This document shows positions 1 through 41,301 of a stretch of 41,301 nt of DNA, piece after piece. Origin of the DNA: Chloroflexota bacterium (GTDB lineage Bacteria; Chloroflexota; Anaerolineae; UBA4142; SHND01); contig JACQWQ010000171.1 in the NCBI GenBank assembly GCA_016209205.1, forward strand, positions 1 to 41,301, written 5' to 3'. A program made the translations under genes and the position numbers. Every line of letters starts with the position of its first letter. Positions within the stretch are counted from its first letter, which is position 1. Below the pieces are notes generated by a model that ran no database searches, was not told the DNA's origin, and worked only from the letters and a program-made list of their open reading frames with translations.

Positions 1-145
1 GGCATCTCAGAATGACAGTGTCAATCTAACTTGCACCATACCGATTTTTACACCGCGAATCCCTCAATTCCCTCAATTCTTCGGGACAAGCCTTCGGGAC
101 AAGTTCCACGCCAATCTACGCGAATCATGTCATTTTGAATGGAAC

Positions 146-192
146 TGCGATGTAGGCGATGGGTGCGATGTATTCTCATCGCCTACATCGCA
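146..192. repeat. 16-bp perfect inverted repeat in gene-free left end
   Basis: Arms at 146-161 and 177-192 (TGCGATGTAGGCGATG and its reverse complement) flank a 15-base spacer. The rest of 1-264 has no convincing gene. It holds short direct repeats such as CCCTCAATT (about 61-80), TTCGGGACAAG (about 79-102) and ATTCGCGTAG (about 208-230). A related GATGTAGGCGATG word recurs near 38424. Confidence 0.75.
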
Positions 193-264
193 CATCGCCG
201 GAATCTCATTCGCGTAGATTCGCGTAGATTCGCGGTTTCCTGCTTTGCTCTCGGCTTGTCCGAG

Positions 265-407
265 TTAGAGCGAATTCCTATTCCGTTTACGGTAGTCTAG
301 CCCCCTTCGGCTACGCTCAGGGCAGGCACTTGTGGGCGTCGAACTCGGCATACACGCGCACAAGGCGCTATACTACATACCATCAACCAACCTGGAATTC
401 GCGCTAG
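265..407. mobile_element. MITE-like element, copy A (degenerate)
   Basis: The ends are TTAGAGCGAATTCC at 265 and GGAATTCGCGCTAG at 394-407, an imperfect terminal inverted repeat pair. The interior (from about 298) contains CCCTTCGGCTACGCTCAGGG and a run through GGCGCTATACTAC that matches the interior of the copy at 32034-32289. There is no transposase gene inside, so it would need a transposase in trans. It lies just past the livG stop codon, where livF would be expected. Ends and internal similarity are read directly; mobility is inferred. Confidence 0.7.
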
Positions 408-421
408 GGAAAGAAAGGAAA

Positions 422-1168
422 TCACTCGCCTTCCATAAAACTCTGCGCCGCCTTCGGGTCGCCGAGATATGCTTCGATCACGCGCGGGTCGTTCGAAACT
501 TCTTGCGGAGTGCCCTCGGCGATTTTCGCGCCGTAATCCAAAACGACGACGCGATCCGAAAGATTCATTACCGCATGCATCAAGTGTTCGATCATGATGA
601 CGGTGACGCCTTGCGCGCGAATTTGGCGCACCACCTCGACCATGCCCGCCACTTCGTGCGGATTCAAGCCCGCCAATACTTCGTCGAGCAAAATCAAGCG
701 CGGGCGCGCCGCCAACGCGCGCGCGAGCTCCAGGCGTTTCTTTTCCGCGACATTTAATTTCGACGCCAACGCCTCGCGTTTTTCATTCAACCCGACGAAT
801 TCCAGCACCGTGTCCGCGACGCTTGCCGCTCTGGCGAGCGAAAGATTCTCGCGTCCGAAACACGCGCCGACCATGACGTTTTGGCGTACGGTCAATTCGC
901 TCAATGGACGCACGACCTGATGCGTGCGCGCAATGCCGCGCCGCGCGATCGCGTACGGCGGCAGACCGCTGATCGTGTCGCGTTCAAAGCGCACGTGTCC
1001 TTCACTGGGCGGATAGACCCCGTTGATGACGTTGAACAGCGTCGTCTTGCCCGCGCCGTTCGGTCCGATCAGCCCGAGGATCTCGCCTTGCTGCGCGGTG
1101 AGCGAAACGTGGTCGAGCGCAGTCAGCCCGCCAAATCGCCGCGTGACATTTTCGATTTCAAGAATCAT
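422..1168 (-). CDS. livG: Branched-chain amino acid/amide ABC transporter ATP-binding protein (LivG-like)
   Basis: This 248-residue cytoplasmic ATPase would energise the permeases encoded upstream. Walker A is GPNGAGKTT near residues 35-43. The signature region is replaced by the LivG-type sequence around [16 protein letters not shown], and Walker B is [13 protein letters not shown], followed by an H-loop ([10 protein letters not shown]). The length is normal for LivG. The start at 1168 gives the conserved [14 protein letters not shown] opening, but no clear ribosome-binding site precedes it. A 31-bp copy of its first codons lies 94 bp upstream, so the native 5' end was rearranged. It follows livM, after a repeat-filled 203-bp gap. 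The usual partner livF is not seen. Confidence 0.93.
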
Positions 1169-1264
1169 TGATTAACTCGTAGTAACGAATTCATTCGTTT
1201 CCCTGCTAACGAATGAATTCGTTACTACATGTGCGCGTGACATTTTCGATTTCAAGAATCATTG
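1140..1264. repeat. Duplicated livG 5' end flanking a 21-bp-arm hairpin element
   Basis: A 31-bp direct repeat (1140-1170 and 1234-1264) holds the first codons of livG in both copies. Between the copies is a perfect inverted repeat with 21-bp arms at 1179-1199 and 1208-1228 and an 8-base loop; its core is GAATTCATTCGTT. The arrangement looks like an insertion with a long target duplication, or a tandem duplication around the hairpin. Confidence 0.85.
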
Positions 1265-1272
1265 GGGTTGGA

Positions 1273-1344
1273 GACAGGATTAACAGGATTAACAGGATTG
1301 AAAATTTAGGGTTTGAAAATCCTGTTAATCTTGTTAATCCTGTC
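1273..1344. repeat. Inverted ACAGGATTA word array
   Basis: The word ACAGGATTA is repeated on the left arm (1273-1299). Its complement is repeated on the right arm (1318-1344). The 27-bp arms match with a single mismatch around an A/T-rich loop. Similar words recur at about 23521-23552. The array lies between livM and livG and could fold as a long mRNA hairpin. Confidence 0.85.
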
Positions 1345-1355
1345 GAACTTTTCGG

Positions 1356-1375
1356 ACGAATGAATTCGTTACTAC
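1356..1375. repeat. Half copy of the GAATTCATTCGTT hairpin element supplying the livM stop
   Basis: This 20-bp stretch equals one arm of the hairpin at 1179-1228. On the minus strand it begins TAGTAACGAATTC, and its TAG is the livM stop codon (1372-1374). A weaker copy appears at the end of the hydrogenase protease gene (about 14838-14857), again containing the stop. Confidence 0.75.
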
Positions 1376-2406
1376 TCGGTGTACTTGCGCAGCCAGGGCA
1401 CGCGCCGCCGCAATTCACCAACCAGACCCGCCGGGACAAAGAGCACGATCAACAAGAGCAGCACTCCCGCGACCGCGACGTGCAATTCGCTGAACGCGCC
1501 GCTCGTCAACAAAAACGAGCGCAAGCGGTCGTAGACCACCGCGCCGACGATGGGCCCCGCGACGGTGCCGAATCCGCCCAGCATCACCGCGACCAACCCT
1601 TCAATCGAAGCGGTAAGCGAAAACGCGGGTCCCGGTTCGATGATGCCGTTCTTGAAAAAAAAGACCGCGCCCGCCATCGCCGGAAAGAGCGCCGAGATGG
1701 CGTACGCGATGACTTTGTAGCGCGCGGGTTGAATGCCCAACACTTGCGCCGCGTCTTGATCTTCGCGTATCCCCATCAAGCCCAGCCCGAACTTGCTTTG
1801 CTTGATGATGAAACTCGCCGCCACCGTCGCCAACGCGACCAGCACGATGGCGTAATACGCGAGCCACAATGCGTTTTTGGCGCCGCCGTACGCGTCGTAA
1901 AAACTGTAATCGAAGTTCATCCCGACCGATCCGCCGAACGGATCAAAATTGTTGACGAACGCGCGCACCGCTTCGTTGATGCCGATCGTCGCCAGCGCAA
2001 AGTACGCGCCGCGCAAACGCAGCACGGGGATGCCCAGCAGCGTCGCAAAGAGCGCGGCAAAAATTCCGCCCGCGAGCACGGCGACCGCCAGATGCACGTG
2101 AAAAGTCAGCATCATAAAAAACGCGACGTACCCGCCCAATCCGAAAAATACGATATTGCCAAAACTGACATAGCCGGTATAGCCCATGATGATGTTGACG
2201 GACGAGGCGAGAATCACCGCCATCAACACGAGAAAAATTTCTTCGCGCAGCGTCGGCGAATTTGTCACAATCGGAAACAGCGCGACGACGAGGATGACGC
2301 CGAGCACGAGTCCGAGAAACGGATGCGCGATCAGGCGCACGTACGGGATGAGGGTTTCGCGCCACGCGAGACGCGCGGACGCGGCAAACGGTTGCGAACT
2401 ATTCAT
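1372..2406 (-). CDS. livM: Branched-chain amino acid/amide ABC transporter permease (LivM-like)
   Basis: This 344-residue polytopic membrane protein has many hydrophobic segments from about residue 24 onward. It has the LivM-type stretch GAYFALATIGINEAVR and the conserved permease loop EDQDAAQVLGIQPARYK, which contacts the ATPase. Its C-terminal part carries GLVAVMLGGFGTVAGPIVGA. The ATG at 2406 is chosen because it overlaps the livH stop as ATGA (translational coupling), although the frame is open further upstream. The stop codon lies inside a repeat element. With LivH it forms the membrane channel of the importer. Confidence 0.92.
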   Translation of the reverse strand: MNSSQPFAASARLAWRETLIPYVRLIAHPFLGLVLGVILVVALFPIVTNSPTLREEIFLVLMAVILASSVNIIMGYTGYVSFGNIVFFGLGGYVAFFMMLTFHVHLAVAVLAGGIFAALFATLLGIPVLRLRGAYFALATIGINEAVRAFVNNFDPFGGSVGMNFDYSFYDAYGGAKNALWLAYYAIVLVALATVAASFIIKQSKFGLGLMGIREDQDAAQVLGIQPARYKVIAYAISALFPAMAGAVFFFKNGIIEPGPAFSLTASIEGLVAVMLGGFGTVAGPIVGAVVYDRLRSFLLTSGAFSELHVAVAGVLLLLIVLFVPAGLVGELRRRVPWLRKYTE

Positions 2407-3266
2407 GCGCGTGCTCCCAAGAGACCGTTCGGACGAACGAGCAGGATCAAAATGAAAATGACATATTCGATCACGGGCACCCAACCGACGGGAATAAAAA
2501 TCGTGGTGACGCCTTCGAGCAGTCCGAGCAAAATGCCGCCAATCAGCGCGCCCGTCGGATTGCCCAAGCCGCCGAGCACGACGATGACGAAACTCTTGAG
2601 CTCGAAACTGCCGCCCGCGAGAATCGTGAATGCAAACAGCGTCGCGATCAAGCCGCCCGCCGTCGTCGCCAACGCCGCGCCCAACCCGAAACTGAACGCG
2701 AGCATCGCGGTCGTGTTGATGCCCATCAGTTCCGCTGCGGCGCGATTGTTTGCCACCGCGCGAATGGATTTACCGACGCGCGTGCGGTACAGCAAGCCGT
2801 ACAGTCCGCCCGCCACCGCCAGCGCGATCAGCACCGCGATGATGCGCGTGCCGAGAATTGTCACCGCGCCGCTTTGCAGGGTGCCCACATCCACGTCGAG
2901 CGCGCGCGGCGTCGTCGTAAATGCCGCCGTGCCCAAGCCGATGATGATGAGCGATACCGCGAAGGTGGCGAGGAGCGTGGTGAGCTCGGGCTGATTGATG
3001 ACGCGATGCACCGCGACGAGATACATCACGATGCCAAACAACAATCCAAACATCAGCGTCAGCACGACGCCGACGTATGGATTCAGTCCGAGCTGCGTTG
3101 TAAGCAGGTACGTCGAGAACATGCCCAGCGCGATGATGGGCCCGTGCGCGAGATTGATGACGCGCATGACGCCAAAGATCAGCGAAAGGCCCATTGCCGC
3201 AAGCCCATAGATAAAACCGAGCATGATGCCGTCAATGGCAGAGGCGAAAAGTGCTTCCCAGTTCAT
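2403..3266 (-). CDS. livH: Branched-chain amino acid/amide ABC transporter permease (LivH-like)
   Basis: This 287-residue integral membrane permease has the LivH hallmarks: an N-terminal GIMLGFIYGLAAMGLSLIFGV segment, INLAHGPIIALGMF, and the coupling-loop region SIRAVANNRAAAELMGIN. A late GGLGNPTGALIGGILLG segment follows. Length and hydrophobic profile are normal. It is coupled to livM by a 4-base overlap and separated from the binding-protein gene by a 220-bp word array. Substrate cannot be told from sequence: branched-chain amino acids, urea and short amides are all known for this family. Confidence 0.93.
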   Translation of the reverse strand: MNWEALFASAIDGIMLGFIYGLAAMGLSLIFGVMRVINLAHGPIIALGMFSTYLLTTQLGLNPYVGVVLTLMFGLLFGIVMYLVAVHRVINQPELTTLLATFAVSLIIIGLGTAAFTTTPRALDVDVGTLQSGAVTILGTRIIAVLIALAVAGGLYGLLYRTRVGKSIRAVANNRAAAELMGINTTAMLAFSFGLGAALATTAGGLIATLFAFTILAGGSFELKSFVIVVLGGLGNPTGALIGGILLGLLEGVTTIFIPVGWVPVIEYVIFILILLVRPNGLLGARA

Positions 3267-3480
3267 AGTCGGATGGTTGGAGAGTCGGAGAGTCGGATGG
3301 TCGGATGGTCGGATGGTCAGATGGTTGGTGAGTCGGATGGTCGGATGGTCAGATGGTTGGTGAGTCGGATGGTCGGATAGTCAGGGCGTCGGATGGTCAG
3401 GGCGTCGGATAGTCGGATGGTCAAAGAGCTAATGACAACTAACCGACCAACCGACTACCCGACTACCCGACTACCTGACC
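3267..3480. repeat. GTCGGATG word array with inverted right half
   Basis: GTCGGATG/GTCAGATG words are repeated about fifteen times from 3271 to 3422. They are followed from about 3440 by complementary CGACTACC words. The two halves could pair as a long imperfect hairpin in the liv mRNA between the binding protein and permease genes. There are no unique spacers of constant size, so it is not a CRISPR array. Confidence 0.85.
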
Positions 3481-3486
3481 GACAGA

Positions 3487-4818
3487 CTATTGCCTTGCCT
3501 GCGCGTCTGCGGTCTTGGCTTCGAGCGGAAAGACGATTTGTTTGGCGAGTTTGCCATCCGCGCCCTTTTGCCACTGGATATAGACCATCGTGTGACCCGC
3601 TTGCTTGCCGTGTGTTTTTGCATCCGTGCTGAACTTGATCTGTCCATAGAAGGTTAACAAGTTCAGCGTGTCAAGCGCGGCTTTGACCTTGGCAGCGTCG
3701 GTGCTGTTGGCATCTTCAAGCGCTTTTTGCAAGAGCAAGCCCGCGGCGTAACCCCCGGCAGCGTGATAGCTGGGCGCTTCGTTGTATTTGGCTTTATAGC
3801 CGTCCACGAATGCGCTGACGGTTGGACCATACCACGGGAGGTTTGCCGCTTTCGCCGATTCGGGACTGTAGGTCACGGGCGTTTCCCACTGGCTCGGCGC
3901 GATCACTCCTTCCGCACCCGCGCCGATTTCGGTAAATTTTGCATCGGCAGGCGCGACGAGCAGGGCAATCATTTTCACGGGCACCTTTTTCTCGTACAGC
4001 TGTTTGGCAAATGTGGTGCCATCTTGAAAATGCCCGCCGCCCATGATGGCATCAGGGTTTGCGGCGGCGATTTTGTTGATGAACGGCGCAAAGTCAGTGG
4101 TGCCGGTGTCGTACCCTTCGGCGAGGACGACTTCGAACCCTTGCGCGGTCGCGTACGCTTTGGCTTCGTTGGCGACCGTCGTCGAGAATGAATCTTTTTC
4201 ATTCACGATGGCGATCTTTTTCGCGTTGGGCTCTAACTTTTTCAAGAGATCAATCGCGCCCGCGAGATAGCGGCTAGCAGGGGTGTAGAGTTGATATGTG
4301 CCCTTGAACCCTTGCTCCATCGTCTTGTCATCCGCCGCGCCGGTGGTAAGCATAACCTTGTCGTTCTGTTCCGAAACGACTGCCGCGGCTTTGGTCAATC
4401 CGCTGCTGTAGGGACTGATGAGAAAGTCCACTTTGTCTTCGTTGATGAGTTTGGTATAGAGCGCCTGCACGCGGTCGGTCTTGCTTTCGTCGTCATAGAA
4501 TTTGATTTCGGGCATGACGACCGTGCCGTCGGACAATTTGATGCCGCCCGCTTTTTTCACATCGTCGAGCCAGAGTTGTAAACCCTGCGTCTGTTTTTTG
4601 GACTCGACGTTGAGATTGCCGGTCTGCGATGCGGTAAAACCGATGACGATGGGTTTCGTCGCGCCGCCAGCGGGGGCAGAAGTGGCGGCGGGCGGTTGCG
4701 GCGCACTCGTGGCGGGGGTGGGGGGTGGGGGGGGGGGTGTCGCACACGCGGCGACGAGCAAAACAAAAAGGGCGAGCATCAAGCCCAGCCCTGCGTACCG
4801 AGCGATAGAACGAGACAT
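3487..4818 (-). CDS. livK: ABC transporter substrate-binding lipoprotein (LivK/amide-binding family)
   Basis: This 443-residue extracytoplasmic type I periplasmic-binding-fold protein has an N-terminal signal with a lipobox LVAAC (Cys25). A low-complexity Pro/Thr/Ala linker runs to about residue 53, and the mature start is PIVIGFTASQTGNLNVESKK. The linker codons include an 11-base G tract on the + strand. The body has the family pattern of two lobes, for example DKVDFLISPYSSGLTKAAA. It heads the liv operon, with a GAGGAGGAAT ribosome-binding site just before the ATG. It probably captures an amino acid or amide and delivers it to LivHM. Confidence 0.9.
   Translation of the reverse strand: MSRSIARYAGLGLMLALFVLLVAACATPPPPPPTPATSAPQPPAATSAPAGGATKPIVIGFTASQTGNLNVESKKQTQGLQLWLDDVKKAGGIKLSDGTVVMPEIKFYDDESKTDRVQALYTKLINEDKVDFLISPYSSGLTKAAAVVSEQNDKVMLTTGAADDKTMEQGFKGTYQLYTPASRYLAGAIDLLKKLEPNAKKIAIVNEKDSFSTTVANEAKAYATAQGFEVVLAEGYDTGTTDFAPFINKIAAANPDAIMGGGHFQDGTTFAKQLYEKKVPVKMIALLVAPADAKFTEIGAGAEGVIAPSQWETPVTYSPESAKAANLPWYGPTVSAFVDGYKAKYNEAPSYHAAGGYAAGLLLQKALEDANSTDAAKVKAALDTLNLLTFYGQIKFSTDAKTHGKQAGHTMVYIQWQKGADGKLAKQIVFPLEAKTADAQARQ
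4727..4737. repeat. G11 homopolymer inside the livK linker codons
   Basis: Eleven consecutive G lie at 4727-4737, preceded by G5 (4714-4718) and G6 (4720-4725) runs separated by single T. They encode the Pro-rich linker just after the lipobox Cys. Slippage here would shift the reading frame of the binding protein. Confidence 0.85.
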
Positions 4819-4912
4819 GAGATTCCTCCTCCTTGAGATTCAATCGCGTTGCTGTCAAAGGGCGCGACATGGAACGCGTCGGTAAATTAAAGTCGAACTG
4901 CGCGCCAAGCGT

Positions 4913-4918
4913 ATTATA
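4913..4918 (-). promoter_or_regulatory. Putative -10 element of the liv operon promoter
   Basis: The minus strand reads TATAAT (plus-strand ATTATA), a perfect sigma-70 -10 hexamer about 95 bp before the livK start. No good -35 hexamer is found at 17 bp; a TTGACG sits too close (9 bp). A 10-bp palindrome GACAATTGTC at 4962-4971 lies about 45 bp upstream and could be an operator. Confidence 0.45.
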
Positions 4919-5029
4919 CACTGCGCGCGTCAAGAACAGGCATGTTGCCTTGATGTGACGGGACAATTGTCACCTTTGCCGATAATCCCTCACTCCCGGA
5001 CAGGGCACTGTCAAAGTCGCGACAGAGTC

Positions 5030-5134
5030 CAAGACCCCAAGTGTTTTTCAACGATGTTGCTGGAGCGGAGTTTGCTCCACGAGTCCGCGCTACGCGCTGG
5101 AATCGCCTGCGATTCCCAAACACTTGGGGTCTTG
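5030..5134. repeat. 17-bp-arm inverted repeat enclosing several hairpins
   Basis: Perfect arms lie at 5030-5046 and 5118-5134 (CAAGACCCCAAGTGTTT and its complement). The 71-bp interior holds nested hairpins: GGAGC/GCTCC around 5073-5089 and GGAATCGC/GCGATTCC around 5099-5116. The compact multi-stem layout looks like a small structured element or non-autonomous mobile element between the divergent liv and hdr units. No protein can be read in it. Confidence 0.75.
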
Positions 5135-5231
5135 CGGACATTGCGCACGCATCACCCACTTGTTTTTGACTGCATTTTGACCTGCTTGTTGTACATTTCA
5201 CAAGTAGAAAGAGAACGGATCGAATACCCTC

Positions 5232-5334
5232 GGTTGGCGGGTACGCCCTGTCACGACGGCAGGTGGAATGGGTCGCCAACTACAAGCGTAAGACAAGGCG
5301 ATGACGCGCGACGCGCGTCATCGCCATTTTTTTT
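5232..5334 (+). promoter_or_regulatory. Structured 5' leader of the hdr operon (possible attenuator)
   Basis: The stem GTTGGCG/CGCCAAC (5233-5239 with 5274-5280) encloses the hairpin CCTGTC-ACGAC-GGCAGG (5247-5263). The segment GTCGCC (5272-5277) could instead pair with GGCGAT, the start of the downstream terminator stem (5297-5302). That would be a weak 6-bp alternative. A leader followed by an intrinsic terminator just before a gene is the layout of attenuators and riboswitches. I do not recognise a known riboswitch class. A TTGACT (5166-5171) could belong to the promoter, without a convincing -10. Confidence 0.4.
5297..5334 (+). terminator. Strong intrinsic terminator upstream of hdrC
   Basis: A perfect 29-base palindrome, 5297-5325, has 14-bp arms (GGCGATGACGCGCG) around a single A. 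It is followed by A and eight T (5327-5334). It points in the + direction and ends only 6 bases before the hdrC ribosome-binding site. Without read-through it would block expression of the hdr-mvh operon from any upstream promoter. Confidence 0.85.
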
Positions 5335-5359
5335 GGCTGCAAGGAGGTGTCTCCAAGCT

Positions 5360-5980
5360 ATGCTCGCTGAAACTGAAACCGTAGTCCCACCGCGCGCTGC
5401 CAAACCCCCCTTGAGTTTCCTCCAGCAAGTTATGGCGGCAACGCCGGGCGACTCGCGTCTCGAAATGTGTATTCAATGCGGCACATGCGGCGGCTCGTGT
5501 CCCTCCGGTCCCGATATGGATTACACGCCGCGTCATTTGTTTGCCCTCATTCGCGCCGACATGCGCGACCAAGCCCTCTCAAGCAACACATTCTGGTACT
5601 GCGTCAGCTGTTACTATTGCGTCGTGCGCTGCCCGCAGCAAGTGTACATCACCGACATCATGGCGGCGCTCAAGCGCATGGCGATCCGCGAAGGACATTC
5701 TTTGCACGGGGACGCGCCCGATTTTTCACAAACGTTCATCGGGAACGTGGAACGCTACGGACGCAGCTTTGAGCTCGGTCTCGCCACGCGCTATCACCTT
5801 ACGCATTCACCGCTGCGCAAAGTCGGCATCGGCACGCTCGCGCTCGGTATGATGGCGCGCGACCGCTTGGCGTTCACGCCGACGCGCATTCAAGGCATCG
5901 AGAGTTTGCAAGCGATTCTGCACAAAGCGCACGAGCTCACTGCCGAAGCGGAACGCACCGGGGAGGTGGAACTTTTATGA
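5360..5980 (+). CDS. hdrC: CoB--CoM heterodisulfide reductase-like subunit C (HdrC)
   Basis: This 206-residue iron-sulfur protein links HdrB to HdrA. It has two [4Fe-4S] motifs: CIQCGTCGGSCP near residues 37-48 and CVSCYYCVVRCP near residues 81-92. The ATG at 5360 is chosen over the longer open frame because AAGGAGG (5341-5347) precedes it and homology begins there. Its stop overlaps the hdrB start (ATGA). The context (hdrB, hdrA, mvhDGA) points to the soluble bifurcating Hdr-Mvh complex. In a bacterium the physiological disulfide partner of HdrBC is unknown, since coenzymes M and B are not expected. Confidence 0.92.
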   Translation: MLAETETVVPPRAAKPPLSFLQQVMAATPGDSRLEMCIQCGTCGGSCPSGPDMDYTPRHLFALIRADMRDQALSSNTFWYCVSCYYCVVRCPQQVYITDIMAALKRMAIREGHSLHGDAPDFSQTFIGNVERYGRSFELGLATRYHLTHSPLRKVGIGTLALGMMARDRLAFTPTRIQGIESLQAILHKAHELTAEAERTGEVELL

Positions 5981-7032
5981 CCACATCACGAACCCAGTAT
6001 GGATATTACCCCGGGTGTTCGCTCGAGCGCAGCGCGTCGGCGTACGATGTTTCGACGCGCGCCATTGCGGCGGCGCTCGGGCTTGACCTCGCCGAATTGG
6101 ACGATTGGAATTGCTGCGGCGCGACGGAATATCTCGCCATCAACAAACTCGCCGCGTACGCGCTCATTGCGCGCAATCTCGCGCTGGCGGAAAAACAATT
6201 CGCGCCGGGCGACGGCAGCGGGGGTGCTCATAAAGCGCAATTGGTCGCGCCGTGCAGCGCATGTTTTCTCAATTTGCGCAAAGCCGATCATCACTTGCAA
6301 GAAGACAAAACGCTCGCGGTGAAAACGAACGAAGCGCTCGCGGCGGGCGGCTTGCATTACGACGCGGGCGCGGTCAAGATTCGCCATTTGCTCGACGTGA
6401 TCGTGAGCGATGTGGGTTACGCGCGCGTCAAAGAGCTGGTCGTCAAACCGCTGACGGGACTGCGCGTCGCGCCGTACTATGGCTGCCTTTTTTCGCGCCC
6501 GCATCTCGGCGGCGAGCGGCGAACCCAGGGGGTTCGCACGAATCCCGAATACCCGATGGAACTGGACCGGCTCTTGAAATTGCTCGGCGCGGAAGTGGTG
6601 TACTTTCCGCTCAAGACGCACTGCTGCGGCGGACACATGACGCAAATTTCCGCCGACGTCGCGTACGAGTTGATTCGCCGCTTGCTCCAAAACGCCGCCG
6701 ATTTCCAAGCCGACATTCTCGCGACGCTCTGCCCGATGTGCCAGCTCAATCTCGACGCGTATCAACAGCAAGTGAGTCGGCATTTCGGCGTCAAATTCAA
6801 TCTGCCCATTGTGTATTTCACCCAGTTGATGGGCTTGGCATTTGGCATTGAAGCGAAAGCGTTGGGTTTTGGCAAAGAGATCGTGAGCGCCGCGCCTGCC
6901 CTCGCGCGCATTGGCATTCAAGCGCCGCTGCCCGAAGGCGAAGCGGAAAAGCCAAAGCGCAAACCCCGCCGCCCGAAAGAGGCGCTGCCCTTGCCGGTGA
7001 TGCCCGCCGAGAGTGAGGAGATGGAATTATGA
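5977..7032 (+). CDS. hdrB: CoB--CoM heterodisulfide reductase-like subunit B (HdrB)
   Basis: This 351-residue protein has two CCG domains, the ligands of the non-cubane iron-sulfur clusters of HdrB. In the first, C14, C46-C47 (NCCGATE) and C93/C96 (PCSACF) are visible. The second has YYGCLF, HCCGGH and LCPMCQ. The gap between CC and CxxC in the first motif is about 45 residues, longer than usual because of a Gly/Ser-rich insert near residues 77-87. A basic Lys/Arg/Pro-rich tail follows residue 315. It is coupled by ATGA overlaps to hdrC and hdrA. It is the likely catalytic subunit for a disulfide or another electron acceptor. Confidence 0.92.
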   Translation: MTTSRTQYGYYPGCSLERSASAYDVSTRAIAAALGLDLAELDDWNCCGATEYLAINKLAAYALIARNLALAEKQFAPGDGSGGAHKAQLVAPCSACFLNLRKADHHLQEDKTLAVKTNEALAAGGLHYDAGAVKIRHLLDVIVSDVGYARVKELVVKPLTGLRVAPYYGCLFSRPHLGGERRTQGVRTNPEYPMELDRLLKLLGAEVVYFPLKTHCCGGHMTQISADVAYELIRRLLQNAADFQADILATLCPMCQLNLDAYQQQVSRHFGVKFNLPIVYFTQLMGLAFGIEAKALGFGKEIVSAAPALARIGIQAPLPEGEAEKPKRKPRRPKEALPLPVMPAESEEMEL

Positions 7033-9107
7033 GCGGCAACGGAGCATTCCAAGAACGCGTCGGTCGAGCCGACAAGCCGCTCGACCGTATCGGCGTCTAT
7101 GTCTGCCACTGCGGCAGCAACATCGCGGGCACGGTGGACGTGGAAGCGGTGGCGAAATGGGCGGCGGAAAAATTAGGACGGCGCGGCGTCATTATCGCGC
7201 GCGATTACAAATTCATGTGCTCGAGTCTGGGCCAAGAGCTCATCGAAAAAGACATCAAGGAACTTGGGCTTACGCGCGTGGTCGTCGCCGCGTGCTCGCC
7301 GCATTTGCACGAACGCACGTTTCGCAAAGCCGCCCAACGCGCAGGACTGAATCCGTACTTGTGCGAACTCGTTTCGATTCGCGAACAAGATTCGTGGGTT
7401 CATTCTGACAAACACGCGGCAACCGAAAAAGCCAAAGCGATTGTTTCGGGCGGCGTCGAACGAATTATCCACCACGTCCCGCTCGAGCCGCTGCGCGTGC
7501 CCATCAATCCCGCGACGTTAATCGTGGGCGGCGGCATCGCGGGCATTCAGTCCGCGTTGGAAATCGCCGACAGTGGTTTCCCCGTTTATCTCGTCGAACG
7601 CGAACCGTCCATCGGCGGACACATGGCGCAGTTCGACAAAACCTTTCCAACGCTCGACTGCGCGGCGTGCATTCTCACGCCCAAGATGGTGGACGTGGGC
7701 GCGCATCCGAACATCACGATGCTGACGTACAGCGAGGTCGAACGCGTGGACGGCTATGTCGGCAATTTCACCGTGACGATTCGCAAAAAAGCGCGTTCCA
7801 TCAAGACGGAATTGTGTACGGGCTGCGGCGTGTGTCAGGAAAAATGTCCGAAAAAGGTTTTGGACGAAGTGTTTGAAGCGGGACTCGGTTATCGCAAAGC
7901 GGTGTACACGCCGTTCGCCCAAGCCGTGCCGAAATATCCCGTGATTGACCGCGTGAACTGCACGTACTATCAAAAAGGCACGTGCAAGGCGTGTGAAAAA
8001 TTCTGCCCCACTGGCGCGATTGATTTCAAACAAGCGGATGAAATCATCCAGGTGCAAGTGGGCAATATCATTCTCGCGACGGGCTATGATTTGTTCGACC
8101 CGCGTCAAATCGCGCAGCTCGGCTACGGGCGGCTCGCGAACGTGTTCACGAGTTTGGAATTTGAACGCTTGACGAACGCGGCGGGTCCGACGAACGGCAA
8201 AGTGGTTTTGCGCGACGGCGTGACCACGCCCCAGAGTGTCGGCATCGTTCACTGCGTGGGCAGCCGCGACCGCAACTATAACAATTACTGTTCGGTGATT
8301 TGCTGTATGCAGAGTTTGAAATTCGCGCATCTGGTCATGGAACGCACGGGCGCGACGGTGCACAACTTTTACATGGACATGCGCACCGCGTTCAAAGACT
8401 ATGACGAATTTTATCAACGTGTGTTGAGCGAAGGCGCGTTGTTTGTGCGCGGGCGCGTTGCCGAAGTGACGGACGCCGCGCGTTTGCCGGGCGAAGAAGG
8501 CAAGCTCATCATTCAGGTCGAAGACACGCTGCTCGGCAAGCAGCGCCGCATTCCCGTTGACATGGTAATTTTATCCGCGGGTTTGCAGCCGCGTCACGAC
8601 GCTCAAGAGACCGCGAAAAAATTTGGTATCTCGTGCAGCATGAACGGCTGGTTCATCGAAAAGCATCCCAAACTCGATCCCGTCGCGACCATGACCGAAG
8701 GCATTTACATCGCGGGCTGCGCGCAGGGTCCCAAGGATATTCCTTCGAGCGTCTCACAAGGCGCCGCGGCGGCGGCGCGCGTCGTCTCGAAAATTCAGCA
8801 GCACGAAATGGCGCTCGAACCGATTCGCGCCAGCATCAATCAAGACCAATGCTCGGGCTGCCGCATCTGCAACAACTTGTGTCCGTTCAACGCTATCGCG
8901 TTTCACGCCGACCGTGTGGTCTCTGAAATCAATCCCGCGTTGTGTCAGGGCTGCGGCACGTGCATCGCCGCATGTCCCGCGGGCGCGATTACAGGGACTG
9001 GATTTAGCAACGAGCAAATTCTCGCGCAGTTGGAGGGTTTGCTGATGTTGAACATTGATGTGGACGGCGGGCGCGCCAAACCGAGAGAGGAGGGCGTGAG
9101 AGCGTGA
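7029..9107 (+). CDS. hdrA: Heterodisulfide reductase subunit A (HdrA), FAD/iron-sulfur protein
   Basis: This 692-residue protein is the presumed flavin bifurcation site of the Hdr-Mvh complex. It has an N-terminal CHCGSNIAGTVD motif (about residues 22-33) and a Rossmann FAD motif VGGGIAGIQSALEIA (about 163-177). An insert ferredoxin cluster CTGCGVCQEKCP follows (about 264-275), then a Cys-rich stretch YQKGTCKACEKFCPTG. Two C-terminal [4Fe-4S] motifs, CSGCRICNNLCP and CQGCGTCIAACP, lie near residues 608-652. It overlaps hdrB by 4 bases. Its stop TGA runs directly into the word array before mvhD. Length and motif order are normal. Confidence 0.94.
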   Translation: MSGNGAFQERVGRADKPLDRIGVYVCHCGSNIAGTVDVEAVAKWAAEKLGRRGVIIARDYKFMCSSLGQELIEKDIKELGLTRVVVAACSPHLHERTFRKAAQRAGLNPYLCELVSIREQDSWVHSDKHAATEKAKAIVSGGVERIIHHVPLEPLRVPINPATLIVGGGIAGIQSALEIADSGFPVYLVEREPSIGGHMAQFDKTFPTLDCAACILTPKMVDVGAHPNITMLTYSEVERVDGYVGNFTVTIRKKARSIKTELCTGCGVCQEKCPKKVLDEVFEAGLGYRKAVYTPFAQAVPKYPVIDRVNCTYYQKGTCKACEKFCPTGAIDFKQADEIIQVQVGNIILATGYDLFDPRQIAQLGYGRLANVFTSLEFERLTNAAGPTNGKVVLRDGVTTPQSVGIVHCVGSRDRNYNNYCSVICCMQSLKFAHLVMERTGATVHNFYMDMRTAFKDYDEFYQRVLSEGALFVRGRVAEVTDAARLPGEEGKLIIQVEDTLLGKQRRIPVDMVILSAGLQPRHDAQETAKKFGISCSMNGWFIEKHPKLDPVATMTEGIYIAGCAQGPKDIPSSVSQGAAAAARVVSKIQQHEMALEPIRASINQDQCSGCRICNNLCPFNAIAFHADRVVSEINPALCQGCGTCIAACPAGAITGTGFSNEQILAQLEGLLMLNIDVDGGRAKPREEGVRA

Positions 9108-9238
9108 TAGCGTGAAACGTCAAACGTCAAACGTGAGACCTGCGACCTGCGACCTGAAACCTGCGACCTGCGACCTGAGACGTGCGACGTGCGACGTGAA
9201 ACGTGAAACATGACGTTTGACGCATGACGTTTGAGAAT
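9108..9238. repeat. GCGACCTG / ACGTCAAACG word array between hdrA and mvhD
   Basis: The array starts at the hdrA stop. Words GTGAAACGTC, TGCGACCTG and ACGTGCGACG follow one another. The right end (GACGTTTGA, about 9213-9234) is the complement of the left-end word TCAAACGTC. The 135-bp spacer breaks the otherwise tightly coupled hdr-mvh operon. Confidence 0.8.
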
Positions 9239-9242
9239 AACT

Positions 9243-9773
9243 ATGATTGAACAATTCGAACCCACCATCATCGGTTTCACCTGTAATTGGTGCAGTTACC
9301 GCGCGGCGGACCTGGCAGGCACAGCGCGTTTGAAATATCCGCCGAACATTCGCTTGATTCGCTTGATGTGCTCGGGGCGACTCGATCCGACGTTTGTGCT
9401 GCAAGCATTCGCGCTCGGCGCGGACGGCGTGATGCTGACGGGCTGTCATCCGGGCGAATGTCATTACATCGAACAAAATTACAAGGCGCTGCGCCGCTAT
9501 ATGCTGCTTCAGCGTTTGCTCGCGCAAATGGGCATCGAACCCGAACGCTTGAAATTGGTGTGGGCAAGCGCGGCAGAAGGCGCGAAATTTGCAGAAGAAG
9601 TGACGCGCTTTGTGGAACAAATCCGCGCGCTCGGTCCACTCAACTGGGGTGACAAGGTACAAGTCTCAAGTGGCAAGTCTCAGGTGACAAATGACAATGA
9701 GATGCAAGCCCCGTCACCCGTCACCCGACCCCTTCCGCGGAGGTGCCCGCATGAGTACCAACGGCAATCATAA
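9243..9773 (+). CDS. mvhD: Hydrogenase-associated [2Fe-2S] subunit MvhD
   Basis: This 176-residue protein connects the MvhAG hydrogenase to HdrA. Cysteines expected for its cluster are visible in FTCNWCSY, LMCSGRLD and GCHPGECHY. The core ends near residue 142, as usual. The last 35 or so residues are read from spacer-like repeat sequence (GTCACCCGTCACCC) and overlap the mvhG start by 23 bases, so the tail looks non-native. The ATG at 9243 is preferred over an upstream TTG because homology begins there. The ribosome-binding site is weak. Confidence 0.9.
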   Translation: MIEQFEPTIIGFTCNWCSYRAADLAGTARLKYPPNIRLIRLMCSGRLDPTFVLQAFALGADGVMLTGCHPGECHYIEQNYKALRRYMLLQRLLAQMGIEPERLKLVWASAAEGAKFAEEVTRFVEQIRALGPLNWGDKVQVSSGKSQVTNDNEMQAPSPVTRPLPRRCPHEYQRQS

Positions 9774-10746
9774 CAAGCCAAAGTTTGCGATGTATTGGGC
9801 GGCGTCGTGCGGCGGCTGCGAAATCGCGGTGCTGAACATTCACGAAAAAATCTTGGACATGGACGCGAATTTCGACGTGGTGTTTTGGCCCGTCGCGATG
9901 GACGCAAAATACAAAGACGTCGAAGCGATGCCCGACGAGTCCATTTTGCTGACCTTGTTCAACGGCTCGATTCGCAACGACGAGAATGAGCACATCGCCA
10001 AACTCTTGCGCCGCAAATCAAAAATTCTGGTCGCGTTCGGTTCGTGCGCGTGCGAGGGCTGCGTTCCCGCGCTGGCGAATCTCTCGAGCACGCGCGAAAT
10101 TTTTGATGCGGCGTACGAAAGCGTTAGCACCGACAATCCCGAACACCTGCGCCCCATTCCGGCGTACGCGATGCCTGAAGGCGAAATCAGAATCCCGGAA
10201 TTTTATCCGACCATCCGAACGCTCGATCAGGTCGTCCAGGTGGATTACTACATGCCGGGCTGTCCGCCCGAATCACATCAAATCGCCGCAGTGATTGATT
10301 TGGTCGTACAAGTTTTGCAAGGCAAAGCGGAACTGCCGCCTGCGGGCAGTGTCATCGGCGCGTTCGGCTCGACGGTGTGCGACGAGTGCAAACGCACGCG
10401 CGATGTCAAGAAAATCAAATCCTTCGCGCGCATCCAAGATTTTCGTCCCGACCCCGCGCTGTGTTTGCTCGAACAAGGAATTTTGTGCAGTGGCCCCGCG
10501 ACGCGCAGCGGCTGCGGCGCGTTGTGTCCCCTCGCGGGCGCGCCGTGCGTCGGCTGTTACGGTCCCGCCAACGGCGCGTTGGATTACGGCGCGCGTTTGT
10601 TGAGCGCCATCGCGTCGGTGATTGACAGCAACGATCCTGAAGAGATTGATACGATTCTCGACGGCATTCCCGATCCGGCGGGTTCGTTTTATCGGTTCAA
10701 TCTCGCGGGGTCGGTGCTGCACGCGAACAGAAAAGCATGGAATTGA
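9751..10746 (+). CDS. mvhG: [NiFe]-hydrogenase small subunit, F420-non-reducing type (MvhG)
   Basis: This 331-residue iron-sulfur subunit carries electrons from the [NiFe] site to MvhD. The N-terminal CGGC motif (C20, C23 in AASCGGCE) binds the proximal cluster. Further Cys lie in FGSCACEGC, MPGCPPE and a C-terminal ferredoxin-like run including SGCGALCP and APCVGCYGP. The start at 9751 has GCGGAGGTG upstream; a longer frame opens at 9691 within repeats. There is no twin-arginine signal, so the enzyme is cytoplasmic. The partner large subunit lies 1.8 kb downstream, behind an accessory insert. Confidence 0.92.
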   Translation: MSTNGNHNKPKFAMYWAASCGGCEIAVLNIHEKILDMDANFDVVFWPVAMDAKYKDVEAMPDESILLTLFNGSIRNDENEHIAKLLRRKSKILVAFGSCACEGCVPALANLSSTREIFDAAYESVSTDNPEHLRPIPAYAMPEGEIRIPEFYPTIRTLDQVVQVDYYMPGCPPESHQIAAVIDLVVQVLQGKAELPPAGSVIGAFGSTVCDECKRTRDVKKIKSFARIQDFRPDPALCLLEQGILCSGPATRSGCGALCPLAGAPCVGCYGPANGALDYGARLLSAIASVIDSNDPEEIDTILDGIPDPAGSFYRFNLAGSVLHANRKAWN

Positions 10747-10797
10747 GGGAACTGAGGGAATGCGGGAATGAGGGAATCCCTCAGTTCTCTCCCAGTG
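10746..10797. repeat. GAGGGAATG word array after mvhG
   Basis: The words GAGGGAACT, GAGGGAATG and GCGGGAATG run from just after the mvhG stop. They are answered by TCCCTCAGTTCTC at the right end, so the spacer can fold back on itself. It lies between mvhG and the broken small gene. Confidence 0.65.
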
Positions 10798-10821
10798 ATT
10801 GACGAGATGGAGGAACGACCT

Positions 10822-11153
10822 ATGTTTCATCTCGAACTTGACAGTGAACAAGTCGAATTGCTGCGTCAAGTATTGCAGCGTTCGCTCAACGAGCTGCGCG
10901 AAGAAATCGCCAGCACCGAGGATTATGATTATCGTCAAGACTTGAGTGCAGGAGGCGCAGTTGAAAAAGATCATCGCGGCGCTGCAAACGCCTGCTCTCC
11001 CGCAGCTAGAGCGAATTCCTGATTCGTTTGTGGGATGGTAGGGGCAATCCCTTGTGGTTGCCCAACTGGAATGGGCGAGGACAAGCCGTCGCCCCTACGC
11101 TGACACCACCAATCAATTCGGAATCCGCTCTAGTTAAAGAAGGAGTGACCTGA
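10822..11153 (+). pseudogene. Broken small coiled-coil-like gene (frameshift plus MITE insertion)
   Basis: GGAGG at 10810-10814 precedes ATG 10822. The first 41 residues (MFHLELDSEQVELLRQ to YDYRQDL) are a charged, heptad-like segment similar to small hypothetical proteins common in Chloroflexota. Frame is lost by one base near 10945. In the new frame it continues VQEAQLKKIIAALQTPALPQ to 11005, where the 124-bp unit of a MITE-like element is inserted. Removing the frameshift and the element gives an ORF ending LVKEGVT with a stop at 11151-11153. The function is unknown. Confidence 0.65.
11006..11133. mobile_element. MITE-like element, copy B1 (128 bp with both CTAG ends)
   Basis: The ends are CTAGAGCGAATTCC and GGAATCCGCTCTAG (14-bp terminal inverted repeats, one mismatch). 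The interior has an inner inverted repeat GTAGGGGC/GCCCCTAC. It reads base for base the same as copy B2 at 27789-27916. Deleting one 124-bp unit leaves a single CTAG and a continuous ORF, so CTAG is probably a 4-bp target duplication. It carries no coding capacity. Confidence 0.88.
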
Positions 11154-11154
11154 A

Positions 11155-11352
11155 ATGAAAGAAATCTTGCGCGCGCTGGGCGCGCTCGCGGCAATGGTGC
11201 TTTGAGGCGGTCTGGTGTACGCCGTGTGCGTCATCTGGCCCCTGAATCTTGATGCCGCTGTGGGCACGCTGTTGGGTTTGGCGGCTGCATTCGTCATTTT
11301 GGTCCAGTACATTTTGGGATTAATGAAACGAATGCGTACTGCCACGAACTAG
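11155..11352 (+). pseudogene. Small membrane protein gene with in-frame TGA at codon 17
   Basis: AAGGAGTGACC precedes ATG 11155. The frame reads MKEILRALGALAAMVL, then TGA (11203-11205), then GGLVYAVCVIWPL and a second hydrophobic segment, ending TAG at 11350-11352 (65 codons with the TGA). Hydrophobicity continues smoothly across the TGA. A single change of TGG to TGA would explain it. It could also be a sequencing error or, less likely, recoding. Family not recognised. Confidence 0.5.
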
Positions 11353-11367
11353 AGGATGTCTATCTCA

Positions 11368-12555
11368 ATGAATGCAATGATTCGAGTGATGCTGGCGCTT
11401 GTGCTCTGTGTTTTGGCTGGTTGTGCCGTCGCGCCAACGGCGGTGCCGCAAGCGCCGACTCTGCCGCCAACTCTGACAACTCTTCCAGCAACTCCCAAAC
11501 CTGCGGCAACTGCATCCGCGTCTCCCGTCGCCGAAACCGTCGCGCCAACCATCCAGAAACCGGCAGCGCTCCCACTCTCGGAACTTGGACCGTACCAAAC
11601 GGGTGTGCGCTCTTTCAAGTTCGAGGATGCCAGCCGCGGAGGACGCAAGGTAAACATTACGGTGTGGTACCCGGGCATTCGCCCGCCGGAGCGCAGCAGC
11701 AATTTCCCGACGCGCGATGCCGCGCCGGACTCGCGCGGTGCGCCCTATCCGCTGATTCTGTCTTCAACCATGGTCGCAGAAATCTTTGCGCCGCATCTCG
11801 CCTCGCACGGATTTGTCGTGGCGGGCGTGGATGGAATTGGTCCGTACTCTCAGATGAATGAACGGATGATTGACCAACCACTCGACATCTTGTTTATGCT
11901 GGAACAGCTGGCGTCCGCGCCGCCACCGAGTCTGGAGGGAATGATTGACGCCGAGCGCGCCGGGGCGATGGGCTACTCGTTTGACGGCTACAATACCCTT
12001 GCCATGAGCGGGGCGCGCATCAATCCCGAATATTACCTGGCGCAATGTCCCACACCGGACGCGACGACCAAAGCGATTCTGGGAAAAACGCTATCCGCCT
12101 TTAGCTGCGCTCCGGCTCAAGAGTGGGATAAATTCGCAGCTCATGCAGGCAAGACCATCACCACCAGCCAGGACGGACTATGGCAGCCGATGACGGACAA
12201 GCGGATTCGCGCCGTGATGCCAATGGCAGGCGAAGGATGGTGGTTGTTCGGCGAAAAAGGACTGGCGAGCGTGGATCGCCCCACCCTGATGCTCGCGGCG
12301 ACAGAGGATGAACTCTACAAAGAAAATGCGCTGATCTTTGAGTATCTGGGCGCGTCCGACAAGGCGCTGATTTCGTTCGTAGGTCGCGATCATATGATGG
12401 TATTTGATCCCGAGTCGGTGGCGCGCATGAGTCATTTCGCAACGGCATTCTTTGGCTATCACCTCCAGAATCGTCAAGACTATGCCAAATACTATGCAAA
12501 GGATTTCGTGGAGCAGTTCGACGCTTTGGCATGGGGAGTGTACAAAACCAAGTGA
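11368..12555 (+). CDS. Alpha/beta-hydrolase lipoprotein (PAF-acetylhydrolase/dienelactone hydrolase-like)
   Basis: This 395-residue predicted surface lipoprotein has a lipobox LAGC about 20 residues in. A Pro/Thr/Ala-rich linker runs to about residue 65, then an alpha/beta-hydrolase domain begins with VNITVWYPG. The probable nucleophile elbow is GAMGYSFDGYNT, where the usual GxSxG is GYSFDG, so Asp replaces the final Gly. A late LMLAATEDELYKEN and FVGRDHMMVF could hold the acid and His. The ATG at 11368 is preferred because AGAGGA lies 11 bases upstream; 11356 and 11377 are alternatives. It sits oddly between mvhG and mvhA and probably has no role in the hydrogenase. Confidence 0.75.
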   Translation: MNAMIRVMLALVLCVLAGCAVAPTAVPQAPTLPPTLTTLPATPKPAATASASPVAETVAPTIQKPAALPLSELGPYQTGVRSFKFEDASRGGRKVNITVWYPGIRPPERSSNFPTRDAAPDSRGAPYPLILSSTMVAEIFAPHLASHGFVVAGVDGIGPYSQMNERMIDQPLDILFMLEQLASAPPPSLEGMIDAERAGAMGYSFDGYNTLAMSGARINPEYYLAQCPTPDATTKAILGKTLSAFSCAPAQEWDKFAAHAGKTITTSQDGLWQPMTDKRIRAVMPMAGEGWWLFGEKGLASVDRPTLMLAATEDELYKENALIFEYLGASDKALISFVGRDHMMVFDPESVARMSHFATAFFGYHLQNRQDYAKYYAKDFVEQFDALAWGVYKTK

Positions 12556-12563
12556 GAGAAACT

Positions 12564-14030
12564 ATGAAACGCATCACGATTGATCCAATTACGCGGTTAG
12601 AGGGTCACGGCAAGATTGAAATTTTTCTCGACGATGCGGGGAATGTCGCCAACACATATTTTCAAATCCCCGAACTGCGCGGGTTTGAACGCTTTTGCGT
12701 CGGGCGTCCCGTCGAAGAAATGCCGGTGCTGACGAACCGCATCTGCGGCGTGTGCCCCGAAGCGCACCACATGGCGGCGGCAAAAGCGGCGGACGCGGTG
12801 TATCACGTGGAAATTCCGCGCGCCGCGAAAAAATTGCGCGAACTTTTATATAGCGCGTTTTACGTCACCGACCACACGACGCATTTTTACGCGCTGGGCG
12901 GACCCGATTTTGTGATGGGTCCTGACGCGCCGGTGGCGGAACGCAACATCCTCGGCGTCATTCACAAGGTCGGCCTCGAAATCGGCGGCAAAGTGATCGA
13001 GTGCCGCAAGTATGGTCACACCGTCGTCGAAATGATCGGCGGACGCAAGGTGCATCCGTGTACGTCCATCCCCGGCGGTCTGACCAAAGGCATTACGGAG
13101 GAGCAGCGCGTCGAGATTGAACGGATGGGCCGCTGGGCGATTGATTTCGCGCAGTTCAGTTTGAAATTGTTCAACGACATTGTGCTCGGCAATCCGGCGT
13201 ACGTGGATTTGATTCTCGGCGATATTTACACACACCGCACGTATTACATCGGCACGGTGGACGAAAACAATCGCGTGAATTTTTACGACGGCTTGGTGAG
13301 CGTCGTAGACCCCGAAGGCAAACGCATCGGCAAGTACGCGGCGCACGAATACACCGATTGGATTGCGGAACGCGTCGAGCCGTGGACGTACTTGAAATTC
13401 CCGTACCTGAAAAAAATCGGCTGGAAAGGTTTTACCGACGGCAAAGATTCGGGCGTGTACATGGCGACGCCGCTCTCGCGTCTCAACGCGGCGGACGGCA
13501 TGGCGACCCCGCGCGCACAGGAAGAATACGAACGCTTTTACGCGACGCTCGGCGGCAAGCCCGTGCATCAACGTTTGGCAACGCACTGGGCGCGCTTGAT
13601 TGAATTGTTGTACGCGGCAGAGCGTTGGGTCGAACTCGCGACGGACCCTGAAATCACGTCCGACGATTTTCGCGTCATCCCAACCGAAACGCCGACCGAA
13701 GGCGTCGGCATTGTCGAGGCGCCGCGCGGCACACTCACGCACCACTACTCGACGGACGCGCGCGGCATTGTCACAAAGGTAAACCTCATCGTCGGCACGA
13801 CGAATAATTACGCGCCCATCAGCATGAGCATCAAAAAAGCCGCGCAGAATTTCATCCATAACGGCAGCGTGATTTCCGAAGGCATGTTGAATCGCGTCGA
13901 AATGGCATTCCGCGCGTACGATCCGTGTTTCGGCTGCGCCACCCATTCGCTTCCAGGGCAAATGCCGTTGGAGGTGACGATACGCGACGCGCGGGGTGAG
14001 GTTGTAGATGTGTTGCGACATTACTGTTGA
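12564..14030 (+). CDS. mvhA: [NiFe]-hydrogenase large subunit, F420-non-reducing type (MvhA)
   Basis: This 488-residue catalytic subunit oxidises H2 at a Ni-Fe site. Ligand motif L1 is RICGVC (C61, C64). The C-terminal motif is DPCFGC (C455, C458), followed by ATH and a 27-residue tail that a maturation protease would remove after His461. The start at 12564 is the first that gives the conserved [13 protein letters not shown]. It begins 8 bases after the hydrolase stop. All metal ligands are present, so the enzyme should be active. No selenocysteine codon is used. The maturation protease follows. Confidence 0.94.
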
Positions 14031-14285
14031 TGGAGAGATGGAGAGCGGGAGAGCGGGAGAGATGGAGAGCGGGAGAGCGGGAGAGATGGAGAGCGGGAGA
14101 GCGGGAGAGATGGAGAGCGAGAGAGCGGGAGAGATGGAGAGCGAGAGAGCGGGAGAGATGGAGAGCGGGAGAGATAGAGAGCGGGAGAGCGGGAGAGATG
14201 GAGAGCACCACTCCCTCACTCCATCACTCCACCACTCCCTCACTCCATCACTCCACCACTCCCTCACTCCATCACCCCATCGCTC
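14031..14285. repeat. GGAGAGATGGAGAGCG minisatellite with complementary ACTCCATCACTCC half
   Basis: From the mvhA stop to about 14205, purine-rich units GGGAGAGATGGAGAGC repeat about ten times. From 14209 to 14280, pyrimidine-rich units CACTCCATCACTCCACCACTC repeat about four times. The two halves could pair partly. The right half runs into the start of the hydrogenase protease gene and has replaced its start region. Confidence 0.85.
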
Positions 14286-14849
14286 CCTCACGTCCTCGTT
14301 CTCGCGCTCGGCAATCCGCTGCTCGGCGACGACGGCGTGGGCTGGCGCGTCGCGGAAATGTTGCAGCTGCAATTGCGCGCGACAGAAATGAGCGCGCCAT
14401 TTGCTATCAGCCATTCGCCATCGGCTATCCGCCATCCGCCACCCGCCATCGAAATTGATTTCGCGTGCAGCGGCGGTCTCGCGTTGATGGAACGCTTGAT
14501 CGGTTACGAACGCGTGCTGCTCATTGACGCGGTGCAGTTGGACGACGAACCGATTGGCAGCGTGCGCCAATTGCGGCTTGAAGATTTGCCCGATCCATCG
14601 GCGGGACATTCCGCGTCCGCGCACGACACAACGCTGTCGAACGCGCTCGCGGTGGGACGCGCGTTGAATGCGCCCCTGCCCACACAAGTGGAGGTCATCG
14701 CAATTCAAGCCGCGCGCGTGTATGATTTTTCCGAAACGCTCTCGCCCGTAGTTGACGCGGCGGTTCCGTATGCGGTGTCACTTGCTAAAGAGTGGTGCGC
14801 GCAAAATACATTGTCCGATGCAACATTGCGTAATGGGAAGAACGAATAA
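14283..14849 (+). CDS. Hydrogenase maturation protease (HyaD/HycI family), start codon lost in repeat
   Basis: The family opening LVLALGNPLLGDDGVGWRV is clear from about 14295, and its Asp would bind nickel during processing. Later motifs are LLIDAVQLDD and AHDTTLSNALAVGRAL. In this frame there is no ATG, GTG or TTG between the mvhA stop and the GTG at 14337, which lies inside the conserved GDDGVGW motif. The real start is therefore non-standard, lies in another frame, or has been destroyed by the repeat. About 20 residues near 14394-14452 (AISHSPSAIRHPPP) come from an in-frame GCCATCCGCCA word insertion. It would cleave the MvhA tail. Confidence 0.75.
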   Translation, partial: LPHVLVLALGNPLLGDDGVGWRVAEMLQLQLRATEMSAPFAISHSPSAIRHPPPAIEIDFACSGGLALMERLIGYERVLLIDAVQLDDEPIGSVRQLRLEDLPDPSAGHSASAHDTTLSNALAVGRALNAPLPTQVEVIAIQAARVYDFSETLSPVVDAAVPYAVSLAKEWCAQNTLSDATLRNGKNE

Positions 14850-14899
14850 ATTCGTTACTCCGTGCCCCGTCACCCGTCACCTTTACCAAGGAGGAACTT

Positions 14900-15373
14900 A
14901 TGGTCTCACCCGAATTGTTACGACGCTATCCGTTCTTTGGCTGTTTGGATGAAACGCAGACCAAGGCGCTCGCGATGATTGCGGAAGAAGTGGCTTGTGC
15001 GCGCGGCGTGCAGATTTTTGCCGAAGGGGAGCCCGCGCGCTATTTGGATTTGCTGATGGAAGGCAGTGTGGACCTGTTTTTCATCGCGAGCCGTGACCCG
15101 CGCGATCAACTCTTGGTTGGCGAGATCAACCCCGGCGAGCCGTTCAGCATTTCGGCAATGATCGAGCCGTACCTGTTGACTTCGTCCGCCGTCGCGGCAA
15201 CCCATTGTCGCCTTTTGCGCCTCGACGCGCCCGCGCTGCGCGCGTTGTGCGAAGTGGACTGCCGTCTCGGCTACACACTGATGCGCCAATTGGCAACCGT
15301 GGCCATTCGCCGCCTCGATACCACGCGCATTCAACTCGCCGCCGCGCGCAAAGAAGAACGCGTGCCCGCCTGA
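14900..15373 (+). CDS. Cyclic-nucleotide-binding (Crp/Fnr cNMP) domain protein without DNA-binding domain
   Basis: This 157-residue cytoplasmic protein has a single cNMP-binding beta-roll: PFFGCLDETQTKALA, IFAEGEPARYLDLLMEGSVDLFF, then GEPFSISAMIEPYLLTSSAVA. No helix-turn-helix follows; it ends after a helix with KEERVPA. It has a strong AAGGAGGAACTT site before the ATG. Its place at the end of the hydrogenase operon suggests a sensory or regulatory role, but it may bind a ligand other than cAMP. The arginine of the classic phosphate-binding cassette is not evident. Confidence 0.8.
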   Translation: MVSPELLRRYPFFGCLDETQTKALAMIAEEVACARGVQIFAEGEPARYLDLLMEGSVDLFFIASRDPRDQLLVGEINPGEPFSISAMIEPYLLTSSAVAATHCRLLRLDAPALRALCEVDCRLGYTLMRQLATVAIRRLDTTRIQLAAARKEERVPA

Positions 15374-15383
15374 ATACGCATTT

Positions 15384-16469
15384 TTATTTCTCGCGCATTC
15401 GCTCCGAAACTTGGACGAGCAATTTCAAGGCGCGCTCGGCGCCGCGTTCGGACAGCGTGCCCATGCCGCACGCAGGTGTGATTAACGACGCTTGACGCAG
15501 CGCAGCGAGCGGCACACCTTTTGACGCGACGTGTTGGAGCGCGCCGTTCAAGCGTTCCACCAAACTCTCGGCGGTCTCTGCCATTACGTGCGCGTCGTCT
15601 TGAACGGGCACGATGCCCCAGGCGATAACCCCGCCGCGTTCGAGAAACGCGCGCAGCGCGTCGGGATACAACGCGAGCGTTTCTGCATAGTTGTACGCGT
15701 CGAAATTGAGAATATCTAACGATGTGCTCAGGAGCAGCGACCAATCGGTGTTGCCGCAGCAGTGAAGCCCCTTTATTCCGTGCAGGCGCGCAAACACTTG
15801 ATCGAGCGAAGAAATCACCTGCTCGCGTTCGACGGCGACGTACGCCGAACCGAACGACGCCAAGTATGGCTCGTCCAAAAACAGAATGGTTTCGGGCGCG
15901 AGTTTTCGCAGCTCGCGTTCTTGCCACGCCGCTTGCAAGCTCAACTGAATCGCGACGGCGTCCGCCAATACATCGTCGTACAAAATCGAGCGGCGGTCCT
16001 GGTCTGTGACCGTCAAACCCCAACTGATGGGCCCGATGATTTGTCCTTTCACCGCGCGCGCATTTTCCCAATGCATGGATAGAAACTGCGCCAAGCCCGC
16101 GGCGTACTCGGCGTGGATTGCGCCCGCGTCAATATCGTCGTCCAAATGGCGCGCATACAAATCCGCCAACTCTGGATCCAAATCACGCGTACGATCCACA
16201 TACACGCGGGCATCCTCGATCACGATGCCCGGAAAGCCCCGGCTGTATTGGGCGTACATGCTTTCGCGCGCGTCGCGGCGCGGCAGTTGGGGCCAGCACG
16301 GAATCTCCGGCAAATACGCTTTGACGAGCGCGCACGCGGCAACCGGGTCGGTGTGCGGCAAGCTGCCGACGGCGGTGGGGAGAAAATTTGGATGAAAGGA
16401 AAAAGTGTGCCGCGTGCGCGCGCCATCCTGTTCCAACGTTTGCGCCCATTCGGACGGCAAAGACGTCAT
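15384..16469 (-). CDS. Core (folate-independent) methionine synthase-like protein, MesB-type candidate
   Basis: This 361-residue MetE-fold barrel lacks the N-terminal folate-binding half. Zn-ligand motifs are visible: HCCGNTDW (His and Cys of HxC), ILFLDEPYL, and the late Cys in TPACGMGTLSERGAERAL. It begins LPTAVGSLPHTDP, typical of the family. The known MesB family of core methionine synthases occurs in organisms with the Wood-Ljungdahl pathway and is predicted to take methyl groups from the corrinoid iron-sulfur protein. AcsC, AcsD and AcsE are encoded nearby, which supports that role. The ATG at 16469 overlaps the previous stop (ATGA). A MetE-like methyltransferase with another acceptor is the alternative. 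Confidence 0.65.
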   Translation of the reverse strand: MTSLPSEWAQTLEQDGARTRHTFSFHPNFLPTAVGSLPHTDPVAACALVKAYLPEIPCWPQLPRRDARESMYAQYSRGFPGIVIEDARVYVDRTRDLDPELADLYARHLDDDIDAGAIHAEYAAGLAQFLSMHWENARAVKGQIIGPISWGLTVTDQDRRSILYDDVLADAVAIQLSLQAAWQERELRKLAPETILFLDEPYLASFGSAYVAVEREQVISSLDQVFARLHGIKGLHCCGNTDWSLLLSTSLDILNFDAYNYAETLALYPDALRAFLERGGVIAWGIVPVQDDAHVMAETAESLVERLNGALQHVASKGVPLAALRQASLITPACGMGTLSERGAERALKLLVQVSERMREK

Positions 16470-17377
16470 ACCGTGATCCGTCCCAACAGGTATTCGTACA
16501 CATTCAACGCGGCTTTGGCGCCGTCGCCGATGGCGACCAGCACTTGCTCTGCCACCGTGTTGGTCACATCGCCCGCCGCAAAGAGGCCCGGGCAATTCGT
16601 CGCCATCCGCGCATTGACCACGATGCGATTTTCGGCGTCGAACTCGACCAGCCCGGCGACCATCTGCGAGTTTGGCGTCGTGCCCATTTCGACAAACAAG
16701 CCCTCAATCTCGAACCCGCGCGACGTGCCATTGTGCCGCAGCGCAATCCCCGTGATGAAACGGTCGCGCTCGACGATTTCGCTGATCTGAAAACCGCTCA
16801 GGACCTTGACCTTCGGGTTCTCTGCCAGTTTTTTGGCGAGCGGGGCTTCGACATCTTTCGGATCGGGGAGAATCAACACTAGCCCTTTGGCGACCAGCGC
16901 GAGCTCCGCCGCCGCATACAACGCGCGTGTGCCCTGCCCGATCAACGCCACTTGGCGGTCAATAAACAACGGCGCGTGACTGACGGCCGAGTACGAGATG
17001 CCGCGTCCGAGCAATTCGCGTTCCCCCGGCACCGCCAAGCGTTTTGCGGTCGTACCGGTGGCGACAATGAGCGCGCGCGCCTCGAACTGCTTTTGCTTCT
17101 CTGTTCGTACAGAAAACGTTCGGTCGTTGCGCACGACTTGTACGGCGCGATCGAGTTCGTGCACAAATTCCAGATATTCGAGTTGGCTCTTGAAGCGATT
17201 GACGAGCTCGACGCCGCTGAGCAACTCGTGTCCTTCGAGCCACGGGGCGTGAAAGCGCAAGCTGGTTTTGCCGCCGAGGTCTTGGGTGATGACCAACGTC
17301 TCGAGGCGTTTGTGCAGCGCATACGCCGCTGCGGTCAGACCTGCCGGTCCGCCGCCGAGAATAATTAGGTCGTACAT
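16466..17377 (-). CDS. Thioredoxin-reductase-like FAD/NAD(P)H oxidoreductase lacking the CxxC
   Basis: This 303-residue two-domain flavoprotein has an FAD motif LGGGPAGLTAAAYAL at the N terminus. ALIVATGTTAKRLAVPGE marks the domain link, QVALIGQGTRALYAAAEL the second nucleotide-binding site, and LFAAGDVTN the C-terminal FAD motif. Where thioredoxin reductase has its redox-active CATC, this protein has SAVS, so it cannot reduce thioredoxin in the usual way. It resembles ferredoxin/flavodoxin-NAD(P) reductases of the same fold. It is coupled by ATGA to the MesB-like gene and may supply electrons for corrinoid or ferredoxin chemistry. The partner is unknown. Confidence 0.8.
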   Translation of the reverse strand: MYDLIILGGGPAGLTAAAYALHKRLETLVITQDLGGKTSLRFHAPWLEGHELLSGVELVNRFKSQLEYLEFVHELDRAVQVVRNDRTFSVRTEKQKQFEARALIVATGTTAKRLAVPGERELLGRGISYSAVSHAPLFIDRQVALIGQGTRALYAAAELALVAKGLVLILPDPKDVEAPLAKKLAENPKVKVLSGFQISEIVERDRFITGIALRHNGTSRGFEIEGLFVEMGTTPNSQMVAGLVEFDAENRIVVNARMATNCPGLFAAGDVTNTVAEQVLVAIGDGAKAALNVYEYLLGRITV

Positions 17378-17384
17378 GTTACGT

Positions 17385-17466
17385 CCCCAGTAATCAGTAA
17401 TCAGTTATCAGTTATCAGTCATCAGTCACTGATTACTGGTCACTGCTCACTGGTCACTGATCACTA
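17385..17466. repeat. ATCAGT word array
   Basis: The words AATCAGT, TATCAGT and CATCAGT (17389-17430) are followed by the complementary CACTGATTACTGG and CACTGCTCACTGG words (17426-17469). The right end contains the malic enzyme stop codon (TAG, 17464-17466). The same word family recurs before cooS at 36645-36815. Confidence 0.85.
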
Positions 17467-18822
17467 ATCAGCCGCCGCGATGAATCCCTCTTCCATCATC
17501 ACGTGCGTCAAATCACGCGCGCGTTTGATCATGGCAGACGCGTGCTCGAATTCTTGCTCGTAACTCTTGTTTGTGCGCGCCACGCCTTGCTCTTGTGCTT
17601 TCATGGCGACGGCGGCAGCTTCGCGCGGAAAGACTTCCCACTCGTCCATATTGGGCAAAATGTAATCCGGCGTCAAACCTTTTTTGGCAGCCATGTCCGC
17701 CAACGCGTGCGCGGCGGCGATGCACATCTCGTCCGTGATCGTACGCGCCTGTACGTCGAGCGTGCCGCGGAAAATTCCGGGAAAGCCAAGTGAGTTGTTG
17801 ACTTGATTCGGAAAATCGGAACGTCCCGTTGCGACGACTGCCGCGCCCGCTTCCTTGGCGTCCCAGGGCCAGATTTCGGGAATCGGATTCGCACAGGCAA
17901 AGACGATGGCATCGCGCGCCATGCCCTGCAGCCATTCTTTGTGAATGACATCCGGTCCGGGCGTCGAAAGCGCGATACAGACATCCGCCTCACGCAGCGC
18001 CTCTTCGATGCCGCCCACGCGTTGTTCCTCGTTCGTAGTTTGGCACAGTTTCCATTTGTCCACAAACTCGGTCTTGCGCATTTGCAGGTCGAGGCGGCCC
18101 TTGTGCAGAATGCCTTTGGAATCCACCATCCTGCACAGCGCGGGATTTGCGCCCGATGCGAAAATGAGCCGCGAGCACGCGACATTGGACGCGCCGCTGC
18201 CGATAAAGGTGATGCGCGCCTCTTGAATTTTTCTGCCCGTGAGCCGCAGCGCGTTGAGCAACCCGGCGAGCGTCACCATCGCCGTGCCTTGCTGATCGTC
18301 ATGCCAGATCGGAATCTCACATTCCGCGCGCAGCGTGTCGAGAATGCGAAAACATTTCGGCTGCGACAGGTCTTCGAGGTTCACCCCCCCCCACGCGGGT
18401 TGGAGCAGCTTGACCGTCTGGATGATCACATCCGGGTCTTTGGAATCAATCATAATCGGCAGCGCGTCCACCGCGCCGAGATATTTGTACAGCAGCGCCT
18501 TGCCTTCCATCACCGGCAGCCCCGCTTTGGGCCCAATGTCGCCCAGCCCCAACACGCGCGTGCCGTCGCTCACCACCGCGACGGTGTTCCACTTGTTCGT
18601 GTATTGATAGACCAGTTCGGGGTCCTTGACAATCGCTTTGCACGGTTCCGCAACGCCGGGCGTGTACCAAATCGCAAAGTCGTTGAAATCACGCACGCGA
18701 CACTTGAGCGCCGTTTCAATCTTGCCGCGATAAAACGGGTGCAGCCGCATCGCGTCCTGCGCGGGGCGTTTCGCTTTCTCCAACAATTCTTGTTTGGTCA
18801 GCGGTTTTTCTTGGGTAAGCAT
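17464..18822 (-). CDS. NAD(P)-dependent malic enzyme
   Basis: This 452-residue enzyme converts malate to pyruvate and CO2, or the reverse. The malic domain has WYTPGVAEPCKAI, SDGTRVLGLGDIGPKAGLPVMEGK and a metal-binding IWHDDQQGTA. The NAD domain has ITFIGSGASNVACSRL, and CANPIPEIWPWDAK near the active site. A C-terminal PNMDEWEVFPREAAAVAMKA is present. The ATG at 18822 has GGGAGG 5-6 bases upstream and is preferred over GTG 18828. It lies between acsE and the flavoprotein and may connect the acetyl-CoA pathway to C4 acids, with the nearby fumarase beta remnant. Confidence 0.93.
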   Translation of the reverse strand: MLTQEKPLTKQELLEKAKRPAQDAMRLHPFYRGKIETALKCRVRDFNDFAIWYTPGVAEPCKAIVKDPELVYQYTNKWNTVAVVSDGTRVLGLGDIGPKAGLPVMEGKALLYKYLGAVDALPIMIDSKDPDVIIQTVKLLQPAWGGVNLEDLSQPKCFRILDTLRAECEIPIWHDDQQGTAMVTLAGLLNALRLTGRKIQEARITFIGSGASNVACSRLIFASGANPALCRMVDSKGILHKGRLDLQMRKTEFVDKWKLCQTTNEEQRVGGIEEALREADVCIALSTPGPDVIHKEWLQGMARDAIVFACANPIPEIWPWDAKEAGAAVVATGRSDFPNQVNNSLGFPGIFRGTLDVQARTITDEMCIAAAHALADMAAKKGLTPDYILPNMDEWEVFPREAAAVAMKAQEQGVARTNKSYEQEFEHASAMIKRARDLTHVMMEEGFIAAAD

Positions 18823-18841
18823 AGTCACCTCCCTTTTCTTT

Positions 18842-19762
18842 CTATACCGCTAAATAACCGTCTGCATAAATCACTTTGTTCATCAACACTTGCATGGTCT
18901 TGAAAATCGCGACCTGTTCGGGGTCTTTCCAATCCACATCGTCGGGAGTCAATTCCTCGCTCTCGCGCGTGCGGTCGTGCAGCGTCAGCAACAGCTTGTG
19001 CAGGGCCGATTCGTCGCGGCGCGTTTCGACTACACGGATGAATTCTCTCAACTGCATGTCGAGCGGGTCGGCAATCATCGCGTCGAGGCCCACGGCCATC
19101 AGCATGACCGCATAGACGCGATTGAGCAGCGGGCGATTCTCTTTCGGGACTTGGTTCGATACATTCGACAAACCTACCGAGACGATCGGCGCGGGATCAA
19201 TCGCCGCTTTCAAAATGCGTACGGCTTCGACGCACTGCGGCACGTATTCTTGGCAGCCCGACACCGTGAGCACGAGCGGGTCAATCAACACGTTTTGGAT
19301 TGGTACACCCACTTCCTCGCAGCGCGGCAGCAATTTTTCGACCGCGATCGAAACGCGCGCTTCGGCGCTGACCGGAATGCCTTCGTCGCCCATCGTGAGC
19401 GCGACCAATTTTGCGCCATATTCGGCGGCGACGGGCGGCACCTTTTCCAAACGCTCGGGCTGCGCCGAAGTGGAATTGATGATCGCCTGTTGTTTCGCAA
19501 GTTTCAACCCGGTAATAATCGCTTCGAGGTTGGTCGTGTCAAAGGACAGTGAGACATCCACGACCTCTTGCACGCCATTGACGAGCCACGTCACGACTTC
19601 GGGTCCCGTTTTTTTCTGCGGACCAATGTTCAAGTCCAACGCGTGCGCGCCGGCTTCGATTTGTTTCTTTGCCAGTTCCTGCACGTACGCCGTATCGCGA
19701 TTTGCCACCGCTTCTTTGAAACGCGGCGAGAGAATGTGCAGATTTTCACCGATGAGGTACAT
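18842..19762 (-). CDS. acsE: Methyltetrahydrofolate:corrinoid/iron-sulfur protein methyltransferase (AcsE)
   Basis: This 306-residue TIM-barrel pterin methyltransferase moves the methyl group from methyl-THF to the cobalt of AcsCD. Family motifs are GENLHILSPRFKEAV, HALDLNIGP, SLSFDTTNLEAI, IINSTSAQPER and VGLSNVSNQVPKENRPLLNR. It is longer than the Moorella enzyme (about 262 residues) by a C-terminal tail. AAGGAGTCATTTGAA precedes the ATG. It is transcribed in the same direction as acsV and acsC upstream, with a word array and a radical SAM gene between. Confidence 0.93.
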   Translation of the reverse strand: MYLIGENLHILSPRFKEAVANRDTAYVQELAKKQIEAGAHALDLNIGPQKKTGPEVVTWLVNGVQEVVDVSLSFDTTNLEAIITGLKLAKQQAIINSTSAQPERLEKVPPVAAEYGAKLVALTMGDEGIPVSAEARVSIAVEKLLPRCEEVGVPIQNVLIDPLVLTVSGCQEYVPQCVEAVRILKAAIDPAPIVSVGLSNVSNQVPKENRPLLNRVYAVMLMAVGLDAMIADPLDMQLREFIRVVETRRDESALHKLLLTLHDRTRESEELTPDDVDWKDPEQVAIFKTMQVLMNKVIYADGYLAV

Positions 19763-19774
19763 TTCAAATGACTC

Positions 19775-19870
19775 CTTGAGAATACAAGGAAATGAGGGAA
19801 CTTGCTACCTGTTTCCCCTATTTACCTGTTTCCCTATTTCCCTATTTCCCTTCTTTGCCTTCTTGGCCTT
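19775..19870. repeat. TTTCCCTATTTACC word array
   Basis: The words GAGGGAAC, CTGTTTCCC, CTATTTCCC and CTTCTTGGCC run through the spacer between the radical SAM gene and acsE, up to the radical SAM stop (19878). GGAAATGAGGGAAC at 19790-19801 complements the right-hand TTCCC words. Confidence 0.7.
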
Positions 19871-19877
19871 CTTCCCT

Positions 19878-20771
19878 TCAATTCACTCCATACATTTGAT
19901 CCGGCGCGAGGATTTCGGGAAATCGTTCGCGCAGGGCAAGGCGCGCGGCATAACACAAGTGACACGCGTCCGCGTATTCCTCCTGATGCGCCAGTCCGTT
20001 ACTGCGCACCAATTCTGCCGGACCACCTTCGAGCAGCGCGGCGGTGATAGGATTCGCGTACGGATCGTACGTTCGGCAAATCTCGCGCAGCGGTTTGTGA
20101 AACAGATTCCCGATGACAATGCCGTCGCACACGTGCAGATTACCGTACGCGTCAACGTGCACGCGTCCCGGGTCGCGCAAATCTTCGTGGCAGCAGCGCT
20201 CAAAATGATGCCAGGGTTCTTGGCGCGCGCGGGCTGCCAATTTTTCGGCGGCGCGCCCGCGAAACATTACCCCCGACTCGCGCTCGGGCAATTGCGCGAA
20301 CGCAGGAGGCGCATTGCGCGCCTCTGGCTGTGCGATGCTTATATAGCCCACAGGAATGTCTAATTGCTCTGCGGCAGCGTGCGCATTTTCTACCAGTTGT
20401 CCGAGCCGCTCGCTCCAGTGATACAAGTCACTGCTGAGCGAAAGGTCCGCCAGTTTGCCCGCGAACGGGCGCAGCCATTCTACCGCATCGGGTACGCTCG
20501 TCGCCCAATACGCGTTCGAGACAATGCCGACCTGAAAACCCAACTCGAACGCTCGCTGCACGCCGCGCGCGAGGACGACGTACAAGAGAAATGGCTCGCC
20601 GCCTTCAAAATAGATGGACTTGCACCCGGCGCTTTTGGCTTGCTCCAAAATGTCCTGAACTATTTCGATGGTCATCGCGCCGTGTTGCGACGGGCTGCCC
20701 CACACAAAACAGTGGTCACATTCCAGTGTGCACTGGTACGTCAAGAGTAAATGCAGACCTGTGAGTTTCAT
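19878..20771 (-). CDS. Radical SAM protein with Cys-rich C-terminal region
   Basis: This 297-residue protein has the radical SAM cluster motif CTLECDHC (CxxxCxxC) at about residues 14-21 and IYFEGGEPFLL as the GGEP motif. The C-terminal part has CCHED, HVCDG and ACHLCY, suggesting an auxiliary iron-sulfur cluster as in SPASM-type proteins, with the spacing DAYGNLHVCDGIVIGNL. The ATG at 20771 is chosen because the conserved fold starts there; the upstream open frame is spacer repeat. The substrate is unknown. Its place among acs genes suggests cofactor or protein modification, which is only inference. Confidence 0.8.
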   Translation of the reverse strand: MKLTGLHLLLTYQCTLECDHCFVWGSPSQHGAMTIEIVQDILEQAKSAGCKSIYFEGGEPFLLYVVLARGVQRAFELGFQVGIVSNAYWATSVPDAVEWLRPFAGKLADLSLSSDLYHWSERLGQLVENAHAAAEQLDIPVGYISIAQPEARNAPPAFAQLPERESGVMFRGRAAEKLAARARQEPWHHFERCCHEDLRDPGRVHVDAYGNLHVCDGIVIGNLFHKPLREICRTYDPYANPITAALLEGGPAELVRSNGLAHQEEYADACHLCYAARLALRERFPEILAPDQMYGVN

Positions 20772-20880
20772 CGTTTTGATGTAGACAGATAAACAGGTAT
20801 CGAGTAAACAGGGAATCAGGTAGTCAGCAGAGTACAAGGGCGCATCTAGCTGTCTGCCTGTCTACTTGTTTACCTGTCGT
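20772..20880. repeat. GTAGACAGATAAACAGG word array
   Basis: The words GTAGACAGATAAACAGGT and TAAACAGGGAATCAGG (20779-20826) are answered by CTGTCTGCCTGTCTACTTG and TTTACCTGTC (20850-20878). The same word family flanks acsB (29582-29680) and the acsV stop (about 21196-21215). Confidence 0.8.
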
Positions 20881-20886
20881 CTCTCG

Positions 20887-21174
20887 TTATATCGCGCCCC
20901 CCGCTGTCTCGAGCACGCGCAGCGCGCGCAGTGTCACCTGATCACTTCCGAGACGCGGATCGCGCGCATAACCTGCTTCGCCCACTGCCAGCGCGGCTTC
21001 GAGCACATCGGACGTGTAGGAAAGTGGGAAACCAAATTTGAACCATTCGCCGCTCACACGCGCGGTGTACGGATAATCTGCCTGCGCGAGATCACGGCTG
21101 AACAAAAATTCCGCCGCCATCGTCGTCGCCTTGTTCACGCGCGGCGTGCGCCATTGCTCCGGCAGATTCGCCAA
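20887..21174 (-). pseudogene. C-terminal remnant of a prenyltransferase/terpene-cyclase-like repeat protein
   Basis: The readable 95-residue piece contains TMAAEFLFSRDLAQADYP, WFKFGFPLSYTSDVLEAAL and ends VTLRALRVLETAGGAI. This resembles the C-terminal end of alpha-barrel (squalene-cyclase-like) hypothetical proteins. The frame stays open upstream to the acsV stop with no ATG; only a TTG (21174) is available and no ribosome-binding site is seen. It is most likely a fragment of a larger lost gene. Family assignment is by recall and uncertain. Confidence 0.45.
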
Positions 21175-21200
21175 CGCGCGGAGTGAATTGCTTTCCCTGT

Positions 21201-23219
21201 CTACCTCTCTACTTGCTCCGGTGCTACCAACATCCGCTCCACACTCGGAAACTGCGTCAGATCCGTATGCGGCAAAAACATCGCCGCAAGGAATTGATCG
21301 GTGAACGCGTTATCGGCGGCGAGTTCGAGATACGTCAATTTGCGCGCAATGTCTTGCACCTGCACGCGCGCCGATTCTTTGAGCAATGCCATGTATGCGC
21401 CGCGCGCCGCCGTATTGCCGAGAAAATGAAAGCGTTCCCACGGCACATCCGGCAGCAAACCGATCTCGACGGCTTTTTCGACGTTGATGTATTGCCCGAA
21501 CGAGCCGCCAATCAAAATTTGTTCCACGTCCGCAAGATTCACGCCGACGCTGTGCGCGAGCATTTGATAGCCCGCATAAATCGCCGCTTTCGCCCGCAGC
21601 AAATTGTCAATATCCACCTGCGTGATCACAATATCGCGGTCTTCCGCGCTTTCATTCGCCCACACGACGACGTACTCGGGACCATGTTCGCCCATTCGAG
21701 TGCGTGACGGGTGCCCCTTCGCTTTACTCAGGGCTGGCTCAGTGACGGGTGACGGGGAATTTCCCTCTGCGCCCTCTTTGCCCTCTGCGCCCTCTGCGCC
21801 CTCTCTGCCCTCTACAACAATATGCCCTGCCTTGTCCGTCACGCCCGTAATGAACATTTCCGCGAGCAAGCTAATCAGACCCGACCCGCACAACCCGCGC
21901 GGTTTGGCGTTGCCGATGACGCGCAGCGTCGGTTCGTGCGTTTTGCTATTGAGCCATACTTCTTCAATCGCGCCCGTCGTCGCGCGCATGCCAAATTCGA
22001 CGCCCGCGCCTTCGAACGCCGGACCCGCGCTGCACGCGCACGAAATCAACCAATCGCGATTGCCCAGCACCATTTCGCCGTTCGTGCCAATGTCGAGGAA
22101 CAACGTGAGTTTGTCCGTGTCGAACGTTCCCGACGACAAGACGCCTGCCGTAATGTCGGCGCCGACAAAACTGGAAATGCCGGGCAAACATTGCACGACC
22201 GCATGCGCGTTTACCTTTAACCCAAGTTCGTTCGCCAACACGCGCGGCGGGAAATTCGCGGTCGTGGTGTACGGCGCGAGGCGGATATAGTCGGGCGGTA
22301 ATTTCAACAAAATGTGCATCATCGTCGAATTGCCGACGACGGTCATTTTGTAAATCGCGTCCGTACTGATGTGCCGCCGTCGCGCGCACGTTTCGACGAG
22401 CCGATTGATCGTGCCGACCACGAGTTGATTCAGTTCGTCCAAACCGCCGTGTCCGTTTTTCGAGGCAAACACGATGCGCGAAATCACATCTTCGCCGCGC
22501 TTGATTTGCGCGTTGTAATCCGCGGCGGTTTCAACAACATCTCCCGTCAGCAGGTCTACCAGATACACCGTGACGGTGGTTGTGCCAATATCCACTGCCG
22601 CGCCGTACAATTCGTGTATCGTATCACCCGCAACGAGATCAAGCAATTGCGCATGTTCATTCGCGTGTTCCACTACCGCCGTCACGCGCCAATCCGCCGC
22701 GCGCAACACACGCGCCAGCGTTCGCATCACCGCCAGCGACGTGGTCACATTTTCCACACCACATGCGCGCAATGTTCGCTGCACACGTGCCCAATCGTCG
22801 GTATTGTCGTCGAGCGAAGGCGGTTCGATTTCGAGCAGGTATTTGCGCACACTCTGATCGGTGTGCGCGTCGTACGCAAACGGCAGCGCGATTTTCGCCG
22901 CAGTCTTTTCGGTGGTGAGGTGACGCGTGATTTCTTCTTGCGGTGGAATCGTGACGACGCAATCGCCTTCGATCACTGTCTGACACGCGAGCGCGTACCC
23001 TTGTTCCAAATCACGCGCGGACAAACGCAGTGTGGAACGTTTACGCACATCGCCGCGTTCGACAATGACCGCGCAGCGCCCGCAGCGTCCCTGTCCGCCG
23101 CACGGCACATTAATGTCAATTCCCGCCTCATGCGCGGCGTCAAGAATCAACGCGTCGTGTCGAACGTGAACGGTCTTGTCGAATGGTTTGAAAGAAACGG
23201 TCTGCGTGACGATAGGAAT
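21201..23219 (-). CDS. acsV: Corrinoid protein reductive activator, ASKHA/[2Fe-2S] ferredoxin (AcsV/RACo)
   Basis: This protein of about 672 residues is an ATP-dependent activator that re-reduces inactive Co(II) on AcsCD. The N-terminal ferredoxin has CGGQGRCGRCAVIV with a later ACQT Cys. An ASKHA-type actin-like ATPase follows, with AVDIGTTTVTVYLVDL, FLDIGTNGEMVLGN and ILIGGSFGQYINVEKA. Homology to the first ferredoxin strand (TVSFKPFDKTVHVRHDA) begins before the first usual start (TTG 23150). An in-frame TGA precedes ATT at 23219, so translation would need ATT there or the start is lost. About 40 residues from repeats are inserted near the C-terminal third. Confidence 0.88.
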   Translation of the reverse strand: MPIVTQTVSFKPFDKTVHVRHDALILDAAHEAGIDINVPCGGQGRCGRCAVIVERGDVRKRSTLRLSARDLEQGYALACQTVIEGDCVVTIPPQEEITRHLTTEKTAAKIALPFAYDAHTDQSVRKYLLEIEPPSLDDNTDDWARVQRTLRACGVENVTTSLAVMRTLARVLRAADWRVTAVVEHANEHAQLLDLVAGDTIHELYGAAVDIGTTTVTVYLVDLLTGDVVETAADYNAQIKRGEDVISRIVFASKNGHGGLDELNQLVVGTINRLVETCARRRHISTDAIYKMTVVGNSTMMHILLKLPPDYIRLAPYTTTANFPPRVLANELGLKVNAHAVVQCLPGISSFVGADITAGVLSSGTFDTDKLTLFLDIGTNGEMVLGNRDWLISCACSAGPAFEGAGVEFGMRATTGAIEEVWLNSKTHEPTLRVIGNAKPRGLCGSGLISLLAEMFITGVTDKAGHIVVEGREGAEGAEGKEGAEGNSPSPVTEPALSKAKGHPSRTRMGEHGPEYVVVWANESAEDRDIVITQVDIDNLLRAKAAIYAGYQMLAHSVGVNLADVEQILIGGSFGQYINVEKAVEIGLLPDVPWERFHFLGNTAARGAYMALLKESARVQVQDIARKLTYLELAADNAFTDQFLAAMFLPHTDLTQFPSVERMLVAPEQVER
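21705..21826. repeat. In-frame repeat insertion inside acsV
   Basis: GCCCTCT(G/T)C words (about 21772-21812) and a CCCTTCGCTTTACTCAGGG palindrome-like unit (about 21716-21733) are read as coding sequence: a Gly/Glu-rich run plus PALSKAKG. They fall between conserved blocks where other RACo proteins have a short loop, so the protein frame is kept. Confidence 0.75.
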
Positions 23220-23220
23220 A

Positions 23221-23568
23221 CCTCAAATGCGAAATGGGAAATGTGAAATGTGAAACGTGTTGCGTCAAACGTGAAACGCCAAGCCGTGCGACGTGCGAGC
23301 GAATGCGAGCATGAACGCACGGCGTATGTTCGGCGGCGTTGCGAGCGAATGCGAGCAATGTTCGCCCGAACATACAGAGGTTGGCGACGCGCGTTCAGCA
23401 TGTCCGCCAACCGAGTGATCCACGAAGGACACAAAGCACACGAAGAATCTTGGTGCCCTTCGTGTCCATCGTGGATCACACGTTTCCCGCAATACTCAGG
23501 CTTAAATCCAAATCCAAATCGAAAAATCCTGTCAATCCTGTTAATCCTGTCAAAAGAAACTTGCCGCT
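23221..23568. repeat. Composite word-array spacer between the MNT gene and acsV
   Basis: No gene is seen. From left to right there are GAAATGTGAAA/ACGTGAAAC words (23227-23280), GCGAGCGAATGCGAGC direct repeats, and GTATGTTCGG with its complement CCGAACATAC (about 23325-23373). GTGATCCACGAAGGACAC follows with its complement (about 23416-23479), then AATCCTGTTAATCC words (about 23523-23552). Each block is an inverted pair. Confidence 0.8.
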
Positions 23569-23570
23569 GC

Positions 23571-24248
23571 TCACATCCAAATCTTTGTCTGACTCGTCTG
23601 CACACCGCGCGCTTGCAGCACGGTCAGAATCTTTTCCGCTTCTCCGGCAGGACATAGGATTACCCCATTGGCTAAGCGGCGCACTCTCCCCTGCACCAAG
23701 CCCGCGCTCGCGCTTTCGTACACCTTGCTTGCGACTTGGCGCCGTGTGCGGTATCCATAGAGCGCGCGGTGCACCGCGCGCTTGTCCTTTGCGGATAATG
23801 CGCTCAGGTCGTAGGTGATGAGCAAATACGGCGCGAGCGGCAGCGCTGCCGACGGCAGCACTCGTTCGGGACGACTCCAGATTACGCTGCCTTCGCTGGC
23901 GATGTTCCACAGAAAATCCGAATCGAGACGATTCAACTCTTTGATATCGCTAACCACGAACGAAAACGAGTACGGGCAATGGGTGCGGGCAGCCGCCTCC
24001 CGCCCAATGCGTTGAGCAATACGCGTCTCGTCACCTAGTTCGGGATCGTGATTGGTATCGAACAAGAGCAAGACATCAATGTCGCTTTTGGCATGTAATT
24101 CCCCACGCACGGCGGAACCAAACAGAATTGCACTCACTAGACCGGGGATGCCGTCGGCATTGGCGATAAACTCTCCTAGTAAAGGACGGATGATTTCGGG
24201 AATCACCCGCTTGCCCACTCGTGTATCTGCGCCAGAATTGTCTGACAT
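23571..24248 (-). CDS. MNT-type nucleotidyltransferase domain protein
   Basis: This 225-residue protein has the minimal nucleotidyltransferase motif ILFGSAVRGELHAKSDIDVLLLF near residues 39-60 (GS...D-x-D). A C-terminal domain with YLLITYDLSALSAKDKRAVHRALYGY follows, as seen in larger MNT proteins. It overlaps the HEPN gene upstream by 46 bases, in the HEPN-then-MNT order of known toxin-antitoxin modules, where the MNT enzyme modifies and silences the HEPN RNase. The ATG at 24248 is preferred over an upstream GTG. The size is above the minimal antitoxin, so a different role is possible. Confidence 0.75.
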   Translation of the reverse strand: MSDNSGADTRVGKRVIPEIIRPLLGEFIANADGIPGLVSAILFGSAVRGELHAKSDIDVLLLFDTNHDPELGDETRIAQRIGREAAARTHCPYSFSFVVSDIKELNRLDSDFLWNIASEGSVIWSRPERVLPSAALPLAPYLLITYDLSALSAKDKRAVHRALYGYRTRRQVASKVYESASAGLVQGRVRRLANGVILCPAGEAEKILTVLQARGVQTSQTKIWM

Positions 24249-24553
24249 CGAGCAATCACCTGCCCATTTCCTTTTCCGCCGTACCATCGCCCCATTCGCA
24301 GCGTGTCGAGTTCGCCAAACAGGTCGGCAATTTCGCCGTATCCTTGCTCTCTCAACAAGCGTATCATGCCGGCATGTGTATCGAGATGCGAACCGTGGCG
24401 CGTCTGCAGAGCATACGCGACGAGATGTTGTGCTGCGCCATAGACCGTCTCGACAATTGCCGCGACGTGTCGTTCTTTCTGCGGATCGCTTGTCAAGAAC
24501 TGGATCGTATCTTGCATTTCTGTGGCTTTCCGCAAGTGTCCATCTGCGTTCAC
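24203..24553 (-). CDS. HEPN domain protein, probable toxin partner of MNT
   Basis: A 116-residue, mostly helical protein (HLRKATEMQDTIQFL, VAAIVETVYGAAQHLVAYAL, then HLDTHAGMIRLLREQG). The arrangement fits HEPN, with RHGSHLDTH as a possible but non-canonical R-x4-6-H RNase motif. GTG 24553 has GGAGG 13 bases upstream and includes the conserved first helix; ATG 24517 is a shorter alternative. It is followed by the overlapping MNT gene. Confidence 0.65.
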   Translation of the reverse strand: MNADGHLRKATEMQDTIQFLTSDPQKERHVAAIVETVYGAAQHLVAYALQTRHGSHLDTHAGMIRLLREQGYGEIADLFGELDTLRMGRWYGGKGNGQVIARCQTILAQIHEWASG

Positions 24554-24631
24554 GTAGCGGCTATGCCTCCGAGTGTTGTCCGCGCGATGACAGAAATGGT
24601 ATGAATAGACGTTTTCTGTCCTTGCATAGAC

Positions 24632-24640
24632 AGTATAACA
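24632..24640 (-). promoter_or_regulatory. Putative extended -10 promoter of the HEPN/MNT pair
   Basis: The minus strand reads TGTTATACT, an extended -10 (TGn plus TATACT) about 80 bp before the HEPN start. No good -35 is visible; an A8 tract lies upstream. A perfect 11-bp-arm hairpin (24671-24681 with 24697-24707) lies further upstream, between this promoter and the fumarase remnant. Confidence 0.4.
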
Positions 24641-24742
24641 CAGGTAACAATCAGCGTTTTTTTTCGAAGACAGTTGGACTGCCGCAGGGCGGCGCGCAGT
24701 CCAACTGCGCTTGAACAAGATGTGGGTACAATCGGTGTAATG

Positions 24743-25303
24743 TTAGTACGGCTGTGCAATCAGTTGCTCCAACGCCGCCTTCGAGCTCGTCTCGATTTGC
24801 GCGTGCAAGCTCTTGCCGTGCGCGTCCATCGTCACAACGGCAGGAAAATCCGCGACCTCGATGACCCAAAATGCTTCGGGCACGCCGAATTCCATTTTGT
24901 AAACCCCAAGCACGCGGGTCACCGTTTGCGCGATGAGCGACGCCGCGCCGCCGATCGCGTGCAAGTAAACGCCCGGGGCTTCTTGACACGCCGCCAAAGT
25001 TTTCGCGCCCATGCCGCCTTTGCCAATCACCGCCTTGACCTTAAAGTGGCGCATCACGTCACCTTGATACGGTTCCTCGCGCGTGCTCGTCGTCGGACCC
25101 GCCGCGACAAAACGATACGCTTTGGTGTCCAAGCCCGCGACGACAGGACCGCAGTGATAAATCGCGCCGCTGTCGAGCAGCGGCTTGATTGCGTCGTACA
25201 CTTCCAAATCATTGCCGCGCGGTTCGCGCGTCTTTTTGATAAACGTCTCGCTCATCCATTTGTGCGCGGCATCGAGAATCAACTCGTCGTGCGCCAGCGC
25301 CAA
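24743..25303 (-). CDS. Fumarase class I beta subunit, N-terminally truncated
   Basis: About 186 residues from a TTG start show the fumarase/tartrate dehydratase C-terminal (beta) domain: DAAHKWM, GAIYHCGPVVAG, AAGPTTSTREEPYQ, VIGKGGMGAKTL and VYKMEFGVPEAFWVIEV. Family members normally have about 20 more residues before this, with an LTTPLS-type opening. Here that region is replaced by sequence shared with the overlapping membrane-protein gene. No alpha subunit is present in the window. It may be a pseudogene, or a working subunit with a partner elsewhere. Confidence 0.7.
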   Translation of the reverse strand: MALAHDELILDAAHKWMSETFIKKTREPRGNDLEVYDAIKPLLDSGAIYHCGPVVAGLDTKAYRFVAAGPTTSTREEPYQGDVMRHFKVKAVIGKGGMGAKTLAACQEAPGVYLHAIGGAASLIAQTVTRVLGVYKMEFGVPEAFWVIEVADFPAVVTMDAHGKSLHAQIETSSKAALEQLIAQPY

Positions 25304-25785
25304 AACGTTCCGAGCAGAATGATTAGACCGATACCCAGCGCGGCTGCGGAAAAAAACAGTTGACGGGGCGGATAGCCCGCGCCTTGCACCCATCGCAGGA
25401 TGTCCAAAATCACAATCAAGCCGCGCAAGGTGTACACGCCGCCGATGAGTACGAGCGCCACACGCACGAGCGGAAGGCGACGAATGACGCCCGCGCCCGC
25501 CAGCGCATACACTCCAAAGACGGCAAAGAGCACCGCGAGCGCGAGCGTTGCGACGGCGGGGATTGGCGAACCTTGCATCGCCAGGCGCGCCAGATCCGCT
25601 GTACCAAAATAGATATAACCGGGCACGCCGATAACGACGATGAAAACGTGCAGCGCGGCAATTCCAAAATTGGCTGCTGCGCCTGCCAACAACAATGCTT
25701 TGCCAGGGCGCTCTCTTTGCGCGAATCGTCGAGTAGAAATAGATTGCGTGATGATAGAAAACCTCAATCGTGAAACGCCATTCAT
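25279..25785 (-). CDS. Small membrane protein, four predicted helices
   Basis: This 168-residue protein has hydrophobic segments near residues 29-50, 75-97, 104-127 and 143-160, separated by short charged loops. No motif is recognised. Its 3' end overlaps the truncated fumarase beta by 25 bases in another frame, as if a rearrangement joined the two. The ATG at 25785 lies in a GTTTCATGAATG word array without a clear ribosome-binding site, so the N terminus is uncertain. Confidence 0.55.
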   Translation of the reverse strand: MNGVSRLRFSIITQSISTRRFAQRERPGKALLLAGAAANFGIAALHVFIVVIGVPGYIYFGTADLARLAMQGSPIPAVATLALAVLFAVFGVYALAGAGVIRRLPLVRVALVLIGGVYTLRGLIVILDILRWVQGAGYPPRQLFFSAAALGIGLIILLGTFWRWRTTS

Positions 25786-25848
25786 GAAACGTCATTCATC
25801 AACATTCGTTTGACGCCTGACGTTTCACGTTTCACGCTTCACGTTTAC
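25786..25848. repeat. CGTTTCA/TGAAACG word array upstream of the membrane gene
   Basis: The words ACGTCATTCATC, TGACGCCTGACG, TTTCACG and TTCACGTTTACG fill the spacer after acsC and include the acsC stop (TAA, 25845-25847). The word family is shared with the spacers after hdrA and metF. Confidence 0.7.
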
Positions 25849-27164
25849 GGCTTTAACTTTAAAAACGCCGGAATATCCACCGCCTCGCGCGGACCCACTT
25901 CGACCTGCCAGCCCTGCAACGATTCTTCGACTTCGCCCAATAACACCGCGACTTGGCCCGGCAGCACGATGCGTTTACGCGGTGATTGTTGTTCCACGTT
26001 CGTCACCTTGACGGCTTTCGCGATGCGGTCGGCGTCGAATTTTCCTGCCGCCCATGCGGTGAGCACGCTCATGCCGTCCGCGTCGGCAATCAACAACCAT
26101 GCGGGGTGTCCCGAACCTTCGACTTCATTCGCGACACTGAAATACGTGATCGAGAAATTTGTCGTCACCAGCACGGGCGATTCGCCGTCGGGATTGTTGA
26201 TGGGATACAAACCGGGCTGCACCTGAATTGGTTTCTGTGGGTCGGTGTACAAATTCTGGCGCAGCACGAGCAGCGCGTACGCGCTCGCTTCGCTGAACGT
26301 GTCGAGCACGACAAAACCCGCGTATTTTGCAATCTGCTGCCCCGCGAGCGCAACATCATTGCCCGGGAACGCGATCAGCGGATAACCCAACGCGCGGAAA
26401 TTTTTCTTGATAGCGAGGCGGCGCAACTGCGTGAACGTTTGCAGCGAATCGGCGTAACCGCGCACCAACGGATCGAGCACCAAATCGTTGACGCCTGCCG
26501 CTTTTGCCTTGTCCGCCAACGCGGCGAGCGCGTTCAAATCCTTTGCGCGCAACGCGAGCGGCGCGTTGAATTTTTTCGCGACGGCGGCGAACGCGTCGAG
26601 ATTCGTTTCGTCCGCGCCATAGAGCAGCGGCACGGTGTCCTGCAATTTTCCCAACGCATGTTCGAGGGTCTGCGCGTTGGACGAATTGAGAATGAGCGGA
26701 ATCTGCGTCACCCCGCGCACGGCTTCGAGCGCGGCGAGAAATTTCGTTTCATCGCCCGATGTATTTTCGAGCGCAATCCCGTCGAGGTGCAGCTTGATGC
26801 CGACGTACTCGACGTGAAAATCCGCGATGCGCTGGGCAAGCGCGCGGATTTCGTCGAGTGGTTGGTCGTCGCGAATGCGCACGACAAGCGCGGTGGGATG
26901 ATAAAAAGTCTTTTCGTGACGGAACAAGACAATTTCGTTCCCCACTTGTACTTTTTGCCCGTCGCTCGCAATTGTCACCAAACGAATCGGCGGCTGCGAT
27001 GCCGCGTCGAGTTGTTCTTTGGACGCGGCGGAAACATAAGGACACGCCGCGAGGTCTGCTTGCTTTGCCGCGAGCTTCATCGCGAACGCGAGGCAGGTCA
27101 TTCCGCATTCTTTACAATTGGTTTGCGGCAACAGCTTGTAGATTTGTAGTCCGGTCAATGCCAT
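25845..27164 (-). CDS. acsC: Corrinoid/iron-sulfur protein large subunit (AcsC)
   Basis: This 439-residue protein carries the [4Fe-4S] cluster and binds the corrinoid jointly with AcsD. The N-terminal cluster ligands are C17, C20, C24 and C41 (TNCKECGMTCLAF...AACPYV). A TIM barrel (for example ILNSSNAQTLEHALG, LVLDPLVRGY) follows, then the C-terminal corrinoid domain with TNFSITYFSVANEV. The ATG at 27164 is preferred over upstream codons because it opens MALTGLQIYKLLP. It accepts methyl from AcsE and gives it to AcsB. A broken HNH gene on the other strand separates it from acsD. Confidence 0.94.
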   Translation of the reverse strand: MALTGLQIYKLLPQTNCKECGMTCLAFAMKLAAKQADLAACPYVSAASKEQLDAASQPPIRLVTIASDGQKVQVGNEIVLFRHEKTFYHPTALVVRIRDDQPLDEIRALAQRIADFHVEYVGIKLHLDGIALENTSGDETKFLAALEAVRGVTQIPLILNSSNAQTLEHALGKLQDTVPLLYGADETNLDAFAAVAKKFNAPLALRAKDLNALAALADKAKAAGVNDLVLDPLVRGYADSLQTFTQLRRLAIKKNFRALGYPLIAFPGNDVALAGQQIAKYAGFVVLDTFSEASAYALLVLRQNLYTDPQKPIQVQPGLYPINNPDGESPVLVTTNFSITYFSVANEVEGSGHPAWLLIADADGMSVLTAWAAGKFDADRIAKAVKVTNVEQQSPRKRIVLPGQVAVLLGEVEESLQGWQVEVGPREAVDIPAFLKLKP

Positions 27165-27245
27165 AGCGGTACCTCTCTCAGCTCTTGATGAGCTCAATAA
27201 ATCGTGTTATTCTCTCAACCGAGTATCATCAGCGGAGACCAGACG

Positions 27246-28128
27246 ATGGCGCAGGGAATACGCAGAACCCAAGATCAACATTTTCCGAACGGGAGCATCG
27301 TGCTTTGGTCAGAGCGCTTCACGAAAGGCAGACAGTATTATGTGCCTGTGATTTGTGGCTCTTGCGACGAGAAACGTGTTATCGCCACAAGTGGGATCAA
27401 TCATGAGTTCGATGGTCGGTGCCGTGAATGCTTTACAACTCAGCGGCGCACTCTTGTCCAAGTTGGTGAGCAGCGATTATCCAATGGCAGTATCATCTAC
27501 TGGGACAACGAGCGAGTTGACCCGCGCTCTCCGACGCGTCGCCGTATAGTTACGGTTCGCTGTGGCGATAAGTACTGCAATAGTTCTGTTCGTCAAGTTC
27601 CTGTTCATATTGCTGCCCAACCCGAATTCACGGGTCTTTGCCGCCGCTGCGCTCACCGTGGCGAAGCGTCCAGCACTTGGAAAGGTGGCAGGAAAAAAAC
27701 CCGACAGGGATACATCCAAGTCAAGCTCCAGCCAAATCATCCTTTCTACTCCATGACCAATGAAGATGGTTATGTTCTGGAACATCGCCTAGAGCGAATT
27801 CCTGATTCGTTTGTGGGATGGTAGGGGCAATCCCTTGTGGTTGCCCAACTGGAATGGGCGAGGACAAGCCGTCGCCCCTACGCTGACACCACCAATCAAT
27901 TCGGAATCCGCTCTAGTCGTTGCAGAGCAACTCGGACGACCGCTCAATGCCGACGAAATTGTTCATCACCTCAACCGCAAAAAGGACGACAACCGCCCTG
28001 AGAACTTGCAACTCCTAGTCGAACATCATCATCCTGGTTATGATCCTCCACCATCACCCGAGCTCAAACGATTTTTCATAATTCGTTGGCTCTTGCATTT
28101 GCTGGCGATTGATGAGAATGAATCCTAG
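27246..28128 (+). pseudogene. HNH endonuclease-like gene disrupted by a MITE
   Basis: The left part (27246-27788) reads MAQGIRRTQDQHF with three treble-clef-like Cys pairs (CGSCDEKR, CRECF, CRRCAHRG), then WKGGRKKTRQGYIQVKL and EDGYVLEHR. The right part after the element reads VVAEQLGRPLNADEIVHHLNRKKDDNRPENLQLL, a standard HNH core. Removing one 124-bp element unit joins HR-L-VVAEQ in frame through CTA GTC. The intact gene was about 252 codons. It lies antisense between acsC and acsD and resembles stand-alone phage or homing HNH genes. Its stop overlaps the acsD stop. Confidence 0.88.
27789..27916. mobile_element. MITE-like element, copy B2 (identical to 11006-11133)
   Basis: It has the same 128 bases and the same CTAGAGCGAATTCC/GGAATCCGCTCTAG ends as copy B1, 16.8 kb away. 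CTAG occurs at both ends (27789-27792, 27913-27916), consistent with a 4-bp target duplication as made by some IS5-type transposases. No transposase is encoded. Confidence 0.9.
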
Positions 28129-29093
28129 CTCGTCATTAAATTGGCGATCATCCTCTTGACCCGCGCGACCGTTTCGGGATGACGCAGCACGATAACGTCC
28201 GCGCCGCTTTCGACGAGCGACGACGCGGTGAGCGTTTCCCACAAAATCGCGCGTTCTTGCCAATCGCCCCATGTCTCGGGGACGCCTTCACCCACCTTGG
28301 CTTCTTTGACACGCCACGCTTCTTCGCCCGCAGTCACGAGCATCGGCGATTGCGTCATCGTATCGCCTTGCAATGCCGCCAGGCGCAAGCGCTCCATGAC
28401 CGAATAACCGTACTCGATGCCGTACCCCAGCGCGCCGGTGGACGGGTCCATGATGATGCGGTCGAGCGGCATGCCCATGTCGTGAATCAAAATTACTAAC
28501 TGCTTGGACAAGTTCACATCCATCGGCGTACGTGAATCTACCAAATGATCATTCGCCATTGCCGCCGCGACGATGGTGCGATAATTTTTGTCTTCGCACA
28601 CGCCAAGCACAATGCGTTCGCCTTTGGCTTCTTCCGCCACGGCGACGAGCAGCTCGTTGTCCAGTTCCGCCTGCCCCGGTCCGAAAACAAGCAGCGGTAA
28701 TCCGCTCGCATTCAGGACCGTACGCGTGACACGCCGCGCGTTTTCGGCATTGTTCATCGAACCGTCTGCGTGCGTGGTGTTCAATTTCAATAAAATCAAG
28801 TCCGCGCCGCGCGCCTCGGCGGCTTTAGCCCACAACGCCGGATCGCCGACCACTTCGCCCCACGCTTGCAGCAGCAGCGGCGACCAATCGCTCGGCACAC
28901 GGTCTTGAATTTCAATCGCCAACGCAGGCGGGTGCGGGATCACGCCATCGAAATGAAGGAACGGCAGTGCTTTTGCGCCGCCAATCGTAATGGTCTTGGC
29001 GCGCGTGCCGCCCTGCTCCGGTGTCGCGCCCAACGTAATCTCGCGCACCGCGCCAGTGTATTTTTCTTTTGGGATTTCAACTGTAACAGCCAT
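28125..29093 (-). CDS. acsD: Corrinoid/iron-sulfur protein small subunit (AcsD)
   Basis: This 322-residue TIM-barrel subunit caps the corrinoid of AcsC. Family stretches are FDGVIPHPPALAIEIQDRVP, ADLILLKLNTTHADGS, LVFGPGQAELDNELL and MDPSTGALGYGIEYGYSVMER. Length is normal. AAGGAGACGCA precedes the ATG, almost the same leader as for acsB. It is followed, across the antisense HNH pseudogene, by acsC, which in many acetogens is its direct neighbour. Confidence 0.94.
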   Translation of the reverse strand: MAVTVEIPKEKYTGAVREITLGATPEQGGTRAKTITIGGAKALPFLHFDGVIPHPPALAIEIQDRVPSDWSPLLLQAWGEVVGDPALWAKAAEARGADLILLKLNTTHADGSMNNAENARRVTRTVLNASGLPLLVFGPGQAELDNELLVAVAEEAKGERIVLGVCEDKNYRTIVAAAMANDHLVDSRTPMDVNLSKQLVILIHDMGMPLDRIIMDPSTGALGYGIEYGYSVMERLRLAALQGDTMTQSPMLVTAGEEAWRVKEAKVGEGVPETWGDWQERAILWETLTASSLVESGADVIVLRHPETVARVKRMIANLMTS

Positions 29094-29150
29094 TGCGTCT
29101 CCTTGAAGAGGGCTTGAGAGGGCGCGCCCTCTTATGCCTGCTCCCGCCCT

Positions 29151-29576
29151 CTACGCCTTCTGCTTTTTCATCATTTCAGTTGGTTTTTCAGGTTCCAATC
29201 CCGCCATCGCGCGGACGAGCTGGCGCATTGTAATGACCGCACTCGGACGCGACGGACCCGGATGCTCGTGCATGATGAATAGTTGATGCACGTTCTCGTA
29301 TTCCATCATGTTCGCCGCAGCGGTCAAAGACGATTCCGGCGAGATGCCCACAATCTGCTCGCTCATTACATCTTCCGCCGTCATCAATTCATAGTTGCGC
29401 GAAAACGCGCGCACGAGATTCGTCTGCGATACGACCCCACACGCGCCATATTCGTCCATCACGATGATGGCGTCGCAACCCTCGCGTGTCATGATACGCG
29501 CCACTTCGTCCAACGTCGTTTCGCGCGCGCACGTTGGCACGCCGATTTTCATATAGTCGCGCACGAGTTTGGTCAT
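29151..29576 (-). CDS. CBS-domain pair protein
   Basis: A 141-residue stand-alone protein of two CBS motifs: VRDYMKIGVPTCARETTLDEVARIM with AIIVMDEYGACGVVSQTNL, and VMSEQIVGISPESSLTAAANMM with HQLFIMHE. Such modules bind adenine nucleotides or SAM. Lying between acsB and acsD, it could sense energy status for the carbonyl branch. That is inference from position. No ribosome-binding site is obvious; the upstream sequence is word array. Confidence 0.85.
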   Translation of the reverse strand: MTKLVRDYMKIGVPTCARETTLDEVARIMTREGCDAIIVMDEYGACGVVSQTNLVRAFSRNYELMTAEDVMSEQIVGISPESSLTAAANMMEYENVHQLFIMHEHPGPSRPSAVITMRQLVRAMAGLEPEKPTEMMKKQKA

Positions 29577-29581
29577 GGGAG

Positions 29582-29679
29582 GGATAGGTAGACAGGTAAA
29601 CAGGTAAATAGGTATCCTTCCTACTTGTCTACCTATTTACTTGTCTACTTGTTTACCTGTCTACCTGTCTACTTGTTTA
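29582..29679. repeat. GTAGACAGGTAAACAGG word array with inverted halves
   Basis: Left words GGTAGACAGGTAAACAGGT (29587-29614) and right words CTACTTGTCTACCTATTTAC (29618-29679) are mutual reverse complements over most of their length and would form a long hairpin. The right end contains the acsB stop codon (TAA, 29677-29679). Confidence 0.88.
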
Positions 29680-31962
29680 CATTAACGGATCCATCACCAA
29701 CGCGGGATGCTCTTTGCCTTCGAGATACGCGACCAAGTCCGGGACTTCGGTGCAAATGGTTTCGTCCGCGATCTTGTCCAGCAAATCGGGATCGCCCGCG
29801 AATTCCGCCGCGCGTTTCAATTCCTCCGCCATCGTCTGTTTGAGAATGGACGACATCCACACGACGCGTTTGAAACCGCCGTCCGCGCTCAGGAATTTTT
29901 TCGACGTGAGATAATACTTGCCCACACCCATCACGCCCGGCGTCTGCAAACCGCCGCCCGCCATGCCCGCCAACGTCGAGAACGTCATGCCCGCGGGCGT
30001 CATCGAAGTATCTTCGCGCGAGACGACCATCACGCCGTTCGCTTCGGGCACGACCATCACGATACATTCAAAGCACCCACATGCCGTCATCGGATTTTCC
30101 ATGATCGAGTACATCGAAACTTGTTCGACGCTGCCGTGCGAATGCTGCTGCACGAACGACGTTGGACCTGCCCAATAACCCTTGCTCGAATCCACCTGCA
30201 TCCCCTTTGGAATCGGTTGATTGGGACCGGTCGGGTTGATTTGGAAACTCGCTTTGCAATCGAGCCAGTTATACGCGCCGCACAAGCCGAGCCGTTCCGG
30301 CGAAACGACGCACACATGATTCGGCGCGAACGATTGACACAGCGTGCACGAATAGAATTCGTCCACCGCTTCGTCGGTCAGATCGGCGAGGCGCACATTC
30401 CGTTCCGCGTATGCTTCGCGTGCAACTTGAAGCATCGTGTTCACGTCGGCGGGATTCGTGAAAAGGTTGACTTGTACTTTGTCCACAATCGCGCCAAAGT
30501 CCGCGTGAAAACGCGCGTGCAAAATTTTGCCGAGATGTTCGAGACGGAATCCTTTTTCGAACGCGCCTTTGCTGACGCGAATCCACGCAATGTCGCGCTG
30601 TCCGATGTGCTGCACGCCCGACGCGCCGTTGACGAAATGATGAATCTGGCGTTCCAGCACCGGCTCGAAATCTTTTTGCATCTTGCGACCCGCGACTTCG
30701 ACCACGATGCCCACATCCATCGCGCCGCCGTCTTGCACTGTATCGAGATTCGGACCCAAGACCTGAATTTTGCCGTCCTCGACTTTATCCATCGGCAGCG
30801 AATACAGATATTCAAAGCAGCGCGAATGTTTGCCGCCAAACTCGACGCGCAAATCCGCTTTGCGTACGACTTCGCCTTCGAATGCGGAACCGTACGGTAC
30901 GGGGATCGGCACCTGCGTCATTTTGATTTTGACGCCGCGCACTTCGATGCACTTTTGCACCAATTTTTCCGCGCGTTCCAAATCATCCTTCGCTTCGATT
31001 TCTTCGAACGGCATCGAGCTGACGTGCTCGTACGTCGTCACGCCCGTCGGCAAAATTTGCGGAATCACCGTATCGGAGATGACGGGGAACCCGTACGAAA
31101 TTGCGCCCGCCGCCGTCGCGTATTTCAAATCGTCCACTTCGCCCAACGCGAGCACAAAGGCAAACACGCGCGCTTTGTTGTACAAAAGAATTTCGCGCGC
31201 TTGCCCGCCCTTCATCCCGCCGAACGTCAACGCGGAGCGCGTGGCGAAACCGAGCGCGTAAATTGCCGAAAGCGTGTCGGTGCCGAATGGGACGATGTAC
31301 GTGTCGTACCCCATCTCGACGCCTTCTTCTTGCAATTGATGAATGATGCTGCGCCCGTTCACATTGCCGCAGAGGAAAATCAAAATGTTGCGCTGCTGAA
31401 GTTCGCGCACGATCTTGACCGCGACCTCGTTCGATTTCGCGCAGCCGACGATTGCCGCAAAGCCGGGCATGCGCCCATCCACGAGTTGAATGCCCCACGA
31501 GCGCAATTGAATGTCGTCAATCGCGCCGTTGAGATGCCCGTCGCCGTCACCGGCTTGATATTCCGGCGAGGTGAACGCGCCGGTGCCTTGCGCGAGATGA
31601 AAACCCGCGAGCGGTTCGGGCTGCTGCCCGTACAAATAGTGCAGCGCCATCAGCGATTCTTCGGCGAGCAAGGTTGCCACACCCGAATCGAGCGTCTCGC
31701 CGAGATAAGGCACCCAGCGATTGTTGGCGGGAATCGGATGCAGCAGCGTTTTCACTTGCGCCATCACCGGCTGTAAATCGCCGACTGTTTCGACTTGGCG
31801 TCCGGTCAATCCAAGAATCGTCGGCAAAAAATACGCCGTGTTGGGAAAACCGATTTTGGTGTCCGCGCCTTTTTCGGCGAGCGCGCGATCCAACATTTCT
31901 TCTGTTTCTCGCACAATGTTATTTGCACCGCGAATCGCGGATTGGGCTATGTATCGGCTCAT
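29677..31962 (-). CDS. acsB: Acetyl-CoA synthase, CODH/ACS complex subunit (AcsB)
   Basis: This 761-residue bacterial-type ACS joins CO, a methyl group from AcsCD and CoA. The A-cluster ligands are visible: CTLCQSFAPNHVCVVSPERLGLCGAYNWLDC near residues 537-567, and the Cys-Gly-Cys of ACGCFECIV near 625 that binds the distal nickel. The N-terminal CODH-interacting domain (SRYIAQSAIRGANNIVRETEEM) is present, unlike in archaeal ACS. The ATG at 31962 has AAAGGAGACGCA directly upstream; a longer frame adds 9 unlikely residues. The stop lies in the downstream word array. A truncated second copy of its 5' end is found at 32868-32933. Confidence 0.95.
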   Translation of the reverse strand: MSRYIAQSAIRGANNIVRETEEMLDRALAEKGADTKIGFPNTAYFLPTILGLTGRQVETVGDLQPVMAQVKTLLHPIPANNRWVPYLGETLDSGVATLLAEESLMALHYLYGQQPEPLAGFHLAQGTGAFTSPEYQAGDGDGHLNGAIDDIQLRSWGIQLVDGRMPGFAAIVGCAKSNEVAVKIVRELQQRNILIFLCGNVNGRSIIHQLQEEGVEMGYDTYIVPFGTDTLSAIYALGFATRSALTFGGMKGGQAREILLYNKARVFAFVLALGEVDDLKYATAAGAISYGFPVISDTVIPQILPTGVTTYEHVSSMPFEEIEAKDDLERAEKLVQKCIEVRGVKIKMTQVPIPVPYGSAFEGEVVRKADLRVEFGGKHSRCFEYLYSLPMDKVEDGKIQVLGPNLDTVQDGGAMDVGIVVEVAGRKMQKDFEPVLERQIHHFVNGASGVQHIGQRDIAWIRVSKGAFEKGFRLEHLGKILHARFHADFGAIVDKVQVNLFTNPADVNTMLQVAREAYAERNVRLADLTDEAVDEFYSCTLCQSFAPNHVCVVSPERLGLCGAYNWLDCKASFQINPTGPNQPIPKGMQVDSSKGYWAGPTSFVQQHSHGSVEQVSMYSIMENPMTACGCFECIVMVVPEANGVMVVSREDTSMTPAGMTFSTLAGMAGGGLQTPGVMGVGKYYLTSKKFLSADGGFKRVVWMSSILKQTMAEELKRAAEFAGDPDLLDKIADETICTEVPDLVAYLEGKEHPALVMDPLM

Positions 31963-32033
31963 TGCGTCTCCTTTGAGCGCCGGTTCCAATTGTCTTGTCG
32001 GCGCCCTCTTACCATGCCATAGTCATTTGCACC

Positions 32034-32289
32034 CTAGAGCAAATTCCTATTTTGTTTGTGGTAGCATAGCCCCCTTCGGCTACGCTCAGGGCAGGCACTT
32101 GTGGGCGTCGAATGTGGCTGCAAACGCGCACAAGGCGCTATACTACAACCCCTGTATCAATTTTTGTTTGTGGTAGCATAGCCCCCTTCGGCTACGCTCA
32201 GGGCAGGCACTTGTGGGCGTCGAATGTGGCTGCCAACGCGCACAAGGCGCTACACTACAACCCCTGTATCAATTCCGAATTTGCTCTAG
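32034..32289. mobile_element. MITE-like element, copy C, with internal tandem duplication
   Basis: The ends are CTAGAGCAAATTCC (32034) and GAATTTGCTCTAG (ending 32289). The interior is a 112-bp unit repeated in tandem (32051-32162 and 32163-32274, about two mismatches). Each unit holds CCCTTCGGCTACGCTCAGGG and GGCGCTA(T/C)ACTAC, shared with copy A. The right-hand CTAG supplies the stop codon of the GNAT gene. Confidence 0.85.
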
Positions 32290-32852
32290 AACTGTTCTTT
32301 TTTGCGTATGAGGGGCAGAATCAAGACGATGACGTCATGCGTCTCGCCATCCGGCATCATGTAATAGTCCGTCAGTACGACGCGTTTTTCAAAACCCAAG
32401 TTTTCAAACGCGTGGATTACACTTACCTGATCCGCCACGACTTCGACGACCAACTGTTGCAAACCCATCTTGCGCGCCATCTCGATGGCGATATGCAGTA
32501 ACGCAGTCCCCACCCCGCGCTTGCGCACTTCTTTACCCAGAAAAACCCGCACCTCCGCGACATGGCGCTGCGGTCCACTCCCGTGAAAATGAATGGTCGT
32601 GTTCCCGACAATGCGATTGTTCAGCAGCGCAATGATGGGCAGCACTTTGGTATAATCCAGATTGTCCACCCACTCGCTGACGAGCGCGCGGTCGGTCACA
32701 TCGTTGCGCATGAACTTGAGCTCTTCGCGACTGATAGGCGCGAAAAATTCAATCAGTGCGTTCTTGTCTTCTTGGGTCAGCGCGCGCAACAGGACGTGCG
32801 CGCCGTCGTTCAACGTGACCATGTGACGATAGGTTTTAATGTAATCCTGCAT
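32286..32852 (-). CDS. GNAT family N-acetyltransferase
   Basis: This 188-residue acetyl-CoA-dependent acyltransferase opens with VLLRALTQEDKNALIEFFAPIS. The core motif A region is VAEVRVFLGKEVRKRGVGTALLHIAIEMARKMG (pyrophosphate loop RKRGVG), followed by VIHAFENLGFEKR. The acceptor is unknown. The ATG at 32852 is in frame with an upstream acsB 5' remnant, so a longer N-terminal fusion from a non-ATG codon cannot be excluded. The TAG stop belongs to the adjacent MITE, so the native C terminus may be altered. Confidence 0.85.
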   Translation of the reverse strand: MQDYIKTYRHMVTLNDGAHVLLRALTQEDKNALIEFFAPISREELKFMRNDVTDRALVSEWVDNLDYTKVLPIIALLNNRIVGNTTIHFHGSGPQRHVAEVRVFLGKEVRKRGVGTALLHIAIEMARKMGLQQLVVEVVADQVSVIHAFENLGFEKRVVLTDYYMMPDGETHDVIVLILPLIRKKEQF

Positions 32853-32867
32853 ATTCGTCTTTACCCT

Positions 32868-32933
32868 CTCTTCCGTCTCGCGTACAATGTTATTTGCGCT
32901 GTGAATCGCGGATTGGGCAATGTAACGACTCGT
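32868..32933 (-). pseudogene. Remnant of a second acsB 5' end
   Basis: Read on the minus strand, 22 codons give TSRYIAQSAIHSANNIVRETEE, against the acsB start MSRYIAQSAIRGANNIVRETEE. Twelve of 66 bases differ, nine of them at third codon positions; the start ATG is ACG. AAGGAG still lies upstream (about 32944-32949). After GAA GAG the similarity stops and the frame runs on into the GNAT gene. It is evidence of a lost, diverged second acsB. Confidence 0.8.
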
Positions 32934-32993
32934 ACTCTCGACTCCTTGTCAGCCCCCGCGTTCGATGTTATGATTTCAACCGATGGAGGGCAG

Positions 32994-33374
32994 ATGGAAA
33001 AATCAATTGAAATGACTCCGCCTACGTTCCCACCCCAAGCTGAAGTGGGCTATACAATTCAAGTGCGCTTTCGTTTTAACATCACGCCGTTTGTTGCACA
33101 GCAGAAGGTCAATACGTATTTGCTCTTGAATGTCGGTCAAATGGTGTCAGCGGGCGAACCGACATTACTGATCAATCAGGGCGCGTATTGGAAAGTGCCG
33201 ATCTTTTGCGCCTTTCCTTCCATGAAACGCCGCGAATATCTTGGCGAATTAGTTATGGATGCAGAGTCCGGCGCCATTGTTCTCAATAAGTCTTCACTCA
33301 AATCCGCATCTGAAATCGAAACGCGCGTTGATGCCCTCTATGATTCACTTACCGCATTATCTGCAAGAACGTGA
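32994..33374 (+). CDS. Unknown protein paired with a C39-like peptidase
   Basis: This 126-residue soluble protein is probably beta-rich (VGYTIQVRFRFNITPF, TYLLLNVGQMVSAGEPTLL, YWKVPIFCAFPSMKRREYLGELVMDAESGAIVL), with a C-terminal helix SASEIETRVDALYDSLTAL. GGAGGG lies 3 bases before the ATG at 32994; an upstream ATG at 32970 is possible. It overlaps the next gene by 35 bases, so the two are likely co-expressed. I do not recognise the family. The pair runs against the surrounding operon. Confidence 0.65.
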   Translation: MEKSIEMTPPTFPPQAEVGYTIQVRFRFNITPFVAQQKVNTYLLLNVGQMVSAGEPTLLINQGAYWKVPIFCAFPSMKRREYLGELVMDAESGAIVLNKSSLKSASEIETRVDALYDSLTALSART

Positions 33375-33810
33375 TTACAGCTGCGTTGCAGCTTGTGCCC
33401 GGATGGTCTTGGGCTTGTACGGAATTGAAAGAACAGAAACCGAACTCCGGCAATTGCTCAAAACTCGTCCGGGTATCGGTACCCACCCGATTCACCTACG
33501 CAACCTTGAATCGTTAGGTGTGGATGCCACCTGGCCCTATCCCGGCACGCTTGATGAGCTCCGCCAGATCATCGAACGCGGCATCCCTGTTATTGCCTTT
33601 GTGTGGACGGGCGCATTGCAATCCATTGTTGACTCGGAAGGCGCCGATTACCTGCATACCATTGTCATCGTCGGGTTTTCCGAGTCTGGAATCCTCATTC
33701 ACGATCCGCGTCTCGACACGGGTCCGGTAGAAATTTCCGTGAGTGTCTTTGGGAACGCATGGAAGTATGCCGACCATTTGATTGCGGTGGTCACCCGTCC
33801 TACTTTCTAA
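33340..33810 (+). CDS. C39-like papain-fold cysteine peptidase domain protein
   Basis: A 156-residue single-domain protein. The catalytic Cys is in QERDYSCVAACARMVLGLYG (about residues 9-28). The His lies in YLHTIVIVGFSESG and is followed by ILIHDPRL (Asp). This is the C39/bacteriocin-processing peptidase pattern without a transporter. It begins inside the preceding gene. It may process or be held by that partner; a substrate is not evident. The downstream neighbour is convergent. Confidence 0.8.
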   Translation: MIHLPHYLQERDYSCVAACARMVLGLYGIERTETELRQLLKTRPGIGTHPIHLRNLESLGVDATWPYPGTLDELRQIIERGIPVIAFVWTGALQSIVDSEGADYLHTIVIVGFSESGILIHDPRLDTGPVEISVSVFGNAWKYADHLIAVVTRPTF

Positions 33811-33843
33811 ACGCGCCCGTGCTATTCAATTCACATGCGCGTG

Positions 33844-34536
33844 TCAAGTTTGTTTATCCCGATTCGCCTCACTCAATCTTTGCCAGACTCGATCCACCGC
33901 TTGGCGTTTACGTTTCCGTATTTCGTCCCGTTCGCGCTTGCGCCGCCAATAGGGCGGCAGGAACACCAGGGCAACCAATCCACCCACGATGACGAACTCG
34001 GCTGCCACGACCAGCCCGATCCGCCATTCGTTGCCGGTCACATAGTCGGGAACCAGGGTGAGCGCCAACTGTCGCGTCGGGTGGGTGATCAGATAGTCCC
34101 CTGGCTCGACAATTTCAAAGGTAAAGAGCGCTCTCCCGTTCACCTGCGGTGAATCCAAAACGGTCACACCGCGTCGGATGAATTCCACCGGCGCCATCTC
34201 TCCGGTCGCCCGAGAGCGGATGACCAACCAGGGCTCGGCGCGCGTCTCTGCAAGCTGGTCTGTAATCTCGAGCAGGTCTAGACTGTCCGTATACACGACA
34301 TATTTACCCGCTTCAGTAAATTCAACCGGCGTCGGCGACGCGCGCAAATCAATCGCGCGAACCTGATCCGATTTGACCTGCTGGAGTATGCCCAACTGCT
34401 GCGGGACAAAGAACAGGGCTGCGCCTGCCAGCTTGACGACCCGAGAGAGCGAGCAAAGAAACAGCAACAAAACTCCCAGGGCTACAATGCCGACAAGGAC
34501 AGCACGATACGTGGGTTGGCGCTCTCCGTTGAACAT
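33844..34536 (-). CDS. Unknown two-helix membrane protein with external domain
   Basis: A 230-residue protein. One membrane segment lies near residues 11-30 (AVLVGIVALGVLLLFLCSL) and a second near 174-195 (GLVVAAEFVIVGGLVALVFLPPYW). Between them is a beta-rich region (EFTEAGKYVVYTDS, VNGRALFTFEIVEPGDYLIT) probably outside the membrane. The C-terminal tail is strongly basic (RRKRERDEIRKRKRQ). It begins 9 bases after the cooS stop and is likely co-transcribed. No function can be assigned. Confidence 0.65.
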   Translation of the reverse strand: MFNGERQPTYRAVLVGIVALGVLLLFLCSLSRVVKLAGAALFFVPQQLGILQQVKSDQVRAIDLRASPTPVEFTEAGKYVVYTDSLDLLEITDQLAETRAEPWLVIRSRATGEMAPVEFIRRGVTVLDSPQVNGRALFTFEIVEPGDYLITHPTRQLALTLVPDYVTGNEWRIGLVVAAEFVIVGGLVALVFLPPYWRRKRERDEIRKRKRQAVDRVWQRLSEANRDKQT

Positions 34537-34545
34537 CCTTTCCCT

Positions 34546-36618
34546 TTAGACGGGCTGCGCGTGCGCGTGTTCAGGCGCATGCTCATGTCCGTCTTCGTGC
34601 GCGTGTACGTGCGCTTCTGCGTGCGCGTGCACCCAACCGTACAACGCCTGCTTGCGTTCTTCGTCTTGTTTCGCCAACAATGCCTTGATGCGTTCATCGC
34701 CCGATTGACCGTACTTGGTCGGATCGTACGCGGGCAGTTTCAACGCCGCGCGTTTCGCGTCAATGTGCGCGAGTGAGCGTTTCACAATTTCTTGCGGATC
34801 GGGCACAAATTCCATTTTGCCGCCCACCAAATTTTCCCAACCTTCGCTCATCAGTTTGACGACGCGTGCACTCGCGCTCGTCGGCGCATTCACGCCAAAG
34901 ATGACGTACGCGCCGCTCGCGGCAAAGTACGCACCGATTGTCAGCGCCTTTTCGCTCATCCATTCGGGTGCAATGCCGACGCCGGGAATGTCGCTAATGT
35001 CTTCGCCTAAACCGCCTTCGCTTGCCATTTCGGTGAGGACGGTGAGGATGCGCGTATTGTCCACGCACGAACCCATGTGCAGCACGGGCGGAATGCCAAT
35101 CGCTTCGCATACTTCGCGCAAGCCGGGCCCCGCGTATTCGAGTGCGGCTTCGCCGGTGAGCAATCCGTATTTCGCGTTCGCCAGCGCGCCGCAGCCCGTT
35201 TGCACCACCAGCACATCGTTTTTCAAAAATTCCTTGACGATGTAATTGTGCGCGGCATCCTGCGTCGTGCGCGGATTGTTGCAGCCGACCACGCCCGCGA
35301 CCCCGCGCAAGCGCCCGCTCATCACCGCGTCGTTCAACGGGCGGAACGAGCCGCGAAACACGCCGCCTTGCATGTAGCGAATGTATTCGTGCGAAAAGCC
35401 CGGCACACAGTCGCACAACTCGTTCGGAATTTCCACCGCGCCGCGATTCGGATAATTGTCAATCGCCACGCGCACGATTTCTTTGGCAATGTCATACGCA
35501 TGGTCTTCGTTAAATTCAATGTGCGTGCCGCCTTCGATCTTTACTTTCGACGACGTGGTAATGAACTTGGTATGGAATTTTTGCGACAGCGGCGAGAGCG
35601 ACTGCATGATGCACTGCACGTCAACAATCATCGCATCCACCGCGCCCGTGATAATTGCGAGCTCTTGATTCAAGAAATTGCCCGCGCTCGGTACGCCCTG
35701 CCGCATCAAGGTTTCGTTCGAGGTGCAGCAAATACCGCAGAGGTTGATGCCTGTCGCGCCTTTGGTCTTGGCATACTCGACCAACTCGGGATCGTACGCC
35801 GCTTTCACAATCATTTCTGAAAGGGTGGGTTCGTGTCCGTGAATGACGAGATTGACTTGATCGAGTTTCAACACGCCGAGATTCACTTGCGACACGAGCG
35901 GCGACGGTGTGCCAAACATCACGTCCGAAATATCCGTCGCCATCATCGAACCGCCCCAGCCATCCGCGAGCGAGGCGCGCAGCGCGCCGAGCAAAATATG
36001 TTCCGCATCTTGATCGTCGCCCATGTGCGTGCGATGCAAAATGTCCACGACTTCGCGGTCAATCCCGCGCGGCGTGATGCCGAGCTTGCGCCAAATCTCT
36101 TGGCGTTTTTGCGGCGCACGCGCGACGTACAGCAATTCGCCTTTTTGTTTGCCAAAATCGGCAAGCCCTTTTTCGGCGACCTCTTTGGCAATCTCGTTGA
36201 CGGCGCGCCCGTCGGTCTTGACGCCAAAATACGCGGCGATGGTTTTCAATTTCGCCGGATCGCGAATTTCATAACCCTGCGCGTGTTTTTCGGCAATCGC
36301 CAACAGCGTGAACAACAAATCGCGTCCGTGATCGCTGTGCGCGGCAGTTCCGGCGGCGATGTGACGCGCCATGTTGCGCGCCGTCACCGTGTCAATCGTC
36401 GCGCCGCAGACGCCGGTCGGCAGTGGTTGTCCTTTCGGCGCGACGAGGCGGCACGGTCCCATGTCGCACACGGAACAGCACGCGCCGCTTTCGCCAATCG
36501 GGCACGGCTGCAATTTTGCCGCGCGCGAAAACGCGGTCGAATAGCCCAACGCATCTGCACGTTTCAACACTTGTTCGGCAGCGGGATCAATTGTGCGGAC
36601 AATAGTCTCTTTTGGCAT
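34546..36618 (-). CDS. cooS: Anaerobic carbon monoxide dehydrogenase catalytic subunit with His-rich tail (CooS/AcsA)
   Basis: This 690-residue Ni-Fe-S enzyme interconverts CO and CO2. N-terminal Cys for the D and B clusters are C39, C47, C48, C51 and C56 (CPIGESGACCSVCDMGPC). C-cluster neighbourhoods include INLCGICCTSNE, VVGCNN, VQTGCGALA and HMGSCVDN. The last 27 residues hold nine His, mostly HxH pairs, with Glu and Ala. Typical CooS/AcsA ends before this. The tail looks like the nickel-binding tails of chaperones such as CooJ. The ATG at 36618 has GAGGAGAG upstream. Confidence 0.95.
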   Translation of the reverse strand: MPKETIVRTIDPAAEQVLKRADALGYSTAFSRAAKLQPCPIGESGACCSVCDMGPCRLVAPKGQPLPTGVCGATIDTVTARNMARHIAAGTAAHSDHGRDLLFTLLAIAEKHAQGYEIRDPAKLKTIAAYFGVKTDGRAVNEIAKEVAEKGLADFGKQKGELLYVARAPQKRQEIWRKLGITPRGIDREVVDILHRTHMGDDQDAEHILLGALRASLADGWGGSMMATDISDVMFGTPSPLVSQVNLGVLKLDQVNLVIHGHEPTLSEMIVKAAYDPELVEYAKTKGATGINLCGICCTSNETLMRQGVPSAGNFLNQELAIITGAVDAMIVDVQCIMQSLSPLSQKFHTKFITTSSKVKIEGGTHIEFNEDHAYDIAKEIVRVAIDNYPNRGAVEIPNELCDCVPGFSHEYIRYMQGGVFRGSFRPLNDAVMSGRLRGVAGVVGCNNPRTTQDAAHNYIVKEFLKNDVLVVQTGCGALANAKYGLLTGEAALEYAGPGLREVCEAIGIPPVLHMGSCVDNTRILTVLTEMASEGGLGEDISDIPGVGIAPEWMSEKALTIGAYFAASGAYVIFGVNAPTSASARVVKLMSEGWENLVGGKMEFVPDPQEIVKRSLAHIDAKRAALKLPAYDPTKYGQSGDERIKALLAKQDEERKQALYGWVHAHAEAHVHAHEDGHEHAPEHAHAQPV

Positions 36619-36639
36619 TAGCTCTCTCCTCGCGGTCAA

Positions 36640-36815
36640 TAATCAGTGGTCGGTGGTTAGTAATCAGTGATCAGTAATCAGTAATCAGTGACCAGTGTCT
36701 GACCACTGACGACTGCTGACCGACAACTGATGACTGATGACTGATGACTGATGACTGATGACTGATGACTGATGACTGATAACTGATAACTGATAACTGA
36801 TAACTGATAACTGGC
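36640..36815. repeat. AATCAGT / ACTGATG word array before cooS
   Basis: Left words TAATCAGT/GATCAGT (36640-36695) are followed by at least fourteen complementary ACTGATG/ACTGATA words (36725-36812). It runs from the HMA-like gene stop to the cooS ribosome-binding site region. It is the cleanest example of the inverted word layout in the window. Confidence 0.9.
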
Positions 36816-36817
36816 TC

Positions 36818-37147
36818 TTAATACTTGCGAAACTCTCCCGACATTTGCAAATCCACCGGATTGGTTGTCACGACGCGCTGCGCGAGCACATCCCACGCCG
36901 GGTCGGAGGTGTGGTCGGGCGTGCGTTCGACGACCTCGGGGTCGCCCGGCGCATAGCCCGCATCGGTGAGCGCATCGAGCAATTGCGCGCGCGAAATTTT
37001 TTCGGGGTCAAACTGCACGGCGACTTCTTTGAACGCCGAACTCGCATACACATCTTCCACGCCGTTCAGGGCAAACAACAACTGCCGCACGCGCGTGACG
37101 TGATGATCGGCATACACTTTCGGGATGATAAGAAACAGTCGTTCCAT
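36818..37147 (-). CDS. HMA-like metal-binding-fold protein without the CxxC motif
   Basis: This 109-residue protein has a heavy-metal-associated ferredoxin-like fold: LFLIIPKVYADHHVTRVRQLLFALNGVEDVYASSAFKEVAVQFDPEKISRAQLLDALTDAGYAPG. The metal loop that normally reads MxCxxC is KVYADHH, giving His-His instead of Cys-Cys. A tail of about 40 residues follows. GGAGGAATC precedes the ATG. It lies directly upstream of cooS, which bears a His-rich tail, so a nickel-delivery role is a reasonable guess. It may also have lost metal binding. Confidence 0.75.
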   Translation of the reverse strand: MERLFLIIPKVYADHHVTRVRQLLFALNGVEDVYASSAFKEVAVQFDPEKISRAQLLDALTDAGYAPGDPEVVERTPDHTSDPAWDVLAQRVVTTNPVDLQMSGEFRKY

Positions 37148-37215
37148 GATTCCTCCGTTGGCGTAACGCGAATCGCATAGCGTGTATCGCCGGGTATGGA
37201 TTGCTTATCCTCTGC

Positions 37216-37644
37216 TCACTGCTGCTTGTGTTTCAGTGGGCGTTTGATTTGCACCAAATGCAAAATGTCCTTGACATCTCTGGCGGTCGTGACTGGAATA
37301 AAGAGCCAGCGTCCATCGTGCAGGGGACGCGCGGCGTCGAAAATTTTTCTGACTTTTTTCCCCAATGACAATTCGTTCGCCCGCGCTGCCTCTGCGCCGC
37401 CCAATACGACCAGCGCCGTGAATTTCCCGCTTTGGGGTGTGAGTTGGACGAGTGTCCTGCCGGCTTTGCGAAACCAAACGTCCCACCCGGAATTTTTGCC
37501 AAAATACTTGAATTCGCCCGGCAAATCATATTGCGCGCCCATGAATGCAGCAATTTGTTCCCACAACATGCGTTTCGCGCCGAGTACTTGCAGAATTTGT
37601 TCCGGCGTCGGCTGCGGTTCCTTGTCCAAAAATGCGCTCGCCAT
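37216..37644 (-). CDS. DUF3788-like protein
   Basis: This 142-residue soluble protein matches my recall of DUF3788: FLDKEPQPTPEQILQVLGAKRMLWEQIAAFM, FKYFGKNSGWDVWFRKAGRTLVQLTPQSGKFTALVVLGG, and a late DGRWLFIPVTTARDVKDILHLVQIK. The fold probably resembles SRPBCC or YdhG-type proteins, with no catalytic residues known. GAGGTAACGAAA precedes the ATG. It starts 5 bases after the DUF166-like stop, so the two are translated from one message. Confidence 0.75.
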   Translation of the reverse strand: MASAFLDKEPQPTPEQILQVLGAKRMLWEQIAAFMGAQYDLPGEFKYFGKNSGWDVWFRKAGRTLVQLTPQSGKFTALVVLGGAEAARANELSLGKKVRKIFDAARPLHDGRWLFIPVTTARDVKDILHLVQIKRPLKHKQQ

Positions 37645-37649
37645 TTTCG

Positions 37650-38390
37650 TTACCTCGGTTTCAGATACGCGATTTGGCGGTGTGGTTTCACCACATGCAC
37701 AATCGCATCCACCGTCAAGTTTCCTGATACGTGCATCAATGTATCCGAATAATCGGGATCCATGCCCATCGCCGCGAGGCAGGGATAATGATGGTGCAGC
37801 ATCCCCGCGCCAAATTCCGCGTCGTTGACGGGAACCTGCGCCAAACCGTTCGCGACAAATTCACTGCACCCGCACGGCGACGCGCGCTCGACCGCGACGG
37901 ATTGAATTTTCCCGTCGCGCACCGCGACGCTAAAACGCGGCATTCCGAAATGGCGCGCAAACTCCGCAATCAACGCGTTGTCGTACTCGACGCGCTGTTT
38001 GCGCAAACTGTACGAATTTTCGGTGAGCGAACAGAATGGTTTGGGAAAAACACTCGTGACGCCAATTTCACTCAGCCAACCGCGCAGTTGATTCGCCAAT
38101 CCTTTGGGCAGACACGCGTTGTTATCAACCGGCGCAATGACCGCTTGCGCGCCGGTCATTTTGCAAATATCGGGAATCAATTCGGCGACGCCGGGATGTT
38201 CGCCGAGCGCCAGGATCAAATCGGCGGAATCAAAGCGGGCGGGGAGAAAATCGCGTGGTTCGTCAATCACGAGCGGATAGCGCGCGGGCGCGCGCCATTC
38301 TTGAACGCGCCATTTCTTTGGCGCATGGGCGCGTACATTCTCGGCGATACGCTCGCCATATAGCCCGGTCGTGACTGCGAGAATCCGCAT
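37650..38390 (-). CDS. DUF166-like protein
   Basis: This 246-residue protein opens with MRILAVTTGLYGERIAENV. Conserved-looking Cys are in DICKMTGA, PKPFCSLTE, SPCGCSEFVA and HHYPCLAAMG. Similar proteins (DUF166, by recall) occur mainly in methanogens and acetogens. Several Cys, and HHHYPC near the C terminus, suggest metal or cluster binding. GAGGAATCA precedes the ATG. Its setting between metF and cooS suggests a role in C1 or cofactor metabolism, without direct proof. Confidence 0.65.
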   Translation of the reverse strand: MRILAVTTGLYGERIAENVRAHAPKKWRVQEWRAPARYPLVIDEPRDFLPARFDSADLILALGEHPGVAELIPDICKMTGAQAVIAPVDNNACLPKGLANQLRGWLSEIGVTSVFPKPFCSLTENSYSLRKQRVEYDNALIAEFARHFGMPRFSVAVRDGKIQSVAVERASPCGCSEFVANGLAQVPVNDAEFGAGMLHHHYPCLAAMGMDPDYSDTLMHVSGNLTVDAIVHVVKPHRQIAYLKPR

Positions 38391-38403
38391 TGATTCCTCG
38401 ACA

Positions 38404-38582
38404 TGTCATTGCGAGGGAGCGCGGCGATGTAGGCGATGAACTGCATCGCACATCGCATGCGACAGAAGCAATCTCAACGCCAATCGCAGGGAGATTGCTT
38501 CGTGCGACAAATGAAGTGTGATTTTTCGCCTGCATAGCAGGCAGGAAAAATCCACACTTCACGTCGCACTCGCAATGATAAT
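38404..38582. repeat. TCATTGCGAG-ended composite inverted element
   Basis: The ends TCATTGCGAG (38406-38415) and CTCGCAATGA (38569-38578) are inverted repeats. Inside are GAAGCAATCTC/GAGATTGCTTC (about 38466-38502) and a long hairpin GAAGTGTG...CACACTTC (about 38512-38561) with ATTTTTC/GAAAAAT and CCTGC/GCAGG. The right end contains the phosphoesterase stop codon (TAA, 38583-38585, adjacent). The layout resembles widespread bacterial 'ATTGCGAG' intergenic repeats. Confidence 0.8.
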
Positions 38583-39272
38583 TTACATTCCTACTCTCAA
38601 CGTTTCCTGCAAACGCACAACGTGTTCGGGATCGAGCGGCAGCAGCGCCAATTTTTGAATCGTCGCCCGTGGGTCATAGTCAATGTGTTGAATCTTCAAA
38701 TCGCCGTCGTTCCACACCGCGTACGTGCAGCTCGGCAAACCGTGGCGCGGTTGTCCGAGACTGCCCGGATTCACCAACCACCGTTGTCCCACCCGCCGTA
38801 GCAGCGGCACGTGCGTATGTCCGCTCAGAATTACATCTGCCGCGATGCCATCGAATGCTTTTTCCAAAGCTCGATGCGATGCCGTTAGCACATCCAAACG
38901 TGGGCCCGCGCGATGCGTCAACCAAAAACGCGCGCCGCCCTGTTCCCGTTCCGCCGTCGGCGACAGCGCGCCGAGATAAACGAGCGACGGGTGCGGCAGC
39001 AGCGTACGATTGATCCGGCGCGTGGCGTGGGCGACTTGAAGCCATTCCTCCGGCGAGACGCAATCTGCGCCCGTCGCCGCGGCCGCATCGTGATCGCCTT
39101 GCACCCATACGGTCGCATTGTTCTTGAGCCAGGTCATGCACACGAGCGGATCGGGTCCATACCCGACCGCGTCGCCGAGAAAGAACAACGCGTCGGGTTG
39201 GGGCTCGACGTGCTGTAATGCCATCAACGCCTCAAGGTTCGCGTGCAGGTCGGAAAAAATTAGAATGCGCAT
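38583..39272 (-). CDS. Calcineurin-like metallophosphoesterase (YfcE/MJ0936-like)
   Basis: This 229-residue two-metal phosphodiesterase has the motifs in order: SDLHANLEAL (D-x-H), FLGDAVGYGPDP (GD), VQGDHDAA (GDH in place of GNHD), HRAGP, and LSGHTHVP (GHxH). The GNHD Asn is His-shifted here (GDHD). The ATG at 39272 gives the conserved MRILIFSDLH. A longer frame runs into the word array. Substrate unknown. It is embedded between metF and the DUF166-like gene in the same direction. Confidence 0.85.
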   Translation of the reverse strand: MRILIFSDLHANLEALMALQHVEPQPDALFFLGDAVGYGPDPLVCMTWLKNNATVWVQGDHDAAAATGADCVSPEEWLQVAHATRRINRTLLPHPSLVYLGALSPTAEREQGGARFWLTHRAGPRLDVLTASHRALEKAFDGIAADVILSGHTHVPLLRRVGQRWLVNPGSLGQPRHGLPSCTYAVWNDGDLKIQHIDYDPRATIQKLALLPLDPEHVVRLQETLRVGM

Positions 39273-39274
39273 AA

Positions 39275-39350
39275 CACTTTGACGTTTGACGTTTGACGAG
39301 GGCAAATTCTGAAACGTGAAACGTAAAACGTCACGAGTCAAACGTCAATG
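39275..39350. repeat. GACGTTTGA / AACGTGAAACG word array
   Basis: TTGACGTTTGACGTTTGACG (about 39279-39298) is followed by GAAACGTGAAACGTAAAACG and the complementary AGTCAAACGTCAATG (39335-39349), which contains the metF stop (TGA, 39345-39347). The words match those of the hdrA-mvhD spacer. Confidence 0.82.
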
Positions 39351-40307
39351 CAACGCCGGTTGCGCGACGTCCTCCGTTTCCAACTCATGCGGGCGCGGCA
39401 AAAGCTTTGCTTGCGCAGCAATGCGCGGGACCGCTTCTTCCCACTCGATGCTCATGATGTGCACGCCCGCGATGCCGGCGATATCTTTCATCTGTTCGAT
39501 AATCTCGACACAAATGTTGATGCCTTCCGCGCGCCACTTGTCTTTGGGCGTACCTTCCATGCGTTTCACCAATTCGTCCGGCATCTCCATTCCGGCGACG
39601 TTATCGCGCATATAGCGCGCCATGCCCGGCGATTTCAACGGACCCACGCCGGCGAGGATAAATGCGCGTTCGTGCAAATCCAATTCACAAACGTGCGCCA
39701 TAAAGTCTTTAAAGCGCGTGACATTGAAAATCATTTGCGTTTGAATGAACTGCGCGCCCGCGTCAATTTTTTTCTTTAAGCGGTGCGGGCGAAATTCGTA
39801 GGGCGGCGCAAACGGATTCTCTACCGCGCCAATGAAAAAACGCGGCGCGGGTTTCAATTCTTCGCCGCATTGAAACTTGCCTTCATTCAGCCCACGTACC
39901 ATCGCCACCAGATTCACCGAATCGAGATCGAATACTTTGCGCGCTTCGGGATGGTTGCCGCCAACCATGTGATCGCCCGTCAGACACAGGACGTTGCGGA
40001 CGCCCAGCGCGTGTGCGCCGAGCAAATCAGACTGCATCGCGATGCGGTTGCGGTCGCGGCACGTCATCTGAATCACTGGCTCGATGCCTTGTTGCATCAG
40101 CAGTTGCGCGCCTGCAATGGAGGACATGCGCACGATGGCAGTTTGATTGTCGGTGATGTTGAGCGCGTCGGCGCAGTGTCGCAGCAAGTCGCCTTTGGCG
40201 CGAATCACTTCCGCGTCCGCGTTTTTCGGCGGTCCTAGTTCCGCGGTGACGGCAAAATGCGTCGTACGCAGGGCTTGTTCGAGACGGCTCGTGTATTGTT
40301 CGTCCAT
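39345..40307 (-). CDS. metF: Methylenetetrahydrofolate reductase (MetF)
   Basis: This 320-residue FAD TIM-barrel enzyme reduces methylene-THF to methyl-THF. Family features are FAVTAELGPPKNADAE, DALNITDNQTAIVRMSS, IQMTCRDRNRIAMQSDLLGAHALGVRNVLCLTGDH, AGAQFIQTQMIF and ILAGVGPLKS. The ATG at 40307 has GAGG 7 bases upstream; ATG 40319 is also open. It pairs with MetV just upstream, the acetogen/anaerobe type in which MetF needs the Cys-rich partner and may use ferredoxin or another donor instead of NADH. Confidence 0.94.
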   Translation of the reverse strand: MDEQYTSRLEQALRTTHFAVTAELGPPKNADAEVIRAKGDLLRHCADALNITDNQTAIVRMSSIAGAQLLMQQGIEPVIQMTCRDRNRIAMQSDLLGAHALGVRNVLCLTGDHMVGGNHPEARKVFDLDSVNLVAMVRGLNEGKFQCGEELKPAPRFFIGAVENPFAPPYEFRPHRLKKKIDAGAQFIQTQMIFNVTRFKDFMAHVCELDLHERAFILAGVGPLKSPGMARYMRDNVAGMEMPDELVKRMEGTPKDKWRAEGINICVEIIEQMKDIAGIAGVHIMSIEWEEAVPRIAAQAKLLPRPHELETEDVAQPALH

Positions 40308-40321
40308 GCTATGCCTCATCA

Positions 40322-40452
40322 GAATTCAAAATTAGAAATTCAGAATTCAAAGTTGGAAATTCAAAATTAGAAATTCGTGCGTCAAAGAACGGCGCGTTTG
40401 AATTTCCAATTTCCAATTTCCATTTTCCAATTTCCAATTTCCATTTTCTAAT
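40322..40452. repeat. AATTCAAAATTAGAAATTC / AATTTCCAATTTCC word array
   Basis: Left words GAATTCAAA and TTAGAAATTC (40321-40378) face right words AATTTCCA repeated seven times (40399-40447). Much of the two halves is complementary. The array begins in the metV stop region (TGA at 40453-40455 on the minus strand) and ends near the metF start. Confidence 0.85.
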
Positions 40453-40929
40453 TCATTGCGCCGTGACTTTCGGTGGGATTTGCTTTGCCGCTTTCGGTTT
40501 CACCGGAAGCGTTGGCTTGATGCCGACGTCGCGTCCGGTGAGCATATTGATCCAGGAGGACGAGGCTTGATAGAGCTGCCAATTCACGGGGCGGTGGATT
40601 TGAAAGATATGTTCGCGCCAGACGGGGAGCCGTTGCGATTGATAATAGGCGCGATACCAGACGCACCAGCGTTCGGGGTAAACCTCACAGTGTCCATTGG
40701 CGCGCACGCCGCCACACGGACCGTTACGTGAATTCTTTGGACAGCGCATCGGGCAGACAAATCCATTTTCATGGAGCAAACACTGTCCACATTCCTGACA
40801 GCCAAACAGCGGCTTTTTAATGATCGCTTCGACTGGGATCAGAGCGTCTGAAACATAATGTTCTGCGCGCGGATGTGTATTGAAATAGTCCCGCAGCCAG
40901 CGCATGGGTCTGGTCTGAAAGAAATCCAC
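40453..40929 (-). CDS. metV: MetV, Cys-rich partner of methylenetetrahydrofolate reductase
   Basis: This 158-residue zinc/iron-sulfur protein is the methylene-THF reductase C-terminal family. Cys motifs are GCQECGQCLL, VCPMRCPKNSRNGPCGG, HCEVYPERWCVWYRA. The GTG at 40929 is preferred: AGGAGGT sits 4 bases upstream and the conserved MRWLRDYF follows. In acetogens MetV forms a complex with MetF and links it to electron donors. It is the first gene of the long minus-strand acetyl-CoA gene run. Confidence 0.9.
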   Translation of the reverse strand: MDFFQTRPMRWLRDYFNTHPRAEHYVSDALIPVEAIIKKPLFGCQECGQCLLHENGFVCPMRCPKNSRNGPCGGVRANGHCEVYPERWCVWYRAYYQSQRLPVWREHIFQIHRPVNWQLYQASSSWINMLTGRDVGIKPTLPVKPKAAKQIPPKVTAQ

Positions 40930-41190
40930 ATTGACCTCCTTCTCGGTGTCAAGAGTACTACAACAATTGTCGTGTGATGATGATAGTTTGTTCGACCAAA
41001 GTCCAAATCGTGTCCCAAACTAGTGAAAATTTTCGTCAAATCTTTCCCTTACCGAACGTCAGGTAACAGAGTGCAACCCATTACCAACGCAAATTTGCGC
41101 GCCGTCCCTTTCTCGGCGGAACGTATTTCACGCGCGGTCCGATGCGGAGTTCAACTCCGTTTCCTGCTCAGAAACTTGTGCAGAGCGGAA
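40930..41190. promoter_or_regulatory. Gene-free region, probable promoter of the metV operon
   Basis: No gene is seen in these 261 bases. On the minus strand TTGGAC and TATCAT, 15 bases apart (about 40983-41009), form a weak sigma-70-like candidate. ACAATTGT (40963-40970) repeats the core of the palindrome found at 4962-4971 before livK. GCGGAGTTCAACTCCG near 41143-41160 is a short hairpin. Confidence 0.35.
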
Positions 41191-41301
41191 TCAACTGGTT
41201 GCTTCTGCCAACGTAAAACCGAGGCGTGCCGCTTTCTTTTTCAAGTTCGCCAGCTCGCGCTCGCGCACCTGTTGCACAAATTCGTCTTGGGTCAACGGTT
41301 T
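41191..41301 (-). CDS. C-terminal end of an unknown, possibly transposase, gene (partial)
   Basis: Thirty-six residues are visible before the TGA at 41191-41193: KPLTQDEFVQQVRERELANL, then KKKAARLGFTLAEATS. The gene continues beyond the window. A basic helix with a GF-x-L end is found at the C terminus of some transposases, but the piece is too short to be sure. It is transcribed in the same direction as metV. Confidence 0.35.
   Translation of the reverse strand, partial: KPLTQDEFVQQVRERELANLKKKAARLGFTLAEATS

What the first reader, a model, noticed from the sequence alone, without database searches (positions are those of the whole stretch)
1273..40452. Inverted word arrays fill most spacers, each with its own word, often beginning at the stop codon
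At least a dozen spacers (1273-1344, 3267-3480, 9108-9238, 14031-14285, 17385-17466, 20772-20880, 29582-29679, 36640-36815, 39275-39350, 40322-40452 and others) hold degenerate 6-9 bp words repeated several times, then the reverse complement of the same word. The word differs from spacer to spacer. In many cases (acsB, acsC, metF, metV, malic enzyme, hdrA, livM) the array contains or touches the upstream stop codon. The transcript would carry a long hairpin right after each ORF. This could be a general 3'-end or mRNA-stability system, or a replication-slippage process that copies local sequence back on itself. I know no described family of this kind, but similar spacers may be common in Chloroflexota.
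Basis: partly seen in the sequence, partly recalled or inferred. Interest (0 to 1): 0.72.

Follow-up and report, generated by a model that had tools for sequence, protein, structure and literature searches.

The report
Fast-changing hairpin repeats after gene ends
Many gaps between neighbouring genes in this uncultured Chloroflexota bacterium begin, right at a gene's stop codon, with short DNA words repeated in one direction and then in reverse, so the messenger RNA would fold into a hairpin whose letters are largely rewritten between distant relatives.

Summary
All ten spacers listed by coordinates carry period-7/8/9 word arrays and inverted arms that beat 500 shuffles (p<=0.002). In 40 contig starts not chosen for arrays, 75 of 258 co-directional spacers hold arrays (shuffles 0.4). 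Arrays start within 10 nt of, or overlap, the upstream stop in 35 of 75 (18.9 expected).

Corrections. Words recur (89 among 242 arrays). The kind is known: cyanobacterial STRR hairpins and TAACTGA repeats. Arms share words but not unit order, and G-U does not exceed A-C (255:255): pairing is not kept base by base.

New points. One word hairpin, (CAGTNAT)n/(ATNACTG)n with one free base, occurs in about ten phyla but in 2 of 301 Chloroflexota genomes. The first arm is purine-rich in 67 of 77 array hairpins. At orthologous spacers relatives never share this genome's word (0 of 8), yet a hairpin often follows the same gene: 8 of 10 vhuA copies, 22 of 30 acsB loci (other genes there 27 of 50).

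Best reading: DNA-level growth makes intercistronic hairpins, probably mRNA-decay barriers, not terminators. No RNA data.

The parts
1273..1344 (-). Inverted array, word ACAGGATTA (period 9); arms 1273-1299 and 1318-1344
   Evidence: RNA fold z -10.5
3267..3480 (-). Array of GTCGGATG-type words (period 8) with a reversed array; best arms 3283-3312 and 3443-3472
   Evidence: 47 other matches in the genome
9108..9238 (+). Heptamer array after hdrA (7029-9107), running over its stop; best arms 9115-9134 and 9213-9232
   Evidence: different word hairpins at the same spacer in G006, G009, G018
14031..14285 (+). GGAGAGCG octamer array then CACTCCAT array after vhuA; arms 14031-14099 and 14211-14279
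   Evidence: mirror control as high; relatives
17385..17466 (-). CAGTNAT-type heptamers and their reverse, after the malic enzyme gene (17464-18828); arms 17389-17425 and 17429-17465
20772..20880 (-). Degenerate AGGTAGAC-type octamers; best arms 20784-20799 and 20863-20878 (weakest of the ten)
   Evidence: p 0.002 for both scores; z -4.3
23409..23485 (-). Inverted pair of CACGAAGGACAC-type sequence, arms 23409-23446 and 23448-23485
25758..25854 (-). GTGAAACG-type heptamers and reverse, arms 25758-25802 and 25810-25854
   Evidence: z -5.4
29582..29680 (-). AGGTAAAC/AGGTAGAC octamer array and its reverse directly after acsB (29677-31989); best arms 29583-29614 and 29630-29661
   Evidence: relatives; z -6.1
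36640..36815 (-). CAGTNAT heptamer array and ATNACTG reverse array upstream of the CODH gene (34546-36639); arms 36642-36696 and 36726-36780
   Evidence: mirror control as high
39275..39350 (-). TTTGACG heptamers and reverse over the stop of the metF-like gene (39345-40319); arms 39280-39298 and 39315-39333; a pyrimidine-first exception
40322..40452 (-). AATTTCC/AAATTC heptamers and reverse; best arms 40323-40365 and 40397-40439
   Evidence: z -7.0

Best explanation
These are STRR-type inverted word arrays: a short tandem array (unit mostly 7, also 8-9 nt) of one word, usually in its purine-rich orientation, a loop, then a separately built array of the same word reversed. SHOWN: they lie between genes, preferentially at the upstream stop codon; this genome has them where same-genus sisters often have short or overlapping gene junctions; words differ from those of relatives at the same spacer; the arms share words but not unit order. 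INFERRED ORIGIN: a DNA-level process, growth of each arm on its own by slippage-type duplication, plus some copying of arrays between loci, which repeatedly builds hairpins with new words. INFERRED EFFECT: in the transcript the hairpin, which has no U-tract, hinders 3'-to-5' decay or marks a processing boundary at the end of the upstream cistron; it is tolerated and at some junctions weakly favoured, so a hairpin can persist while its letters change.
For: Array and hairpin excess over shuffles and mirror controls. Stop-proximal position in this genome and in relatives (48 vs 13; order 15 vs 1; genus 13 vs 3). 36 orthologous pairs: relative has an array in 8, same word in 0, median gap 187 vs 53 nt. 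Hairpins with other words after hdrA in G006, G009, G018, after 8 of 10 vhuA copies in relatives, after 22 of 30 acsB loci, own included. Unit order not matched in arms; no excess pairing at the free base; G-U equals A-C: all point to DNA-level, not base-by-base RNA, shaping. Two arrays at unrelated loci are 99% identical over 114 nt with unrelated flanks. No U-tract-type terminator excess in 28000-41301. E. coli intercistronic hairpins without U-tract protect upstream cistrons in 26 of 34 cases (PMC5927463, passages).
Against: No transcript data. G-U 255 vs A-C 255 gives no sign of RNA-level selection, while E. coli 3' hairpins gave 12 vs 2 (the rRNA/tRNA control, 3 vs 1, was uninformative). 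acsB is not significantly above other genes in the same loci (22 of 30 vs 27 of 50, p 0.10). Most same-genus orthologous spacers lack arrays. Some words do persist by descent or between paralogues: both G006 vhuA copies (AGTTCAA), G009 copies and G008 (GGGAGCAG-like), G013:C74 and G019; G006 and G007 after acsB. Unit-barcode copying was not above a Markov null. Slippage was not observed, only inferred.
Confidence: 0.45

Rival explanations
1. Neutral or selfish repeats without an RNA role. Arrays grow wherever they do least harm; in short operon gaps that is the stretch between the stop codon and the ribosome-binding site, which by itself gives the stop-proximal pattern.
For: G-U equals A-C; arms not matched; lineage-specific presence, with gene overlaps of 4 nt in sisters at the largest array; arrays occur in all spacer classes (75 of 258, 6 of 34, 6 of 33).
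Against: A hairpin, not just any array, recurs at the same gene ends in other genera, although such hairpins are common there anyway (27 of 50); CAGTNAT hairpins avoid divergent spacers (4 of 95 vs 62 of 360, p 0.0009).
Confidence: 0.3
2. Mobile miniature elements (REPIN- or MITE-like): the inverted words are terminal repeats moved by a transposase.
For: Dispersed words, a 114-nt array pair at unrelated loci, fixed arm polarity, lineage-specific gain; four Y1 transposase matches in the genome.
Against: No constant ends or length, 89 words, flanks and loops unrelated in the 24 cross-phylum loci printed; target duplications were not tested.
Confidence: 0.1
3. Repeats spread between phyla by horizontal transfer and kept as binding sites of a regulator that reads the word (MacGregor's proposal for TAACTGA, there at start codons).
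For: The same CAGTNAT hairpin in about ten phyla with a fixed core and one free base, yet only 2 of 301 Chloroflexota genomes.
Against: Many other words in the same genomes; no flanking homology; GGA, the CsrA core, not enriched; position at stops, not starts (61 vs 13).
Confidence: 0.07
4. Rho-independent transcription terminators.
For: Hairpins just after stop codons.
Against: No U-tract seen after the arms printed; terminator-like sites not above shuffles in 28000-41301 (14 vs mean 18.4; rest of the window not scanned); arrays lie inside runs of co-directional acs, hdr and vhu genes.
Confidence: 0.03

Closest known systems
STRR (short tandemly repeated repetitive) sequences of filamentous cyanobacteria, including the hupS-hupL hairpin (PMC2670836, passages; the original 1990 paper is not held)
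   Same: Short units, usually 7 nt, intergenic, hairpin-forming, between genes of an operon; transcript stability or translational coupling proposed there too.
   Different: Here units of 7, 8 and 9 nt, dozens of words in one genome, separately built inverted arms, stop-proximal placement measured, and words compared at orthologous spacers; phylum Chloroflexota.
TAACTGA direct repeats of Beggiatoaceae, cyanobacteria and Bacteroidetes (PMC4679880: abstract, passages and one section read)
   Same: TAACTGA is a form of the CAGTNAT word of the 17385 and 36640 arrays; scattered across phyla.
   Different: Described as direct repeats (169 sets, one indirect), mostly just upstream of start codons; here inverted pairs next to stop codons.
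Intercistronic mRNA-protecting hairpins of E. coli operons (PMC5927463, passages)
   Same: Hairpin after a cistron, without U-tract, inside operons.
   Different: Those are mapped by Term-seq and not built of word arrays; here no RNA evidence.
REP/REPIN elements and RAYT transposases (PMC3733652 and PMC3116915, passages)
   Same: Intergenic inverted repeats that can form hairpins.
   Different: REPs are defined families with fixed sequence and a tagged end; the arrays have many words and no constant end.
Heptamer satellites of Chloroflexus aurantiacus, (GATAGRA)n (PMC6749651, passages)
   Same: Dispersed heptamer arrays in the same phylum.
   Different: One word; inverted pairing or gene-end position is not mentioned in the passages seen.

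Membership tests
Cyanobacterial STRR hairpins | Tandem units of about 7 nt in intergenic DNA | tested here: met
   Period 7 commonest (13.9 per 100 kb), but 8, 9 and 10 present (3.7, 2.3, 2.5); 1 of 158 genic segments
Cyanobacterial STRR hairpins | Can form a hairpin between genes | tested here: met
   38 of 75 co-directional array spacers also have hairpin score >=14; folds
Cyanobacterial STRR hairpins | The named STRR words (recalled, not from a call) | not tested
   No search made with those words
TAACTGA repeats (Beggiatoaceae) | Arrays of the TAACTGA word | tested here: met
   Only for the CAGTNAT-type arrays, e.g. 36640-36815; other words form the majority
TAACTGA repeats (Beggiatoaceae) | Mostly directly upstream of start codons, direct not inverted | tested here: not met
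   CAGTNAT hairpins: closer to the stop 61, to the start 13
Rho-independent terminator | Hairpin followed by a U-tract | tested here: not met
   14 sites vs 18.4 in shuffles, 28000-41301 only
REP/REPIN | Fixed palindromic sequence with tagged end | tested here: not met
   89 words, no constant end
REP/REPIN | RAYT transposase in the genome | tested here: inconclusive
   Four PF01797 matches over the cut-off in the own genome; RAYT subtype not tested
mRNA-protecting intercistronic hairpin | Stable hairpin after a cistron without U-tract | tested here: met
mRNA-protecting intercistronic hairpin | Transcript 3' ends or half-life step at the hairpin | not testable with these tools
   No RNA data
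Selected RNA structure | G-U pairs exceed A-C oppositions on the transcribed strand | tested here: not met
   255:255 in 406 hairpins, 95% CI 0.456-0.544
CsrA binding sites | GGA enriched in the words | tested here: not met
   Not among the top 3-mers of this genome's words; z 1.6 in cross-phylum words

The most novel reading that the evidence does not exclude
Across many bacterial phyla an unidentified DNA-writing process builds gene-end hairpins from a shared grammar: 7-nt words with a free position, purine arm first, two separately written arms. It rewrites the words over time while a hairpin persists at the gene end, so a functional mRNA boundary is inherited as a structure with little inherited sequence. 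(Probability lowered slightly, from 0.20 to 0.18, after one search showed some words shared between relatives and paralogues at vhuA.)
Probability: 0.18. Interest if true: 0.88.

Novelty: new variant of a known kind. Interest (0 to 1): 0.6.

Why it matters
If the hairpins set mRNA ends, operon output in these bacteria is tuned by elements that alignment-based comparison and Rfam do not see (no Rfam match in the window), because the fold and not the sequence is kept. If they do not, they are a large class of fast-changing repeats with an unexplained word grammar that recurs across phyla. Either way, the question left open by the TAACTGA report (same word in distant phyla, no mechanism evident) becomes testable by strain comparison and 3'-end mapping, and the Wood-Ljungdahl operons here offer defined junctions.

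Tried and rejected
Fold-back copying of one arm into the other: unit-order test (mean 20.6 vs 18.9 unit-shuffled, 2 of 48 at <=5%) and free-base test speak against it.

RNA-level pair selection by G-U excess: no significant excess in any of the eight subsets; an earlier count agreed (56:74 in arrays).

CsrA sites (GGA): not enriched.

Stop codons in the first arm as cause of the polarity: of 257 array hairpins arm 1 has more stops in 94, fewer in 100; purine-first persists at equal stops (53:8). Polarity is weaker in relatives (30:13), absent in the arrays of the acsB loci (14:13), and E. coli 3' hairpins also lean purine-first (27:9); best hairpins of shuffled array spacers gave 82:58. So it is not unique to arrays.

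One shared vocabulary across phyla: 7 of 64 words shared with this genome's 75, null mean 2.2, maximum 7, mostly the query's own word family.

Whole-array copying by unit barcodes: not above a Markov null, though a single pair looks copied.

Arrays confined to co-directional spacers: p about 0.001 with the array-seeded stretches but 0.22 in the number-chosen sample, so not claimed.

Permuted-word control GACTNAT: 0 of 301 Chloroflexota genomes; only one permutation tried.

One search read the vhuA loci without turning them and in some showed the wrong side of the gene; it is replaced and not used.
Full report
WHAT WAS CHECKED. The window is contig 92 of a 6.38 Mb, 279-contig draft genome, 93.9% complete. 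Ten of its proteins were scanned: HdrA-like, Vhu-type hydrogenase subunits, CO dehydrogenase catalytic subunit, acetyl-CoA synthase alpha/beta, a methylenetetrahydrofolate reductase-like protein, malic enzyme-like and branched-chain amino acid transport proteins, i.e. a Wood-Ljungdahl region. Five spacers were read directly. I wrote a simple gene caller and two detectors: T, the best period 6-10 self-match run, and H, the best ungapped inverted match (match +1, mismatch -1.5). Gene calls are home-made, so single gene ends may be off.

THE ARRAYS ARE REAL. All ten spacers listed by coordinates beat 500 dinucleotide shuffles in T and H (p <= 0.002); in two (14031, 36640) a mirror control scores as high as the inverted match. 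For background I used 40 contig starts picked by contig number (567,550 bp) and kept apart 20 stretches chosen because they matched one array. In the number-chosen set T >= 12 occurs in 75 of 258 co-directional, 6 of 34 convergent and 6 of 33 divergent spacers (shuffles 0.4, 0, 0); H >= 14 in 70, 15 and 9 (mirror 7, 1, 0). One of 158 genic segments has an array. Period 7 dominates (13.9 per 100 kb), then 8 (3.7), 10 (2.5) and 9 (2.3); 269,556 shuffled bases and 50 kb of E. coli give none; same-genus samples (24-57 kb each) give 0 to 11 of periods 7+8 per 100 kb.

POSITION. Of 75 arrays in co-directional spacers, 35 begin within 10 nt of the upstream stop or overlap it (18.9 expected), 15 end as close to the next start; 23 of the 35 contain the stop. 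With shuffle p-values, hairpins (p <= 0.02) occur in 122 of 242 co-directional gaps of 50-600 nt, 48 within 10 nt of the stop and 13 of the start; other genera of the order 29 of 45 (15 vs 1; these stretches were fetched around HdrA or one fixed region, not at random); same genus 27 of 95 (13 vs 3); three other genomes of the class 6 of 21 (3 vs 0); E. coli 2 of 12 (0 vs 1).

WORDS. 242 intergenic arrays in 982,918 bp use 89 canonical words, led by ACCATCCG (16), AAACGTG (13), AACAGGATT (11) and ACCCGTC (10).

ACROSS SPECIES. Three blocks were compared with relatives. In 36 orthologous co-directional pairs covering 12 arrays of this genome, the relative has an array (T >= 12) in 8 and never this genome's word; median gap 187 nt here, 53 nt there. 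In 66 pairs without an array here, relatives have one in 5 (Fisher p 0.059). The 338-nt spacer of L065 lies where two sisters have genes overlapping by 4 nt. After hdrA, G006, G009 and G018 carry their own inverted arrays (AGTGGTC-, GCGTGAT- and AAACGTA-type), G023 a weak one, G008 an ordinary hairpin (by eye). After vhuA, turned correctly and tested with 200 shuffles, 8 of 10 copies in relatives have a hairpin (no shuffle as good) whose first arm starts between -1 and +12 nt of the stop; G018 and G012 have none. There, words are partly shared among relatives: both G006 copies use AGTTCAA, the G009 copies and G008 use GGGAGCAG-like words, G013:C74 and G019 resemble each other. So words persist over some distance and differ over more. 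After acsB I analysed the 30 loci returned (own included), of 117 matching genomes among 298: 24 of 30 have a hairpin at p <= 0.02 in the called spacer, 22 of 30 in a fixed window, against 27 of 50 other stops in the same loci (p 0.10). In order-level relatives these are often word arrays, farther out mostly ordinary hairpins. Post-stop hairpins are thus general in these genomes and acsB is not shown to be special.

ACROSS PHYLA. The 80 titles shown include Chloroflexota, Deltaproteobacteria/Desulfobacca, Chlorobiaceae, Acidobacteria, Planctomycetia, cyanobacteria (Fischerella, Microcystis, Nostocales), Lentisphaerae, Verrucomicrobia (Chthoniobacter flavus), Hyphomicrobiales and KSB1 (the grouping into about ten phyla is mine). 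Several are isolates, so binning error is not the whole cause. Flanks and loops look unrelated in the 24 loci printed. Among 301 Chloroflexota genomes the pattern is in two (six hairpins here, one in G083), the permuted word GACTNAT in none. Of 117 such hairpins none is inside a called gene; 22 near contig edges could not be classed; 74 are co-directional, 17 convergent, 4 divergent (background 252, 46, 62; divergent depletion p 0.0009).

INTERNAL GRAMMAR. (i) Units outside the search pattern keep A, G, T, A, T at 0.93-0.98 and C at 0.73; the fifth base is free (A .37, G .36, T .16, C .11; n = 488). The loci were selected by the fixed positions, so the telling figure is that neighbouring units agree at the free base in only 111 of 252 cases. 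(ii) The purine-rich orientation comes first: 67 vs 10 hairpins, 40 vs 6 word families here; 52 vs 14 in cross-phylum arrays outside the query; CAGT-first 10 vs 0 in this genome's samples. Against a special meaning: shuffled spacers 82 vs 58, relatives 30 vs 13, acsB-locus arrays 14 vs 13, E. coli 3' hairpins 27 vs 9. (iii) The arms use the same word but not the same unit order.

MECHANISM. Shown: position, lineage-specific presence, word difference, separately built arms, strand symmetry of mismatches. Inferred: slippage-type growth plus some copying as origin; a barrier to 3'-to-5' decay as effect. The second inference rests on anatomy and on the E. coli precedent (PMC5927463, passages). The strongest result against an RNA role is the tie of G-U and A-C oppositions in 406 hairpins. 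It does not exclude a role for the hairpin as a whole, since single pairs of a long imperfect stem may be nearly neutral.

LITERATURE. Nine full-text searches. Seen: PMC4679880 (abstract, passages, one section), and passages only of PMC2670836, PMC6749651, PMC4060949, PMC3733652, PMC2408588, PMC4853749, PMC5927463, PMC3116915. In what I saw, none describes inverted word arrays at gene ends whose words differ between species; subscription papers, among them the 1990 STRR paper, could not be read, so this is not a claim of absence from print.

Noticed in passing
window 1179-1228 and 1356-1375: A palindromic sequence GTAGTAACGAATTCATTCGTT...AACGAATGAATTCGTTACTAC, also in other spacers of the genome (L015, L028, L030); it begins with GTAG like REP elements.
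   Followed up: partly
window 5030-5046 and 5118-5134: Inverted repeat CAAGACCCCAAGTGTTT...AAACACTTGGGGTCTTG; the same family recurs in many spacers of the genome with loops near 35 nt.
   Followed up: no
L012, L015, L018, L024, L026, L027: Dispersed inverted repeat beginning TGTCATTTCGA or TGTCATATCGA in spacers of the own genome.
   Followed up: no
L035 7439-7592: A stretch of about 154 nt repeated at 94-99% identity in at least 15 listed places of the own genome.
   Followed up: no
window 32050-32274: Two tandem copies of a 112-nt unit, 98% alike.
   Followed up: no
window 7029-9107 (hdrA): Several HdrA relatives have an in-frame TGA, which may be selenocysteine; this copy has none.
   Followed up: no
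window 29677-31989 and 7029-9107: Five same-genus genomes lack a strong match to this AcsB and to a near-full-length HdrA, so the Wood-Ljungdahl region may be missing or newly gained within the genus.
   Followed up: no
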